From positions 124,001 to 188,000 of the forward strand of contig NC_083376.1 of NCBI RefSeq assembly GCF_029542785.1: DNA of 64,000 nt, in the 5' to 3' direction. Each line of letters starts with the position of its first letter. The stretch's first letter is position 1. This DNA comes from Malassezia japonica. Taxonomy: Eukaryota > Basidiomycota > Malasseziomycetes > Malasseziales > Malasseziaceae. Positions 1 to 64,000 of this stretch are shown piece by piece. A program made the translations under genes and the position numbers. The notes under the pieces were generated by a model. That model ran no database searches. It was given only the letters and a program-made list of their open reading frames with translations, and was not told the origin of the DNA.

Positions 1-1972
1 GTCCAAGCTTTTCTAGATGGTCGTATTCGAGCAGATAAAAGCGCGTGTAGTTGTTTGAGAAAAAGTACAGCGGCTCATCGAGACCCAGCTTGCGCCGCTC
101 GAGTAAGATACGCACGATGCCCATGTGGTGGTCGCCGTGGATATGGCTCACAAAGATCATGCGCAAATTCCGCAGCACATGCTCGATGCCAACGCCGGAC
201 CAGCCGTGTTCGCCAGGGCCAAAGCGCCGTGCGAGCTGGAAGTAGGTGCTCTCGCCCGCATCCAGCAGGATATAGCCGACGTCGGGAATGTGCACGAGCG
301 TGCTCAGCACGTTGCGGTACTTCGAAGGCGACGAGCTGCCTGTGCCGAGCGTCGTAAAGGTAAGCTCGTCGCCGGGTAGAGTCTCTTGTGCCATAGGCGC
401 GCGATGCGCCTGCTGTACAGCAGCCTCGTACGCCGCCCACGCCTCGGCTGCCTGTTCGGTCGCATGCGTCGAGAGTCGCTGCGTCATTTCGGAAAGCGGC
501 ACGTCAAACGGCGGCGCAGTTGCTGGCAGTTGCATCGGTGGCGCACGGGGCTGGAGTGGGACAACCATGCCCTCGGTGGCCGGCACGCCGCGTCCACGGA
601 TCGGCTCGCTCGGCACAAGCTGGTATCCCGGCACGGAAAACATGTCTGCGTCGAGGCGCGAAAGACGCAGCAGAGACCATGCGCTCGACGGGTACATGAG
701 CCGGTCTGCACACTGCTCCTTGTTTGCAATGATGTGGTTGCAATCCGGCCCAAACGAGGCCATCCACTTTGCGTAACGCTCGTCTTCAATAACCGAGCGC
801 GGCGCAGCGTGTACGATTGCATGCGGCGTCGTACGCTGCTCGGGTGCCTTGTCCATGTTGGCAGCCTGGGTATACGGCGCAAAAGATGCCTGCACATCGG
901 GTTCTAACAGCGCATCGATGTACGCGGGGTTCGGAAGAACCATGTAGAAAAAGACGGCGCCGGCACGCGCCGTGCCGACCACGTCGCTGCTGCGCAGCGT
1001 AACATCTTCCAGGATATAGTCCGGCACATCGGGGGCCGGCTGCTTCTTTTGCGCGCGCTTGGATGAGCGCGAGCGGAGCCACTGGGCCTGCTCGGCGTCG
1101 CTGAGCGACGCCCAGTCGACCGGGCGCTGAATCTGCACGTCCTCGCCGCGCGTGAGGCGCGCAAAGTCCGGCCCTGGCGAGATGCCGAGCGCCGCAGCGC
1201 GCTTTGCGTCAAACTTGCCGCGCTGAGTCGTACCTGCGCAGATGTAGGCGAAGACCGGTGCTTGGCGTCCTAACTCGGCGCCGCCGTGAGGACAGTCGTT
1301 AGGGCAAATGCGCGCCGGCGGAAGCGCGTGGGGTACCCGCGAAGGTGTCTTGATGCGCATGTCCTCCTCCTTTTCAGAGGAAGTTCCCCATGCATCGGCG
1401 ATCGTGATCCTGTACCACTTATCAGCCTGGTCGGCGCACAGATTGGATGGCTTCCACTGCGGGTTGCGCCATGGCTTATCCTGTTCATTGAAGATTGGGC
1501 CTCCTGCGCTCCGCCATGGCACGCACTCGAATGGCGCGATCGGCACGGCATACACGCGAACATGCTCGTCGGCGAAGCACGGCGTCGTGGAGGGCTTGAA
1601 GCCGATGTCCTCCACGTTCACCTGCATCGAGTCGCGCTTTGCGTAGAAGCGCGTGCATGCGACCGCGTACCTCGTGTTGATAGGCCCGTAAAGATTGATC
1701 GACTTTTTGCCGCCATCCGCGAGCGTCATGAGCAGGCCAGGAAGGCCGCCGATGGCTTCCGACGCGACGCGCGAGAGGAAAATGTGGTCTACGCGTGTGT
1801 TGGTCGATTTGTGCTGGGCCGAGAGGCGCGTCGTTCCCTCGCCTGCATTGAACATGTATTTCTTCGAGTCGCACTGCAGCACGACCGTCGGCAGTTCCGA
1901 GGTGTCTGAGGCCGGCGCGGCGAGAATACGAAAGTTGGAGGAGCCCATGCTGGTCCGGCGCTCGGCGTGCAT
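1..1972 (-). CDS. TRZ1: tRNase Z, long form (ELAC2/TRZ1 homologue), C-terminus outside the window
   Basis: Endonuclease that removes 3' trailers from precursor tRNAs in nucleus and mitochondria. The frame is open with no stop from the start codon to the left window edge, giving about 657 visible codons. The C-terminal half carries the family motif LGTGSSSPSKYRNV near position 340 and, near position 160, the metal-binding HIHGDHH of the metallo-beta-lactamase fold. The N-terminal half holds the degenerate, non-catalytic lactamase domain of the long form (CDSKKYMFNAGEGTTRL). Family members are usually 800-900 residues, so about 150-250 residues lie beyond the edge. Two in-frame ATGs, at 1972 and 1948, are eight codons apart. 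The second is followed by GSSNFRILAAP; initiation at both could serve different compartments, but that is inference. No intron is needed. Confidence 0.92.
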   Translation of the reverse strand, partial: MHAERRTSMGSSNFRILAAPASDTSELPTVVLQCDSKKYMFNAGEGTTRLSAQHKSTNTRVDHIFLSRVASEAIGGLPGLLMTLADGGKKSINLYGPINTRYAVACTRFYAKRDSMQVNVEDIGFKPSTTPCFADEHVRVYAVPIAPFECVPWRSAGGPIFNEQDKPWRNPQWKPSNLCADQADKWYRITIADAWGTSSEKEEDMRIKTPSRVPHALPPARICPNDCPHGGAELGRQAPVFAYICAGTTQRGKFDAKRAAALGISPGPDFARLTRGEDVQIQRPVDWASLSDAEQAQWLRSRSSKRAQKKQPAPDVPDYILEDVTLRSSDVVGTARAGAVFFYMVLPNPAYIDALLEPDVQASFAPYTQAANMDKAPEQRTTPHAIVHAAPRSVIEDERYAKWMASFGPDCNHIIANKEQCADRLMYPSSAWSLLRLSRLDADMFSVPGYQLVPSEPIRGRGVPATEGMVVPLQPRAPPMQLPATAPPFDVPLSEMTQRLSTHATEQAAEAWAAYEAAVQQAHRAPMAQETLPGDELTFTTLGTGSSSPSKYRNVLSTLVHIPDVGYILLDAGESTYFQLARRFGPGEHGWSGVGIEHVLRNLRMIFVSHIHGDHHMGIVRILLERRKLGLDEPLYFFSNNYTRFYLLEYDHLEKLG

Positions 1973-2114
1973 AAACCGTACACTCGAATACCCTGCGCTG
2001 CGCGCTACTGAGAACCGTGCTCCCCACAAGACGGCTGACTGTGCGAGATTCTGCGCCGTGATTTTTTGTGCGCCGTGTCGCGTAGCGAACGAGCGCAAGG
2101 GCCATCAAAATTAT

Positions 2115-2124
2115 ATCACGTGAC
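2115..2124. promoter_or_regulatory. ATCACGTGAC E-box in the tRNase Z upstream region
   Basis: A ten-base E-box lies in the 166-base gap between the tRNase Z start and the stop of the small gene on the same strand. It matches the bHLH consensus ATCACGTGAY known for SREBP-type and Cbf1-type factors. Which factor binds cannot be told from sequence. Confidence 0.5.
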
Positions 2125-2138
2125 TATACACGGACGCG

Positions 2139-2373
2139 TTACGCTTCGCGTGGGGGCGTCTGGGACGGGGGCGTGGCGAGCTTGGTGACGCTCGAAGGGA
2201 GAGGTTTTTGCTCCTCGCCGAGGTACAGACGTTTGTACATCATGTCTGTGTGAGACCAAAAGGACACGTACACGACGACGCCACCATCACCGGAATCGAA
2301 AATGTGAGGACCTTTGTCAGCACTGCGTGGCACGTACCCGCAGGCGCTGCTGGAACGCGTTCGTTCCGCTCAT
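2139..2373 (-). CDS. Small spliced gene, product unknown (about 70 aa)
   Basis: I do not recognise this protein. Exon 1 runs 2373-2334 (MSGTNAFQQRLRV...) and exon 2 runs 2311-2139 (PHIFDSGDGGVVVYVSFW ... TPPREA, stop TAA). They are joined across a 22-base intron at 2312-2333 whose branch motif GCTGAC and AAAG end have the same spacing as in the other 22-base introns of this window. Exon 2 has strong third-position G/C and one clean frame. The donor GTGCCA is weaker than usual; the overlapping GTACGT donor four bases upstream would give a 26-base intron but breaks the exon 1 frame. The coding look continues upstream of the ATG to about 2446, so a further 5' exon is possible. Confidence 0.45.
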
Positions 2374-2736
2374 GGTGTCGATTGCGAGTTGGGCCGCGTG
2401 GGCTTGCGCAGACCCGTTTGGATGTTGCTGCGGACCCCAATCGGTGTGATCGGTCTATTGCCCTATGCATGCTTACATCATGTATCCTTTCAAAATACAC
2501 ATATTGATTGGCTGAGGTATACCCTCCTGCATGCAGTGGTGGGAAATTCGCGTAGCGTGCCCAGTTCCGCATTGTGCTTGGGTCTTGCCACGCGGGTAGC
2601 TGCTGCTGATTGCGGACGACCCCGTTCCCCATTTGTCCTTTCCCACAGTCCTGTAGCGAGTTTCGGTAAACACTATCGAGGGCTCCCGACTGAGAAACAC
2701 GAGTGATCTACGCATCTTACTACCAACACCGTCACG
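2374..2736. other. Intergenic, shared upstream region of the small gene and SLM1
   Basis: This 363-base divergent region has a less biased composition than its surroundings and a reversed CCAAT box (ATTGG) near 2510. The part next to 2373 may contain an upstream exon of the small minus-strand gene. I see no RNA gene or repeat. Confidence 0.4.
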
Positions 2737-4433
2737 ATGACTGACGCCCACTCTACCCTTACGCGGGCTACGACCGCGAGTCGCAAGTCGACCATTGCCA
2801 GCCGCAATGCCTCGCTCATTAAGAAGAACACGGGCCCGAACGAGCTGCGCCCGTCGGACATTCTGATTGAGCGCTTCACTGGTATGTTGTGATGGCAAGC
2901 AAAAGAATGCTAACCACAGGCTGGAAGGACATCACCAAGATGCTTATCGCCTACTTCGAGGGCATCGCGGACATTGAGTACAACACGGCCAAGGAGATGG
3001 CCAAGCTTGGTGGCGTGATCCAGGTTCCTTTCCGCCAGGGCAACCAGTTCCTTGGTGAGGACGGTATCCAGGACGTGTTCTACAGCATCCGCGACAAGAC
3101 TCGCACGATCGCTGACCACCACGCCAACCTCGCCAAGACGGTCGAGGGCTCGATTGTCCAGCACCTGCAGAAGCTCCGTGCTGAGATCAAGGCCCACCTC
3201 CGCAACGTGCAGCAGGACACTGGCAAGCTTGCCAACTCGGTTGCCCGTGAGCGTGAGCTGTCGACCAAGATGATCTCTGACCTCGCCCGCTCGATCACCC
3301 TGCTCAAGAACACCCCCATGAGCGTGAGCGCCCGTGAGGACCCCTACGCTGCGAACCAGGCTGTTGCTCTCCAGCTCCAGCGCCAGGTGAACGAGGAGAA
3401 CGCCCTGCAGAAGAGCATCATCATCATGCAGCAGAACTCGGCTCACTTTGAGGAGGGCATCGTCCGCTCGATCCAGAGTGCTTGGCAGACCTTTGACGAG
3501 TGGAGCGGTCGCATGTCGGCCCAGGTCCAGGACACCTGGCTGGGTCTCGGCGTGCACATGCGCTCGCTCGAGCCCAACGCGGAGTGGATCGCCTTTGCCT
3601 CGCGTTCGGACCATCTCCTGGACCCCGACACGCCGCTGCGCAACCCCGAGACGATCGACTACCCCGGCAAGGAGGACCCCTCGGTGATTCCCGTCCACCA
3701 GGGCATCCTCGAGCGCAAGAAGCGCTTCACGAAGTCGTACAAGGAGTCGTTCTACGTGCTCACCCCCGCCGGCTACCTGCACGAGCACAGCTCGTCGGAC
3801 ATCTCGCGCCACCCCGTTCCCGAGCTCTCGCTCTTCCTGCCCGAGTGCACGCTCGGCGCCCCGTCGACCGCCGCTGCGCAGACCCACAAGTTCCACATCG
3901 AGGGCCGCAAGCTCGGCGGTGCGCAGTCGGGTGGCTTCTCGCTTGGCCGTGAATACGCTTACACCTTCCGTGCCCGCTCGCACGACGAGCTCATGGAGTG
4001 GTGGAACGACATCAAGCAGCTCTCCAAGGTATACCTCACCACCTCGGAGCAGATGGACCGCTCGGGCCCCGTTCCCGCCGCTGTGCGCGCCGCCGGCTAC
4101 CGCAGCGAGGACGAGGAGGACCTCGAGGACGACGACGGCTCTTCGATCGAGGACGAGTACGTCGAGGGCGAGATCGACATCGACGAGCCCGCCACCACCA
4201 CCCGTCACTACGGCGCTGCGCCCGCGATTCCCTCGACGGTCACCGCCGCTGCCCCGGTTACTGTGCTCGACGACAGGCGCGAGAACGTCCCGGCCTACAC
4301 CGGCCCCTCGCGGGAGTCGGGCATCCAGGTCGGCTCGAACGGCTACGCCACCGAGAAGAAGCCCGCTGCTGAGCCCAAGAAGGAGGCCGCTAAGGAGGGC
4401 GCCGAGGAGACTGCGCACATCTCTTCGTCGTAG
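2737..4433 (+). CDS. SLM1: SLM1/SLM2-like BAR-PH domain protein
   Basis: A phosphoinositide-binding plasma-membrane protein. In yeast Slm1/2 sit at eisosomes, bind PI(4,5)P2 and recruit substrates to TORC2. Exon 1 is 2737-2881 and exon 2 is 2920-4433, joined over a 38-base intron (2882-2919) with a perfect branch site TGCTAAC; 552 residues result. An F-BAR-like helical region spans about residues 40-300 (GWKDITKMLIAYFEGIADIE). A PH domain follows at about 308-420 (VHQGILERKKRFTKSYKESF to MEWWNDIKQL). The tail is acidic and serine-rich. This intron is longer than most in the window. Confident at family level; SLM1 and SLM2 are not distinguished. Confidence 0.88.
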
Positions 4434-4521
4434 ACTCACCATGTTCACCCTAACATCGCGTCCGAGTAATCTCCATATCCAGAATCGTGATTGAGTAGTT
4501 TGTTGATTCCTGCCCGGTTCT

Positions 4522-4530
4522 TGTGGAGGT
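4522..4530 (+). promoter_or_regulatory. TGTGGAGGT element just upstream of PFS2
   Basis: The motif ends six bases before the PFS2 ATG. The same eight-base core recurs close to start codons of CLU1, NTA1 and the kinesin-7 gene. Its function is unknown. Confidence 0.35.
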
Positions 4531-4535
4531 CCGCC

Positions 4536-6023
4536 ATGGGCGACAGCGTGCTGGAGCCGAGGCCGTCGCACACCCCGCGCTGGGCCCCGAAAGAGTTCCG
4601 TGAGCCGCCGGGCGAGCCGCCGCTCGACACGCGTGAGCGTGAAGAGGCGGCGGCGACCGCGACTGCGCTCGCAGCGGGATTCGACGGGCGCCGCGCGCGG
4701 CGGTTTTTGCAGCGACGTACCGTCGACTACTGGGGTACGGTTCCCAAGTATGCCCACGCACGCGCGACACGCGCAAGCGCACGCAACGATGTGTTTCTGC
4801 GACCGAGTCCGAACCAGGTCGTGCGCATGCTGCCGCCGTACGCGTACAGCGAGTCGGTCTCGTCCGTCGCCTCGGTCCTCGCCCATACCTCGACGAACAA
4901 AATCCGGTGCCCGGTGAATGTCGTGCGCTGGCTCCCGGACGGCCGGCGGCTGCTCACCGGCTCGACCAGTGGCGAGTTTACGCTATGGAACGGGCTCACG
5001 TTCAACTTTGAGACCATCCTCCAGGCGCACGACTCGGCGGTCCGCGCGATGGAGTGGTCGCACTCGGGCGTGTGGCTCATCTCGGCGGACCAAAACGGGC
5101 AGATCAAGTACTTTCAGCACAATATGAACAACGTACAGGCGTTTACAGGGCACCGCGATGCGGTGCGTGGCCTCTCCTTTTCGCCGGACGACGGTCGGTT
5201 TGTGAGCGCGAGCGACGACAGCACGCTCAAGATCTGGAGCTTTGACGAAGCCCAGGAAGAGTCCACGCTCAAGGGGCACGGCTGGGAGGTCAAGTGCGTC
5301 GACTGGCACCCGACGCAGTCGCTGCTCGTGTCGGGCAGCAAGGACAACCTCGTCAAGTTCTGGGACCCGCGCTCGGGCATGGAGCTCGGGACGTACCACG
5401 GCCACAAGAACACCGTACAGGCGTGCCAGTGGAGCCCAGACGGGAATCTCGTGGCGACCGCGTCGCGCGACCAGTCGATTCGGCTGTACGACGTACGTGC
5501 GATGCAGGAGCTCTACGTCCTCAAAGGCCACAGCAAGGAGGTGTGCAGCCTCGCGTGGCACCCGGTGCACCACGACCTACTCGTGTCCGGCGGCTCGGAA
5601 GGCGCAATGCTGCACTGGTCACTCAACGCGCCGAATCCCACCGCGCCAGTGCACGTCATGGAAGAGGCGCACGAGTCCAATGTATGGAGCCTCGAGTGGC
5701 ATCCGCTGGGGCACATGCTTGCGAGCGGCAGCAACGACCACACCTCGCGGTTCTGGTCGCGCTCGCGCCCGGGCGAGCAGACGGAAGAGGAGCACAAGGG
5801 CGAGCAGGCCGACGAGCGGTGGGGCGCCGAGGAATGGGGCGACGACGTGATCCCGGGCCTCGCCGGGCGCGACGCCGCTCCGCAGGCGCAGGCTATGGAC
5901 GATGCAATCCCGGGACTGGGCGGCGCGGGCGCTGCGCAGTGGGCAAAAAACGCGCCGGCCCCACGCGGCGCACCCCGCCGCAACGACCGCGACCGCTGGC
6001 GCTCGAACGGCGGCTGGTACTAG
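4536..6023 (+). CDS. PFS2: Polyadenylation factor PFS2 / WDR33-like WD40 protein
   Basis: Subunit of the cleavage and polyadenylation factor that helps recognise the AAUAAA-type signal. The intronless frame gives 495 residues. The N-terminal signature RRTVDYWGTVPKY is followed by LRPSPNQVVRMLPPYAY and by seven WD40 repeats at about residues 120-410 (for example TGHRDAVRGLSFSPDDGRFV and KGHGWEVKCVDWHPTQ). The C-terminus is low complexity with PRRNDRDRW. The start is the ATG at 4536; the frame is open further upstream but has no better ATG. It follows SLM1 on the same strand after about 100 bases. Confidence 0.94.
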   Translation: MGDSVLEPRPSHTPRWAPKEFREPPGEPPLDTREREEAAATATALAAGFDGRRARRFLQRRTVDYWGTVPKYAHARATRASARNDVFLRPSPNQVVRMLPPYAYSESVSSVASVLAHTSTNKIRCPVNVVRWLPDGRRLLTGSTSGEFTLWNGLTFNFETILQAHDSAVRAMEWSHSGVWLISADQNGQIKYFQHNMNNVQAFTGHRDAVRGLSFSPDDGRFVSASDDSTLKIWSFDEAQEESTLKGHGWEVKCVDWHPTQSLLVSGSKDNLVKFWDPRSGMELGTYHGHKNTVQACQWSPDGNLVATASRDQSIRLYDVRAMQELYVLKGHSKEVCSLAWHPVHHDLLVSGGSEGAMLHWSLNAPNPTAPVHVMEEAHESNVWSLEWHPLGHMLASGSNDHTSRFWSRSRPGEQTEEEHKGEQADERWGAEEWGDDVIPGLAGRDAAPQAQAMDDAIPGLGGAGAAQWAKNAPAPRGAPRRNDRDRWRSNGGWY

Positions 6024-6094
6024 TACACACCTCCATTACGAGCCTGACTAACGCGCCTCCCGCCGCGCTGGTTTCTTCGTGCGTCCTTGTCGAG

Positions 6095-6258
6095 GTAAGT
6101 AACCCCCCCCAATCCTCTTGGTGATGAACCAAACGCTTTGCTGGCACCAGTCGGATGCGTCATGCCGAGACTTTTCCCGAGCGGGCATTTACGCTATTGG
6201 CCTTGCTCCTGAACACCCCCCCTCTCCCCTTTGCGTTGACGGATGCTAACGTGCGTAG
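6095..6258 (+). other. Putative 164-base intron in the 5' leader of GAA1
   Basis: A strong donor GTAAGT at 6095, a consensus branch site GCTAAC at 6245-6250 and the acceptor CGTAG ending at 6258 sit directly before the GAA1 ATG. No ATG-initiated frame precedes the donor, so the intron would lie in the untranslated leader. It is far longer than the coding introns here. Inferred from signals only. Confidence 0.45.
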
Positions 6259-8554
6259 ATGACAAGAGCGCGGCGTTCGCGTTCGCCGGTTGATAGCGAA
6301 ACGGAGTCTACATATAATGGTCATGCCACAAGTAACGTAGTGGCGAGCACGGCAGCGGACAAGGCCGAGGCGCATGCGCCCCCGGAAGACCTCCTGAAGC
6401 ATGTGCGCCGGCGGCGGCGCATTGCGGCGGCGCTGAGCCGCGTCGCGCCCACGCTGCGGTACGTCGCATAGCTGACGCAGGGCGATCCTTCTTGCTGGGG
6501 CACTGGTCCTCCTGGCCTTGCTGGCGGTGCCCTCCTCGCCCTTTTCTCGGTCGGTGTACGTGGACGAAAACGCGCTGCAGCCCGGGCAGGAGCAGACGAC
6601 GTGGGACTGGCACGACGTGCACTATGCGGACAATATCTCAAGCGCGCTCGAGGAATATGCGCGTGCGAACGACACTGCCGGGCGCCTCGCGTACCTGCGC
6701 ACGGAGCTCGAAGGGATGGGCCTCGAGGTGCACGAGCAGCGCTACGTCTTTGCCGTGCCGAACGGCCCGCCGGTGAGTGGCACGAACCTATATGCGCGCT
6801 CGTACACGCCCCGCATCGACGGGCGCGAGGCTATGGTGCTCTCCGCGAGCTGGCTGAGCCGCTGGAAGGAGGCACACACGCCGCACGCCGGCCTTCCCTA
6901 TACGCCGCCCGGCAGCGCGCGTGCGGTGAATGTGCGCGGGGCCGCGAGTGTCCTCGCGCTCGCGCGGCGCCTCACGATGGTGCCCCACTGGAGCAAGGAC
7001 CTGATTGTCGTGTTTAGCGACGGATACCTCGACGGCATGCAAGCGTGGGCGACGTCGTACTTTGGCAAGCCGCAGGCTGGGCTCGTTGCGGACGAGGTGC
7101 GCGGCGCCGGCGCCCAGATCTGGAACGCGCTCGCGCTCGACTACCCCTCCGACTCCTACTCGTCGCTCTCCCTCTTGCACGAAGGGCGCGACGGGCAGCT
7201 GCCGAACCTCGACACGCTCAACACGGTCGTCGAGATCGTGACGCGGATGCAGTTCAAGGCGATGCTTGGCCTGCACGGCGCGACGTACGAGGACGTCGAG
7301 TACGACATTCCGCACCTCGATGCGCTTGTGGCTCGTGGCGTGCCGCGCGCGCCGCTCGAGTGGTTCGAGGCGGCGACGGACCGCGACGCGGTGCACGGCT
7401 TCCTCGCGGGGTGGCGTGCGCTCTCTGCGCAGTGGCGCCTGCAGCTTGCGGGCCACCCCAGCGGCGTGCACGGCGTTCTGCTCCCGTTCCACGTCGACGC
7501 ACTCACGCTCTTTGCCGAGCCTGCGCCGGGCCCCAGCGGATTCTACGAGATGGGCAAGGTGGTCGAGTCGACGCTGCGTGCGTTCTCGAACCTGCACGAG
7601 CGTCTGCACCACTCGCAGTTCTTCTACCTGCTCCTCTCGCCCCACCGCTTTGTGCAGATCGGCACCTACCTCTTTGTGCCGCTGCTCATCGGCGCCGTGC
7701 TCACGCTCACCGGCCTTGCGCTCTGGAACGCGCTCGGGCAGCGCCGCGACCGCCTGCGTGGCGTACTTGCGGAGCGCGTCGCGCCCAAGACGAGCGCGCT
7801 CCTCCTCGAGCGCCCGGCGTACGACGAACTCGCTCGCCGCATGGCCGGCGCGTCCCAGGCCGAGCGCAACATTGCGCTCGGCGCGTACGACGCGCTCGCC
7901 CGCCCCGTGTGGCCGACACTCGTGTGCATGGCTGCCGCGCATGCCGGCGGCCTCGCGTGCCTCGCGCTGACGGTGCGTGCGCCGCTCGACTGCACCGCAC
8001 ATGGCCTCAATTCGTGCACGACGCTGGGTCTCTTGGCCGCTCTCGCCGCGGCGCTTCCCCTGGCGACTGCGCTCGGCGTGCGGTGCGCCGGCCTGGATGC
8101 CGTGCCGCTCGCGATGTGCCTGCACGCGTTTGCGATGCTGCACGCCGGCATGGTCATTAGCGTCGTGAGCACGCTCAACTTTAGCCAGGCCACGACCATG
8201 GCGCTGCTCCTCGCCTTTGCGCTCTATCCCATGGTGCCGCCTTGGGGCATGCGCGCAAACGTGCCCATGAAGAAGGGCGCAGGCCGCGCCGCGCTCTACC
8301 TACTCAGGATGCTCGCATTTGTCGTCGTGAGCCCTGCGGTGCTGGCCGGGCTTGCGCAGTGGATTCCGCTCCTGGCGCCCGCCTCGTTCACGATGCAGTA
8401 CCTCGCCGCGCAGATCCCTGTCGCGATCGACCTTGCGGTATGGGACTACCACGTCCTGCGCACGTCGACGCTCCCCTTCTTCTTTGTAGGCTACCTCCCG
8501 GTGGTGCTCGAAGGCGCCACGGCCGCCGCGCTGTACGCCGTAGCCTCCACATAA
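6259..8554 (+). CDS. GAA1: GPI transamidase subunit GAA1
   Basis: ER membrane subunit of the complex that attaches GPI anchors to proteins. Exons are 6259-6458 and 6481-8554, split by a 22-base intron with branch GCTGAC; 757 residues result. The splice joins a basic cytosolic N-terminus to the first membrane helix (ILLAGALVLLALLAVP, about residues 69-85). The lumenal M28-peptidase-like domain has VYVDENALQPGQ, LIVVFSDGYLDGMQAW and the family motif DGQLPNLDTLNTV. Several hydrophobic segments fill about residues 460-755. The next gene, COQ3, starts only six bases after the stop. Confidence 0.93.
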
Positions 8555-8560
8555 TCGACG

Positions 8561-9610
8561 ATGATCGGCTGGGTGCGAATCGCAGCGGGGGCGCCGCGTG
8601 CGGCGGCGCGCGCGCTGCACACGAGCGCTGCGCGTGCGTCGTTCTCATCGATCGATCCTGCAGACATTGCGCACTTTAGCCGGCTCTCGGAGCACTGGTG
8701 GGACGAGGAGGGCGAGTTCAAGCCGCTGCACAAGATGAACCGCGTGCGCATCGAATTCATGCGCCAGAAGCTCGAGGAGATGCACGGCTGGGACGCGGCG
8801 ATGGCCGACGTGCTGGGAGAGGCGGCGCCTGCGCCACTGTCTCCTGCCTTTTTGCACGGGCGCACGATGCTCGACGTCGGCTGCGGCGGCGGTATCCTTG
8901 CCGAGAGCGCCGCGCGCCTCGGCGCGAGCGTGACTGGCGTCGACGCCTCGCCGGAGAACATCCAGGTGGCGTCGCTGCATGCCGCCGAGGACCCCGCGCT
9001 GTCGCTGCGTGCGGATGCGGCGGCCGTCCAGGACCGCTCGTTGGCCTATGTCCACGCTACTGCCGAGGCACTCCGCGACGAGGGGCGACAGTACGACCTC
9101 GTCACCGCGATGGAGGTCGTCGAGCATGTGAACCAGCCTGCGGAGTTTCTGCGGTGCCTTGCGGACCTCGTGCGGCCGGGCGGCGCACTGTTCATGTCGA
9201 CCATGTCGCGCACGGCCCTGTCGTACTTTTTGACCATCTTTCTGGCGGAGGACGTGCTACGTGTCGTCTCGCGCGGCACGCACCGCCACGCGCAGTACAT
9301 CAACCCAGAGGAGATGGTCGGCTTTTTCCAAGAGCTCGGCTGGATCCGGCCCGAGCGTGAGCGGCCGAGCGGCCGTCCGACGCTGGCGGACGGCGCGCCG
9401 GTCGCTCCGCTGCCGCTGCGCCTGCAGTACGAGACGCGGGGCACGATGTACATCCCCGTGCTGGAAAAATGGATCCTTGCCTCGCCGTCGGTCGCCGATG
9501 CGGCGGCGACTGCGCGGCCGGTAACGGGCGTGCTTCCGTCGGTGCTTGGAGGCACGCAGCGTGCGACCGAGCAGTGCAACTATTTCTTTTATGTGCGCCG
9601 GCCGATGTAG
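8561..9610 (+). CDS. COQ3: Mitochondrial ubiquinone biosynthesis O-methyltransferase COQ3
   Basis: SAM-dependent methyltransferase that performs both O-methylations of the coenzyme Q ring. It has 349 residues and no intron. An arginine/alanine-rich presequence (about 1-28, ARALHTSAARASF) suits mitochondrial import. The family signature HFSRLSEHWWDEEGEFKPLH follows, then SAM motif I LDVGCGGGILAESAARLGA near residue 105 and VTGVDASPENI, and later MEVVEHV and MSTMSRTALSYFLTI. There is almost no room for a promoter before it. Its last 22 bases overlap the convergent VPS36 coding region. Confidence 0.95.
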   Translation: MIGWVRIAAGAPRAAARALHTSAARASFSSIDPADIAHFSRLSEHWWDEEGEFKPLHKMNRVRIEFMRQKLEEMHGWDAAMADVLGEAAPAPLSPAFLHGRTMLDVGCGGGILAESAARLGASVTGVDASPENIQVASLHAAEDPALSLRADAAAVQDRSLAYVHATAEALRDEGRQYDLVTAMEVVEHVNQPAEFLRCLADLVRPGGALFMSTMSRTALSYFLTIFLAEDVLRVVSRGTHRHAQYINPEEMVGFFQELGWIRPERERPSGRPTLADGAPVAPLPLRLQYETRGTMYIPVLEKWILASPSVADAAATARPVTGVLPSVLGGTQRATEQCNYFFYVRRPM

Positions 9611-10985
9611 AGAAGCGTATTGCGGAACCAGCGCGTGCCGTGCGTCCCGCACTCGTCGCGCACCAGGTATGTACAGCGCTGCTCCATGCCTTCGAGCAGC
9701 TCATGTAGAAGAGGATACGGCAGGCCTTCGTGCGCCGCCAGCTCGAGTGTCGTGCAGCTCGACGCGTCGAGATACGCAAGGATCCGTGCGTCGAACACGG
9801 CGTCGTCGTAGTGGGGGGTATGCAGGACCGACAGGCCCGACGACAGCACGCGGAGCGCGATCGGGGGCTCGGCGACGTCTGGAAGGTGTGCAATCGCGGC
9901 GCGCATCACTTTCGGCGAGACGAGCGCTGGGTCAGAATGGAAACGTACCGGTGCCCCGTGCGCGGTTCCAAAAGCCCCACACCTCGTCGAGGGCGAGCAG
10001 CTTGCGCTTGGCCAAGAGACCATCGCGGGTTGCGTCTCCAAGCAGCAGGTGCGAGAGCTCGCGCGCGAGCTCGCGGTGGTACTCTGCCTCGCTCTGCACC
10101 ATATCCTGCGTCACGGCCGGCGCCGCGAGGCCGAGCTGTACGAGCGCCGAGTGGATCATGGAGTCGGCGCCGTCGTGCGACGTGCGTCCGTCCTGTGCGA
10201 GGAGGCGCTCGCGCCGCTCGAGCTGCGTGCGCAGCGAGGATGCGAGGTCGACCTGGGTAAGCGAGGCAACGTACCATGCTCCGGGCCTGGTGCATCAGCG
10301 CCTCGAGGTCCTGGAATGCGTCTGGCGCCGGCGCCGCGGCGTGAGTATCCTTGCTAATGACGCCGTCGATGCCTGCAGCCACGCGCGCCGCCTCCGTCTT
10401 CCACGCCTTGGCGAGGAGCGTCGCGCGCAGGTGTGCGTAGAACGGCTTGTCGCCGCCTTGGCGGAAGCTCAGCTTGACGGCCAGCGGCCCCGTCCGTGCT
10501 TTCGGGAGCGGCGTCTCGCACAGCTCGCAGCGCGGCAGCGTGGGGTGGTTGAGAAACGTGCAAGCCGCACACGCGACGCTCTCCTGCACGTCTTCACTCG
10601 CCCGCACGACGCCGCACAGCGCACAGCGCCCGTCGAGCGATGTGGTATTCTCAAACGCACACACGCGGCACGTCCACGCCCCCCCCTCTCGCCCGTCGCG
10701 CAAGAGCAGCGTGATCTTGGGGCTGCTCTTGAGAAAGCCCGCATAGTGCTCAGTCTGCTGCACGAGCGCCAGGCGCACGTATCTCGACTGGTCGAGCGGC
10801 CGTGCGTCGTCAACGTACGCGAGGCGGTGCGTCGTGAGCACGAGCGTGCCGCACGACATATCCGGCACCTTTTCGCTACCATCGTACATGCCGACGCCTC
10901 CCTGCCGCGCGACCAGCGCCTCGGTCGGCGCGAGGTGCGCCGCGACCTCGGCGCTCCCCACGCCCCAGCGCTCCCAGCGCTCCAT
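9589..10985 (-). CDS. VPS36: ESCRT-II subunit VPS36
   Basis: Endosomal sorting subunit that binds ubiquitin and phosphoinositides through its GLUE domain. Exons are 10985-10275, 10252-9949 and 9926-9589, separated by two 22-base introns (branches GCTTAC and TCTGAC); 450 residues result. The N-terminal GLUE domain (TLVLTTHRLAYVDD, YVRLALVQQTEHYAGFLKSS) contains two NZF zinc fingers, CRVCAFENTTSLDGRCALCG (about 102-122) and CAACTFLNHPTLPRCELC (about 136-154), as in budding yeast. The C-terminal winged-helix part includes LLLGDATRDGLLAKRKLL and ELAAHEGLPYPLLHELL. The final exon overlaps the COQ3 end. Confidence 0.93.
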
Positions 10986-10988
10986 GGT

Positions 10989-10997
10989 TGTGGAGGT
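10989..10997 (+). promoter_or_regulatory. TGTGGAGGT element between VPS36 and CLU1
   Basis: It lies in the 47-base gap between divergent start codons, 35 bases before the CLU1 ATG. The same core occurs in other short divergent promoters of this window. Confidence 0.35.
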
Positions 10998-11032
10998 TTT
11001 GTCAGCAACGGCCGAACGCAGGAAGATCCGCC

Positions 11033-14000
11033 ATGTCCGGCGAGAAGATGGAGGACGCGGTGCCTGAAGACGCACAAACGTTTGAGCTGCAGCTCATACT
11101 GCCCTCTCGCCCGCTGCTGCCGAAGCGTGTGGCGCAGCTCGGTCTGCCTGAGACGCCGTCGCCGCTCAAGGTCGCCGTCACGCCGACCGAGACGCTGAAC
11201 GATTTGCGTGCGACGATCAATGACTCGCCCGAGGGCTACTGGCTCGGCGCGTTTGCGTTCACGCGCCCCAAGTCCAGCGAGCGCGTGAAGGAGTGGGTGC
11301 CGCTGCAGGAGGTGTTTGAGGGCGTGCCGGTCGACCGCCGCGTGCTCAACGTGACGCATGTGCCGTACACCGAGACGGAGGTGCGTATGCACCTGCAGCG
11401 CCTGCGCGACCTGCTCACCGGCGGCCAGGCGGACCCGTCGGCGCTGAGCATCGACGCGGCGGCGAGCGTGCACGACGCGGTGGTCGCGCCGCAGGAGTGG
11501 ACCGATGCCCCGGTGCCGCCCGCCGACCAGTGGAACGGCTGGCCGGCTGCGACGACCGACGCGCTGTACCCCGACGTGTGCCGCACGCCGCGCCCGCTGC
11601 CCAAGTGCGTGCGCGCAATGGCGCTCAGCGCGTGGAACCCCCCGCCGCAGCCGATGGCGCTCCAAGGCCACCTGCTCTACCTCGTCGTCGAGACGCTCGA
11701 GGGCGAGGCGCTGCACCTCACCGCGAGCACGTACGGTTTCTTTGTGAACAAGAGCACGTCGAACCGCTTCGACCCCCAGCCGAACGAGGACAAGGCGTCG
11801 CTGCACTCGGCGTCGCTCTTTGACGTCCTGTGCGCCGCGTCGCCGCTGTTCCTGCGCAACTTTGCCAAGCTCTTTAACGACCCGGTGTCGACGCGCGACT
11901 ACTTCTCGGCGCTGCCGGTGATGAACACGATGCCTGCGACGCCGTGGCTCGCGCGTGAGGCGCGCCACGACGCGGACCTCTTGCGCTCGCAGACGGCCTA
12001 CCTGCTCACCGGCGCCACGTCGTCGGACACGCTCGACGCGTCGCGCGACTGGAACGAGGAGCTGCAGTCCTCGTATGAGCTGCCGCGCGCAACGCTTGCC
12101 GAGCGCCTCATGCGCGACCGCGTGCTCAACCGCCTCTATGCCGAGCTGAGCGTCGCGGCGGCGCGGGCCGTGCCGCGTGTCGCGGCCGGCGAAGTCGTGC
12201 CGATGAACCCTGCGGACGCGCCAGAGGCGCACATGTTCCTCTTCAACAACCTCTTTGTGTCGAAAGGAGTGGATGGCGTCAACATCTACCCGTATCTCGG
12301 CGGCGACGAGGCGGCGCACGTCGCGGTGAGCAAGGACGTGCAAGGCGTGCGCCTCTTTGCGACGCTCGACGTCGAGGGCTTGCACCTCCTGGGCACGGTC
12401 GTGGTTGACTGGCTCGGCGAGCGCTGGGTCGTCCAGACGGTCGTCCCCGGCCTCTTTAAGAGCAACGACGCCGTGGCGAACGACGCTGAGGACGCCGAGG
12501 CCAAGGACGGCGCCGCGGCGCCTGCGTCCGTCGTCTACGGCGGCGCCGAAGGGCCCGAGACGATCCAGACGGACGCCGAGTTTGACGCGCTCCTCCGCCC
12601 GGCGGCCCGCCGTCTGCACCTCGCCGAGCACAAAGTGCCTGACGCGAGCGGTGCCGAACACGATCTCGCAGTGAGCGTCGACTGCAAGGGCCTGCGTGGC
12701 GCCGACGGCCGCAAGTACCTGCTCGACGTCTCGCGGACGTGCCCGGTGGATGTGGCGTTCCTCGAGAATGACGCCTCGGCCGCGGTGCTCGAAGGCAGCA
12801 GCAAGCCGGCGTATCCCCACCGCATGGCGCTGCTGCGCCCCGAGCTGCTCGAGCTCTATTACGACCACGCACTCCGCGAGTACGCGCGCGAGAAGCTCGC
12901 GCAGCAGCCCGCGGACCAAGAGTCGCCCGCGCGCATCGACGTCGCCGACTTTGCGCTCGCATTCAACCCCGACGCATTTGTCGAGTACAGCGTGCAAGGC
13001 GAGGTGCGTGTCCCGTGCAAGGACCCGTCCGAGCCCGGTGTCAAGGCCGTGCGCGATGCCGGCGTCTACCTGCGCGACTCGGCGATCCCCCGCTTTGTGA
13101 GCGACGCTGCGGCCGGCCTCGTGTCGTGCGCCGACGGCCTCGCGCTTACGCAGCAGCTGCACGCGCGTGGCATCAATATGCGCTACCTCGGCCTCGTCGC
13201 GCACCTGTGCCAAGGCTCGCAGCGCGAGCGTCTCGACGAGGCGATCGTTGCCAAGCTCGGCCCCGGCTTCGAGACGCTCCTTGCATCTGTGCGCCGCGTC
13301 GCGATGCAGGAGATGGTCGTGCGTGCGGCGAAGCATGTCTTGCGCTCGTACCTGCGCGGCACGCCGGCGACGTCGGTCGCCGCGTGCATCGCGCACTTTG
13401 GCAACTGCTTCCTCGGCACGGGTCTCGACGCAAACCCCGCCGCGGTGGTGCCCCCTGCGCCGTTCGGCGACGCGGGCACGTCGCAGTGGGCGTCGCTTAC
13501 GCCGCAGAAGCTGCACGACGCCCTGCGCGAGTCGGTGCGTGTGCGCTTCCGCTTCGAGCTGCCGGCGAGCTTCTTTGACGAGATGCACAAGCCGCAGATC
13601 CTCCGTGCGCTGTGCCTGCGCATGGGCATCCAGCTGCGTCTGCAGGACTATGTCTTTACCGAGCGCCCGGCCGCGCCGGCGCCTGCGCAGCCCAAGAAGC
13701 TCAGCGCGAAGGAGAAAAAGGCACTCGCCAACACGCCGCCGCCGCGCACCAAGACCTTCCTCCCGTCGGACGTGCTGAACATTGTGCCGGTCGTGAAGAA
13801 CTCGACGCCAAAGAGCGCGCTTGTCGAGGAGGCGTTCGAGGCGGGGCGCCTGTCGTTTGCGCGCGGCGACCGCGAGCTCGGTGCGGAGCTGCTGCTGGAA
13901 GGCATCGGCTTCCACGAGCAGGTCTATGGCCTGGTGCACCCCGAGACGGCGCGGTGCTACTCGCTCTTTGCGTCGCTGGCGCACCACTTTACCGCCGAGC

Positions 14001-14800
14001 GGGCGCGTGAGCTGGCCAAGAAAGAGCAGGAGAAGGCGGCGAAAGAGAAGGAGAAGGAAGAGAGTGAGAAGGAGGGCGAGGAGGCCAAGGAGGCCAAGGA
14101 GGCCAAGGAGGCGAACGGCGAGACGAACGGCGAGGCAAACGGCACCGACGCCGCCGACGCCGCCGACGACCTCCCTCCGATCGTCGCCGAGACCGTGACA
14201 CTGGACAATGCGCTGCGTTTCCAGCGCCAGGCCGTCACCATCTCGGAGCGTACGCTGGGCCTCGACCACCCCGACACGATGATGCAGTACATGAACCTTG
14301 CCGTGATTGAGCGCTCGTCCGGCAACTTTGACCATGCACTGCGCTACCAGCACCGCATCCTCACGCTCTGGCAGCTCCTCTACGGCGACGACCACCCCGA
14401 CGCGGTGCACACGCTCTCGTCGATTGCGCTGCTGCTGCAAGCGAAGCGCGACTTTGCGACGTCGCTCAAGGTGTACCAAGTCGCCTATGATCTTGCGCTG
14501 CGCCTCTTTGGGCCCGACTCGATCTACACCGGCAACATGGCGCACGAGCTGAGCCAGGCACACACGCTCAGCGGCGACCTCAAAAACGCGATCCAGGTCG
14601 AAAAAGAGGCCTGGCGCGTCTTCCACGAGCGCCTCGGCGACGAGGACGCGCTCACAAAAGAAAGCCAGGCATTCCTCTCGAGCCTCGCGACGAGCGCCGT
14701 GCGCGTCGCCAAGTTTGAGCAGGCGGCGACCAACGCACCCCGCCGCGGCGCGCCCCGAGGCCGCGGCCGCGCACCAAAGGGCCGCGTCCCTCGTACGTAG
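11033..14800 (+). CDS. CLU1: Clustered mitochondria protein CLU1/TIF31
   Basis: Cytosolic RNA-associated protein needed for normal mitochondrial distribution; in yeast it also co-purifies with eIF3. The intronless gene encodes 1255 residues, the usual family size. An N-terminal ubiquitin-like CLU-N region (LKVAVTPTETLNDLRATIND) is followed by the central CLU domain (from about residue 335, RDWNEELQSSYELPRAT). A low-complexity lysine/alanine/glutamate stretch at about 1005-1040 (EAKEAKEAKEANGE) precedes C-terminal tetratricopeptide repeats (RFQRQAVTISERTLGLDHPD, RYQHRILTLWQLLYGDDHPD). HMG-CoA reductase follows on the same strand 36 bases after the stop. Confidence 0.94.
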   Translation: MSGEKMEDAVPEDAQTFELQLILPSRPLLPKRVAQLGLPETPSPLKVAVTPTETLNDLRATINDSPEGYWLGAFAFTRPKSSERVKEWVPLQEVFEGVPVDRRVLNVTHVPYTETEVRMHLQRLRDLLTGGQADPSALSIDAAASVHDAVVAPQEWTDAPVPPADQWNGWPAATTDALYPDVCRTPRPLPKCVRAMALSAWNPPPQPMALQGHLLYLVVETLEGEALHLTASTYGFFVNKSTSNRFDPQPNEDKASLHSASLFDVLCAASPLFLRNFAKLFNDPVSTRDYFSALPVMNTMPATPWLAREARHDADLLRSQTAYLLTGATSSDTLDASRDWNEELQSSYELPRATLAERLMRDRVLNRLYAELSVAAARAVPRVAAGEVVPMNPADAPEAHMFLFNNLFVSKGVDGVNIYPYLGGDEAAHVAVSKDVQGVRLFATLDVEGLHLLGTVVVDWLGERWVVQTVVPGLFKSNDAVANDAEDAEAKDGAAAPASVVYGGAEGPETIQTDAEFDALLRPAARRLHLAEHKVPDASGAEHDLAVSVDCKGLRGADGRKYLLDVSRTCPVDVAFLENDASAAVLEGSSKPAYPHRMALLRPELLELYYDHALREYAREKLAQQPADQESPARIDVADFALAFNPDAFVEYSVQGEVRVPCKDPSEPGVKAVRDAGVYLRDSAIPRFVSDAAAGLVSCADGLALTQQLHARGINMRYLGLVAHLCQGSQRERLDEAIVAKLGPGFETLLASVRRVAMQEMVVRAAKHVLRSYLRGTPATSVAACIAHFGNCFLGTGLDANPAAVVPPAPFGDAGTSQWASLTPQKLHDALRESVRVRFRFELPASFFDEMHKPQILRALCLRMGIQLRLQDYVFTERPAAPAPAQPKKLSAKEKKALANTPPPRTKTFLPSDVLNIVPVVKNSTPKSALVEEAFEAGRLSFARGDRELGAELLLEGIGFHEQVYGLVHPETARCYSLFASLAHHFTAERARELAKKEQEKAAKEKEKEESEKEGEEAKEAKEAKEANGETNGEANGTDAADAADDLPPIVAETVTLDNALRFQRQAVTISERTLGLDHPDTMMQYMNLAVIERSSGNFDHALRYQHRILTLWQLLYGDDHPDAVHTLSSIALLLQAKRDFATSLKVYQVAYDLALRLFGPDSIYTGNMAHELSQAHTLSGDLKNAIQVEKEAWRVFHERLGDEDALTKESQAFLSSLATSAVRVAKFEQAATNAPRRGAPRGRGRAPKGRVPRT

Positions 14801-14810
14801 ATCACGTGAC
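14801..14810. promoter_or_regulatory. ATCACGTGAC E-box upstream of HMG-CoA reductase
   Basis: It begins at the first base after the CLU1 stop and lies 26 bases before the HMG-CoA reductase ATG, inside a 36-base gap. ATCACGTGAY is a known binding sequence for SREBP-family bHLH factors, which control sterol genes; Cbf1-type factors bind nearly the same sequence. Confidence 0.5.
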
Positions 14811-14836
14811 CCATAGCGAAGTCTGCGCTGACCAGC

Positions 14837-17800
14837 ATGGGAGAAGCGCAGGGACGGAGCGCGCTGAGCCGCCCCGCGGCGGCGGTGGCTGCCGCGGCGA
14901 CGCGTGCGGCGCGGCACCCGATCGAGGTGATCGTGACGGTGTTTGTACTGGCGACGCTCGCCTACTTTTACATCGTGCACGCGATTACGCACTCGCTTCT
15001 TTTTTCGAGCCTCTCGGACGTGGCCTCGCTCTCGCTCTCGTCGCGCCGCGCATCGGGCGGCACTTCGGCTGGCACGGTGCTGGCTGCGGCGGGACTGCCG
15101 GTGTTTGCGCGCCCGGCCGGCGCGTCGTGGCGCCCGCTGCAGGAGCTCGAAGGAGACGCTGCGGCGACCGACGCCTTTCTTGGCCACGCGCGGTACCTCG
15201 AGTGGGTCGTCGTGTCCGACGGCCCGATGGGCTCAGAGGACGCACGCGAGCTGCGCCGCGAGGCGATCCTGCCGGCACTCGCGCACCACCTCCAAAACGC
15301 AAGCCACGGACGCTGCGGGTCGTCTATCGTGCACATGCACGACTTTACCAACGACACCGACGCGGAGGCGTTTGGGTGCCTGTCGCAGGACCTTGACTCG
15401 TACGACGGCGCGACTGTGCAGCGCTTTGTGCAGCGCGCGCAGCTCGACCACGCCTTGCAAAAGACGCTCGAAGCGGCCACCGAGGCGCACCACAGCGACT
15501 CGGCGCGCGTCGCCGCGGAGCTTGCGCGCTGGCGCGACGGCGCACTGTGGGTGCAGCCGCTCACGCCGGCGACGCGCCGCGCGCAGGATGCCCAGCTCTC
15601 GCTGCGCTGGGCCGTCTCGTTTCTGCGCCGCGTCGTGCACCGCCTCTGGGTGTGCATCCAGGCGGCGGACTCGATCGACTTTACCGTGCTCCTCGGCGCA
15701 TACCTCTTGATGCACGGCTCGTTTGTGCACCTCTACGTCTCGATGCGCCGCTTTCCGTCGGGCTTTTGGCTCGGAACGTGCGTGTTGCTCTCGAGCACGT
15801 TTGCTTTCCTCTTTGCCCTGGTCACCGCCAATGTGCTGCGCGTGCCCGTCGACCCGATCCTCCTGACCGAGGCGCTGCCGTTCCTGGTTATCACGGTGGG
15901 CTTCGAGAAGCCGTTCCTGCTCACGCGCGCGTTCTTTGCGCGCGAGCAGCCGCACGAAGTCGTCGCCGACGCCCCGCAGGACGCCACGACACCCGAGCAG
16001 CGCTTTGTCCAGGCCCTGACGCAGCGCGTGCAGGAGGAGCAGACGCTCGGCCGCCTCGCGCCGCCCGCGCCGCCGGTGCGCGACGTGGCCGGCGCCGCGC
16101 TGCAGGCGACGTGCAGCGGCATTGTGCGTGGCTACGCGATCGAGATTAGCATCCTCGCCGCCGGCGCGCTGAGCGGCATCAGCGGCCTGCGCGAGTTCTG
16201 CCAGCTCGCGACGCTGATCCTCGTGTTTGACGCGGCGCTGCTCTTTTCCTTCTTTCTTGCCGTGCTGTGCATTGCGGCCGAAGTGTCGCGCCTGCGTCCC
16301 CGTGCTGCGGACGACGTGCAGGTGGACGAGGCGCCGGAGGAGGCGCCTGCCGAGCCCAAGCACATCCGGAGCCAGCCGTGGTACCGCCGCGTGATGGGCC
16401 CGATCGAGCACCCGCTGGCGCGCCTCAAGCTGCTGCTGCTGCTCACGATCGTTTCGCTGCACGCCGCCAACCTCTTGTCGACGCTGACGCTGCACACGAC
16501 GCTGGTGCGCCACCACACGTCGCGCGCACCAACGCTGTACGACCAGGCGCTCGCCTCGTCGTCGGTGTACGATGTGAGCCTGTCGAATGCTGCGCTGGTG
16601 CAGTTCCTCGAGGCGTACGCGGCGACGCAGCCGGCCGACGCGGACCTGAGCGTAGTCGTGACCTTCCCCACGGTGCTTGTGCTGGTCGACGGCACGGCGC
16701 ACGCGGAGCGCGGCTCGCTCATCGAGGCGGCGGTCAACGCGAGCGGCGCGCGCGGCCGCCCGGCACAGGCGGGCGACTTTATGGCGCGTCTCGGTCTGCC
16801 GCTGCGTCCGCGCACCGTCTCTGCCCTCGAGTCGTTCATGCAGGCATGGAGTGCGGTGGCGAGCGACCCGGTGATTGGCAAGTGGCTCTCGGTGGCGCTC
16901 GTCATTTCGCTCTTTCTCAACACCTTTCTGCTCAAAGGCATCGCCACGCGCAATCCCGCGGTGATTGAAGGGAACGCGGTGCGTGTTACAGCCCAGGCCG
17001 CCGCGCGGCTCATGGGCGCGCACATTGTCGACTGGCAAAAGAAGCCTGCCGAGACCCCGAAAGCGCCGGCGGTGCGTGTCGCGCCGCCCGCGCCGGCCGT
17101 GCCGCCGCCCGCACCGTCGGAGCCGCCGCGTGCGTACGACGAGGTGATGCGCATCTATGGCGACGGCGAAGGCGTCCTCTCGCTGAACGACGAGGAGGTG
17201 ATCCTCCTTGCACAAAAAGGCGTCATTGCGCCCTACGCCCTCGAAAAGAAGCTGCAGGACTATGAGCGTGCGGTGTTTGTGCGCCGTGCGCTCTTGTCGC
17301 GTGCGTCGACGACCAAGACACTCGAGACGAGTCTCTTGCCGTACAAGTCGTACCAGTACGAAGCGGTGTTTGGCGCGTGCTGCGAGAACGTCGTGGGCTA
17401 CATGCCGATTCCCGTCGGCATCGCGGGCCCGCTCAGGGTCGACGGCCAGATGATGCCGCTGCCGATGGCCACGACCGAAGGCACGCTCGTCGCGTCCACG
17501 TCGCGTGGATGCAAGGCGCTCAACAACGCCGGGGGCGTCACCACCGTCCTCACGCAGGACGCCATGACGCGCGGCCCGGTGATCGACTTCCCGTCGATCG
17601 TGAGTGCGGCCAAGGCGAAGCGCTGGCTGGACTCGAGCGCGGGTGCGCAGGAGATCAAGGCCGCGTTTGACTCGACGTCGCGGTTTGCGCGCCTCGCGTC
17701 GCTGCACTCGGTGCTCGCCGGGCGCACGCTGTACGTGCGCTTTGCGACGTCGACCGGCGACGCAATGGGCATGAACATGATCTCGAAAGGTGTCGAGGCC

Positions 17801-18544
17801 GCGCTGTCGATGATGCGCGAGAAGCACTTTCCCGACATGCAGCTTCTCTCGCTTTCCGGCAACTACTGCACGGACAAGAAGCCGGCTGCGATCAACTGGA
17901 TCGAGGGGCGCGGCAAGAGCGTCGTCGCCGAGGCGCTGATTCCCGGAGACGTCGTCCGCACGGTGCTCAAGTGCACCGTCGCAGACATGGTACGCCTCAA
18001 CACGAAAAAGAACCTCGTCGGGAGCGCCATGGCGGGCAGCGTCGGCGGCTTCAACGCGCACGCGTCCAATATACTCACGGCAATGTACCTCGCCACAGGA
18101 CAGGACCCCGCGCAAAACGTCGAGAGCAGCAACTGCATCACGCTCATGGAGGCGGTCAACGACGGTCGCGACCTGCTCGTCTCGGTGAGCATGCCTTCGA
18201 TCGAGGTCGGGACCGTGGGCGGCGGCACCGTCCTCCCGCCCCAGCGCGCGATGCTCGACGTGCTCGGCGTGCGGGGCGCAAACCAAGAGACCCCGGGCGC
18301 CAACGCACAGCGCCTCGCACGCATCATCGCCGCCGCGGTCATGGCCGGCGAACTAAGCCTCATGGGCGCGCTCGCTGCCGGGCACCTCATCCAGGCGCAC
18401 ATGAAACACAACCGCAGTGCGCCTGCCACGCCGGGCACCGCCACGCCGATCGCGGGCCAGGCGCCGCAGTTCCTTCCTTCCATGACGCCGCTCATCGCCA
18501 CGCCAGTCGGCCAGGCGGCCTCACCGGTAGACACCCCGAAATAG
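14837..18544 (+). CDS. HMG1: HMG-CoA reductase
   Basis: ER membrane enzyme making mevalonate, the committed step of sterol and isoprenoid synthesis. It has 1235 residues and no intron. A first membrane helix (about 33-55) is followed by a lumenal loop and a sterol-sensing-domain-like block of helices at about 280-480. The catalytic domain at about 815-1200 shows [13 protein letters not shown], the catalytic glutamate in [16 protein letters not shown], the lysine region [34 protein letters not shown] and the general-acid histidine in HMKHN. A proline-rich linker joins the two parts. An E-box in its tiny upstream gap fits sterol control (inference). Confidence 0.96.
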
Positions 18545-18576
18545 ACACCCCGATTTCATCCCGATCTCCATCCAGG

Positions 18577-20739
18577 ATGCAACAAGCGGCACCGCTCTCG
18601 CCAGAGGCGTACGCCGACGCGCTCCTGCAGAGCTATCTCTCGCCGGCGACAGACGACGCACCGGCGGTGTGGACGGCAAAGTACGCGGAAGAGGTCGCCA
18701 AGCGCCGGGAGAGCGCGCTTGAGAAGACGCTCTTGTACGACCGCCTCTTGGCCGAGGCCAACGTCGAGGGTACGTTGACGCATCTGACGCAGCCTCGCTC
18801 TTTCCCCCGTCTTCGCCGTCGGATACCTATGTGCTGCTTGTCGCGATTCTCACGGCCGCCGTGGCCGAGGACGAAAAGAGCGCGCTGCTCTACTACCTCT
18901 TTAAAGAGCACGCCGGCGAGGCCGACGGCGACGTCTTTGCCGAGCACGTCGCCCTCTCGCCGAGCAAGCGCGCAGAGATCGACGGGTACTGGGGCGTGGA
19001 CCACGCCTTGTTTGCGGTACGTCGTGTGGCTTACGCAGTCCGCTATCCCTTACTTGAAGGACGCACGCTTTCTGCCGATCGTCGCCGAGACACTCGGCGG
19101 CCAACACAAACACGCCGCGCTCCTCCTCGAGCTGTACGACGTGCAGGGATCGCTGCCTGCGACGTGCGGGACGCCGTCCGAGGCGACGCTGCACCAACTC
19201 GCCCTCCTCCTCGAGGCCCTGGCGCAGGTGCGCGGCCTCGGCACTGCATGGGTCGCCTGCCGCCAGTGGCTCGCCGCCCAGCCCAACGCACAGGCGCTGC
19301 ACAATGCCCTCTATGGCGTGCTGTTGCGCTACTGCTTTGCGCCGCCGCGGCCCGACGCGATTCGCGCGCTCCTCGCGCTGCCCCTCGATGCCGATGAGGA
19401 GGGCCGCGTGCAAAACTATGCTTTGACGCCGGGCAGCGCCGCGCCGAGCCACGCGGCAGTGGCCGTGGACACGCTCCTCCTCAAGCTCATCAACGAGGGT
19501 CGGTACGTCGACGCCATCCACCTCGACCGCCGCGCCGCACAGCTCGAACGCTCGCACGCATTCGGCAGCGACGGCAGCAGCCAGGCGGCGCGCCTGCGCC
19601 ACCGCCGCAAGGCGCTTGTCGACGGCGTCTGGTCGATCCTGCCGGCCGTGCAGCGCGACGCGCTTGTCGCGGATCTCGGGCCGGAGCCGATGGCGGAAGA
19701 GGCCCAGCCTGCTGCGCCCGAGCGGCCGCAGACGCCGCTGAGTGCGTCGCTGAGTGCGGCGCCGGCCAAGGCGTCGCCGGACGCGCGCCTCTTGTATACC
19801 GCCGTGCACCTTCCTTCGCTGGGCCAGAAGCGCGGCGCGACGCCGGCGCTGCGCGAGTCCGATGCGCCGCTGCGTAGCAGCAGTCCGTTTGCGGGCTGGA
19901 AGCGCGCCGCGCCGCGCGAGACGCAAAAGGAGGCGCCGCGCCCGCTCGAGCCGGGCTGGGGCGTGCCGATTCCTAAGATGGCGCAGGACGTGGCTATGGA
20001 CGAGGCGCGTGCCGTCGAAGAGGATATGGACGACGCACTTGACGAGGCCGAGGCGGTAAACGAGGACGAGCCGATGGCCGACGAGGCCGACGAGGCCGAC
20101 GAGGCCGATGCTGACGACGAGCCTGTGGACGACGAGCCTGTGGACGTCGATGAGCCTGCGGACGAGCCTGAGGACGAGCATGCGGACCCCTCGCCGTCGC
20201 CCGAAGTCCCGCGCCGCCGCCGTGGCTCACGCCGCGCGGCAAAGAAGGCAAACGAGGCGCTGCGCATGACGCTGCGCTCCGAGGACCCCCCCGTTCCCGG
20301 CGGCTTCCCGATGGAAGCGGCGCCGGCGCGGCGTACGCGGCGCACGTCGCGTGCGCCCGAAGAGGGTCTGACCGCATCTGCGTCCATGTACCCCACGGCC
20401 CAGTCGCCGGCCCCCCGCCTGCCACGCAGTGCGACGCAAGGCGACGTGGCGTACCCCCAAGCGTCGCTTGCGCGTCTCGAGGCGTTGCACGACCACCGCC
20501 CTATTGCGCGGCGCACGCGTGCGCAGACTGCCGAGCTCGAGTCGCACGGCTCGCAGGCGAGCGATGTGGGGGACCTGTCCGACTTTGCGCACGACGAGCC
20601 CGCGACGCCCTCGCGGCGGCGGCGGCGTGCGTCGCCCGTGGCAACCCCCCAGCGCGTCACGCGCTCGTCCCGCCGTTTGAAGGACGGCACGACGCCCGGC
20701 ACCCCCCGCTCGGTCCCCCGGCGGCGCGATGGAAAGTAG
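18577..20739 (+). CDS. ELYS-like domain protein, probable nuclear pore assembly factor
   Basis: Exons are 18577-18769, 18793-19016 and 19039-20739, with introns of 23 and 22 bases (branches TCTGAC and GCTTAC); 705 residues result. Residues about 20-330 are alpha-helical and resemble the ELYS domain of animal ELYS and small fungal pore proteins (LLVAILTAAVAEDEKSALLY, LLKLINEGRYVDAIHLDRR, VDGVWSILPAVQRDALVADL). The C-terminal half is disordered. It has an acidic repeat block near residues 485-550 (DEADEADEADADDEPVDDEP) followed by basic RRRRGSRR and R-T-R patches that could contact DNA or chromatin. A nuclear pore role is inferred from the domain. Confidence 0.6.
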   Translation: MQQAAPLSPEAYADALLQSYLSPATDDAPAVWTAKYAEEVAKRRESALEKTLLYDRLLAEANVEGTLTHLTQPRSFPRLRRRIPMCCLSRFSRPPWPRTKRARCSTTSLKSTPARPTATSLPSTSPSRRASAQRSTGTGAWTTPCLRYVVWLTQSAIPYLKDARFLPIVAETLGGQHKHAALLLELYDVQGSLPATCGTPSEATLHQLALLLEALAQVRGLGTAWVACRQWLAAQPNAQALHNALYGVLLRYCFAPPRPDAIRALLALPLDADEEGRVQNYALTPGSAAPSHAAVAVDTLLLKLINEGRYVDAIHLDRRAAQLERSHAFGSDGSSQAARLRHRRKALVDGVWSILPAVQRDALVADLGPEPMAEEAQPAAPERPQTPLSASLSAAPAKASPDARLLYTAVHLPSLGQKRGATPALRESDAPLRSSSPFAGWKRAAPRETQKEAPRPLEPGWGVPIPKMAQDVAMDEARAVEEDMDDALDEAEAVNEDEPMADEADEADEADADDEPVDDEPVDVDEPADEPEDEHADPSPSPEVPRRRRGSRRAAKKANEALRMTLRSEDPPVPGGFPMEAAPARRTRRTSRAPEEGLTASASMYPTAQSPAPRLPRSATQGDVAYPQASLARLEALHDHRPIARRTRAQTAELESHGSQASDVGDLSDFAHDEPATPSRRRRRASPVATPQRVTRSSRRLKDGTTPGTPRSVPRRRDGK

Positions 20740-20776
20740 CATAAATAGTGTCAAAACCTAATGGCACGGACTATGA

Positions 20777-22807
20777 TCACGGGTATACCTTCTTGATCTC
20801 GTCGCCGTACTTGGACTCGACCTCCTTGCGCTGCACCTTCTGGGCGGCGGTCAGAGGGAGTTCTTCGGGGACGAGCACGACGGACTGGAGCTGCTCCATT
20901 GGCACAAAGCCGGCGCCCTTGCCGACCTGGTTGAGCTCCTTGAGCACAAGCTGAGTAACATCCTTGTTCTTGCAAAGCTCCTCGAGCTCCTGGTCCTTGA
21001 GGTTGCCGAGGCCGTTCTGCGACAGCGTCGAGCGCAGCGTGTCCTCGCGCGGGAAGACGACGGCCATGGGCTGCTTGGCCTCCGACGAGGCGTGCACGCA
21101 AACGTTGGTCACGACGTTGCACGACTTGTACGTCGACTCGAGGCGCTCGAGCGCAATGTACTCACCGCCGCTGAGCTTGACCAGGTTCTTCTTGCGGTCA
21201 ATGAGCGACAGGGTGCCGTCGGCGTTCCACTGGCCGACGTCACCGGTGCACAGCCAGCCGTCTTCGGTAAGCGTCTCGGCGGTGACGTCCGGGCGCTTAA
21301 AGTAACCCTTGGTGATCGAGGGACCACGGAGCATCACCTCGCCCTGCGGCGGGTTGTTCGTCGAGAGGTAGTTGGCGTCCGGCACGTCGCGCAGCTTGAT
21401 CTCGACCGAGGGCATCGGCACACCGACACACGAGTACTTGAAGAACTCGGGGGTGAGCACGGCGCACATGGCCGACGACTCGGTCATACCGTAGCCCTGC
21501 AGGATGTTCACCAGCGCGTTGCGCAGGAACTCGTGCGTCTCCTTGGCGATCGGCGCGCCACCCGACAGAGCGAGGTGCAGGCGGCCACCCGTCTGCTCCT
21601 TGACCGCCTTGAAGACGACCGCGTCGGAGAACTGCTTAAGACCCGGCACATTGTTCTTCTTCGACCACATGCCCATGTTAAACATCTTTTGCTTCACCGA
21701 ACCGGCAGAGCTGACCTTGGAGACGATACCCTTGCGGATCAGCTCCCAGACCGCCGGGACACCGACCATGAGCGTCGGGCGGAAGGCCATCAGGTCACTC
21801 TTCGAGTTGCGCACCGAGGTCGCAGTGAGCGTCTTGACGCGGCCGTAGCCGAGCGCAATGCCGCGGTAGAGCGCAAAGCACTCGACGACAAACTCGAGGA
21901 TATGCGCCAAAGGAAGGTAGGCAAGCAGCGACTCGTTGTCCCCCAGGTAGGGGCTGATCAGCATATCGACCGCAGCCACCGTCGCCACCAAGTTCGCGTG
22001 GGTGAGAATGACACCCTTCGGCGCACCCGTCGAGCCCGAGGTGTACATGATACACGCAATGTCGTCAGGGTTCACCTGCACCGGCGCCGAGTTGCTGTGC
22101 TGCGCACCGAGCTTCAGCACCTCGTCAAAGGTGACGAGGTGCGCGTTGGGGCGCGTCGAGAGCTTCGCACGCACGCTCTCGAGCACCTTGGGGTCTGCCT
22201 CACCGTCGTAGATCACGACGCGCAGCAGTGGCGTGTTCTCCACGACGCTGTCGACAACGTGCAGCTGGGCTGCGTTGGTAAACATACCGACCACCTCGGG
22301 CTCCTCGAGCGAAACCTGGAGACCGCTCGGGCCGAGCGTGTCGTAGGCCGTGCAGAAGGTAAGGCCCTGACGGAAGCACGACTGCGCGGCGATCTGCCAG
22401 TTCATCGCGGTAGACGCAAAGATGTTGAAGCGCGTCGAGCTGTTGAGCCCGAGCGCACCGAGACCCGACGAGAATTTGCCGACAAGGTCGCAGAACTCGT
22501 TGAGCGTCGTGTAGGTGTAGTCGCTCAGCTCGTAAAAGGTCCACGTCTTGGTCTCTTCGACTTCCTTGTCGCCCACCTTCTTGCGGATCACCTTCTGGTC
22601 CTTGTGCTCACGAAGAATCTCGCGCGACGCAATCAAGCGGCGCGAGCCGTGGCGCTTGCGCCCAGCGTCGAGCAGGTCCACCATCGTGTTGATCCCAGGA
22701 GCGGGGCGCTCCACGAGCTCATTAGGCGAAAGGAACGAACGACGGATCTGTCCCTCGCTCCCATCGGCTCCATTCACCGCCACACTGGCTTTCTTTGAGG
22801 ATCCCAT
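20777..22807 (-). CDS. FAA1: Long-chain fatty acyl-CoA synthetase (FAA1/FAA4 type)
   Basis: Activates imported or internal long-chain fatty acids to acyl-CoA, at ER or lipid droplets in yeasts. The intronless gene encodes 676 residues, close to family length. ANL-family motifs are intact: the P-loop YTSGSTGAPKGVILTHANLV near residue 250, the A5-type motif GYGMTESSAM near 430, and the fatty-acyl signature DGWLCTGDVGQWNADGTL followed by IDRKKNLVKLSGGEYIALE. Lipid-dependent yeasts such as Malassezia rely heavily on this activity, which fits if the organism guess is right. It is divergent from the DJ-1 gene over a 145-base gap holding an E-box. Confidence 0.95.
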   Translation of the reverse strand: MGSSKKASVAVNGADGSEGQIRRSFLSPNELVERPAPGINTMVDLLDAGRKRHGSRRLIASREILREHKDQKVIRKKVGDKEVEETKTWTFYELSDYTYTTLNEFCDLVGKFSSGLGALGLNSSTRFNIFASTAMNWQIAAQSCFRQGLTFCTAYDTLGPSGLQVSLEEPEVVGMFTNAAQLHVVDSVVENTPLLRVVIYDGEADPKVLESVRAKLSTRPNAHLVTFDEVLKLGAQHSNSAPVQVNPDDIACIMYTSGSTGAPKGVILTHANLVATVAAVDMLISPYLGDNESLLAYLPLAHILEFVVECFALYRGIALGYGRVKTLTATSVRNSKSDLMAFRPTLMVGVPAVWELIRKGIVSKVSSAGSVKQKMFNMGMWSKKNNVPGLKQFSDAVVFKAVKEQTGGRLHLALSGGAPIAKETHEFLRNALVNILQGYGMTESSAMCAVLTPEFFKYSCVGVPMPSVEIKLRDVPDANYLSTNNPPQGEVMLRGPSITKGYFKRPDVTAETLTEDGWLCTGDVGQWNADGTLSLIDRKKNLVKLSGGEYIALERLESTYKSCNVVTNVCVHASSEAKQPMAVVFPREDTLRSTLSQNGLGNLKDQELEELCKNKDVTQLVLKELNQVGKGAGFVPMEQLQSVVLVPEELPLTAAQKVQRKEVESKYGDEIKKVYP

Positions 22808-22928
22808 TATTCAAGGAGACGTCGTACGAAACCAACGTCAAAACCCTCCAAAACCCCGTTTCCCCGGAACGTGACCGGTGCCCGATACACGGGCACCGGC
22901 GCCTACGGGCCCCAACAAACCTCGCAGT

Positions 22929-22938
22929 ATCACGTGAT
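22929..22938. promoter_or_regulatory. ATCACGTGAT palindromic E-box between FAA1 and the DJ-1 gene
   Basis: A perfect ten-base palindrome in a 145-base divergent promoter, 14 bases before the DJ-1 gene ATG and 121 bases from the acyl-CoA synthetase ATG. It matches the motif seen before HMG-CoA reductase. Confidence 0.5.
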
Positions 22939-22952
22939 AGTCCGTGCACACC

Positions 22953-23575
22953 ATGACCAAGGCGATTGTATTTCTCGCAGAGGGGACGGAGGAGATGGAA
23001 TTTAGCATCGCGTACGACGTGCTCGTGCGGGGTGGCGTAGACGTCAAGTCGGTGTACGTGCCCGCGGCGGGTGCCGCGGACGCCCCGCCGAACGGCCTCG
23101 TGAAGGCCTCGCGTGGCGTCCAGATTGGGCCCGACATGACCCTCACCCAGCTCGTGCAGGCGGGCGACGTCGGCTCGTACGATGCGCTGATTGTGCCGGG
23201 CGGCGTCGGTGGTGCACAGACCATCGGTAAGGACGAGACGGTGCTCAAGATGCTCAGCGACGCCTACCAGGGCAAGCGCCTCGTCGGCGCCATCTGCGCC
23301 GGATCGCTCGCGGCGCTCCATGCAAAGATCGGCCTCAAGGGCCCGATCACGAGCCACCCGTCGGTGGCCGACCAGCTCTCCAAGGGTGCGTACGAAAAAG
23401 AAAAACTAACATAGACTATGAGTACTCTGAGGACCACGTCGTGGTCACCGACCACCTCGTGACAAGCCGCGGACCGGGCACCTCGTTTGCCTTTGCGCTT
23501 ACGCTCCTCGAAAAGCTCGAGGGTGCCGAGGTGCGCAACAAGGTCGCTGCGCCCATGGTCCTCCAGCACCTATAG
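22953..23575 (+). CDS. DJ-1/PfpI family protein (PARK7-like)
   Basis: Members act as cysteine-dependent glyoxalase/deglycase or redox-stress proteins. Exons are 22953-23385 and 23415-23575, joined over a 29-base intron with branch CTAAC; 197 residues, typical for the short DJ-1 subgroup. The conserved glutamate is in AEGTEEMEF (about residue 15) and the nucleophilic cysteine lies in the elbow GAICAGSLAAL (about residue 115). PGGVGGAQTI and the C-terminal VTSRGPGTSFAFALTLLEKL also match the family. It resembles PARK7 more than the larger Hsp31 class. Confident in family, not in substrate. Confidence 0.9.
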
Positions 23576-23721
23576 CGCATAGCCACAAGGAATGTCCGTG
23601 CACCTTGCATACGGCGCACGGCCTCGGCCTCGGCGCACGCTGGGCCGGTGCCGTGCCCTTGACCCATCTCCGCCATGTCCGCGCGGCCGTGCGCGTCATG
23701 TTTAGTCAATACTACCGATCA

Positions 23722-26700
23722 CTACTCCTCCTCCATCTCCTCCTCGTCGTCGTCCTCTTCTTCGCCTTGGGCGACTTGCAGCGGCTCGATCGCAAGCTCG
23801 CGGTCCGCACCGACATAGCTGTCACACATCAGATAGAGCTTGAGACGGTCGTGCGTGCCGGCAGGCAGCGTGAACTCGAGGCGTACCTGCTGCGTGCGTG
23901 CGATCGTCACGCGCTTGATGCTCAGCAGCGAGCGCGTGCCGGGGTCGCCCACGACAAGCCACCAGGCAGTGAGCTTCTTCGTAGGGAAGTAGGGAGCAAT
24001 CGCCGTGATATCCGGCTCCTCGTCCTCGTCCGCGTCGCGCTCGAGCGTCGCGTGGAGCACGATCGGCGTCGCAGAGTCGAGCGCGCCCTGCTCCTCAATC
24101 TCGAACGAGATCTCAATGTAGGGGAACTCGTTCGTGAGCTTCGCGACGTCGGCCATCTGGCGCTTGTCGAGCTGAAGAAGCGCCTCGCGCTCGGACGCGC
24201 TCATGTCGGGCAGCGCATCGCTGAGCGCAAACACGTCGTCGATGCCTTTGGCCCTGCAACGCTCGATCGTCGCCTGGGTAAAGTGCGGCACTTGGCGCAG
24301 CGGCGAGTCGCGGTCCCACACGGCCTGCACACACATGTGGCTCAGCTCCATGGCGACAATCGCATTCAGCAGCGCACCCGAGCTCATCACGTCGACGCAG
24401 GCATTGAGCAGCGTGAGGACGCGCTGCAGAATCAGGCGCTGGTCCGACGCAAGGTCCGCGGGGAGCGCGAGGCGCGAAAAGTGCGCCTGCAGCAGGATGA
24501 ACGTCTTGTGGAACGGACTCGCAAAGTTGATGCGGTCGAGCTTCAGCGGTACGCGGTCGTAGATGCGGCGCAGCAGCACATCTTCGTGGTGGCGAATCGG
24601 CACGTCCTCAAACTCGGCGGCGGCCGCGACGATCTCGAGCATGCCACGCAGCTTGGTCTGGCCGGTGAGCGAGAGGTGGAAGACGTCGATCGTTGCGTAC
24701 GAAACGTTGTAGAACGACGCAATCATACCCAGGTTCAGCGGGCTGACGTCCATCTCGTCCTCAATCGCAATGCACTTGCTTGTCTCGAGCTCGCCGAGCG
24801 TCGTCTCGACCAGCTCCGAGAGGAAGTCGCCGATCTGCTGCATGTCGCGGCCCTGGCACCCGTACGCCTGGGGGTTCTTTTGCAGGCGGCGGTACATCAG
24901 CGTCCACGTCAGAATGTCGACCGCCGCTTGCTTGTCTTCGACGGTGCGCGCGACAATCTCCGCATTCAAAAAGTCTTGGGTATACGCGTTGAGCTTGCTC
25001 TCGAGCGGGAGGCCCTCGGCGAGGAACTTTTTAAAGTACTCCTTGCGGTTCGCCTGGCAGAAGAGCATGCAGCGGCTGCTGCCGTCCTCGCCGGGCTGCG
25101 TGCACTTGCCGACCATCTGGAGCATGTCGGTCAGGGGGTAGTCGATGTAGCGGTGCTCCTTGCCTTCGTACGTCTGCAGCGACAGGAGGAGGACAAGGTG
25201 CGCCGTCACCGGCAGGCTCCACACCGTCTCTTTGCTCGCGACCATCACCTGAATGGCGCCGGCGGTAAAGAGACGCTCGACGATGCGCTGGTCGCTCCGC
25301 GAGAGGCCCTCGTGATAAAAGGCAATGCCTTGCGCGACGCATTCGGCGAGCTCCGCATCCTGGATACGCTCCAGGTGGGGGCGCAGGTGCTCCTCATCCA
25401 TGTTGAGGAAGCGCGGCTCGCCGTCGGTATCCGCCTGCGCATACATCAGGATATCGTTCACGGTGAGCTTCGCCTGCTTGCGCGTCGGCACAAAGATAAG
25501 CGTGGGCTGCGTCGGGGCGTACTCGACAATCGCGAGGTACGCGGGCTTGGCCATGGCAATCATCAGCGACGCAAAGTGGGGGATCGCAAAGGTCTGCAGA
25601 TGCACCTCCATCGGCACCGGGCGTGCGCTCGGCGCAAAGTTGAAGATGTTGCTCTTTTCTGCACCCAGCCACTCGCCCACATCGCCACCATTCGCCAAGG
25701 ACACGGCCAGGCCGATCATGCGCGTGGGCGCCTCGAGCTGCGCGGCAATGAAGCGCGCACGCGAGCACACCACCTCGTACGTCGGCCCGACGCGCTCGTC
25801 GCCGAGCAGCTGCAGGTCGTCAAAGATGTACAGAGCGACGCTCTGCACATTCTTGCGCTGCCGCCAGCGGCGCGAGAGCACATCCCACTGTTCCGGCGTG
25901 CACACCACGATATCCGCCAGCTCCAGCAGACGCAGGTTCGTCGTCGTCTCGCCGGTGAGCGCGACAATCTCTTTTCCGCCGTTCAGCTGGCCGAAACGCG
26001 CCTGCCATGCGGCGACGCGCGGCGCGACCATCGCCTCGTACGGCACGACACACACGGCGCGGCCGTTGGACGTGCGGAAGAGGCGCAGGAGCGCAAGCTC
26101 CGCACAGAACGTCTTGCCCGCACCCGTCGGCGCGCCAATGAGCACGCTCGCGTCCGTTTCGTACAGCGCGTGGAATGCCTGCGTCTGGATCTTGTTCATG
26201 TACTCGTACTCGTACAGCGATGCCTCCTGGCCGAGCGCCGCGACCGGCTTCGGCTGCAGGTCGAGCAGCGGCGTCGGCGCGCTAAACTTTTCAGGGAGGA
26301 TCAGGTGCTTGAACGAGATCGGGAGGCGAACTTCGCTCTGCAGCCAGCGGTCACTGATCAGCGTCACGTAATAGTTCGGCGGCACAGGATCGGTGAGCGG
26401 CACGGTGAACGAGACCGTGTGCTCCTCCTCGGCGTACTTGCGCAGGAGCACAAACTGGTCGTAGAACAGGATCGTGTCTCCGTCCACGTCTTCCACCAGG
26501 AGCCAGAAGCTCTGTGCGCCACCGTGCACACGCTCGTCCCACTGAAAGTCGGGCGTGATGGTGAGGTGCACCTGCAGCAGCGAGCGCGTAAGCGGCTGGA
26601 AGTACGCCGCAAGCTCCAGGCGGGGGAACTGGTGCACGAGGCGGTGCACGAGTCGGCCCGCCTTGGGAATACCGATCAGCTCGCCAATCTCGTTCGGCTC

Positions 26701-29700
26701 GAGGTCGCGCAGGCGCGCAAACGGAAACTCTTTGCGCTCGAGGCGGCGCACGAGGTCCGACGGCACGCCCTTGAACTGGCGCAGCGGCGTCATCGAGTTC
26801 CACTGGCGGTGCTCGACCATCTTGGCGAGGTCGAGCGCGAGGCGCGCGACGCGCGCATAGCCGCGGATAATGCAGATCTCGACCAGTGCGCGCAGAATAC
26901 GCCCGGCGGACTGCGTGACGTACACCATGTCCGCCGCGAGCGCGTACCCGTCGAGCGAGAGCTGCGAGATGTACGCCTGGAGCAGGACGTTGATCTTGGC
27001 GCTCGGCTCCTCGAGCGACTCCTTCACGGGAATCGGCACGCGCTCGAGCATCTTGCTCACCTCGAGCTTTTCGTCCTGGCGCGCGACCTGGTGCTTGAAC
27101 TCGTCCGAGAACGCAAAGACACGCAGCAGTTCGATCATGCCGATGTGGCTCTTGATGTGCTTGTGGTACGTGCCCATGCTCGTGTGCGTGAGGTAGTAGT
27201 GCGCAGCGATGCGCGCAAGCTCGTTAGAGGTAAAGAGGCCGGTGCGGCGCTCATACTTGAGCAGCCCCGCCTTTTCGAGGAGCACGGCCGCCGAGTGTAC
27301 AATGTCGGCGCGCTTTTGCTCCAGGAACGGATCGTCCTCGGAAAAGTCGGCCGGGACGCTGTACAGGGCCGGGGAGCGGAGCATGCGCACGTACAAGTAC
27401 GTGTACCCCAGCCAGGCGACCGCCTCGTCGCGGTTGCGGATCGTCCCGAGGACGATCTCGGCGTTGAGGTTGTCGGCGAGGCGCGAGACGAACTGCGACT
27501 CGATCGGCAGCTGCTGGTTCAGCAGCGACAGGTAGTACTGCAGCTCGTTGTGCGTCGTGATAATGATTCCCTCGCCGACCGTGTCAAACTGTGGGCGGCC
27601 CGCACGGCCGAGCATCTGGAGCATGTCCTGGGGCGACAGCTCGCACCAGCGGCTCTTTTCGGGGTTGTAAATCTGCGTGCCCTTGATAATGACCGTGTGC
27701 GCAGGCAGATTCACGCCCCACGCGAGCGTCGCCGTAGACACGAGCACCTGGATGTGGCCGTCGGCAAACAGGTCCTCGACGAGCTGGCGGTCCGGGCGGC
27801 TCATGCCGGCGTGGTGGATGCCAAAGCCGTACGGGAGCACGTCCTTCAGGTTCGCGTCCTGGACATTCTCGAGCTCCGACTGGAGAATCTCGCGCGAGGC
27901 GGACGACTGCGGGAGGAACTGGCCGAGCGTCTCGCTCTCCATTGCGCGGTCGCGGATGTACTTGGCGGTCTTGGCGGTCTCTTTGCGCGAGTGCGTAAAG
28001 ATCAGGAGCTGGTTCTTGCCTGCGTGTTCGAGCGTCTTTTCGTACGTGACCTCGTTCATGACCTGGAGGCGCTTGATCGCCTTGCTCTCGGTGATGCCGA
28101 TGTACTCTTGGCGAAGCGGGCACGGGCGGTAGTTGCCCTCAAAGTACAAGAGGCCCGAGTCCGGGTTCACACGCAGGAACGCGGCCACGTCGCGGTAGTT
28201 GGGCAGCGTCGCGCTCAGGCCGACAATGCGCACCGGCTCGCTGAGCTGCTCCATGCGCCGGATTGTGCGTGCGATAATCGCCTCGAGCACCGGCCCACGG
28301 TCGTCGTGCAGGAGATGGATCTCGTCGACAATCAGCAGACGCACGAGGTTCGTGTACGACGTGTCGGTGCTCTTGCGGCTGATCACGTCCCACTTTTCCG
28401 GCGTGGTGACAATCACCTGCGTCTCGGCGATCTGCGCCTTGGTCAGCTGGCTGTCGCCCGTGAGTTCGTTGACGACCACGCCAAACGGCCCGAGGCGCTC
28501 GCGGAAGTTGGCCGCCTGCTCCGCGACGAGCGCCTTCATCGGCGCGACGTACACAATCTTGAACGCGTCGAGGTCGATCTCGTCGCCGTGGCGGTGCTTG
28601 CCGAGCTCGTGCAGGATCGTGAGCATCGCGACGTTGGTCTTGCCCGCGCCCGTCGGCGCACAGAGCAGCATCGGCTCGTCGCTCTCAAATGCCACCGGAT
28701 AGCACTTGCTCTGTACAGGGTTGAGCGACGTGGCACCAGGGAAGGCGGCCTGCGCCCACTCTGGGAGGTCGCGGATCGCGACGAGGTCCGACGCAGGCAC
28801 GAGTTTCTTTTCCGGGGCCGGAATGTGGATCTCTTCGTACCCCTTCTTGCTGCGCTTGAACGAGCCCGGGGGAAGGCGCACCTTGGGGTTCGAGTTCAAG
28901 TGGCCGCCCTCGGAGAACGCCATCGCCTCGAGGTCAACCGTCCCCCGCGGCTGCGCGGTCGAACCCGGCGCGAGCGTCGCACGCGACGTCATGCGCTGCG
29001 CGTCGCGCTTGGCCTGCTCGAGGTCGTCGTGGCCGCCCCGGGCGTCGCCCGCGAGCGCCTTGAGGATCCACCCCGCGCCGCTTTCGCGCATGCCGACCTC
29101 GACGTCGATGCGCGACTCCTCGTCCGCACGGGCGAGGCGCGTGCACCAGAGGACCACGTCGCGGTTTTTCGTGAGGAGCTGCACGAGGTCAAAGTTGGTA
29201 TAGTTGAACAGGTCCATCAGGCTGTTTTCGAGCTCGCGCACGTCGGCATTCGCGCCAAGCACCTCGAATGTGGCGTCCGCCTTTTCGTTCGCTTCGTACG
29301 CGTCGGGATAGAACTGGGCGAGCTGGCGCTGGAGCCAGAACGCGTCGACGTCGTGCGGCGATACTGCGCCGTCCTTGGCCGCGGCGCGCTCGCCAATGCG
29401 CAGTGCGTCGTCCTGTGTCTCCTGCTCCTCGTCCTGCTCTTCCTCCTGCTCCTCGTCCGAGGCCTCGCGGACGACAAACGTCTCTTCGTCGTCCTCCTCC
29501 TCCTCGTCCTCGTTTTCAAAGAGGACGGCGACGCCGGTATCGTTCTCGACTGCGCCGCCGTCTTCCTGCACCTGCTCCTCCTCGTAGTCCGTGATGCGCT
29601 TGCCGAGGTTGACGAGCTGCGCAAAGGTCTCCTCGGACACGGACCCGAGAATCGACTCGGTCTCGCGCTTCTTGTCGAGGTCCTTCATATTTTCGTCCTT

Positions 29701-30129
29701 GAGGATTTCGAGCACCGTATCCGCCGCGCTGCGCACCACCTCGCTCGCCTGGTCGCCGAGCGCGGTGTGGATCAGGGCGAGAATCAGCTCGTAGACGCCA
29801 CGCGTCTCGTCCGTGCGCGGAATGTAGCGCAGCCCATCGAGCTCCGCGCTCGCCTGCAGCACATTCGCGTACTCTGTCGCACCTGCACGCGCCTTGCGCG
29901 CGCCGCCCAGCTCGTCGTTTTCGGCGGCTTTGCGCTTCTTCTTCTCGAGGTCGGCCACCGGCTGCCGCGCGACGCGCGAGCCCATCGCCTTCGGGTCGAT
30001 GCGCCCGACAAGCGTCTCCGCCTCACCGGTCGGCTCATTCTCCCCAGGCCGCCGGCCCGAGGAGAGCACCAGCGACGAGAGCGCCGAGTACTGGTACCCC
30101 GACAGATCCCGCTGGCTCTTGGGCGGCAT
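23722..30129 (-). CDS. BRR2: U5 snRNP helicase BRR2
   Basis: Ski2-like RNA helicase that unwinds U4/U6 to activate the spliceosome. A single exon gives 2135 residues, normal for BRR2. The start is the ATG at 30129 (PPKSQRDLSGYQYSALSSLV), the canonical fungal N-terminus; an upstream in-frame ATG is rejected. The N-terminal cassette has LCAPTGAGKTNVAMLTIL (about 493), DEIHLLHDDRG (about 600) and MLGRAGRPQFD. The C-terminal cassette has GAPTGAGKTFCAELALL (about 1335) and a diverged motif II (DDLQLLG), consistent with its reduced activity in the family. Two Sec63 units follow the cassettes. An acidic low-complexity stretch lies near residues 210-260. It bears on the ultra-short introns of this genome. 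Confidence 0.97.
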   Translation of the reverse strand: MPPKSQRDLSGYQYSALSSLVLSSGRRPGENEPTGEAETLVGRIDPKAMGSRVARQPVADLEKKKRKAAENDELGGARKARAGATEYANVLQASAELDGLRYIPRTDETRGVYELILALIHTALGDQASEVVRSAADTVLEILKDENMKDLDKKRETESILGSVSEETFAQLVNLGKRITDYEEEQVQEDGGAVENDTGVAVLFENEDEEEEDDEETFVVREASDEEQEEEQDEEQETQDDALRIGERAAAKDGAVSPHDVDAFWLQRQLAQFYPDAYEANEKADATFEVLGANADVRELENSLMDLFNYTNFDLVQLLTKNRDVVLWCTRLARADEESRIDVEVGMRESGAGWILKALAGDARGGHDDLEQAKRDAQRMTSRATLAPGSTAQPRGTVDLEAMAFSEGGHLNSNPKVRLPPGSFKRSKKGYEEIHIPAPEKKLVPASDLVAIRDLPEWAQAAFPGATSLNPVQSKCYPVAFESDEPMLLCAPTGAGKTNVAMLTILHELGKHRHGDEIDLDAFKIVYVAPMKALVAEQAANFRERLGPFGVVVNELTGDSQLTKAQIAETQVIVTTPEKWDVISRKSTDTSYTNLVRLLIVDEIHLLHDDRGPVLEAIIARTIRRMEQLSEPVRIVGLSATLPNYRDVAAFLRVNPDSGLLYFEGNYRPCPLRQEYIGITESKAIKRLQVMNEVTYEKTLEHAGKNQLLIFTHSRKETAKTAKYIRDRAMESETLGQFLPQSSASREILQSELENVQDANLKDVLPYGFGIHHAGMSRPDRQLVEDLFADGHIQVLVSTATLAWGVNLPAHTVIIKGTQIYNPEKSRWCELSPQDMLQMLGRAGRPQFDTVGEGIIITTHNELQYYLSLLNQQLPIESQFVSRLADNLNAEIVLGTIRNRDEAVAWLGYTYLYVRMLRSPALYSVPADFSEDDPFLEQKRADIVHSAAVLLEKAGLLKYERRTGLFTSNELARIAAHYYLTHTSMGTYHKHIKSHIGMIELLRVFAFSDEFKHQVARQDEKLEVSKMLERVPIPVKESLEEPSAKINVLLQAYISQLSLDGYALAADMVYVTQSAGRILRALVEICIIRGYARVARLALDLAKMVEHRQWNSMTPLRQFKGVPSDLVRRLERKEFPFARLRDLEPNEIGELIGIPKAGRLVHRLVHQFPRLELAAYFQPLTRSLLQVHLTITPDFQWDERVHGGAQSFWLLVEDVDGDTILFYDQFVLLRKYAEEEHTVSFTVPLTDPVPPNYYVTLISDRWLQSEVRLPISFKHLILPEKFSAPTPLLDLQPKPVAALGQEASLYEYEYMNKIQTQAFHALYETDASVLIGAPTGAGKTFCAELALLRLFRTSNGRAVCVVPYEAMVAPRVAAWQARFGQLNGGKEIVALTGETTTNLRLLELADIVVCTPEQWDVLSRRWRQRKNVQSVALYIFDDLQLLGDERVGPTYEVVCSRARFIAAQLEAPTRMIGLAVSLANGGDVGEWLGAEKSNIFNFAPSARPVPMEVHLQTFAIPHFASLMIAMAKPAYLAIVEYAPTQPTLIFVPTRKQAKLTVNDILMYAQADTDGEPRFLNMDEEHLRPHLERIQDAELAECVAQGIAFYHEGLSRSDQRIVERLFTAGAIQVMVASKETVWSLPVTAHLVLLLSLQTYEGKEHRYIDYPLTDMLQMVGKCTQPGEDGSSRCMLFCQANRKEYFKKFLAEGLPLESKLNAYTQDFLNAEIVARTVEDKQAAVDILTWTLMYRRLQKNPQAYGCQGRDMQQIGDFLSELVETTLGELETSKCIAIEDEMDVSPLNLGMIASFYNVSYATIDVFHLSLTGQTKLRGMLEIVAAAAEFEDVPIRHHEDVLLRRIYDRVPLKLDRINFASPFHKTFILLQAHFSRLALPADLASDQRLILQRVLTLLNACVDVMSSGALLNAIVAMELSHMCVQAVWDRDSPLRQVPHFTQATIERCRAKGIDDVFALSDALPDMSASEREALLQLDKRQMADVAKLTNEFPYIEISFEIEEQGALDSATPIVLHATLERDADEDEEPDITAIAPYFPTKKLTAWWLVVGDPGTRSLLSIKRVTIARTQQVRLEFTLPAGTHDRLKLYLMCDSYVGADRELAIEPLQVAQGEEEDDDEEEMEEE

Positions 30130-30153
30130 CGTCGCTGTCGCGAACGCGTGGCG

Positions 30154-30162
30154 GCACGTGAT
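30154..30162. promoter_or_regulatory. CACGTG E-box between BRR2 and the SET3-like gene
   Basis: GCACGTGAT sits in the 92-base divergent gap. It shares the right half of the ATCACGTGAY motif found in three other gaps. Confidence 0.35.
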
Positions 30163-30221
30163 GCCTTTTTTCTTCACTTCGGCCGAAGCTCGTCGCGCGC
30201 GCCACGCGCAAACGCTCGCGG

Positions 30222-33200
30222 ATGCGGAGCGTGCTGGAGGGCATGATCTCGGTGCCCGAATCCATCGACCCCGACGCGCGGCGGCTACCGCCGCCGCTTC
30301 CGGGCGTCGCTATGGAGAGTGTGCGCACGCTGGGCGGCGCGCCTCTTGGCCCGCCGCCCGGGCCAAGCACGGACGCGCGGATCTTACCCCCCCGCTCTCC
30401 AGAAAAGGTCGCCGCGCCGCCCGAGCTGGAGGCGGCGTCCCCGCCCGAGGACGATGCGGCGACGGACGAAGAGACGGGCATTATCCGCTGCATATGTTCG
30501 TGTGACGACGACGACGGATTCACGATCCAATGCGACAAGTGCTTCGTGTGGCAGCACTGCGCGTGTTTTGGCATGTCACAGTCCAGTGTCCCGGACGAGT
30601 ACCTGTGTGAAGAGTGTGAGCCGCGCGAGGTAAATGTAGAGTATGCGCGCGCGCACCAGCGGCGGCGCCTCCAGGACGAGGCGCGCAAAGCGTCCGCACG
30701 GTCGATGCGCGACGCGGCGACGACGCTGCACACCGGCGCCGCGAACGCCGCGTGGAAGGCCGCGATGGGCGAGACGCCGCAGCCGCGCCGCCGCTCCAAC
30801 GGGCGCACGTCGCCGATGCGCGAGGATGAGACGCCGCGCGCCAAGGCGCGGCGGAAACCTGCCAAGACACGCAAGCCGTCGACGAGCCTCCCGGCGCGCA
30901 TCCGCGCCGGAGGCGACGACGACGAGTTTGACGACGAGGCGTTTGAGAAGCTCGAGCCGTGGCAGATCGAGTACACGCCGCTCGCTGCGAATATCGTGCA
31001 CTCGAGCACCGTGCCGAAACTCGCGCGGCACGCGGCCGAATGGGCGCGCACGCCGCTCGCGACCGCCGCGCAGCCGAACGGCACGCACCTCGCGCCGCTT
31101 GCGCCGCTCCGGGGAGACGAGCCGGAGGAGGGCGTGCGGTACGCGCGCCTTGGCCTCGCGCCGCTCGGCAACGAGCACGTCCCGATCCTCATGGAGTGTG
31201 CTTCGCTGGCCGAGTGCGCCTCACGCACGCACGTCCGCATGATCTCGGAGCAGGTGACGAGCAGCTTTTTTACGAATATCGCGCACCTGCAGCCCCTCGC
31301 GTCCGAGCCGCAAAAGATCTGGGCGGCGTCCAAGACGTTTTGCCGCCCGGTCATGCACGGGCTCTTTGCCGATGCGCCCATCGCCCCGGGCGCGTTTATT
31401 GCCGAGTACCGTGCAGAAGTGTACGACGCGGAGACGTACCGCGCAGACCCCATTAATCAGTACAGCAAGATTGGCACGGTCAAGCCGCACGTCCACCTCT
31501 TGCCCCCGCCGCTCTCGCTGGCGCTGGACGCGCGGCGGTACGGCACCGCGGTGCGCTTTGTGCGCTCGTCGTGCCATCCGAACGCGGTGCTGCGCCCGGT
31601 GCTGCATGCACCGCCGAGCGAGCCGCCGCGGCTGGTGTTTGGCCTGTTTGCCCTCGCCTCCATCCCGCGGCACCACGAGGTGACGATCGGCTGGGAGTGG
31701 GACGACGCGCACATTGTGCACCTCCTCCCCAGCCTCGTGCAGCGCCCGTGGGCCGTCGACGGACGGCGGCACGACCGCCGCGCAGAGCTCGAGGCGTTTG
31801 CGCAGCGCGGCGAGTTTCCGTACGCCTCGACGATCCTCGCGTCCAAGTTTAACGCGGTGGTCTCGGTGCTGCTCGGCGCGACGACGTGCGGGTGCTTTGG
31901 GCCGTCGCTTGGCGGCTCGAGCACCAATGCGTTCCACGCCAAGCGCCAAAACTGTGCCGTGACGCAGATGCTGCGTGTCGGCCAGGGCATGGCGCTCTTG
32001 CACGCGGCGCCGGTCAAGAGCGGCGCAAAGAGCAAGCCGATCACGCTCACGCCGCTCGTCGGCGCACGCCGCCATTGGTACAGCGACGGGGACATTGACG
32101 GACTGCGCGCAAAGCTCGCGGCGACCGACTGCATCGTACAGCGCGTCGACGAGGACAAGCTCCATGCGGACGTCGAGAGCGACGCGGAGAGCGTCGACTC
32201 GTGCGCAACCGAGCCGTACTCGGACGACCTCGCGTACGAGAGCGAGGCCGAGGACCCAGTCGTCGCCAAGGCGCTCGACACGCTCGACGTGCAGCACGCA
32301 CAGACGCTCCTCCCGCTCAAGAAGCGCGTCGAGGGGACACGCATCAAGGCACAGGAGCCGGAGCGGCCCAAGAAGCGCAGCGCGCGGCCGTCGCTCATGC
32401 CAGAGCCGAGCGCATCGAAGCGGAGCAAGGTGCGTGCGCTCCTCGACCCAAGCTCGCCAGTGTCGTCCGACGACGAAAACGCCTCGCCGTCGAAGCGCAA
32501 CGGCGAGCGCCGCGAGCTCGCGCCGCTGCGCCGCGACAAGCTCAGTCCCACGCTGCTCGACGAGCGGCCCAAGATCAAGTCGCCCAAGGCGCCGAGCAAG
32601 GCGACGCCGAACGGCAAATCACCGACGCCGACACGAGTGCCGACGCCGCCGAGCGCCCCGGTCCGTATGCCGACGCCGCCGAGCGCTCCAGTGCGTGTGC
32701 CGACCCCTCCGAGCGCCCCGGCGCGTGTGCCGACGCCGCCAGGGCTCGTGGCGCCCTCGCCTAGCACGCCAGTGCCCATGGCCGAGGAGCTGACGCTGCC
32801 GACCGTGCCCACGCCCCCGACCGAGCCAACGCCGCCTAAAGAGCCGACGCCCCCGCCAAAGGAGCCGACGCCCCCGCCGCCACCGCCCAAGAAAAAGCTG
32901 TCGCTCGCCGAGTACAAGCAGCGCCTTGCGTCGCGGCGGCAGTCGGCACAAGAGGTCGACGGCGACTCACACAGCCCTACGAGCGTGCCGAGCCCGGGCG
33001 TCTCTCTAGCGTCTCCGCGCACGACACAGGCGAGCGCGCCGTCGCCGGCCGACGCGAGTTCCGCGCCGTCCGCGTCGCCCGTATCGTTTGCGCCGACGCG
33101 CGAGGCGGTCCGCGCCGTGGTTATTCCCAAGTCGCCGCCAGCGTCGCCGCCCGGTGCGCACGGAGCTGCGTCCGAGCGGGCGTCTGCGCCTGCGTCTGTC

Positions 33201-33784
33201 GAGCGCGCGGGTGCGACGGTGCCCTCTGAGCGGCTCGTTGCCGTGCCTTCGTACGGCCGCCTTCCCCCGATCCCTATGCACAACCGGCCGCCTATGCACG
33301 AAAAGACGCCCGAGCGCCCCCCCGAGCGGTCTGGAGAGCGCCCCCAGGAGCCGGTAGAGCGGCCGCTGTTCGAGCGGCCAGTCGACCGCTCGCTCGAGCC
33401 CCCTCCCGACCGCTTCCTGGATCGCTCGCCTGTTGACCGCTCCGTTGACCGCTCGTCCCTCGGCCGCTCGCCTCTCGACCGCTCGCCCGTCGAGCGGCCG
33501 CCCCCCATCCCGCCCCCCCGACGTGCCTGCCCCCAGCGATGCGCGGCCCCAATGGCCCGAACCCCGTCCGCTGTCGCAGCCGACGCCCAGCACGTTTTCG
33601 AAAATGCCGACGGCCTCGCCCATGTCGGAAAAGTTTGCCTATGAACCCCCCCGCCCGGCCCTCCGCCGCCCGGCCCCCCCCGCCGATGCCGCCGACGCTG
33701 CGTGCCGCGCAGCCGCGCGAGTCGGGGTGGGCCGCGCGTGGAGCGCGCCGCGGCTTTGTGCGTGGGGGATGGCGCCCTGTGTAG
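30222..33784 (+). CDS. SET3: PHD-SET domain protein (SET3-like), frame disturbed near the C-terminus
   Basis: Likely subunit of a Set3C-type histone deacetylase complex. A PHD finger with Cys4-His-Cys3 pattern lies at about residues 87-133 (CICSCDDDDGFTIQCDKC, WQHCACFG, LCEEC). A SET domain at about 375-500 contains GLFADAPIAPGAFIAEYRAE, RFVRSSCHPNAVLRPVLH and HHEVTIGWEW, where related proteins are usually not active methyltransferases. The rest is proline/serine-rich with tandem PTPPSAPVR units and DRSP/ERP repeats. The initial frame stops at 33644. Coding character moves to the second frame after the seven-C run at 33513-33519 and to the third after C runs at 33646-33652 or 33674-33681, ending RGARRGFVRGGWRPV at 33784, 10 bases from the convergent PDS5 stop. 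Extra C calls are the simplest explanation. Confidence 0.78.
33513..33681 (+). repeat. Poly-C runs where the SET3-like reading frame shifts
   Basis: Runs of seven (33513-33519), seven (33646-33652) and eight (33674-33681) cytosines occur in the proline codons. The best coding frame changes by one base at the first run and again at one of the latter two. Confidence 0.6.
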
Positions 33785-33794
33785 TCTATGTACT

Positions 33795-36700
33795 CTAGTC
33801 GTCCTTTTTCTGGCGCTTGGCGCGTTTCGTGCCCTGGCGCTGCACCAGCTCCACGACGCGTTCAGAGAGGAAGCGGCGCTGTGCCGCGCCCTCGTCGGTG
33901 GCGCTCGCATAGAGGTCCGACGGCAGGCTTTCCGGCGCGGCGTGCGGCACGTTCCAGCCGTGTGCGTCGGCGGTGCGCTGGACGACGAGCTGCGCGAGCT
34001 CGCCGAGGACGCCGAGCGCGTCGCTCGGCGCGGCCGTCGCGTCGAGCGCAGTCTTGACCTGCGCCGCACACTGCATCAGCGTGCCGATATTCGCCTCGGT
34101 CGCGTGGCACGCAAGGAAAAAGTCGAGGTACTGCGCAAAGTGCACGAGCTCCTCGCCCTCTGCGCGAAAGTCGGGGTGGTGCGCGAGGAGGTGCAGGAGG
34201 CGCACAAACGACACGTCGAGCTGGTGCCGCGCAGGCTCCGAGAGCGCGGCCGCGGCCCGCTTGAGGTACGTCGCGACACGCGTGCGCATCTCGTCCTCGG
34301 GGTCGAGCGCGACAATGTACAGCAGCGCGTGAAAGGTCGGCGGCAGCGCGCCGCGCGCGAGGCGCACGAGCAGCGTGTGCAGCAGGCGCGAGCGCACTTC
34401 AAACTCTTCGTCCTGCAGCACATGCGCCAGGCGGCTGAGGCGCGGCACGATCAGCGAGCGGTACGCGCCGCACTCGCCCAGGCGCACCAAGCTGCGCGCC
34501 GCCGCGAGGCGCATGCGTGCCGCGGCGTGGGGCGGCGTGTGCACTTCCGCACGCGCCTCGCCGGAGGCCGCGACGACGTACAGGAGCTTGAGGACTGGGC
34601 GCGCACGCTCGACGCTCGGCTCGCCCAGCAGCACGCCGACCAGGCAGTGCAGGGCTGCGACGCGCACTTGCAGCGCGTCGCCCGGCGTCCAGACGAGCTC
34701 GTCGCCGGGCCACGCGCCAAGGACGTCGTCGGCGGTCCACGCGCCAAGGAGCAGCTCGACAATCTGCTCAATCAGGGTATCGACACGCACGGCGTGCACG
34801 TCGCACTCGGCCACCGCGCCGAGCGCCGCATAGGCCGACGCACGCTCGGCATCGCTGCCAAGCGCGACGTGCGTCTCGAACGTCGCGACGGCCGTCGAGA
34901 GCTGCGGCGCATCGAGGCGCGCGAGGACCGCCGCGGCGTACGGCGCGATGGGGTGGCTGTCGCACGCGGCAGCGAGCGCCGCAAGCAGCGCGTCGCGGCT
35001 CGCGCCGGCGGCCCCCAGCGCATCCGGCCCCAGCGCGTCGGGCGCGGCGGTCGCCAGCGCCGAAAGCAGCGCGAGCGCCGGCGCGTCCGCCGCGGCGGCC
35101 GCACGCTCGGCGAGCGCCGCGGCCTGCGGCACGAGCAGCTGCGGCGCCTCGGCGAGGTACGCACGCAGCCCCGGCGCGTCCTCGTCCAGCAGCGGAAGGA
35201 CGCACGACGTGTTGAGGATCGGGTACGAGCCTGCGCGGGCGAGCATCGCGACGGCCATGGCCGCCTCGGGCGCCTCATCCGCCGCAAGCAGCGCGACACG
35301 CTGCCGCGCGTCGTACGCGTCTGCGAGCGGCGTCTGCGCGTCGAACGCGAGGCGGAGGTCGGCAAACGCGCCTTCGTCTTTCCACGCCGCGACGCTCTCG
35401 AGCGCCGCGGCGTCGAGGCGCAGCACGGCCGCGGCGGCGCGCGCCACGTCTGGCGACACTGTGCCCTCTTCCCATGCTGTGAGGAACGCGTCGAGGGCGC
35501 CGGGCCGCTGCAGGCGCAGGTTCGTATAGTAGTACAGCGCGGCGCGCCCCTCTTCGTCCAAGACGCGCCAGACGTACGCGAGGCGCGCGACGTACGCGTC
35601 CGGCGCCTGCACCGGGAGGATGTGCGTGTCGAGTGCCTCGGCGACCGAGTGCACGACGTCCGGCGTGCCCGCGAGCGCACACGGCAGGACCTGCGCCGGG
35701 ATCCACGCAAAGTGCTCCGTCGCGCCTGGGTCGCGGCGCAGCTCGGGGTACGCGAGCTCGTACGCACGCCCCACGGCGTGCAGCGCCGCGGAGCGCACCG
35801 CCGCCTTGCGGTCCTTGCCGCGGAGCGCGAGCTGCCGTAGGACCTTGACCGGGAGCGCATGCCGCAGCGTCTCGTAGTCGAGCGCGCCGACGCCGTGCGC
35901 GAGCGCCAGGCGCACGCGCTCCTCGGGATCGCCGACGCGCCCACTCAGCGGCTCGGCGAGCGCCTGGCCGAGCGCGGCGTGGGCCGCGGCAATGCGCAGC
36001 GCGCCCGCCACCCAGTCGAGGCGCACCGACGCCTGGCGGTCGATCGCGCGGCTCTGCCACGCCTTCCACGCGCTCGGGTACTGCTGCGCAAACGCGGCCG
36101 GGGACGGGAGCGCAAAGAGCGACGCGAGGACCTGCGTCGCAAGCGCGCGTGTCTCGGCGTCTTCCTGCGCGAGCTCTGCCTCGAGCTGCGGCACGACGCT
36201 CGTGAGCAGCGACGGAACGCTGCCCGCGATGCGCACGATGCGCGCGTGGATATCCTCGAGGGCTTCCTTGCGCGTGCGCATGCCCTCGGCAAAGTACTGC
36301 GCGACGTGCTTTTGCAGGCGGTCCTGCGTCGCGCGGCACACGGCGGCCGCGACAGACGTCGTGCTTGGTGCCGCGTCCTCGTCAAATGCGTGCATCAGCG
36401 CGTCGAGCGCGGCCTTGGGGAGCGTCGCGCCCTCCTCGACGAGCTGCACGAGGACGTCGGCGAGGTACAGCTCCACGTTCGTCGCGAGTTCTTCGCCCGC
36501 GAGCTCGAGGAGCTGCGATACGTACGCCGCGACGAGTTTCGACGCGTTCGGCACGTCGCACACCAGCGCCACGCTCTTGACCGTCGACAGGCTCTCAAGC
36601 AGGTAGACCGTGTCGCTGTACCCCGGCGCGTCGCGTGCGCCGAGGCCGGTATCCGGATCAGTGAGCTGCGCGAGGAACTGCGCAAAGATCTGCGCAATCT

Positions 36701-36965
36701 CCCCCTCGCTAAACGGCGCATTCGGCGCGTAGAGCCGCAGCATATCCGAGAGACAGCACGCGACCGACGCGCGCACGCGCTTGTTCTTGTGTTGGAGCAG
36801 GTCTTTTTGCTTGAGCGCGTCGCAGTGTGCGTCGAGCTCGCTCGTGTCGATCGTATCTTGCTCTATAGCCGCCAGCTCTTTGCGCAGCGACTGCACACGC
36901 TCCAGCACGGCGTCCGTGCCGCCCGACGCGCTCAGCCGCCCGCGAAAGCGCAGCCGTCGCGTCAT
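33795..36965 (-). CDS. PDS5: Cohesin regulator PDS5
   Basis: HEAT-repeat protein that binds cohesin and controls maintenance and release of sister chromatid cohesion. It is intronless with 1056 residues from the ATG at 36965 (MTRRLRFRGRLSASGG). An in-frame ATG at 36986 would add seven residues but begins only six bases after the CSN3 stop. Family signatures include the N-terminal KRVRASVACCLSDMLRLYAP and DPDTGLGARDAPGYSDTVYL, then TVKSVALVCDVPNASKLV, and WVAGALRIAAAHAALGQALAEPL in the HEAT array. The C-terminus is short and lysine-rich. It follows CSN3 on the same strand after 27 bases. Confidence 0.9.
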   Translation of the reverse strand: MTRRLRFRGRLSASGGTDAVLERVQSLRKELAAIEQDTIDTSELDAHCDALKQKDLLQHKNKRVRASVACCLSDMLRLYAPNAPFSEGEIAQIFAQFLAQLTDPDTGLGARDAPGYSDTVYLLESLSTVKSVALVCDVPNASKLVAAYVSQLLELAGEELATNVELYLADVLVQLVEEGATLPKAALDALMHAFDEDAAPSTTSVAAAVCRATQDRLQKHVAQYFAEGMRTRKEALEDIHARIVRIAGSVPSLLTSVVPQLEAELAQEDAETRALATQVLASLFALPSPAAFAQQYPSAWKAWQSRAIDRQASVRLDWVAGALRIAAAHAALGQALAEPLSGRVGDPEERVRLALAHGVGALDYETLRHALPVKVLRQLALRGKDRKAAVRSAALHAVGRAYELAYPELRRDPGATEHFAWIPAQVLPCALAGTPDVVHSVAEALDTHILPVQAPDAYVARLAYVWRVLDEEGRAALYYYTNLRLQRPGALDAFLTAWEEGTVSPDVARAAAAVLRLDAAALESVAAWKDEGAFADLRLAFDAQTPLADAYDARQRVALLAADEAPEAAMAVAMLARAGSYPILNTSCVLPLLDEDAPGLRAYLAEAPQLLVPQAAALAERAAAAADAPALALLSALATAAPDALGPDALGAAGASRDALLAALAAACDSHPIAPYAAAVLARLDAPQLSTAVATFETHVALGSDAERASAYAALGAVAECDVHAVRVDTLIEQIVELLLGAWTADDVLGAWPGDELVWTPGDALQVRVAALHCLVGVLLGEPSVERARPVLKLLYVVAASGEARAEVHTPPHAAARMRLAAARSLVRLGECGAYRSLIVPRLSRLAHVLQDEEFEVRSRLLHTLLVRLARGALPPTFHALLYIVALDPEDEMRTRVATYLKRAAAALSEPARHQLDVSFVRLLHLLAHHPDFRAEGEELVHFAQYLDFFLACHATEANIGTLMQCAAQVKTALDATAAPSDALGVLGELAQLVVQRTADAHGWNVPHAAPESLPSDLYASATDEGAAQRRFLSERVVELVQRQGTKRAKRQKKDD

Positions 36966-36992
36966 GGTGAGGCGCGACGCGTACACGTGATT

Positions 36993-38360
36993 CTACGAGG
37001 TCTGTGCGTCGCCACGTGGCGCACCGTGCAGCGCCGCGAGCTTCGCGAGGTGGCTCGGCGCGAGGTGCGCGGCGCGTACGAGCGCCGCGAGCGCCGCGCG
37101 TCCGTCGTGCTCAGCGGGGAGCATAGGAGTGGGGGCGGGGCGCAGCGCGAGGGCGACGTACGGCGCGCTATCGCGCTCAGCGAGCGTGCACGCGACGCCG
37201 TCGGGCAGCGGAAAGGCGCCGACTTGGGGGCCATTAGCATAGGACACATCGACGCGCGGCGTCGACGCAAGCGCGCTCCGCGCCTCGTCCGGCGTGCACG
37301 CGAGGTACGCGGCGACAGCGTCGAGAGGAAGCGTCGAGTAGATACGTGCGAGCGCCTCGACGAGCCGCTGGGGCTGCGCGGCGACGCACTGCTGCACGAG
37401 CCCGGTATTCGCATCCGCCGCAAACTGCTCGGCGTGTGCCGCAAGGAGTGTGTGCAGGTCGCGCGAGCCACTGCGCATGCGGCGGTAGTTGTGCGCGAGC
37501 GCGAGGTACGCGCCGGCCTGGCGCAGGTACTGCGACCGGACATTGACACTCGTGTGCTTAAGGAGCGCCTCGCCCTCGACATTGTGGCCGGCGAGCAGGC
37601 GCACGAGGATCAGCTTCTTGAACGCATCGAGCTGGATATGGCTCACACTTTCGGACGGGAGCGCAATGCACTGCGTGAGAAGGGCGGGCGACGTACCGTC
37701 TGCCACACGTCCTCTGCTTTTTCGTACGCTTGCTGCAGCGTGTATACGAGGCCGGCATAGTAGAGGTACGCGAGGATATCAAGGTAGCGGCCGACCCTTG
37801 CAAAGTCGGTCGCGCCCAGGTCCGTGCGCTGCACGAGCGCGGCGCTTTTCTCGTCCTTGGCGAGGAGGTATTGCTGCGTGAGGCGCGCGACGTACATAGA
37901 GGAGCGGCGCATGCACACTCGAGAGCCCGCGGTACGGCGCAAGGCTCTCGTACACGCCCTCGAGCCACCGCGTGGCGTATGTCGGCTGCATTAGACGCGG
38001 AACCTACCGAGACGAGCCGCCCTTTGTCCGACATGGCGTCGGCCCATTGCGCCACTGCATTAGCGAGACGACGTACCCAGCAGCGGCACGTAGGGAATCG
38101 CACCAATGCTTTGCATCACGTCCTCGTGTCCCGCCTCGAGCGCCTGCACCTCGGCGGCGCTCTGCGCGGCACGCAGCTGGGCGGCGCTGCGTCAGTCTCG
38201 GCACCTACAGGCACATCCATTTTGCGAGCGGCCGCGCGCTCTTCCACGGCGGGTCCATGCGGTCGCCAAGCAGCGCCTCGTCCTGCTCCAGAAACGCATA
38301 CAGCTCCGGCACACACGACGGGTCGGCCGTCGCACGGTCCGCAGCCTCTGCCCACGCCAT
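36993..38360 (-). CDS. CSN3: COP9 signalosome subunit 3 (CSN3), six exons
   Basis: PCI-domain subunit of the COP9 signalosome, which removes NEDD8 from cullins. Exons are 38360-38209, 38186-38077, 38054-38008, 37985-37896, 37873-37697 and 37670-36993. Four introns are 22 bases and the last is 26; 417 residues result, matching the roughly 420 usual for CSN3. No other splice choice I tried keeps an open frame. The family core is clear: AYLYYAGLVYTLQQAYEKAE, SVSHIQLDAFKKLILVRLLA, VRSQYLRQAGAYLALAHNY and NTGLVQQCVAA, as in animal CSN3. The first exon (AWAEAADRATADPSCVPELY) is less conserved. Exon 3 is only 47 bases. Its ATG overlaps a possible FBH1 ATG on the other strand. Confidence 0.86.
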
Positions 38361-38394
38361 GGTCATCGTGCTGAGTCAGCAGCGAGACGCGTCG

Positions 38395-41065
38395 ATGGGA
38401 GCGCGGCGCCGCGTAGCGGCGCAGCGGCGGACGCTGCTCGAGTGCATGCCGCGAGGCGCCGTGTTTCACACGCTGAGCTACCTGTCGTTTTCAGATATCG
38501 TGCGCTTGCTGTGCGCCGACAAGCGCCTGCGGCCGTTTGCAAACGCGCGGCACTTTGCGCCATGGCGCAAGCGCTTCCTGAAGCTCGCCGCGGCCGAGGC
38601 GGCGTACGAGGCGTGCGTGCGCGCGGGTGAGGAGAGCGGCGAGACAGAGGACGCGTTTGTCGCTGCGTACGGCGAGGCGCTCTCGGCGCTCCAGCTCGCG
38701 CGCGCGCCGCTGCAGATGCACGAGATGCTGCACGCGGTCGTCGCGCAGGACTTTGACGCGGACGCGGCGCAGATGTTTCTCGTGCCGTGGATCATGGGCC
38801 GCTGCGAGGCCGGGAGTGCGTTTGCGCGCTTCGCAGCGCCGGTCGCTGTCGAAATGCTGTGCTTTGCGCGCGTCTTTTTTGTCGTGCTGCGCCTGTCGCG
38901 CCACTTTAGCAGCGGCCCGTCGCACCGCCCGTACCACCAGATGGTGCATGTGCTCGACGCGGATGCGGAGAGCGCGCTGCACCGCTTCTTTTCGCCGCGC
39001 CTCGCGCCGACGCCGCCCGACGCGCTCACGAGCGAGCAGGCGGCGTTTGTTGCGCACGACGTGCGTCCTACGGATCTCGTGTGTGTCCAGGCCTATGCCG
39101 GCGTACGTATTCCTGCTGACCCAGACCGGAAAAACGCGCTCGCTGTACGCGTACGCACAGCGGCGGCCGTCGTCGCGCTTTCTCTACATCACCTTTAACG
39201 CAGCGACCGCGCGTGCGGCGCGCGCCGCGTTTCCGCCGAATGTCGAGTGCCGCACGATGCACGCGGTCGCGCTGCGGCACGTCCAGCTGCCTGACGGCCA
39301 GGCGCTCGGGACGCTGCGGCCGCGCGACGTGGTCAAGCTCCTCCGGGGGCAGCTTCCCGAAGGGCGGCGCATCAAGGACGATGCGCGCCCCGAAAAGCTC
39401 GCTGCGCCGTCGGTCGCGACGTACATCCTGCGCACGCTCGACCGCTTCATGCAGTCGGCGGATCCCCAGATCCGTGCCGACCGTCATGTGCCGAAACACA
39501 TGGCGCAGTGCACGGACCTCCGTGCGAACGACGTGGCGCACGCCGCAGCGGCGCTCTGGGACATGATCTGTGCAGGGCGCACCGAATGCCCGCACGACGC
39601 GTACGTCAAGCTCTTGCATCTGCAAGGAAAGAGCCATTTCGGGGACTATACCGCGCTGCTCCTCGACGAGGCGCAGGACTTGTCCGCGTGCCAGACCGCG
39701 ATTCTGCTCCGTGCGCGGGGCACGTCGGCGGTCGTCGTCGTGGGCGACGTGCACCAAAAGATTTACGGGTTCCGCGGCGGGAGTGCGGCCGCGTTCCACG
39801 CGCGGACCTATCCCCCGACGGCGCACTTTCAGCTCACGCAGAGCTTCCGCTTCGGGCCGCATGTCGCGCGGCTCGCGAGCCAGGTTCTGTCGCTCAAAGC
39901 GCCGCCGCCGTGGGCGCCGCACACGCCCGCGCCCCGCCTGCACGGCACGGGGCCCGACGCGGTGCTGCTCGGGACGTCTGTGCATGGGCCCCATACCCGC
40001 GTGTACCGCACGAATGCGCTGCTTGCGCACGACGCGCTGCGCCTCGCTGCGAGCGGCACGCCGCGCCTATTTTTGAAAACGAGCCAGGCGATGCAGCCTG
40101 CCGCGCTCGCCGCGCTGCTGCGCGACGCATATACCTTGTACCACGGCGAGGTCCCCCCGCCGTCCTCGTCGCTGCGCGAGTTTGCCGCGTGGAAAGAGCT
40201 CGTAGAGCACGTCGAGGCGGACGACGGCGGGGGCGACAGTAAGCTCGCGCTTGTCGTGTCGCTCGCGCCGCTGCTGAGTGCGCCGACGTTTCTCGAGCAC
40301 GTCGCACAGCTCGAGCACTGCTGCTGCGCTGCGCCGGAGGACGCGTCGATCGTCCTCACGACCGTGCACCAGGCCAAGGGCCTCGAGTGGGACACGGTCG
40401 TGCTTGCGGACGACTTTTCGCCGACGCACGACGGCTGTGCGCCCGCGCTGCGCCCGCGCGTGCATCTGCTCGGCGCGTGCGACGAGGTGAACCACATGTA
40501 CGTCGCGCTCACGCGTGCGCGGCGGGTACTGTGCATCCCCCCCGGCGTCTATGCGTGGGTCGCGGCACGAGAAGGCATGTACCGCTTCCGCTACGCCGAG
40601 AAAAGCGCCAAGGCGCAGTGTCCGCTGTGCCGCACGCAGCGCGTGGCGCTCGTACAGCTGTGCATGCCGTATTCCGAGTCGGCGAGCCTCGCCGATGTCC
40701 CCGTGTCAACGGCCGCACACACCTACGACGCGTCGCTCTTTTCTATAGGGTGCCTCGCGTGCGTGCGTGCGCGCCTCGGCCTCGATGCGGACCTCGAGGA
40801 CTTTGTGCGCTGGGTCGACGGGTGCGGCGTGAGCACGACGACCGGCCGCCTGACGCCCGCGGCCGTTGCGCGCACCACACGCAAGCACGCGCCGTCCGCG
40901 CCCCGTGCGGTGCGCGCCCCCGCTTTTTCGACGTGCACTGATCGGCGTGATTTGTATGCCGCGCTGCTCGAAGAGATCAAGAGCAGCGTGCGGCGGTGGC
41001 GCGAGATGCGGCACGCATGGGTTGCCGAGACTACGGGCCCCGAGCCTATGGAGACAGACGAATAG
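38395..41065 (+). CDS. FBH1: F-box DNA helicase FBH1
   Basis: UvrD-family 3'-5' helicase with an F-box, acting in an SCF ubiquitin ligase to remove Rad51 from DNA and limit recombination. Exons 38395-39102 and 39125-41065 are joined over a 22-base intron that splits the Walker A motif (AYAG then TGKTRSL). The F-box lies near residues 18-55 (PRGAVFHTLSYLSFSDIVRL). Helicase motifs: FLYITFNAATARAA, LLLDEAQDLSACQ (about 414), VVVGDVHQKIYGFRGG, TTVHQAKGLEWDTVVLADDF and ALTRARRVLC. Late cysteine pairs (CPLCRTQR, SIGCLACVRA) may bind zinc. From 38395 the protein has 882 residues; the in-frame ATG at 38359 would add 12. Confidence 0.9.
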
Positions 41066-41066
41066 A

Positions 41067-41774
41067 CTAGGCACCGGCCATGCCAAGCATGCCAGTCGCA
41101 TCGCGGATCCGCGCGACGTCGTTCGCAGTGAGGTGGTGCTTCTGCGAGAGGAAAAAGTCTTCAAACAGGCGCTCGACCTCGGCCTCGCCCGGCGGCCGGC
41201 GCTGTGACCGCGGCGAGGCGGTGCCGGTGGGTGAGTCGAGGTCCATCGTGTCGGCGTGCAGGAACTGCTCCTCGAGCTCCTTGCGCAGCGCGAGCCAGAA
41301 CTCGACGCTGGAGATGCGCGTGTAGTGCAGGCGCGAGATGCCCGTGTTCGTCGGCGACGAGACGCGCGACGTGCCGATCGGGACGTTGGCGGGCGACGCA
41401 TTCGCACTCTGCGCGGCGCTCAGCAGGCGCCCCGACTCGGTGTCCGGCGTGAGCGTCAGCTCGGGCACCGCGACGCCGGCGGCCTGCGTAGGCACCGCCG
41501 ACGGCGTCTGGTCCGCGTACTTCGACCGCAGCTCGGAAAACTGCTTCGTCGTGTAGGTCTTTTGGGAGAAGGCGTGCATCGCCGCAATCTCGTCTTTCAG
41601 CCGTTCGTTCACCAGGCGGTGGCGTTTGAGCGTAGGCAGCCCCTCGAACTGGTCCGAGACAAGCACTACATCGTAGGCCTGGCCACAGCCACCAGATACA
41701 TCGGACACGTACAGCGTACTGATGTCGCCGACCTTGGCGTGAATCGCCGCCTCGAGCTCCGCCTGCGTCACCAT
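41067..41774 (-). CDS. BolA-family protein with a long C-terminal extension
   Basis: Residues 1-75 are a BolA domain of the BOL2/Fra2 type (SGGCGQAYDVVLVSDQFEGL, LKRHRLVNERLKDEIAAMHA), which pairs with monothiol glutaredoxins in iron sensing and Fe-S trafficking. The cysteine in GGCG and the histidine in KRHRLVN fit cluster ligation. Typical family members are 85-120 residues, but this frame continues to 235. After a serine/threonine/proline linker comes a compact segment (ISSVEFWLALRKELEEQFLH ... VERLFEDFFLSQKHHLTAND) that I do not recognise. No stop or splice signal separates the parts. The stop lies one base from the convergent FBH1 stop, and the ATG is 29 bases from the NTA1 ATG. Confidence 0.85.
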   Translation of the reverse strand: MVTQAELEAAIHAKVGDISTLYVSDVSGGCGQAYDVVLVSDQFEGLPTLKRHRLVNERLKDEIAAMHAFSQKTYTTKQFSELRSKYADQTPSAVPTQAAGVAVPELTLTPDTESGRLLSAAQSANASPANVPIGTSRVSSPTNTGISRLHYTRISSVEFWLALRKELEEQFLHADTMDLDSPTGTASPRSQRRPPGEAEVERLFEDFFLSQKHHLTANDVARIRDATGMLGMAGA

Positions 41775-41778
41775 CGTG

Positions 41779-41787
41779 TGTGGAGGT
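41779..41787 (+). promoter_or_regulatory. TGTGGAGGT element in the BolA/NTA1 divergent promoter
   Basis: It lies in the 29-base gap between the two start codons, 16 bases before the NTA1 ATG. This is one of the shortest divergent gaps in the window, so the element occupies much of the available sequence. Confidence 0.4.
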
Positions 41788-41803
41788 GACTTTTGCGTCG
41801 ATC

Positions 41804-42838
41804 ATGCGGGTAGCCACGGTGCAGTACGCCCCGCAGTTTGCGGAGCCGAATGCGAATGCGGCGCATGTGCGCGCGCAGCTCAAGGAGTAAGTGCCTGACC
41901 TGACGCAGGACCGCGCCCAAGTCGCTCGACATGCTCGTCCTCCCCGAAATGGCCCTGACGGGTAGGTGCCCGTGCGCTGACGCAGGCTATCTCTATTCGT
42001 CGTACGAGGAGATCGAGCCGCTGCTCGAGTCGCCGTACCGCGGCGAGGGTGCGACGTACGAGCTCGCGACGTCGCTCGCAAAGGAGCTGGAGTGCTATGT
42101 CGTCGCGGGCTTCCCGGAGCGCGCCTCGGACGAGGCGCTCGCCGAGTTTCCCGGCGCGCACGACGCACGCACGCCACGCGCCGAGGCGGAGACAATCGCG
42201 CCGTCGTACCTGCCGAGCATGCGGGGCAAGGCGTTCAACTCGGCACTGCTCGTCGACCCGAGCGGAGCGCTGGTCCGCGTGTTCCGCAAGCACTTTTTGT
42301 ACGAGGCCGACACGCCGTGGGCCGACGAGGGGCAGGGGTTTACCTACGTGGACCTGCCCATCGGCCGCGTGTGCGTCGCGATCTGCATGGACTTGAACCG
42401 TGCGTGGATGTGCTAACGCAGCCTACCTGCTCTCGTCCGACTTTGAGCGCTACGAGCTGACGCAGTACTGCGACAAGAACCAAATCGACCTGCTCGTCGT
42501 CCCGATGAACTGGCTCCTTCCGGACGAGGAGATCGACGCGTACAAGGCGGGCGACGCAAACGACCCTAGCATTCCCACCATCAACTACTGGGTCGCACGC
42601 TGCATCCCGTTGTGGGTGCCGGGGATGGAGCAGCCCGGCCACGAGGGGCACAAGACGCTCTTTGTCGCGTGCAACCGCACGGGCACCGAGAAGGGTACGT
42701 GCGTCGGCTTATACAGAAACCACCTTTGCGGGCTCCTCGAGCGTCATTGCGTTCACCGCAGGCGACCAGGCGACACTGCTCGGCGCCGCGGGCAACCGCA
42801 AGGACGCCGTGCTCACCGTCGAGCTCAGCAAGGAGTAG
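41804..42838 (+). CDS. NTA1: Protein N-terminal amidase NTA1, five exons
   Basis: Nitrilase-fold enzyme that deamidates N-terminal Asn/Gln, feeding proteins into the Arg/N-degron pathway. Exons are 41804-41886, 41909-41961, 41986-42399, 42422-42694 and 42717-42838; introns are 22, 24, 22 and 22 bases. The 314 residues show the Glu-Lys-Cys triad: glutamate in LVLPEMALTGYLYSSYEEIE, lysine in RVFRKHFLYEADTPW, and cysteine in VAICMDLNPYLLSSDFE, completed only when intron 3 is removed. VVPMNWLL and KTLFVACNRTGTE are also typical. The short 53-base exon 2 carries the catalytic glutamate. Yeast Nta1 is about 450 residues, so this is a compact form. Confidence 0.92.
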
Positions 42839-42911
42839 GGCGGTGTGGCCGAATGGCCGTCTGCAAAAGAGCGCGGCAGGCGCTGCTCTCTTGCCTCGCG
42901 AGGACATAGAT

Positions 42912-42962
42912 TATACATCATTCCTTGTCTAGCCTCGGGAGGAACTATACATCGTTCTTTGT
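42912..42962 (+). repeat. Imperfect 17-base direct repeat in the NTA1/MPH1 convergent gap
   Basis: TATACATCATTCCTTGT (42912-42928) and TATACATCGTTCTTTGT (42946-42962) differ at two positions and are 34 bases apart start to start. They lie between two 3' ends and could take part in transcript ending. This is an inference from position only. Confidence 0.35.
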
Positions 42963-42991
42963 GGTGCCCGCGCAAGCGGCCATCTATCTTG

Positions 42992-45900
42992 CTACACATC
43001 ACTACTGTCGGCCCACTCGATCTCGTCGTCGCCCACGACAAACGAGTCGTTCGAGTACTCGTCGTCGGAGCGGATGTCCGCCTCAGACGACGGACGCAGC
43101 GCCGCACGGCGCGCAAGCAGCTCCTGCAGCCGGTCGCGGCCTCGGAAGGGCGTCGGCGCACGCTGCGACAGCATCGACTGCAGGTACACGGCCTCTTGGT
43201 TGTACCCGGCCTGCTGCGTCGCGGGAAAGTCGCCCACCGCCGCACGGTCCTCGTCGTTCTCGTCGGAAGAATCAGGGCCGGACTCGTCTTCGTCCGACTC
43301 GCCGTGCTCGTCGCTGTCGGTCTCGCGCTCAGCCTCCTCGTCCACAAGCATGTTGCGTGCACCCCGCGCCACGCGCCGCTTTTTGCGGGGGGCAGCGCGG
43401 GCGGGAGGCGACGAGGGGACATGCAGCGACGACGAGCCGCCACTTGCCAAGACCGACGCGTGCGGGGGGGTATCGGGTATAGGGGACGACGGCCGCCCGG
43501 GCGCCAGCGGCGCATCCGAGTCTTGCGACAGGAAGAAAAGGGGCGGCACGTCCACATCGGCCTCGGTCTCGGGCACAGCGGCTCGCTCGATCTCCTCGGC
43601 ACCGTCCTGGCTAAGCTCGGCAAGCTCAGCGACAAGAGGGTGGGGCGCATAGCGCGCAAAGTACGGCGACACGGTACGGTCCGCCGCAGGACTCGGCGAG
43701 GGCGTCGCGTGCGAACGCCGCGCGCCGAGCGTGCGCTTGGCAGGAGGCGCAGGGCTCTTGAACGCGGCCGACATGCTCGCCGAGGTGGCGGCAGGCGCAC
43801 GCGTGGACGTGGGCGTGGGGTCCTTACGGGGCGCGGGATCCTTGCGAGGCGCTCCAGACGTCGCGCCAGACACAGTGGACCGAGGCGCGGCGCGGGATGC
43901 GATCGGCTCTCGAGCGGACACATTCGCAGTCGCATGCGCAGCAGGCGCCTTGGCAGCGCCCCGCGACGCAGTTGGCGCGCGCACCGACGGACTCGAGGGC
44001 CGTGCCGACTCACACGGTCCACTCGACGGCTCGCTCTCGCGACTCGGCGCATCCTCGCCGCATGGCTCGTCTCGGCTCGACGGCGGCCACGTATACGCGC
44101 TGCTCGACGAGACGCGCAGCCCGCTCGCGATTTCAGCGTCGTCCGAGTCGTCCGACAAGTTGGCCGTCGCGCTCGAGCGCGACGCACTCGATGGTGTGCG
44201 CACCGGCCCCCCGCCTTCGCGGTGCTCGTCGTGCCTGCGCAGCTCGCTTGCGCTGCAGAATGCGAGCAGGTTCCCCTTTTGCTTCGGCTTGGGCGACGCC
44301 GCCTTCTTGGCGCGGCGCTTGGGCGGCGCCTTGAGCGCGCCCGGCTCAAACTTTGGCTGGGCGACCTCGCACATGACCGGCTCGGGCTTGATGACCTCTG
44401 GGACGAGGCGGTCGACGTCCGTGTACAGCTCGATCGTGTTTGCGGAGCGCACGAGGCGCTGTACGTTCTTGTACGAGTCTTTCGAGTGCTGCCAATTGTG
44501 TTCTTCGCGCCCTTCGGTCATGAGCACGACGATGCGTCCATCGCGCATGCGGCCTGTGCGGCCGACACGCTGCAGCGCACGGACCGAGTCGCGCACCGCC
44601 TCGTAGCATACGATGAGGTCGACTTCGCCGATATCGAGTCCCTCTTCGCCGATCGACGTCGCGACAAGCACTTGGAACGTGCCGTTTTGAAAGTCGGCGA
44701 GGATCTGCTCCTGCACCTTTTGTGTAAAGCCGCGGTTGCCCTTTTTGTCGGTCGCCTGGCCGATAAACGGCGTGGCGCGGATGCCAGCCGCCTGCAGCAA
44801 CGTCACGATCTCGGTGACCACCTCGCGGTACGAGCAAAAGACCATGGCGCGCGTCTTTTCGCCTTCGGCCTGAAAGTGCTCTAGGAGCACTTTTTGCAGT
44901 GCATGCATCTTGGGGTGCGTGAGCAGTGCGTCGTCGCCCTGCACGCCTTCGAGCGCCATGACCAGCGCCTGGAACTTGGCGTTCTGCGGCGAGAAGATCT
45001 GGTCCTTTTTCGTACCGCTCTTGCTCGGCGTGATGATCGCCTGGACGCGGTCGCAAAAGACGCGCACCGACTCCTCGGCGAGGTACTGCAGCGCAAGTGC
45101 CATGCTCGAGAGCTGTGCAATATTTCCGCGCAGAAACGGCTTCTGTGCGAGGATCGCGCGGCCGTTGGCGTCGTTGCCGCACGCTCGCACGCCAAACGAG
45201 CGCAGGGTGCTGGGGTCTGCATTGCGCAAGAGGCCGTGCTTGAGCAGGGGCTCGTGGTACACGTGCATCAGCGCGGTCCATGCATGGCGGAGCTCTTCGA
45301 GCGGCCGCCCGAGCGGGACGCGGACAAGCTGCTCATGCTGTGTGAGTCGCGCGGCGTACCTTGGTATGGAGATAGGGCTGGATATCGAGCGCGTCCTCTG
45401 TCCGGATCTCGATGCGGTTGATATGCAGGTTGTTCACGACCTCTTGGACCTTGTCCGCGTGGCTCCCCGGCGTCGCGGTCAGGGCGAGGATGCGAAAGTG
45501 CGGGTTGTGGTACATCAGGCGGCGGATCACCTTGCAATACGCATAGTTGCCGGTAGCACGGTGCGCCTCGTCGACGACGACACACGCGACGTCTTTGGGA
45601 TCGCACGTCGTCGATAGCAGATCGTTCTCAAACGTCTGCGGCGTCATGTAAAAGATGCGCTTCGCCTGCCACTCGTCGTCGCGCAGCGAGCGGCGCGTGC
45701 TGCCCGTGAGCTCGATCGCGGTGTCCCACGGCAGGCCGCAGATGCTGTGGCACGCCTGCTGCTGCTGCGCCACGAGCGGGCGCGTCGGCGCGACAAAGAT
45801 GACTGGGTCAGTTTCACGACGCACTCTTTCCTTGAGGAAACCAGCGAAACATGTTGAGGATGACCACCGCCGCGATAAACGTCTTGCCGAGACCGGTCGG

Positions 45901-46731
45901 GAGCGCTACAAGGACATTGTGAAAGAGCGCTTTCTGCACAATGTTCAGCTGGTAGGCACGCAGCGGCTTGTTGACCGGGTAGATCCACGTCTGTGCGGCT
46001 GCGCAGTCGATCTGCAGCTTGATGCCGTGGTCGACAAACGGGGGCGCGGTCGCCGGGCGCTCGTACAGCGCGTCGTCCTCGTCGTCGGCCTGCCTTGTGA
46101 CGCGGTTGCCTTGGAGAAATACGCTGTGATCCCACTCCTTCACGGCGGTCCACGCAAACCCGCCGGTGCTCTGCGAGGGCGGGCCGGCGGGCGCCATCGA
46201 GACGCTGCCCTGCGAGGACTGGACGGCGGACGGCGTGTAGGCCTGTCCAAAGAGCCCTTGCTGCGTAAGCTGCGACGCGCGTGGCGACACGCGCGGCGAT
46301 GCGTGGGGCGGCGTGGGCCGCTGGGCACTGTGTGGTGTGGTGCTTGGCGCCGGCGCGGCCATGCGCGGCGCGTCCGGACGCGCCGCACTCGGACGCGTCG
46401 CAAGTGTTGGTCTCGGGGCAGGGGTATGCACATTCGGCGGCGCGCCGAGTACGCGCGCCGCCTTGTTCGCAGTACTGCTTGGCGCCGTATTCACGCCCTC
46501 CCCCCGCCCCCGGCCGTTCTCTGCAAACGGCGCACGTCCCTGCGCCACCTCGTCGTCGAGCGCGTCGAACGCGTCGAGGAGCTCCTTTTCCCACGCGGGG
46601 TCGACGGCGCCGCCCTCGCTCAGCGAGTCTTGTGTCGCCTTCCCCCCCGTATGCGCTGCCTCAATTACATCGATCTGCGCGAGGACACTACTATCGAACG
46701 CGTCGTCAAACTCCTCGTCGCTCGCCGCCAT
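42992..46731 (-). CDS. MPH1: FANCM/MPH1-type DNA helicase
   Basis: DEAH helicase that remodels replication forks and D-loops. Exons are 46731-45825, 45802-45360 and 45337-42992, with two 22-base introns (branches ACTGAC and CTCAC); 1231 residues. [20 protein letters not shown] leads into Walker [20 protein letters not shown] (about 270). Then come [43 protein letters not shown], the FANCM insert [10 protein letters not shown], and the C-terminal helicase half ([38 protein letters not shown]). The N-terminal about 200 and C-terminal about 450 residues are low-complexity and serine/acid-rich. It starts 27 bases after the NPR3 stop. Confidence 0.94.
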
Positions 46732-46758
46732 CGAGGGACGCGACGCGTTTCGGCCGAG

Positions 46759-48993
46759 TTACGGATGGTAGAAGAGGAGGAGGTTCGCCTCAAACTGGCG
46801 CATGATCAGCTTGAGGTCGCGGCGGCGGATGCGCTCGCGCGCGACGATTTCGTCGACCGTGTGCTTTCCGTTGAGATAGGGGAGGAGCCGTAGGAGCCAC
46901 CGGGTATACCATGCGTGTTTGTCGTGCAGCATCGCCGAGATCCACTCGTTCTCGCGGCGTGATGCGCGGCTCGGCTCGACGACGAGCACCGGCGAGGCGG
47001 TGCCGTTCGGCAGGAGATCGTCGAGGCGGTCGTCGTCGTCGTCCATGTCCATCTCGGTTTCGTCCTCCCAGTACGACGCGCGGCGACCCGGCGGGAGGAA
47101 CGGCGACTGCGCCGCGTGCTGCGCCGGAAATTCGTCCACGCTCGAGTCGCTGCTGGCCGAGCGCGAGCGCGAGCGGTGCAGGCGGCGTGCGTTTGCCGGG
47201 CGTTCCGGGTGGTTCGTCCCCCGCTGCATCTGCCCCCGGAGCGTGTCGATGAGGATCTCCTCGTCGGACTCGGTGCGTGGTTTCCGTGCGCGGTGTTCGC
47301 GGCGTGCGCGGCGCAGCTCCACGGCGAGCTGCTGGTCCTGTGCGGTGATGACCAGGCGGAGGTGGACGTGCATCTGGACGACGACGCCGTGGCGCAGGAG
47401 CCACACTAGCGTGTCGAGGCACAGCGAGTGGTTGATGCGCGGCGCAAAGAGCGAGACGTACGGCCGCAGCCCCATCGAGAGGCTGCTGAGGAACTGCGGC
47501 AAGGCGCGCATCATGGGAAACGACGTCGACCAGGACACCTCGAGCGTCGAGAGGCGGTCCATCGCAAAGGTCGGGTCCAAGGCATAGATGCTCTGGATGC
47601 GCGGCACGTCGATCACGCGCCCCTTGGTATAGTATATGAGGTGGCGCACCATGGGGTAGACCTCCTTGTACAGGTCCCACTGGAGCGCGTCGGCCGCCTG
47701 CAAAAAGGTGCGGCTGCCACGGAGGCTCGGTGTGAAGCACTCGATGAGCGGCTTGGCAAAGTCGTAGATCGTGTCGTTCTGCTCCGACTCCCCCGGCGCT
47801 TCCGGGAGGAGAAGCGTTTTCCAGGGCTGGAGAAACGGGCCGGTGGTGCGTGTCCAGTCCTGGAGCGTCTGCTCTGCGGCGGTGCCCGGGAGTGCGCCGA
47901 GTGACGAGAGGGTGCGCAGCGCGTCGCGCGGCTCGGGCCCGTCGCCGCGCTGCACCACCGGATCCTGCGCGTCGAGCACGCGCTGCAGCTCGCCGACCTT
48001 GGACGCCTGGCCGGGCTGCAAGAGGAGCAGCGGCAGCTGCATATGGAGGTCCACGCCTTCGTTGACGCGCACGAGCGTGTCGCGATGCCGCGCAATGGCG
48101 CGCTGCACCTCGCGCAGCGTCCGCGCGAGGTTCGACTGCGCGAGGCCCGCCTGCAGATAGTCGCGGAACCAGCCGCCGTGCTGCATGCACTCGTCGCGCA
48201 GCGTGAGCAGCGCGGCAGTCTGCTCGCTCACGTACGACGCGCGCATCTCCTCGGTATAGAGCACGGCGGTGACCTTGAAGAGCAGGGTATAGTACAGGTG
48301 CATCCAGATCGTGCGGTTCATGCCGGGGAGCGGCGGCAGCGCATCGGGGCGGTCGATCACCATGACGAGGTTGAACTGCGTCATGCTCTGCGACTCGGAC
48401 GCGCGCCCTTGCTGCTGCTCGCGGTCAATGTACACGGGATGGCCCAGGAACGCGAGATCGTCAATCACCAGCTCAAACTTGTGGTGGCACTGCTCCGGCT
48501 TTGGGCTGAGAATCGCGGCGAGCATCGCGAGGTCGAAGCCGAGGTACGTCGTATACGAGTGCAAGCGCTTTTCTTCGTCCCCAGCGCGGTACGTGCGCCC
48601 GGCCGGCGGGCGCGACGTGCTGCGGCTGCGCGCCGACGAGCGCCGCGGCTCGCTGCCGCCGCGCCCGCCGAGGTGCGGCGGGGGCGCCGTGTCGCGCGGC
48701 GTGCGCTCCTCGTCGTCGTGCCCAAAGAGCGCGGCACCCTGCTTGAAACTCGCCTCGGACGACGCACAGTCCGACTCGTCCGAGTCGCCGCTCTCCGAGT
48801 CGGACGCGTCGAGGTACTCGGGGTGCGTCGCGCCGGCCGCGAGCAGGTCGTCCTCGAGCTCCTCCTCCTCGGCAAAGTACCGCATACGCGAGTACCGCTT
48901 CACGAGCTTGGGTCTACGGGGCCATTGGAACACAACATGCGAGCCACGCGACGAGCTCGTCACCAGCAGCAGCGCTACCAGCGGCGAGGACAT
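46759..48993 (-). CDS. NPR3: GATOR1/SEACIT subunit NPR3
   Basis: Component of the GTPase-activating complex that switches off TORC1 on amino acid shortage. It is intronless with 744 residues from the ATG at 48993 (MSSPLVALLLVTSSSRGSHV), the standard family N-terminus. Longin-like segments follow (FDLAMLAAILSPKPEQCHHK, FELVIDDLAFLGHPVYID, FNLVMVIDR, YYTLLFKVTAVLYTEEMRAS). A charged serine-rich insert at about 40-140 interrupts the N-terminal domain. The C-terminus has winged-helix-like LPYLNGKHTVDEIVARERIR and RDLKLIMRQFEANLLLFYHP. Along with the BAR-PH gene this gives two TOR-linked genes in the window, but they are 40 kb apart. Confidence 0.92.
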   Translation of the reverse strand: MSSPLVALLLVTSSSRGSHVVFQWPRRPKLVKRYSRMRYFAEEEELEDDLLAAGATHPEYLDASDSESGDSDESDCASSEASFKQGAALFGHDDEERTPRDTAPPPHLGGRGGSEPRRSSARSRSTSRPPAGRTYRAGDEEKRLHSYTTYLGFDLAMLAAILSPKPEQCHHKFELVIDDLAFLGHPVYIDREQQQGRASESQSMTQFNLVMVIDRPDALPPLPGMNRTIWMHLYYTLLFKVTAVLYTEEMRASYVSEQTAALLTLRDECMQHGGWFRDYLQAGLAQSNLARTLREVQRAIARHRDTLVRVNEGVDLHMQLPLLLLQPGQASKVGELQRVLDAQDPVVQRGDGPEPRDALRTLSSLGALPGTAAEQTLQDWTRTTGPFLQPWKTLLLPEAPGESEQNDTIYDFAKPLIECFTPSLRGSRTFLQAADALQWDLYKEVYPMVRHLIYYTKGRVIDVPRIQSIYALDPTFAMDRLSTLEVSWSTSFPMMRALPQFLSSLSMGLRPYVSLFAPRINHSLCLDTLVWLLRHGVVVQMHVHLRLVITAQDQQLAVELRRARREHRARKPRTESDEEILIDTLRGQMQRGTNHPERPANARRLHRSRSRSASSDSSVDEFPAQHAAQSPFLPPGRRASYWEDETEMDMDDDDDRLDDLLPNGTASPVLVVEPSRASRRENEWISAMLHDKHAWYTRWLLRLLPYLNGKHTVDEIVARERIRRRDLKLIMRQFEANLLLFYHP

Positions 48994-49003
48994 CGCGGCG
49001 TAT

Positions 49004-49013
49004 GCCACGTGGC
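49004..49013. promoter_or_regulatory. GCCACGTGGC palindrome before NPR3
   Basis: A ten-base palindrome containing CACGTG within the 27-base gap between the GBD/FH3 protein stop and the NPR3 ATG. Possible bHLH site. Confidence 0.4.
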
Positions 49014-49020
49014 AGGGTAT

Positions 49021-50751
49021 CTAGAACAGGTGCGCCAGGGCCAGGCCCCCGAGCGCGGGCTCGGGCTCGGGCTCGGGCGACGGGGGCGTCGGGGGGGGAG
49101 GCGTGTACGTGCTGCGCTCCGAGGTGATGGACGTGATGCGGACGCGCGCGACGGGGCGGGGCGCAGAGGGCGTGGGAGAAAGCGGCAGTGCGGGGACGGG
49201 CACCGGCGACGCGGGCGACGCCTTGGGGGGTGGGGCAGGCGACGCGGACGTCGAGACGGCGCGCATCGATGTCTCGGCGTCGGCAAACGGCGATGCGGAC
49301 GCAGGCACTGCGCGCATCGATGTGTCCGCGTCCGAGGCAGACACCGCGCGCATCGACGACTCGGCGTCCAGCGCCGAGACGGCGCGCCCCGGCGCCTGGC
49401 CCGGCGCATCGGGCAGCGCTTTCGAGCGGTGCGAGTCGAGCGGGTTCGGCGGGCGCCCGAGGCCGAGGCCGCACAGACTGTCTGGCGAGAGTGCGCGCAG
49501 CTCGTCGAGCGCGTTGGTTTCCGGCGCGCGGTACGCGCCGTACTCGGGCGAGAGCGCGCGGTGCGCGCCGTATGCGGGCGAACAAGCGCGGTGTGCGCTC
49601 GGGGCGGCGGCGGCCGGGCCGCGCATGCGTGCGACGAGCCGTGCGAGCTCGACGTGCAGTGCGGGATAGTACTCGGTCGAGGCCTTGCGCAGCATGTGCA
49701 CCACGTCGTTCATCCCCCCCTCTTCGAGGTCGGCGCAGAGCTGAGTGCGTGCGTCGTCCGGGAGTGCCTCGAGGATCGTGCTCACGAGGCGCAGGTGCAT
49801 CGTGACGTACGCCATCGCTTCCGACTCGACGGACCCCGTCATGCCGCTCGGCACGCGTGGGCGAGTCGCGGCCTGGACGTCGATTGCGTCGTACTCTTCA
49901 ATCGTGTTGTGGTCGTGGCAAAAGATCCAAAAGAATTCCGCGCAGAGCGTCTGCAGCTCGGCGACAAACGGGCGCATGGGCCGCACCTTTTGCGGGAGGA
50001 ACGCGACGCGCGATGTATCCGGCCGCGCCGCGTGCAAGAGCGAGAGCACGTACACGACGCCGCTCGGCGCATGCCCCGCCTTGGCGACGCTCGGCGCGTG
50101 GTCCACGTTTGGCTGCGGCATCGCGAGGCCGGTGCCGAGGAGCAAGAGCTTTACAATCAGGCGGCGTGCGTCGAGGTCCGCGGGCCGTTTCTTGGAGTAG
50201 AGCAGCTGCGCCAGCTCCTGGAACGGCCGCGGAGCGCTCTTTTGCATCGCCTCGGTCCCCGCCGGGAGCGTTCCGAGCGCGGCGAGGCAGCGCAGGAGCT
50301 CGTGCAGGAGCTGGTCGTCGTGCTGCTCCTCGCGCCACTCCATGCCAAGGATCTCCGAGAGGCGGTCGTGCAGCGCCTCGTAGCCGCCCGCCGCTACGTA
50401 CTGAGCGACCCACGAGTCGCTCTCGGTCGCGAGCGCCGCGCGCACCTGGCGCACGAGCTCGACCGGGAGGCGCGCCGCCGGTGCCGCACGCAGCTGCTGC
50501 ACGCCCGCGACCGGCGTGAGCCTGCGCTGCGGCGCCTCGCGGCGCGCCCGCGGCACGACGCGGAAAAAGGAGCGCTTCTTGGGCCGCACCGAGAGGCTCT
50601 CCATCTGGCTCTCGAGCGAGCGGTTGACCGGCGCAAACGGGATGCCCCGCTTCGCCGCGGTGTACGTGCGTGCAACGCGCTTCGGCGCCGCGCTCTCGCG
50701 CGCGCCCCGCTTGCGCACCTGGGGCGTCAGCGGCACGTTCTCCTGGTCCAT
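49021..50751 (-). CDS. Formin-type GBD/FH3 domain protein without FH2
   Basis: 576 residues, no intron. The N-terminus is basic (TPQVRKRGARESAAPKRVAR, RPKKRSFFRVVPRARRE). Residues about 90-360 look like the GTPase-binding/armadillo region of diaphanous formins (LVRQVRAALATESDSWVAQY, AAGGYEALHDRLSEILG, DARRLIVKLLLLGTGLA, FFWIFCHDHNTIEEYDAIDV, LRLVSTILEALPDDARTQLC). The remainder is a disordered tail with near-repeats of SALDAESSMRAVSASDADT and YGAHRALSPE types, ending in a proline-rich stretch. There is no FH1-FH2 actin-nucleating part, so it may be a Rho-GTPase effector or polarity scaffold. The gene is divergent from the kinesin-7 over 74 bases. Confidence 0.65.
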   Translation of the reverse strand: MDQENVPLTPQVRKRGARESAAPKRVARTYTAAKRGIPFAPVNRSLESQMESLSVRPKKRSFFRVVPRARREAPQRRLTPVAGVQQLRAAPAARLPVELVRQVRAALATESDSWVAQYVAAGGYEALHDRLSEILGMEWREEQHDDQLLHELLRCLAALGTLPAGTEAMQKSAPRPFQELAQLLYSKKRPADLDARRLIVKLLLLGTGLAMPQPNVDHAPSVAKAGHAPSGVVYVLSLLHAARPDTSRVAFLPQKVRPMRPFVAELQTLCAEFFWIFCHDHNTIEEYDAIDVQAATRPRVPSGMTGSVESEAMAYVTMHLRLVSTILEALPDDARTQLCADLEEGGMNDVVHMLRKASTEYYPALHVELARLVARMRGPAAAAPSAHRACSPAYGAHRALSPEYGAYRAPETNALDELRALSPDSLCGLGLGRPPNPLDSHRSKALPDAPGQAPGRAVSALDAESSMRAVSASDADTSMRAVPASASPFADAETSMRAVSTSASPAPPPKASPASPVPVPALPLSPTPSAPRPVARVRITSITSERSTYTPPPPTPPSPEPEPEPALGGLALAHLF

Positions 50752-50797
50752 GGTGTATGGAGGTGCGTCGCGTAGATGTTACGAAATCAACACGGCG

Positions 50798-50806
50798 TGT
50801 GGAGGC
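50798..50806 (+). promoter_or_regulatory. TGTGGAGGC element upstream of the kinesin-7 gene
   Basis: Located 19 bases before the kinesin ATG. A related GTATGGAGGT lies at 50755-50764 beside the other start codon of this divergent pair. Confidence 0.35.
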
Positions 50807-50825
50807 GCGTCGTCAACACACTGCC

Positions 50826-53800
50826 ATGCCGGGAGAAGGCGCCGGGGCGCGTGAGAATGTGGTGGTGTGTGTGCGCCTGCGCCCGTCGGAGCACGATGAC
50901 GGCGTGTGGACGTTTGAGCATGATAGTAACCGTGTGCTGCCTACCGAGCAGCACCCCGCGCTCGCGAAGCGCGCCGGAAGCAGCACGCAGGCCGACGACG
51001 ACGAGCTGCGCGCGACATACGACTTCCGGTACGACCATCTGGTGCTGGGGAACGAGCGCACAGAGAGCCTGTACGATGCGAGCGTGTATCCGGTGGTGCG
51101 TGCCGCGATGGAGGGGTACAACGGCACGGTCTTTGCGTACGGCCAGACCGGCTCGGGCAAGACGTACACCATGAGCGGCACGCACGACGAGCCGGGCGTG
51201 ATTCCGTGCGCGGTGCACGACGTGTTTTCGATGATCCGCGAGGCGCCGCACCGCGAGTTTCTCCTGCGCGTGTCGTACCTTGAAATCTACAACGAGACGC
51301 TCCAGGACCTGCTCGCGCCGCCGGACGCGACGCCCAAGAAGGGCAAGACGCCGCGCATCGTCGAGGAGCGGGGGCGCGTCGTGCTCAGCGGCCTGCACGA
51401 AGAGGTCGTCACGACCCCGCACGAGGTCCTTGCTTTGTTGGACCGCGGCCAGGCAGCAAGGCACGTCGGCGCGACCGACTGGAACACGCGCTCGTCGCGC
51501 TCGCACTCTGTCTTTCAGATCACCATCGAGAGCCGCGAGGAGGGCGGCGGCGGCGGCGCGGTGCGCGTCTCGCAGCTGAACCTCATCGACCTCGCGGGCA
51601 GCGAGCGTGCGGCGAGCGAGGCGGCGCGCCGCAAAGAGGGCGCGTACATCAACAAGTCGCTCCTTACGCTCGGCACGGTGATTGCGAAGCTCACCGAGCC
51701 GCATCCCCAGGACTCGCACATTCCCTACCGCGACTCGAAGCTGACGCGCTTGCTGCAGACGTCGCTCAGCGGCGACGCGCGCGTCGCGGTGATCTGCACC
51801 ATCTCGGACTCGTCGGCCGCCGCGACCGAGACGCTCTCGACGCTCAAGTTTGGGCGGCGGTGCAAGATGGTGGTGACCAAGGCGCAGAAGCATGTCACGG
51901 TCGACGACAAGGCGCTCCTCGAGCAGTACCGCAAGGAACTCGACACGCTGCGTGCGCGCCTCGAGGCCAGCACGGTCGAGTCGCCGCCCACGACGCCGAC
52001 CAAGGACATTGAGGCGCTGCGCAGTGAGCGCGCCGCCGCCGCGCAAGAGGTCGCGCAGATGCAAGAGACGCGGACCGACCTCAAGCAGCAGATCGACCAC
52101 CTGACGCGCCTCATTCTCACGAGCCGCAGCGTCGCGGCGCAGACCCCCGCGCGCGTGCCGGTCGAGGAGTACGCGTCGCCGCGGCGGGGGCCGCGCATGA
52201 GCGACCTGCCGGTGCGCACGCCGGTCGCGACGCCGCGCGCCGACTTTGCGCAGCACGCCGAGCTCGCGACGGTCCGCCGCGAGCTGCTCCAGGCAAAAGA
52301 GGCGCACTACGATGCGATCAGCACGCTCGAGGACGAGCTCGTGGCCGCGAAGCGCGAGACCGAGGCGGCCAAGGCCGCCGCGGACGAGTTCAAGTTCGAG
52401 ATGCAGGATATGCAGCACGCCTACGGCCAGGCGCGCGACCTCGCCGCGGAGAACGAGGGGCTGTACCGCGACGCGCAGGCCGAGCTCGACACCGCGCGCG
52501 ACGAGGCGGACGAGCTGCGTGCCGAGCTCGACGCGGCCAAGGCGGACGCGGACGAGCTGCGTGCCGACAACGACCTCGCAAAGGACGAGGCGGACGAGCT
52601 GCGCGCCGAGCTCGACGATCTCCAGGCCAAGATCCACGAGGTGATTGAGGAGCGCGACGCTGCGTTTGCCGACGCGGAAGACGCGCGGCGCGCCGCACGC
52701 GACACGGACGCGGAGCTGGATGCGCTGCGCGAGCAGGTCCAGGTGCTCCAGCGCGAGGCCGACGATGCGCGTGCCGACGCCGACGACGCGCGCAACGACG
52801 CCGAGGATGCACGCGCGGCGGCCGCCGAGGCCAAGCGGCGCACGACCGAGGCGCTCGCGAGCGTCTCGGGCACCGAGAAGCAGCTGCGCCAGGCGCGCGA
52901 GGAGCACGCGACCGACGAGGCGCACCGCGAGTTCCGCGAGCTCGTCGGCAGCCACGCCGAAGCGTCCGAGAAGGATACGGCGCACCTGCACGCGCGCATC
53001 GCCGCGCTCGAGCGCGCGCTGACGGAAGAGCGCGCGACGCGCGACCTCAACTCGCTGCCCGAGCGCCCGCCGGCGTCGCCGATGCGCGCGCGCCGCGGCA
53101 TGACGCCGCCGCGCGTGCCGCTGCGCACGCGCTCCACCGGCGGGACGCCCGAGCCCGGCGATCTGCGCGCGCAGGTCGAACAGCAAAAGGCGCTCATTGC
53201 GACGCTCAACCAGAGCGTCGAGGGGTGGCAGGCGCGCGTGCAGATGCAGGCGAAAAAGATTGCGCAGCTCGCGGCGCTCGTCGAAGACGCGCCGGAGCCC
53301 GCGGGCGTCACGGCGCGCTACGAGCAGGCGATTGCGACGCCCGACCGCGCGGCGAAAGACGCCGAGGCCAAGGAGCGCCGCGAGCGCATCGAGGAGAAGC
53401 GGCAACGGCGCGAGGCCGCCGAGAAGCTAGAGGCCGAAAAAGAGGAGCGCCGCATCCAGGAGGAGCGGCGGCGGCGCGAGGAAGAGCGCGAGCGGCGGCG
53501 GCGCGAGCGCGAAGAGGAGCGCGAGCGCGAGAAGCAGCGCGAAGAGCGCGCGGCCGCCGAGCGCGAGAAGCAGCGCGACGCCGAGCGCCAGGAGCGCGAG
53601 GCCAAGCGCGAAGCCGAGCGCCGCGAGCGCGAGGCCAAGGTGCGCGAGCAAGAGGCCAAGCTGCACGAGCAGAGGCCACGCTGCGCGAGCAGCAGGCGCG
53701 GCACGAGCACGAGCGGCAGAGCGCCGCGCGCCCTGCGCTGCTCACGCCGACGCCCCAGCGCCCCCGCTCGGGCAGCCCCCGCGCGCTGCCGACGCCCGGC

Positions 53801-54404
53801 TCGCCGTCGCGCGCACTGCCGACACCCAGCTCGCCGTCGCGCGCGCTGCCGACGCCCGGCTCGCCGTCGCGGCGCCCCCTCCCGTCGCCGACGGGGCCGC
53901 CGCTGGCGGTGCCCCCCGCGCCCCGCGACCTCCCCGCGCCGCCGTCGGCGCGTGTCGTGCCGAGCGGCAGTGTTGCTGCGCTCCGTGCGAGTCTCACGAT
54001 GCACGACGGGCTGCGCCCCCAGCGCGAGCCGCTTGCGCCGCTGCCCGAGTCGCCCACGAGCCGCCCTCTCCCCCGGCCGATGGAGCGCCGGCGCCCCCCC
54101 CACGTCCCCCCCCGACGATGCGGCGCGGCGGTCGGCCGGCCCCCCGCCCTCGCACACGATCCGTGCGCGTCTCTCTGCCTATACCGACGGGGCGATGCCT
54201 CGGAAAGCGCCCTCGACCATGGCGCTGCACGAGCGCGAGCGGTCGTCGTCGATCCTGCGCGAGCTGAACGACCTGCGTGCGATGCCGCGCGTGGAAAGCA
54301 GCCGCACCGTCTATGCGTCCCCCCGCCTCCCGTCGGAAAAGACGCAGGCGCGCCTCTCCGCCGCCGCGTACAGGCCCGACGCGAGCCAGTACTATATCTC
54401 GTAG
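50826..54404 (+). CDS. Kinesin-7 (CENP-E/Kip2 type) motor with compensating frame shifts in the tail
   Basis: Microtubule motor. The N-terminal motor domain (about 1-370) has VVVCVRLRP, the P-loop AYGQTGSGKTYTMSGTHDEP (about 103-122), switch I NTRSSRSHSVFQI, switch II LNLIDLAGSERA and the YRDSKLTRLLQTSLSGDARV block. A long coiled coil with repeated DEADELRAELD-type heptads spans about 400-760 and a charged E/R-rich helix about 860-950. In the given frame it runs 1192 residues to the stop. Between about 53678 and 54100, however, the coding signal is in another frame (EATLREQQARHEHERQSAAR, then PTPGSPSRALPTP repeats). It returns to the first frame at eight-C runs (54094-54101, 54106-54113). Kinesin-7 assignment rests on motor and tail layout. 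Confidence 0.88.
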   Translation: MPGEGAGARENVVVCVRLRPSEHDDGVWTFEHDSNRVLPTEQHPALAKRAGSSTQADDDELRATYDFRYDHLVLGNERTESLYDASVYPVVRAAMEGYNGTVFAYGQTGSGKTYTMSGTHDEPGVIPCAVHDVFSMIREAPHREFLLRVSYLEIYNETLQDLLAPPDATPKKGKTPRIVEERGRVVLSGLHEEVVTTPHEVLALLDRGQAARHVGATDWNTRSSRSHSVFQITIESREEGGGGGAVRVSQLNLIDLAGSERAASEAARRKEGAYINKSLLTLGTVIAKLTEPHPQDSHIPYRDSKLTRLLQTSLSGDARVAVICTISDSSAAATETLSTLKFGRRCKMVVTKAQKHVTVDDKALLEQYRKELDTLRARLEASTVESPPTTPTKDIEALRSERAAAAQEVAQMQETRTDLKQQIDHLTRLILTSRSVAAQTPARVPVEEYASPRRGPRMSDLPVRTPVATPRADFAQHAELATVRRELLQAKEAHYDAISTLEDELVAAKRETEAAKAAADEFKFEMQDMQHAYGQARDLAAENEGLYRDAQAELDTARDEADELRAELDAAKADADELRADNDLAKDEADELRAELDDLQAKIHEVIEERDAAFADAEDARRAARDTDAELDALREQVQVLQREADDARADADDARNDAEDARAAAAEAKRRTTEALASVSGTEKQLRQAREEHATDEAHREFRELVGSHAEASEKDTAHLHARIAALERALTEERATRDLNSLPERPPASPMRARRGMTPPRVPLRTRSTGGTPEPGDLRAQVEQQKALIATLNQSVEGWQARVQMQAKKIAQLAALVEDAPEPAGVTARYEQAIATPDRAAKDAEAKERRERIEEKRQRREAAEKLEAEKEERRIQEERRRREEERERRRREREEEREREKQREERAAAEREKQRDAERQEREAKREAERREREAKVREQEAKLHEQRPRCASSRRGTSTSGRAPRALRCSRRRPSAPARAAPARCRRPARRRAHCRHPARRRARCRRPARRRGAPSRRRRGRRWRCPPRPATSPRRRRRVSCRAAVLLRSVRVSRCTTGCAPSASRLRRCPSRPRAALSPGRWSAGAPPTSPPDDAARRSAGPPPSHTIRARLSAYTDGAMPRKAPSTMALHERERSSSILRELNDLRAMPRVESSRTVYASPRLPSEKTQARLSAAAYRPDASQYYIS
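54094..54113 (+). repeat. Two eight-C runs where the kinesin frame returns
   Basis: Runs at 54094-54101 and 54106-54113 flank the point where the tail coding signal moves back into the starting frame. One extra C would account for the shift. Confidence 0.55.
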
Positions 54405-54452
54405 CCCGATCGCCCGATTTTTCTTGCGGCCCCCGGCGATGGGTGCCTTGTA

Positions 54453-57400
54453 ATGGACGGGGAGATGAGTGGTGCGCAAGGGCGCGTGCCTCTGTGCCCG
54501 GTGACGCTCGTCCCGGGCCCGTCGTTGGTGTTTGATGATGTCTATGATAACGGCTCGCCGTCGCTGCGGCATGTCGTGCTGCGCAACCCGACCGCCGCGC
54601 CGCTCGAGGTGTCGCTCGGCGGCCAGGACGGCGTGCGGTGGGCGCAGCTGCGTGCGAATGTGCCGCTGCCCAGTCTCCTGCTGTGGGACAGCGACGGGGC
54701 GAGCAATACGGTGCCGTGGGCGCGTGCCGACGGCCTCTCGCCCGCGCACCTCCGCGCGCTGCGGCACATGGCCGCGAACCTCGAGACGGTTTCTTCCCTG
54801 GCGCTCGGCGCGGGCGAGGAGCGCGTGCTGTACGTCGAGGTGCGCGTGCGCGAGCTTGGAAACGACCGCAGCAGCGAAAAGCACGCGCTGCACGCGACGC
54901 TGCGCCTCGCGACCGACGGGACGCAGACCGAGGTGCCGGTCCGCGTGACGACCGCCGCGCCCGACTTTGCGCTCGAGTCGGTGGGCGACGGGGCGCCGCA
55001 GCGCGAGCGCACGCTCGTGCTCGAGCTCGGCGACGTGGTCGTCGGCGCGCCGGTCGCCCGCGAGGTCGTCGTGACAAACGCGTCGGCGCTCGAGTGCTTT
55101 GCGCAGCTCCAGCGCCCGGACGACGCCGAGGGCGACGCACGCGACCCGGTCGTGTCGGTGGTCGACGCGGCGAGCGGCGCGCCGTGGCCGCTCGTCGCCG
55201 CGCAGCCCTCGAGCTCGGCGTACGCGCCAGTGGCGCTCGCGCCGCACTCGTCGCGGCGCCTCGCGATCGAGCTGCAGCCGCGTGCGTCGTGCGCCAACTA
55301 CGAGCAGACGCTCACGCTGGTCAACCTGCACGCGCAGGCCGAGTCGCTGCGCATCCTCGTGCGCGCCAATATCCTCGCGGCCGCCTCCGACGAGGCGCTC
55401 GCGGTGCTCAGCGAGAGCCCGCTCGACTTTGGCGACTGCTGCGGCGGGCAGTGGACGCGCCAGCTGCTCATCCTCAAAAACACGGCCGACGTCCCGCTCG
55501 ACGTGCGCTTCCAGACGGAGAAGCACGTCGAGGCCACCTTCCAGCTCGCCGAGCTCGCGCCGGCGCGCGACAGCGCCGACGAGGACATGGTCGGCGACGA
55601 CGACGTCCCGCTCGGCGGCTCGTCGACCACCGCCGCGGCGCACCGCCCGGTGGAAGACGCACGCACGCCGCTCGTCCAGGCGCACTCGGGGCCGGACGTT
55701 GCGCCGCTCGAAGGCTCGCTCGGCCTCGGCCTGCCGCCGCTCGTGAGCGGGGTGCCGCGCGCGGGCTCCGACACCACCTCGTCGAACGCGTCGCAGGCCG
55801 GCTCGCGCGTCGCCTCGCCCGAGCCGGTGCACGAGAGCGCGAGCAGCGAGGCGGAGCGCTCGGTGGCGGCGAGCGCGCCGACGGCGAGCATCGCCCCGTC
55901 GCAGGACACGAGCTCGCTGCCGAGCAGCGGGAGCGCACAGCGCGAGCCGTCGCGCCTCGCATCCTACTCGGTGAGCGCCTTGACGTCGCACCACGGCCGC
56001 GCGCCGCTGCGGCGCATGCACGACCCGGTGGCGATGCTGCGCGGCGCTGGCGAGTCGCAGCACAACCAGGTCGAGGAGCTCGTGCTCCGGCCCGGCGCAC
56101 AGTACCGCGTCGTGGTGTCCTACCGGCCGCCGCGCGAGGAGGTCGACGAGACGTACAGCGCGGGGCGCCTCAAGCAGCTCACCTTTTCCATCTTTTTGGA
56201 CTATGCGCGCTTCAGCGACAATGCGCGCGCGCACGGCGGGCGCCAGCGCCGCACGATTTTGTGCCACACACGCACCTGCACGCCGTTCATCTCGGTCAAC
56301 CCCAAGATTGTCGAGTTCGGCATGGCGGGCGTCGGCACGCGCAAGACGGCGCAGATCGCCGTGACGAACCACTCGGAGCTGAGCACGCGCGTGCTGATGC
56401 GCTTCGTGTCCAAGGTGCTGAGCATGTACATGGACGAGATCGCGATCCCCGCGCGCCAGACGATCGAGGTCAAGATGGACTTTTTTCCGCGGCGCGTCAA
56501 CGAGGCGTACAGGAAGCAGATCACCGTCATGAATCTGCTCAATCGGCACAATGACCAGATCTTTGAAGTGCGCGCGCGCAACGTCGATCTGCAGCGGGTG
56601 TCGTTCCACTCGCTCTTCTACCGCATCCTCACCCCGAGCGGCTCCAACTACATCGACTTTGGCGACGTAAACATCCACTCGTCGCGCGTGCGCAGCTTTG
56701 CGATCGAGAACCTCTGCGAAAAGCGGCTCGCGCTCGAGATGAGCGTCGCGCATCCCGAGGACCTGCAGCTCTTTGTCAAGGCGCCGCAGCTCAAGTCCGT
56801 GCAAGAGGCACACAACAACGACGAGGAGCCGCGCCGCGCACGCTCGGGCACCGAGCGCAAGGAGCGCTTCCTCGAGACAATCTCGACCGACGCCTCGACG
56901 CTCGCGCGCAAGGAGCTCGTGCCCGAGGCCAAGCGCCCGGCAAAGCGCGACGAGTCGCGCCCGCCCAAGCCCACAAACCTCGTCCAGGCGCTCAAGAGGG
57001 GCGGGCGGGGGCGTGTGACGTACCGCCACGGCGCCGCCGTCGCGTTCAAGGACCGCACGCTCCTGCACCCGCTCGAGTACCTCGACCTGGCAAGCGGGCC
57101 GCCAAAGGACGCAAGCCGCCTCTCGGCCAAGTCGCGCAAGCAGCAGCGCATCCAGGCGCAGGGCGAGCCAGAGCGCCCGACGCCGCCGCGCACGCCACGG
57201 CGCGCGCCGACCCCTGCCGAGCGCCTCGGCAGCGAGTCGCGCTCGCTCAGCCGCCCGGCGAGCCGCGCAGAGTGCGGCTCGCCGGTGCGCGCTAAGGCGA
57301 GCCCGGCGCTGACGGCCAAGCTGCGCACGCTCCCGCTGCTCTCGAACCCGGTCGACGTCGCACACCTGAACCTCGACGAGCTGGTCGCGGCGCTGGTGAA

Positions 57401-58706
57401 CCAGTCGCCGACGCTCTCGACCTTTTTCCTGCGCGGCCTCGAGACAGAGGAGCGGCTGGTGCGCACCGAGATCAACCTCCAGCGCGCACTGCGCGAGGCG
57501 ATCGAAAGCGGGCAGCTCGTGCCGATCGGCATGCTCGAAGTCCCGCCGCACGCCGAGATGCAGGTCGTGGCCGTCTACACGCCGAATGGCAGCACGCGGC
57601 CGCATATCCAGGGCAATGCGCGCAAGCAGGACTCGCGCATCTTTTTGCGCCTCCTCGAGTTTGACGCGCGCCGCGCGGCGAGCGTCCCGGAATTCGCCGC
57701 GCTGCAGGCGCGCGACATTGACGAGCTGCCGGTGCGCGACCTGATGGTGCGTTCGCAGGTGTGCCGCAGCATGCTGGAGCTCGGCCAGCCGCACATCAAC
57801 TTTGGCCAGATGGACAAGGGCGACGTGCGCGAGCGCAAGATCTGGATCCAGAACCGCAGCGAGTGGGCGCTGCGCTACTATATCCGAAAGAGCGGAAGCA
57901 TCGCCAGTGGCGATATCCGCCTCGGCCTCGGGCGCTACGGCATCGTGCCGGGCTACGGCAAGCGCGGCGTCGACTTTACCTTTTCGCCGTCGCTCTCGGG
58001 GCCGTTCCAAGAAAAACTGCTCGTGGAAAACATTGCGGACCACGACAACGACCAGCCGGTCGTGCTCAAGGCGTCCGTGCGCAAGGTCGCCAACTTTGCC
58101 ATCGACCCGAGCTCGCTGCACTTTGGCACCTGCCGCGCGGGTCACGTCTCCATGCCGGAAAGCGTGCTGGTGAGCAATACCACAAACAAGAACCGCACGT
58201 TCTTGGTCAAGGTCGACGACAGCCTGCCGGCTGCCGTCCCGATCGACGTGCTCGTCGCGACGTCGAGCGACACGGCGACACGCCGCGCCCTCTCGCGCGA
58301 AGAAGAGGAAGAGGTCGAGACACTCTTGCAAAAGCTCAAGATCGCGTCGCGCAAGGGGAACGCCGACAAACTCGCCAAGTACCAAGACCGCCTGCAAAAC
58401 CTCGGCGTGCCGATTCCCAAGGTGGATGGCGTAGAGGACGCGGAGGATACAGAGGAGGCCAGCATGGAGGAGGACGTGCGCCATGACTACACACTCGTGT
58501 GGCCAGCATCGCGCGCAGACGATGCACAGACACGCACGTCCCTCACCTTGCAACTCGCGCCACAGCAGAGCCAGAAACTCTTGCTCCGCGTGCGCGTCCC
58601 GAGGGGGGCACACGCTAGTGCCGTGCACATCGGCCTCAAGATTCACGAGGCGAAAAATAGCGACGAGACGCGCAGCGTCGCCGTGCATGCACGCATTGAG
58701 ATATGA
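54453..58706 (+). CDS. Large ASH/MSP-like repeat protein, function unknown
   Basis: 1417 residues, no intron; the start is the ATG at 54453 (a second ATG four codons on). The protein repeatedly shows the pattern of immunoglobulin-like ASH/MSP domains: LDFGDCCGGQWTRQLLILKN, FISVNPKIVEFGMAGVGTRK with IAVTNHSELSTRVLM, YIDFGDVNIHSSRVRSFAIE, INFGQMDKGDVRERKIWIQN and LHFGTCRAGHVSMPESVLVS. Each is 'strand, in-phase FG, strand-rich stretch', about five to seven in total. Two disordered serine/acid-rich inserts (about 370-530 and 790-950) and a short coiled segment near 1280 interrupt them. Such domains are known from centrosomal and ciliary proteins and from membrane-contact MSP proteins. Function is not inferred. 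Confidence 0.7.
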   Translation: MDGEMSGAQGRVPLCPVTLVPGPSLVFDDVYDNGSPSLRHVVLRNPTAAPLEVSLGGQDGVRWAQLRANVPLPSLLLWDSDGASNTVPWARADGLSPAHLRALRHMAANLETVSSLALGAGEERVLYVEVRVRELGNDRSSEKHALHATLRLATDGTQTEVPVRVTTAAPDFALESVGDGAPQRERTLVLELGDVVVGAPVAREVVVTNASALECFAQLQRPDDAEGDARDPVVSVVDAASGAPWPLVAAQPSSSAYAPVALAPHSSRRLAIELQPRASCANYEQTLTLVNLHAQAESLRILVRANILAAASDEALAVLSESPLDFGDCCGGQWTRQLLILKNTADVPLDVRFQTEKHVEATFQLAELAPARDSADEDMVGDDDVPLGGSSTTAAAHRPVEDARTPLVQAHSGPDVAPLEGSLGLGLPPLVSGVPRAGSDTTSSNASQAGSRVASPEPVHESASSEAERSVAASAPTASIAPSQDTSSLPSSGSAQREPSRLASYSVSALTSHHGRAPLRRMHDPVAMLRGAGESQHNQVEELVLRPGAQYRVVVSYRPPREEVDETYSAGRLKQLTFSIFLDYARFSDNARAHGGRQRRTILCHTRTCTPFISVNPKIVEFGMAGVGTRKTAQIAVTNHSELSTRVLMRFVSKVLSMYMDEIAIPARQTIEVKMDFFPRRVNEAYRKQITVMNLLNRHNDQIFEVRARNVDLQRVSFHSLFYRILTPSGSNYIDFGDVNIHSSRVRSFAIENLCEKRLALEMSVAHPEDLQLFVKAPQLKSVQEAHNNDEEPRRARSGTERKERFLETISTDASTLARKELVPEAKRPAKRDESRPPKPTNLVQALKRGGRGRVTYRHGAAVAFKDRTLLHPLEYLDLASGPPKDASRLSAKSRKQQRIQAQGEPERPTPPRTPRRAPTPAERLGSESRSLSRPASRAECGSPVRAKASPALTAKLRTLPLLSNPVDVAHLNLDELVAALVNQSPTLSTFFLRGLETEERLVRTEINLQRALREAIESGQLVPIGMLEVPPHAEMQVVAVYTPNGSTRPHIQGNARKQDSRIFLRLLEFDARRAASVPEFAALQARDIDELPVRDLMVRSQVCRSMLELGQPHINFGQMDKGDVRERKIWIQNRSEWALRYYIRKSGSIASGDIRLGLGRYGIVPGYGKRGVDFTFSPSLSGPFQEKLLVENIADHDNDQPVVLKASVRKVANFAIDPSSLHFGTCRAGHVSMPESVLVSNTTNKNRTFLVKVDDSLPAAVPIDVLVATSSDTATRRALSREEEEEVETLLQKLKIASRKGNADKLAKYQDRLQNLGVPIPKVDGVEDAEDTEEASMEEDVRHDYTLVWPASRADDAQTRTSLTLQLAPQQSQKLLLRVRVPRGAHASAVHIGLKIHEAKNSDETRSVAVHARIEI

Positions 58707-58977
58707 ATCAATGGAGGTTAACAGGAGACACCGGTGCGGGAAATGTAGGCGATGCTGCGGCTCTCGAGACAGACGTGCATGGTGTCGCCATCGAGTGTTG
58801 GACCACGGGAATTTCTTTCTCGAAAGAGAGGGTGTGGGATCGGTCGGTCGGGAAATATGTCCCATTGCCCGTCCGTCTCCGTTCCAACGCCCACGTTCCC
58901 CTAGGGGGGCTACCTAGAGCCGCTGTTTTTCGTGGCGCTCCCTCAGAACGCCTCCGGCCAACATATACAAAAACAAA
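58707..58977. other. Intergenic, downstream of the ASH-like gene
   Basis: About 270 bases where GC content starts to fall and no frame is supported. No repeat or RNA gene seen. The duplicated unit of the secreted peptide family begins near 58978. Confidence 0.4.
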
Positions 58978-59058
58978 TCATGAATTCCTGCGTAGCTATC
59001 CATTTCTAGCCGTTGCTCAGGGGGTCCATGTCATGGACACAACATGATCATATAAAAG
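58978..59058 (-). repeat. Duplicated 3' flank of secreted peptide copy 1
   Basis: Contains CATGAATTCC, GTAGCTA, AGCCGTT and GGGTCCATGTCATGGAC in the same order as the 3' flank of copy 2 (60166-60234). The inverted copy 3 flank has the same order with less identity. Confidence 0.65.
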
Positions 59059-59387
59059 TTAACCGACGCAGATTTCCTTGAGGAGGTCAAGGAGGTCGCC
59101 AACGAGAGGAATGGCCTTGCCAATCTGGTCCTCGGTAGCATCAAGGCCCTTGAGGAGAGGCTTGACTTCGGGCACGATCTCCTCGAGAACGTTGTCAAGG
59201 CTGAGTTAGTACAACCACGAAAAAAAAATACGCACACGCCAAGGAGACCACCGCCGCAGGGCTTGCTGCTGTTCGAGCGGCGCTGGAGGCCGGCGTCAGC
59301 GACAACAGGGGCCTGCGCGGCAGGCGAGGCCATGGCCACCGAGGCGGCGACAACGGCAGTAGCGGCAAAGATGCGAGTGAACTGCAT
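59059..59387 (-). CDS. Small secreted peptide family, copy 1
   Basis: Unrecognised 97-residue precursor. Exon 1 (59387-59236) encodes a signal peptide MQFTRIFAATAVVAASVAMA (cleavage after the ASPAAQ region), a short pro-region and a dibasic Kex2-type site LQRR, then SNSSKPCGGGLLG. A 35-base intron (59201-59235) with a nine-T tract and branch ACTAAC separates exon 2 (59200-59059), which encodes an amphipathic, leucine/glutamate-rich helical region ending DLLDLLKEICVG. The mature part would be about 60 residues with two cysteines, one near each end, which could form a disulfide. A CATAAAAG TATA-like box lies 86 bases upstream. Paralogues sit at 60235-60563 and 61408-61737. Confidence 0.8.
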
Positions 59388-59472
59388 GTTTTGAGAGGAG
59401 GCTTCTTGAAAAAGCTGAAAGGAGCTTGGAAAGAGCGCTTGAGATGGGTTCTCGACCAGCTCAACTGCCTCT

Positions 59473-59483
59473 CTTTTATGCTC
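59473..59483 (-). promoter_or_regulatory. TATA-like box of peptide copy 1
   Basis: GAGCATAAAAG on the minus strand, 86 bases before the ATG. The identical 11-mer precedes copies 2 and 3 at 68 and 76 bases. Confidence 0.6.
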
Positions 59484-59538
59484 ATCAAGATGAGTCTTAT
59501 CTTCCCAGACACGCCATGGCTGTATCGACGTAATGAGA

Positions 59539-59554
59539 GCTACTCTGGACCAGA
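59539..59554 (-). promoter_or_regulatory. Shared upstream motif of peptide copies 1 and 3
   Basis: TCTGGTCCAGAGTAGC on the minus strand; copy 3 has TCTGGTCCAGTGTAGC at 61245-61260. One mismatch in 16, both upstream of the TATA-like box. I did not find it near copy 2. Confidence 0.45.
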
Positions 59555-59884
59555 CGTTTTTCCGAGAATAGTTTGACAGGTGCAGCGAGATGGTGCAGCC
59601 ACTTTTCGATCACCTCTGAATTGAGGGAATTATGGCCTTCAATGCTAGTCGCCAGCACCTCATTCGTGCATGCGTCGGCGTAGCCTTACGATAAAGTAGC
59701 TCGGGCCTCCACACGAGCTCGATAAGGAGGCGGCGGCTCTGATTGACACTATCTAAGTGCTCCACATCGGAATAATGCCGCTGATAGGCCATGTCGAATG
59801 GCGGGTTTGCGCTGCATGCCATGCATATGAGGCGATATGCAAGGGCATGGGCGAACTTTCTTACGCTTACGCACTTCGTATCTT

Positions 59885-59910
59885 ATTAACGCGTTAATGT
59901 AGAAACGCGT
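59885..59910. promoter_or_regulatory. Palindrome ATTAACGCGTTAAT plus second ACGCGT
   Basis: A perfect 14-base palindrome centred on ACGCGT, with another ACGCGT seven bases further on. ACGCGT is the MCB element bound by MBF in fungi. No gene start is close, so a cell-cycle promoter role is unproven. Confidence 0.3.
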
Positions 59911-60165
59911 GCGTTTCCAAATATAGAAAACGTTTCTTGTCACCTAGGAACAGACCGGGGGTGACAAGGATCGGCACGATGTTCGGACTTTTCGGATATC
60001 CCAGCACGCAGCTCGGCTCGAAATACTCGTTTGGTGCTCGTGTGTGTCCATCTAAAGAGGCATCTTTTGGGCGCACGTATAGAACGTACCATGCCGTCTA
60101 TAAGGTCGGAGAACCCTATCCTATTCCCTCCGACAAAACACATACACTCGTATAACATAAAACTC

Positions 60166-60234
60166 ATGAATTCCGGTGTAGCTACTTGTGCAAGCCGTTA
60201 CGTAGGGTCCATGTCATGGACAACTAGAGAGCGT
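60166..60234 (-). repeat. Duplicated 3' flank of secreted peptide copy 2
   Basis: Shares CATGAATTCC, GTAGCTACTTGT, AGCCGTTACGTAGGGTCCAT and TCATGGAC with the flank of copy 1; the inverted copy 3 flank has matching AGCCGTTACGTAGGGT and GAATTCC. Confidence 0.65.
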
Positions 60235-60563
60235 TTAACCGATGCAGATCTCCTTGAGGAGGTCAAGGAGGTCACCAACGAGAGGAATGGCCTTGCCAAT
60301 CTGGTCCTCGGTAGCATCAAGGCCCTCGAGTAGAGGCTTGACTTCGGGCACGATCTCCTCGAGAACGTTGTCAAGGCTGAGTTAGTACAACCACGAAAAA
60401 AAAATACGTACACGCCAAGGAGACCACCACCGCAGGGCTTGCTGCTGTTCGAGCGGCGCTGGAGGCCGGCGTCAGCGACAACAGGGGCCTGCGCGGCAGG
60501 CGAAGCCATGGCCACCGAGGCGGCGACAACGGCAGTAGCGGCAAAGATACGAGTGAACTGCAT
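60235..60563 (-). CDS. Small secreted peptide family, copy 2
   Basis: 97-residue precursor nearly identical to copy 1. Exon 1 is 60563-60412 (same signal peptide and LQRR-SNSSKPCGGGLLG start of the mature part). The intron is 60377-60411 (35 bases, donor GTACGT instead of GTGCGT, same nine-T tract and ACTAAC branch). Exon 2 is 60376-60235, ending DLLDLLKEICIG. Differences from copy 1 are few: for example KPLLEGLD replaces KPLLKGLD and the last valine is isoleucine. The first-exon 5' leader differs (ACCACCGCTCCATC before the ATG). The pair looks like a recent tandem duplication that includes the 3' flank. Confidence 0.8.
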
Positions 60564-60630
60564 GATGGAGCGGTGGTTGCTTGAAGAGCTTGTCAAGGAG
60601 CTTGAGGAGCTTGGGGCTTCAACTAGGGTG

Positions 60631-60641
60631 CTTTTATGCTC
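60631..60641 (-). promoter_or_regulatory. TATA-like box of peptide copy 2
   Basis: GAGCATAAAAG on the minus strand, 68 bases before the ATG; same 11-mer as the other two copies. Confidence 0.6.
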
Positions 60642-61244
60642 TTCCCACAGAGCTTATCATCTGTATGTCCTATCGTGACAGCAATATCGTGACGCGACGC
60701 TTCCGTCTGTATTGTTTATCCGAACGTATCCCAGCATCGTTGCATTGCGCCTCACGTTGCATGCTGTCAGGGCACTATTACCGCATCGGTATTTTTTCAC
60801 AGCTTATCGGCGAAAATGGATCGCCAGTGAGATTATGCCGCTCGGACTCCGCCCGAACGGACGTGCGCGAGCTCCTGGGGAGGAACACGCTCCGAGTCAC
60901 CGCTTACAGCGCTACCTAATTTGGCAGAGCTGCATCGAAATGGCGTCAACAACACATATCCTGTCAGATAACACTTTCTCATCTCTATCATCTGAGTGCT
61001 GCGTAGATTTTCCGAATTCGTCCGTAGTCACTAGCGAGGCCATGGCCGGAATCGGTTCCGATAAGGATGCGCCGGTCCCAACGCATGTGGAGGCCCGATC
61101 GGCGTTATGCTCGTGGAGCCCCTCACCTAATCTCGCCGAATAACAAGCAGCGATGTCAGCCAAGTTTCTTATCGGGGATAAAACGGCTCAATAAAGTACA
61201 GGAGTAGAACTTGAAGCATGAGCGCCAAAGTCACGGCGAAACCA

Positions 61245-61260
61245 TCTGGTCCAGTGTAGC
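61245..61260 (+). promoter_or_regulatory. Shared upstream motif at peptide copy 3
   Basis: TCTGGTCCAGTGTAGC, the counterpart of the motif at 59539-59554, about 60 bases before the TATA-like box. Confidence 0.45.
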
Positions 61261-61321
61261 CTCCTGAGACAAGGCGGCGTCGCAATGAGCGGCACCTGTA
61301 CATGATAAGCACCATTTTGAA

Positions 61322-61332
61322 GAGCATAAAAG
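61322..61332 (+). promoter_or_regulatory. TATA-like box of peptide copy 3
   Basis: GAGCATAAAAG, 76 bases before the ATG; identical to those of copies 1 and 2. Confidence 0.6.
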
Positions 61333-61407
61333 CAGAGAAGTAAGAGCCCCGACATTCTCATCAAGCTCCTTCAAGCTCTCAGCTCCTCAAGAAGCCTCCT
61401 CTCAAAC

Positions 61408-61737
61408 ATGCAGTTCACTCGTATCTTTGCCGCTACTGCCGTTGTCGCCGCCTCGGTGGCCATGGCCTCGCCTGCCGCGCAGCCTCCTGTTGTCGCTGAC
61501 GCCGGCCTCCAGCGCCGCTCGAGCAGCAGCAAAAGCTCTTGCGGCGACGGTCTCCTTGGCGAGTACGTATTTCCTCGTGGTCAAACTAACCCTAGGCTCG
61601 ACAAGACGCTCGAGAGCATCCTCCCCGAGCTGAAGCCCCTGCTGGAAGCTGTTGACGCTACTGAGACCGAGCTCGGCAAGGCCATCCCCCTTGTTGGTGA
61701 CCTCCTTGACCTCCTCAAGGCGATCTGCATCGGTTAA
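61408..61737 (+). CDS. Small secreted peptide family, copy 3 (inverted and diverged)
   Basis: 98-residue precursor. Exon 1 (61408-61562) has the same signal peptide, LQRR site and a serine-rich start of the mature region (SSSSKSSCGDGLLGE). Exon 2 (61596-61737) encodes LDKTLESILPELKPLLEAVD and ends DLLDLLKAICIG. The intron (61563-61595) is 33 bases with branch CTAAC. Because 33 is a multiple of three and the intron has no in-frame stop, retention would insert 11 residues and still give a full protein, unlike copies 1 and 2 with 35 bases. Both cysteines are kept. Sequence divergence suggests this is the older duplicate. Confidence 0.8.
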   Translation: MQFTRIFAATAVVAASVAMASPAAQPPVVADAGLQRRSSSSKSSCGDGLLGEYVFPRGQTNPRLDKTLESILPELKPLLEAVDATETELGKAIPLVGDLLDLLKAICIG

Positions 61738-62100
61738 ATGCTTTGTTGATGATGAGCTTATGACCTGAACCCTACGTAACGGCTTGTACAAGTAGCTACT
61801 TTGGAATTCATGGTGATATGGTTGAAATACAGGGCAGGTCGAGCATCTGCCCTCTCGGACCTTGGGTCCAGTGCACGGATCGGGAGGACCAGTAGCTCAC
61901 TGGATCGGCTGGATTGAAGCACGTGGTGGTAAAGCAGCCTGAGGTCTGTGTGGAGCACCAAGAGCGAGGCACTGAACAGCAAGCACCAGTGCAGAGGCGA
62001 TCGGCTTGGCACAGATTAGCGTATAGACGAGGTGCGAGACGTCGATCCTTCCTTTTGTCGTATCGCCGGGATGCGATCGTGCACCCGGTGCGCCCTGCAT
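61738..62100. other. 3' flank of peptide copy 3 and intergenic sequence
   Basis: Bases to about 61815 repeat, in inverted orientation, elements of the copy 1 and 2 flanks (ACCCTACGTAACGGCTTGT, AAGTAGCTAC, GGAATTCATG). The rest up to the stop of the next gene shows no supported frame. Confidence 0.55.
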
Positions 62101-62742
62101 TTACTCCAATAGCCCATCCAAGACTTGGATAATGCGCCGCTGCATCGCAATCGCATCCGTATCTTTAGTTTCAAAGAAGGAGGGGATCTCCAGCTAGGTG
62201 AGCAGTGCGTCGTACCTCTTCGAGTCTTTGCTGTTGGTCGTGCTGCATGGTATCCCAGCGCCGGAGCGCTTCCCAGACCCATCGGGCATGAGTTGCTTGT
62301 AGCCGCGCGCCGCTGTGTAAGCCAATTCACGTACTCGGCACCCCGTAGTTTTTCGCCGTCGCTTCCTATCAGCTCGGCACGCTCGGTCGCGAGTCTCTGC
62401 TCCAGCGCGTATTGGGCCGCTTTCATCTGGGTGAGACCTTGTACCTACTCTCTTCAGCTCAGCAATAAACACTGGATCTCTTGCCTTTTCCGTGACGATC
62501 GGCAGCGCATCGGCGAACCGCATTGTGCGTAAGTCCTTGGCCGGGGCCTTGGGTTCCGACTTTTCCTCGAAAACAGGTTTCCACGGGTCGTACGTCTCGT
62601 TCTGTTGTAAAAACGCAGGGCGCTTTGGATTGCTGGCCCATGGCCGCTGTGTTGCCGACGGCTCAGGGCGTGGCTGCTCCGGCACTTCGTCCTGCTCCCG
62701 GAGCTTGGCCAGCAGCGCCCGTACACCACCTGGGTCGTCCAT
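62101..62742 (-). CDS. Unrecognised four-exon gene, coiled-coil protein of 191 aa
   Basis: I cannot name this protein. Exons are 62742-62449, 62426-62335, 62312-62216 and 62193-62101, with three introns of exactly 22 bases (branches TCTCAC, GCTTAC, GCTCAC). Each junction keeps the only open frame, and phases 0, 2 and 0 agree. The N-terminus (MDDPGGVRALLAKLREQDEV) is followed by a proline-rich linker with YDPWKPVFE. The C-terminal two thirds is helical and charged (LRTMRFADALPIVTEKARDP, VFIAELKRMKAAQYALEQRL, ARWVWEALRRWDTMQHDQQQ) and ends MQRRIIQVLDGLLE. It looks like a conserved small coiled-coil fungal protein. It is divergent from TAN1 over 44 bases. Confidence 0.7.
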
Positions 62743-62743
62743 T

Positions 62744-62756
62744 GTGGAGCCTCCAC
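62744..62756. promoter_or_regulatory. GTGGAGCCTCCAC near-palindrome between two start codons
   Basis: An inverted pair of GTGGAG halves around a single central base in the 44-base divergent gap. It is a two-sided version of the TGTGGAGG element seen in other short promoters here. Confidence 0.4.
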
Positions 62757-62786
62757 TTGGCCTAATTCGAAGAAAGTGCCCCTTTT

Positions 62787-63802
62787 ATGCCATCCACACA
62801 AGGCGGACGCCCCGCGAAGCGCCGGCGGCAAGAAGGTGGTGAGCACCAGCGCCACCGCACGCGACTGGCCACGGTCCTCGGCACGCCCAATGTAAGTGGC
62901 GTTTTCATGTCCTGTGCGCGCGGGAAGGAGCGGAAAGCCGCGATGGAGCTGGTCGATGTGATGGACGAGGTACGTCCTGATGCTTACGTAGCACTGCCGC
63001 GCGCTGTACGGCACCGGCGATGCGCCCGTTGTGGACGAAGATGATATGGATGCGCTGAGGAATGGAGCGCCGCCCGCCGCGGCGCCTCCTCCTCCGGCCG
63101 CCGACGACATTGAAGCGCAGATCCGCGGCGAGTTGGCTCAGCTGCGTGCTCCCAAGACGCGTTCGACGCGCCTCGTGTCCCTCGAGACGGACACCGAGTG
63201 CCTGTGTTTTATCAAGTGTGCGCCGCCCGTGGATGCAGGGCGAGTCATCCGGCGCGTGTTGGAAGACGTTGAAAAGACGGGCGAGTCGCGTTCTCGGTTC
63301 GTCCAGCGCCTCGCGCCTGTCAACACGCTCTGCCGCGCCGAGACCGAGGCGATCCGGACGGCTGCGACGCATGTCCTGCCGCGTTTCTTTACGTCGGAGC
63401 GCCCGAGGACGGTGCGTCTCGTTTCTAACGCAGTATCGTATTGAGCCCCGTATCCGCTCGCACACTTCGCTGTCGCGCGACACGCTCATCCCCCTGATTG
63501 CCTCGTGCATCCCCGACAATGCGGCGCACCGCGTGGACCTCGCCAATGCCGAGATTGTGATTCTCGTCGAGGTGCTCAAGAATGTGTGTGGAATCGGTGC
63601 GATGGAAGACTACGAGCGGCTCGGCAAGCTCAATGTCCAGACGCTCGCGCAGCGTGCCCAGAACCTCGCACCGTCGCGTGTCGGCGACGGCAAGGCGAAG
63701 AAAGACGAGGACGCGGCGGAGCAGGAAAAGGTCACCGAGACTCTTACGCACGACGTGCCTCGGGCGGCGGATGCCGAGGTGGAGAGCGCACAAGACCCCT
63801 GA
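62787..63802 (+). CDS. TAN1: tRNA acetyltransferase partner TAN1 (THUMP domain)
   Basis: THUMP-domain adaptor needed with the Kre33/NAT10 acetylase for N4-acetylcytidine in tRNA-Ser and tRNA-Leu. Exons are 62787-62969, 62992-63411 and 63434-63802 with two 22-base introns (branches GCTTAC, TCTAAC); 323 residues. The N-terminal GVFMSCARGKERKAAMELVD block, then LVSLETDTECLCFIKC, SRFVQRLAPVNTLCRAETEA and the THUMP segment (DLANAEIVILVEVLKNVCGI, YERLGKLNVQTLAQRAQN) match TAN1/THUMPD1. The second intron interrupts the THUMP domain right before YRIEPRIRSHTSL. The C-terminal tail is charged and poorly conserved. Confidence 0.88.
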
Positions 63803-63815
63803 GCTAGGCGTATAC

Positions 63816-64000
63816 CTATAGAACTGCCCTTTTTGCATTCCACTGCGCGATGGCTGCAGCGAGCGCATCGATTTCCGCATCCGTGTTGTGCGTATGAATA
63901 CATATCCGCACGCGCTCTTCGCCGCGTGGGACGGTGGGGTAGCAGACGCCGCGCACGAGGAACCCTTGCTCTTGGAGGAAGGCTGCCATGGCCTTGGCGT
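63816..64000 (-). CDS. C-terminal end of a KAPA-synthase-like PLP aminotransferase (partial)
   Basis: Only the last 61 codons are inside the window; the rest lies beyond the right edge. The residues AAFLQEQGFLVRGVCYPTVP, then RGEERVRICIHTHNTDAEID and AAAIAQWNAKRAVL, match the C-terminal domain of alpha-oxoamine synthases, closest in feel to 8-amino-7-oxononanoate (KAPA) synthase of biotin synthesis. 5-aminolevulinate synthase or another family member cannot be excluded from this fragment. It is convergent with TAN1, whose stop is 13 bases away. Confidence 0.7.
   Translation of the reverse strand, partial: AKAMAAFLQEQGFLVRGVCYPTVPRGEERVRICIHTHNTDAEIDALAAAIAQWNAKRAVL

Follow-up and report, generated by a model that had tools for sequence, protein, structure and literature searches.

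A dominant class of predicted 22-nt U2-type introns in a Malassezia yeast

Introduction

Ultra-short introns have already been described from ciliates, nucleomorphs and mikrocytids; what the present genome appears to add is a length peak at 22 nt in a fungus. In the mikrocytids M. mackini and P. canceri, 217 of 224 introns are reported to be 16 nt long and the other 7 to be 17 nt, with a conserved sequence, a pattern for which the authors suggest a deletion bias working against a functional minimum (PMC10245619). These parasites, in which 17-19 spliceosomal proteins were identified (PMC10245619), resemble the genome described here in their exceptionally narrow range of intron lengths and in their conserved intron sequence; here, however, the length is 22 nt, the motif occurs in more than 3,000 copies and the second-step factors that were sought are all present. 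The introns of the heterotrich ciliates Stentor and Blepharisma are likewise tiny, though shorter, being reported as mostly 15-16 nt (PMC9505925, PMC9942806, PMC10245619); Slu7 and Prp18 are given as N/A for Stentor whereas both were found here, and U2AF1 is listed in both. A narrow and again shorter range, given as 18-21 nt (PMC10245619) or 18-20 nt (PMC5014332), is described for chlorarachniophyte nucleomorphs, which, unlike the nucleus of Malassezia, are the relic nuclei of plastids. The ciliate Paramecium is credited with an ultra-short class that has its mode at 25 nt and a constraint on lengths divisible by three (PMC5014332). The type B introns of Trichomonas go down to 23 nt and carry a branch motif no farther than about 12 nt from the 3' end, but they number only 24 and are, by their authors' account, the more variable class (PMC12316389).

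In the genus Malassezia itself introns have been characterised as very short (PMC7426719), although the reported averages exceed 22 nt: a median of 30 and a mean of 37.2 nt in M. restricta (PMC9241646 for the median), a median of 40 and a mean of 68.1 in M. arunalokei, and a mean of 76-79 in M. globosa. A peak or edge at 22 nt is absent from the Malassezia intron literature covered by our survey, which is incomplete, so that it may have been published before. A preliminary description of the DNA window (the whole 64-kb stretch analysed here) had held introns of this kind to be rare among fungi, and this holds with the rider that Malassezia was already known for very short ones.

In three protein searches the named relatives were headed by several Malassezia. 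An AT-rich trough was also seen near 489 kb on contig 1 (2.11 Mb); neither this position nor its mirror image on the contig coincides with any of the nine centromere positions given for M. slooffiae CBS7956 (PMC7025860), and an assignment to M. slooffiae was rejected.

Results and Discussion

Layout of the introns in the window

The preliminary description had listed 20 introns of exactly 22 nt, nearly all with a GTRNGT start and one fixed layout. All 20 segments span 22 nt, run from GT to AG on one strand and carry CTNAY at positions 14-18, which puts a branch-like adenine at position 17; the full GTRNGT-N7-CTNAY-NN-AG pattern is present in 17 of them (this is also the pattern total of the 64-kb window), and the other three have the off-consensus donors GTGCCA (2312), GTACGC (45338) and GTACGA (62194). 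The length of exactly 22 nt stands for 19 (Table 1), the exception being the segment in the small gene at 2312-2333, which is better read as a 26-nt intron: this version leads to an open 60-aa protein, for which no Pfam family was matched, while the 22-nt version has no end inside the interval. A gene finder with learned signals recovered 14 of the 20 exactly. At 45338-45359 it picked a 31-nt variant, whereas the 22-nt version matches FANCM without a gap. In the uncharacterised gene at 62194-62448 a 191-aa frame opens once its three introns are removed, and Pfam gave this gene no domain above its cut-off.

Table 1. Predicted introns in the 64-kb window, with the basis of each call
Feature	Position	Strand	Basis
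26-nt intron, small gene	2246..2271	-	Gene finder with learned signals and reading-frame reconstruction
26-nt intron, small gene (preliminary description: 2312-2333)	2312..2337	-	Reading frame
22-nt intron, GAA1	6459..6480	+	Motif; gene open after removal; Pfam Gaa1 downstream of junction
22-nt intron, VPS36	9927..9948	-	Junction residue 338.3, ungapped against VPS36 structure
22-nt intron, VPS36	10253..10274	-	Junction residue 237, ungapped against VPS36 structure
23-nt intron, ELYS-like	18770..18792	+	Within Pfam ELYS 52-268 of spliced protein
22-nt intron, ELYS-like	19017..19038	+	Within Pfam ELYS 52-268 of spliced protein
29-nt intron candidate	23386..23414	+	Gene finders only
26-nt intron, CSN3	37671..37696	-	Reading frame, ortholog comparison
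22-nt intron, CSN3	37874..37895	-	Junction residue 135; in Pfam COP9_hel_rpt; ungapped against M. brasiliensis ortholog
22-nt intron, CSN3	37986..38007	-	Junction residue 105, ungapped against M. brasiliensis ortholog
22-nt intron, CSN3	38055..38076	-	Junction residue 89.3 at two-residue ortholog gap; basis is motif and open frame
22-nt intron, CSN3	38187..38208	-	Junction residue 52.7, ungapped against M. brasiliensis ortholog
22-nt intron, FBH1-like helicase	39103..39124	+	In Pfam UvrD-helicase 196-442; cuts AGTGKT between G and T
22-nt intron, NTA1	41887..41908	+	In Pfam CN_hydrolase 2-181
24-nt intron, NTA1	41962..41985	+	In CN_hydrolase; ungapped against Nta1p
22-nt intron, NTA1	42400..42421	+	Junction residue 183.3, ungapped against Nta1p
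22-nt intron, NTA1	42695..42716	+	Junction residue 274.3; aligned piece alone not significant
22-nt intron, MPH1/FANCM-like	45338..45359	-	Junction residue 450, ungapped against FANCM
22-nt intron, MPH1/FANCM-like	45803..45824	-	Junction residue 302.3; in Pfam DEAD; ungapped against FANCM
22-nt intron, uncharacterised gene	62194..62215	-	Open frame; missed by gene finder
22-nt intron, uncharacterised gene (same)	62313..62334	-	Open frame
22-nt intron, uncharacterised gene (same)	62427..62448	-	Open frame
22-nt intron, TAN1-like (THUMP)	62970..62991	+	Open frame after removal; junction residue 9, outside domain
22-nt intron, TAN1-like (THUMP)	63412..63433	+	Junction residue 149, in Pfam THUMP 126-204

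Restoration of conserved proteins

Alignments to Pfam domains, solved structures or Malassezia orthologs extend across fourteen of the 20 listed junctions (CSN3 4, NTA1 3, VPS36 2, MPH1 2, ELYS 1, FBH1 1, TAN1 1), and 12 of these junctions are clean, the gapped junction at 38055-38076 and the one at 42695-42716 being set aside. The AGTGKT sequence that is cut in the FBH1-like helicase is presumably its Walker A motif. For the ELYS-like gene the unspliced frame is open, yet it matched no Pfam family; the spliced protein matches Pfam ELYS at 8.1e-21. In the Rieske-DUF455 gene (contig 1:403,157-403,232) the CPWH sequence appears only if three 22-nt introns are removed and the exons of 3 nt and 7 nt are kept, the predicted spliced sequence being TTTG-CCC-GTGGCAT-CAA; that product scores 23.2 bits against Pfam Rieske (cut-off 20.3), and without the 3-nt exon, or with all three introns retained, the family is not reported. 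In an alignment of 10 rows, made of this protein and 9 relatives picked by hand from 120 listed, C, P, W and H do not vary. Similarly, in Wss1 an 18-nt exon flanked by two 22-nt introns encodes the MLHELA of the HELAH site, and this region aligns without a gap to Wss1p.

Removal of the predicted introns thus restores conserved protein motifs with single-base precision, and by layout, strand and protein restoration the listed segments are confirmed, at the sequence level, as U2-type spliceosomal introns, in keeping with the dominant 22-nt class with a branch-like adenine at 17 that the preliminary description had put forward. That the segments might instead be coding insertions, sequencing errors or assembly artefacts deserves next to no credence in view of this precision and of a layout that recurs 3,144 times.

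Genome-wide counts and intron length

The figure of 3,144 is the number of matches to GTRNGT-N7-CTNAY-NN-AG in the whole genome (8.43 Mb), against 15 for the reversed pattern. By length, the motif count in 264 kb is 0 at both 20 and 21 nt, 107 at 22, 10 at 23 and 2 at 24. Set against motif-free gene models, 55 of these 107 motif 22-mers lie in a model on their own strand, 0 in one on the other strand and 52 outside; with introns switched off in the models the figures are 39, 0 and 68, and with signal-based models, which are not independent of the motif, 98, 0 and 9.

The same length emerges from gene finding. The motif-free finder used coding bias and GT/AG only, with lengths of 15-150 nt equally likely and neither motif nor length supplied, its coding model having been trained on the same 264 kb that was scanned. 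Its 22-nt calls numbered 36, 31, 29 and 28 at four penalties, as against 2-6 for three decoy dinucleotide pairs, and of the 29 called at one penalty, 27 have the full layout, or 28 when any sixth donor base is allowed. Once the signals were learned and length was unrestricted, the finder called 165 introns, of which 89 are 22 nt, 15 are 23 nt, one is 21 nt and none is 15-20 nt; two other penalties gave 22 nt for 95 of 196 and 82 of 143. At a lax penalty the finder over-called, with 530 introns of which 97 are 22 nt, and the stricter run was used instead. Among the 134 catalogued introns of up to 60 nt, 89 are 22 nt, 44 longer and 1 shorter. Lengths divisible by three account for 6 of the 33 high-scoring introns other than those of 22 or 23 nt, a count to be read with the under-calling of such introns by the gene finder. 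The peak at 22 nt on which the preliminary description had made its case depend is therefore present in the gene-finder histograms for the 264 kb, and a single dominant length with a sharp lower edge, that is to say ultra-short and near-uniform introns, characterises this genome.

Equal length could also be the mark of copying, the 22-nt introns being copies of a recently spread intron-generating element (introner). Their nearest-neighbour identity at the 11 free positions is indeed slightly higher than in column shuffles (8.26 against 7.93, sd 0.08), and 37 share at least 9 free positions against 25.9 in shuffles. However, there is no identical pair among the 107 (264 kb only), whose seven free bases hold little information, and the lengths deduced for relatives differ at the same site (26 nt here, 22 or 21 nt there); we regard such an origin as very improbable.

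The lower edge

Among sites with a GTACGT donor, the genome holds 11 whose donor-branch spacer is 0-6 bases, against 9 in the control. When both distances are varied over a grid in the 264 kb, one cell holds the 107 introns and every cell below spacer 7 holds 1 at most; two 21-nt introns there are of a different kind, with the adenine four bases before the last G. At the level of sequence, then, the donor-branch distance has a lower edge. The preliminary description had spoken of a spliceosome tuned to one length, which is not fully supported: what is seen is a hard lower edge on this distance with a steep tail above it. It had also supposed that longer introns stretch the donor-branch spacer only, and here too it was right in part, since extra length can be added 3' of the branch site as well; in the 15 catalogued 23-nt introns the adenine lies five bases before the last G in 9, six in 5 and four in 1.

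Most probably, in our view, these are ordinary U2-type introns of a Malassezia yeast which have been shortened as far as its spliceosome permits. Such an intron would at minimum consist of a donor GTRNGT, in most cases GTACGT, then seven free bases, then CTNAY, whose adenine is at 17, then two bases and AG. It is chiefly the distance between donor and branch that would be limited, shorter spacers being no more frequent than chance, and the 3' side would tolerate one base less or more. Some exons measure no more than 3 to 18 nt, so that the splice sites must be recognised across the intron (intron definition).

Alternatively, the spliceosome might measure a preferred, fixed donor-branch distance, so that 22 nt is an optimum and longer introns are spliced less well. 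The steep fall above 22 nt in the motif counts would suit this idea, as would the report that nucleomorph introns of 21-27 nt splice less well than those of 18-20 nt (PMC5014332). Longer introns are nevertheless predicted in the same genes, and a length histogram cannot tell an optimum from a minimum; we consider an optimum unlikely.

Spliceosomal components and retained introns

Matches to U2, U6, Prp8, a METTL16-like protein, U2AF1, Slu7, Prp18 and Upf1 were found in the genome; a U1 gene was found neither by Rfam nor by one pattern search of the genome. U6 has the canonical ACAGAGA and U2 the canonical GUAGUA, which can pair with the branch motif CTNAY in all 20 listed introns. A change in U6 matching the majority donor +4C was considered and rejected, its ACAGAGA being canonical. 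From work in yeast, Slu7 and Prp18 might be expected to be dispensable here; loss of either was rejected, both genes being present. The loss of U2AF1 that introns lacking a pyrimidine tract would lead one to expect was likewise rejected, with 60% identity over 4-185 of 187. Nor does the spliceosome look reduced in the mikrocytid or microsporidian manner, as far as Prp8, METTL16-like, Prp18, Slu7 and U2AF1 are concerned: these were the only proteins sought in this respect and all were matched.

As the preliminary description pointed out, 22 leaves 1 on division by 3, and a retained intron shifts the frame. For the 89 catalogued 22-nt introns, retention brings a stop inside the intron in 28, within 100 nt in 51 and only later in 38. 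A kept intron would thereby expose the mRNA to nonsense-mediated decay, the UPF1 gene being present.

Introns of related Malassezia

At 21-24 nt the same layout accommodates peptides found in relatives, and for some of these, M. furfur included, the introns would be 21 nt long with a spacer of six bases. Seven bases are therefore not the minimum throughout the genus, and what sets the edge may be lineage, not geometry. The deduced length also varies at one and the same site, for example 26 nt here against 22 or 21 nt; at the CSN3 site 37671-37696 a 22-nt intron would account for a peptide seen in a metagenomic relative, with 94% identity across 54% of the protein. Among public Malassezia gene models there are some, seemingly including models of M. 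furfur, M. nana, M. caprae and Malassezia sp. CBS 17886 at the two microexon sites, that seem to leave out microexons of this kind or to retain such introns, and the models affected would lose conserved residues of the Rieske protein and the Wss1-type protease.

These fits, together with the very short introns described for the genus (PMC7426719), raise the possibility that we are dealing with the usual Malassezia intron, known in substance, and that the 22-nt peak has been masked by minimum-length settings in annotation. Since the published medians and means are longer and the literature, as far as surveyed, mentions no such peak or edge, we somewhat doubt this but take it seriously.

One might also imagine that Malassezia spliceosomes use a ruler, set at about 16 nt between the donor G and the branch A and shifted by single bases between species, with the second-step factors kept and the 3-nt and 7-nt exons spliced by pure intron definition. 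The branch-like adenine is at 17 here; in M. furfur and other relatives some introns would have it at 16. This proposal is tentative, and we would not expect all of it to hold.

Implications

If the introns have indeed been shortened to a functional minimum, a fungus would join ciliates, nucleomorphs and mikrocytids as an organism splicing at its length limit, and it would be a yeast that retains the spliceosome factors sought (except U1), in which the cause of the minimum could be tested by base-by-base changes of the spacer. Should such a ruler exist, a yeast of this kind would become a tractable system for studying the geometric limit of splicing.

The 22-nt intron class

The preliminary description proposed a dominant class of 22-nt introns, and this is borne out by motif copies and by two kinds of gene finding over 264 kb, made up of the window and contig 1:300,001-500,000. 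Their full layout is GTRNGT-N7-CTNAY-NN-AG, with the predicted branch adenine at position 17. Throughout the surrounding genome (8.43 Mb, nine contigs; 66.6% GC in the window), a pattern search returned 1,598 forward and 1,546 reverse copies, compared with 12 forward and 3 reverse for the pattern read backwards. When the spacer, the free bases between donor and CTNAY, was swept over the 264 kb, 107 segments measured 22 nt and 10, 2, 1 and 5 measured 23, 24, 25 and 26 nt, with none at 20 or 21 nt. Since such a sweep depends on the motif, we set up a gene finder informed by nothing but coding bias (trained on the DNA being analysed) and GT/AG, with intron lengths of 15-150 equally likely. Its commonest length was 22 nt at four penalties (36, 31, 29 and 28 introns); three decoy dinucleotide pairs gave 2 to 6 introns of 22 nt, and at one penalty the full layout was present in 27 of 29. 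About half of the 107 motif copies (52) fall outside these motif-free models, and the strand comparison covers the remainder: 55 on the same strand and none on the opposite one. A gene finder with learned signals and free length assigned 22 nt to 89 of 165 introns, and the phases of these 89 are spread (33, 31, 25).

Within the window, 20 introns had been described as exactly 22 nt and nearly fixed in layout. A direct sequence check showed GT...AG ends on one strand for all 20, each carrying CTNAY at positions 14-18, although one is better read as 26 nt; the full layout is present in 17, whereas three deviate in the donor. Removal of the short introns gave an open frame in 10/10 rebuilt gene models, and of the eight also translated unspliced, seven met an early stop. 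The exception, the ELYS-like gene, stays open because its two introns sum to 45 nt, and a Pfam domain match therefore serves as a splicing test: the spliced product matches Pfam ELYS at 8.1e-21 and the unspliced frame matched no Pfam family. Fourteen of the 20 junctions, 12 of them cleanly, lie inside a domain, structure or ortholog alignment.

Features located in the window and elsewhere in the genome
Feature	Position	Strand	Observation
Rieske-DUF455 gene	contig 1:403,157-403,232	minus	three 22-nt introns around 3-nt and 7-nt exons
Methyltransferase-like gene	contig 1:313,080-313,137		14-nt exon flanked by two 22-nt introns; merged with a DEAD-box helicase gene by the gene finder
Low-GC small-protein genes	window 59031-61737	2 minus, 1 plus	three related small secreted-looking proteins (MQFTRIFAATAVVAASVAMASPAAQ...); intron candidates of 35, 35 and 33 nt (lax gene-finder run)
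Prp18 gene (L027)	contig 4:773,657-773,987		matches in two pieces; several short intron-like motifs, one with a T-rich spacer
GC trough (L020)	contig 1 ~488,750-489,300		short, ~20% GC; centromere-like when set against a Malassezia centromere paper

Splicing machinery and signals

The genome has one match each for U2 and U6, both with canonical pairing regions, and matches for Prp8, Prp18, Slu7, U2AF1 and UPF1; a METTL16-like gene was matched through Pfam Methyltransf_10, a family that also matches bacteria. Neither Rfam U1 nor a 5'-end pattern found a U1 snRNA genome-wide, and the molecule is either divergent or was missed by the search. Donor position +4 is C in 79% of the 107 motif copies, and a C there pairs with neither canonical U1 nor canonical U6. 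In the same copies the flanking exon bases carry little information; the branch site is too close to the AG for a pyrimidine tract.

Very short exons and annotated relatives

In the Rieske-DUF455 gene, whose model starts within the Rieske domain (5' end incomplete), removing all three introns and keeping both exons gives VVVCPWHQYDF and a Pfam Rieske match. Skipping the 3-nt exon gives VVVWWHQYDF, and retaining all three introns leaves the frame open without CPWH; Pfam Rieske is absent from both products. One intron retained alone, or both exons skipped, ends the protein prematurely. In Wss1, MLHELA at the HELAH site is encoded by an 18-nt exon with a 22-nt intron on either side, in a region that aligns with Wss1p ungapped.

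In protein searches the best named match of Rieske-DUF455 was M. furfur, and those of Wss1 were M. brasiliensis and M. psittaci; CSN3 had two matches, the named one being M. brasiliensis. VVVWWHQYDF is also found in the protein annotated for M. furfur, and the one annotated for M. nana has a peptide compatible with read-through of the first intron; CPWH is intact in two other relatives, including Malassezia sp. CBS 17886 (P0005, P0026; also P0027). MLHELA is missing from the annotated Wss1 proteins of M. caprae and CBS 17886, and present in M. brasiliensis, M. psittaci, M. cuniculi, M. yamatoensis and M. furfur entries. The losses in M. furfur, M. nana, M. caprae and CBS 17886 are probably annotation errors.

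Seven annotated Malassezia proteins (P0003, P0020, P0126, P0134, P0131, P0125, P0128) seemingly skip microexons or retain 21-24-nt introns, with conserved motifs lost or broken.

We also asked, by codon degeneracy, whether 13 inserted peptides in relatives (12 distinct, several representing one site in near relatives) could encode GTRNGT-N(5-12)-CTNAY-N(2-3)-AG. All 13 can, at 21-24 nt, annotated proteins revealing retained introns without a frame break only at lengths divisible by three; a second placement, 1-4 bases longer, is possible for three (four counting duplicates separately). Random 13-residue windows could encode the pattern in 378 of 20,000 cases. These peptides, chosen by eye as insertions and so not a blind sample, support a shared layout in the relatives.

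The lower edge

With the GTACGT donor, spacers of 0-6 occur 11 times genome-wide versus 9 for the control. At spacer 7, the 264 kb hold 107 segments with five bases from predicted branch adenine to final G, two with four and seven with six; the METTL16-like gene adds another 21-nt candidate with four, which we take to be an intron from its likeness to human METTL16. These 21-nt cases mean that 22 nt is no absolute floor for the intron as a whole; what is kept rigidly is the donor-branch distance.

Ultra-short uniform introns are known in other systems, and very short ones in Malassezia. Our literature search, whose coverage left out one key paper, found no mention that Malassezia introns peak at 22 nt or show a donor-branch edge, nor that Malassezia genes contain a 3-nt exon; according to a 2024 abstract, PMC11121469, functional microexons were until then undescribed in filamentous fungi. 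A preferred intron length, acting as a ruler, may underlie the peak and predicts the same histogram as a functional minimum. Under the functional minimum, a model set out for mikrocytids in PMC10245619, deletion pressure would heap intron lengths at the edge of the empty range.
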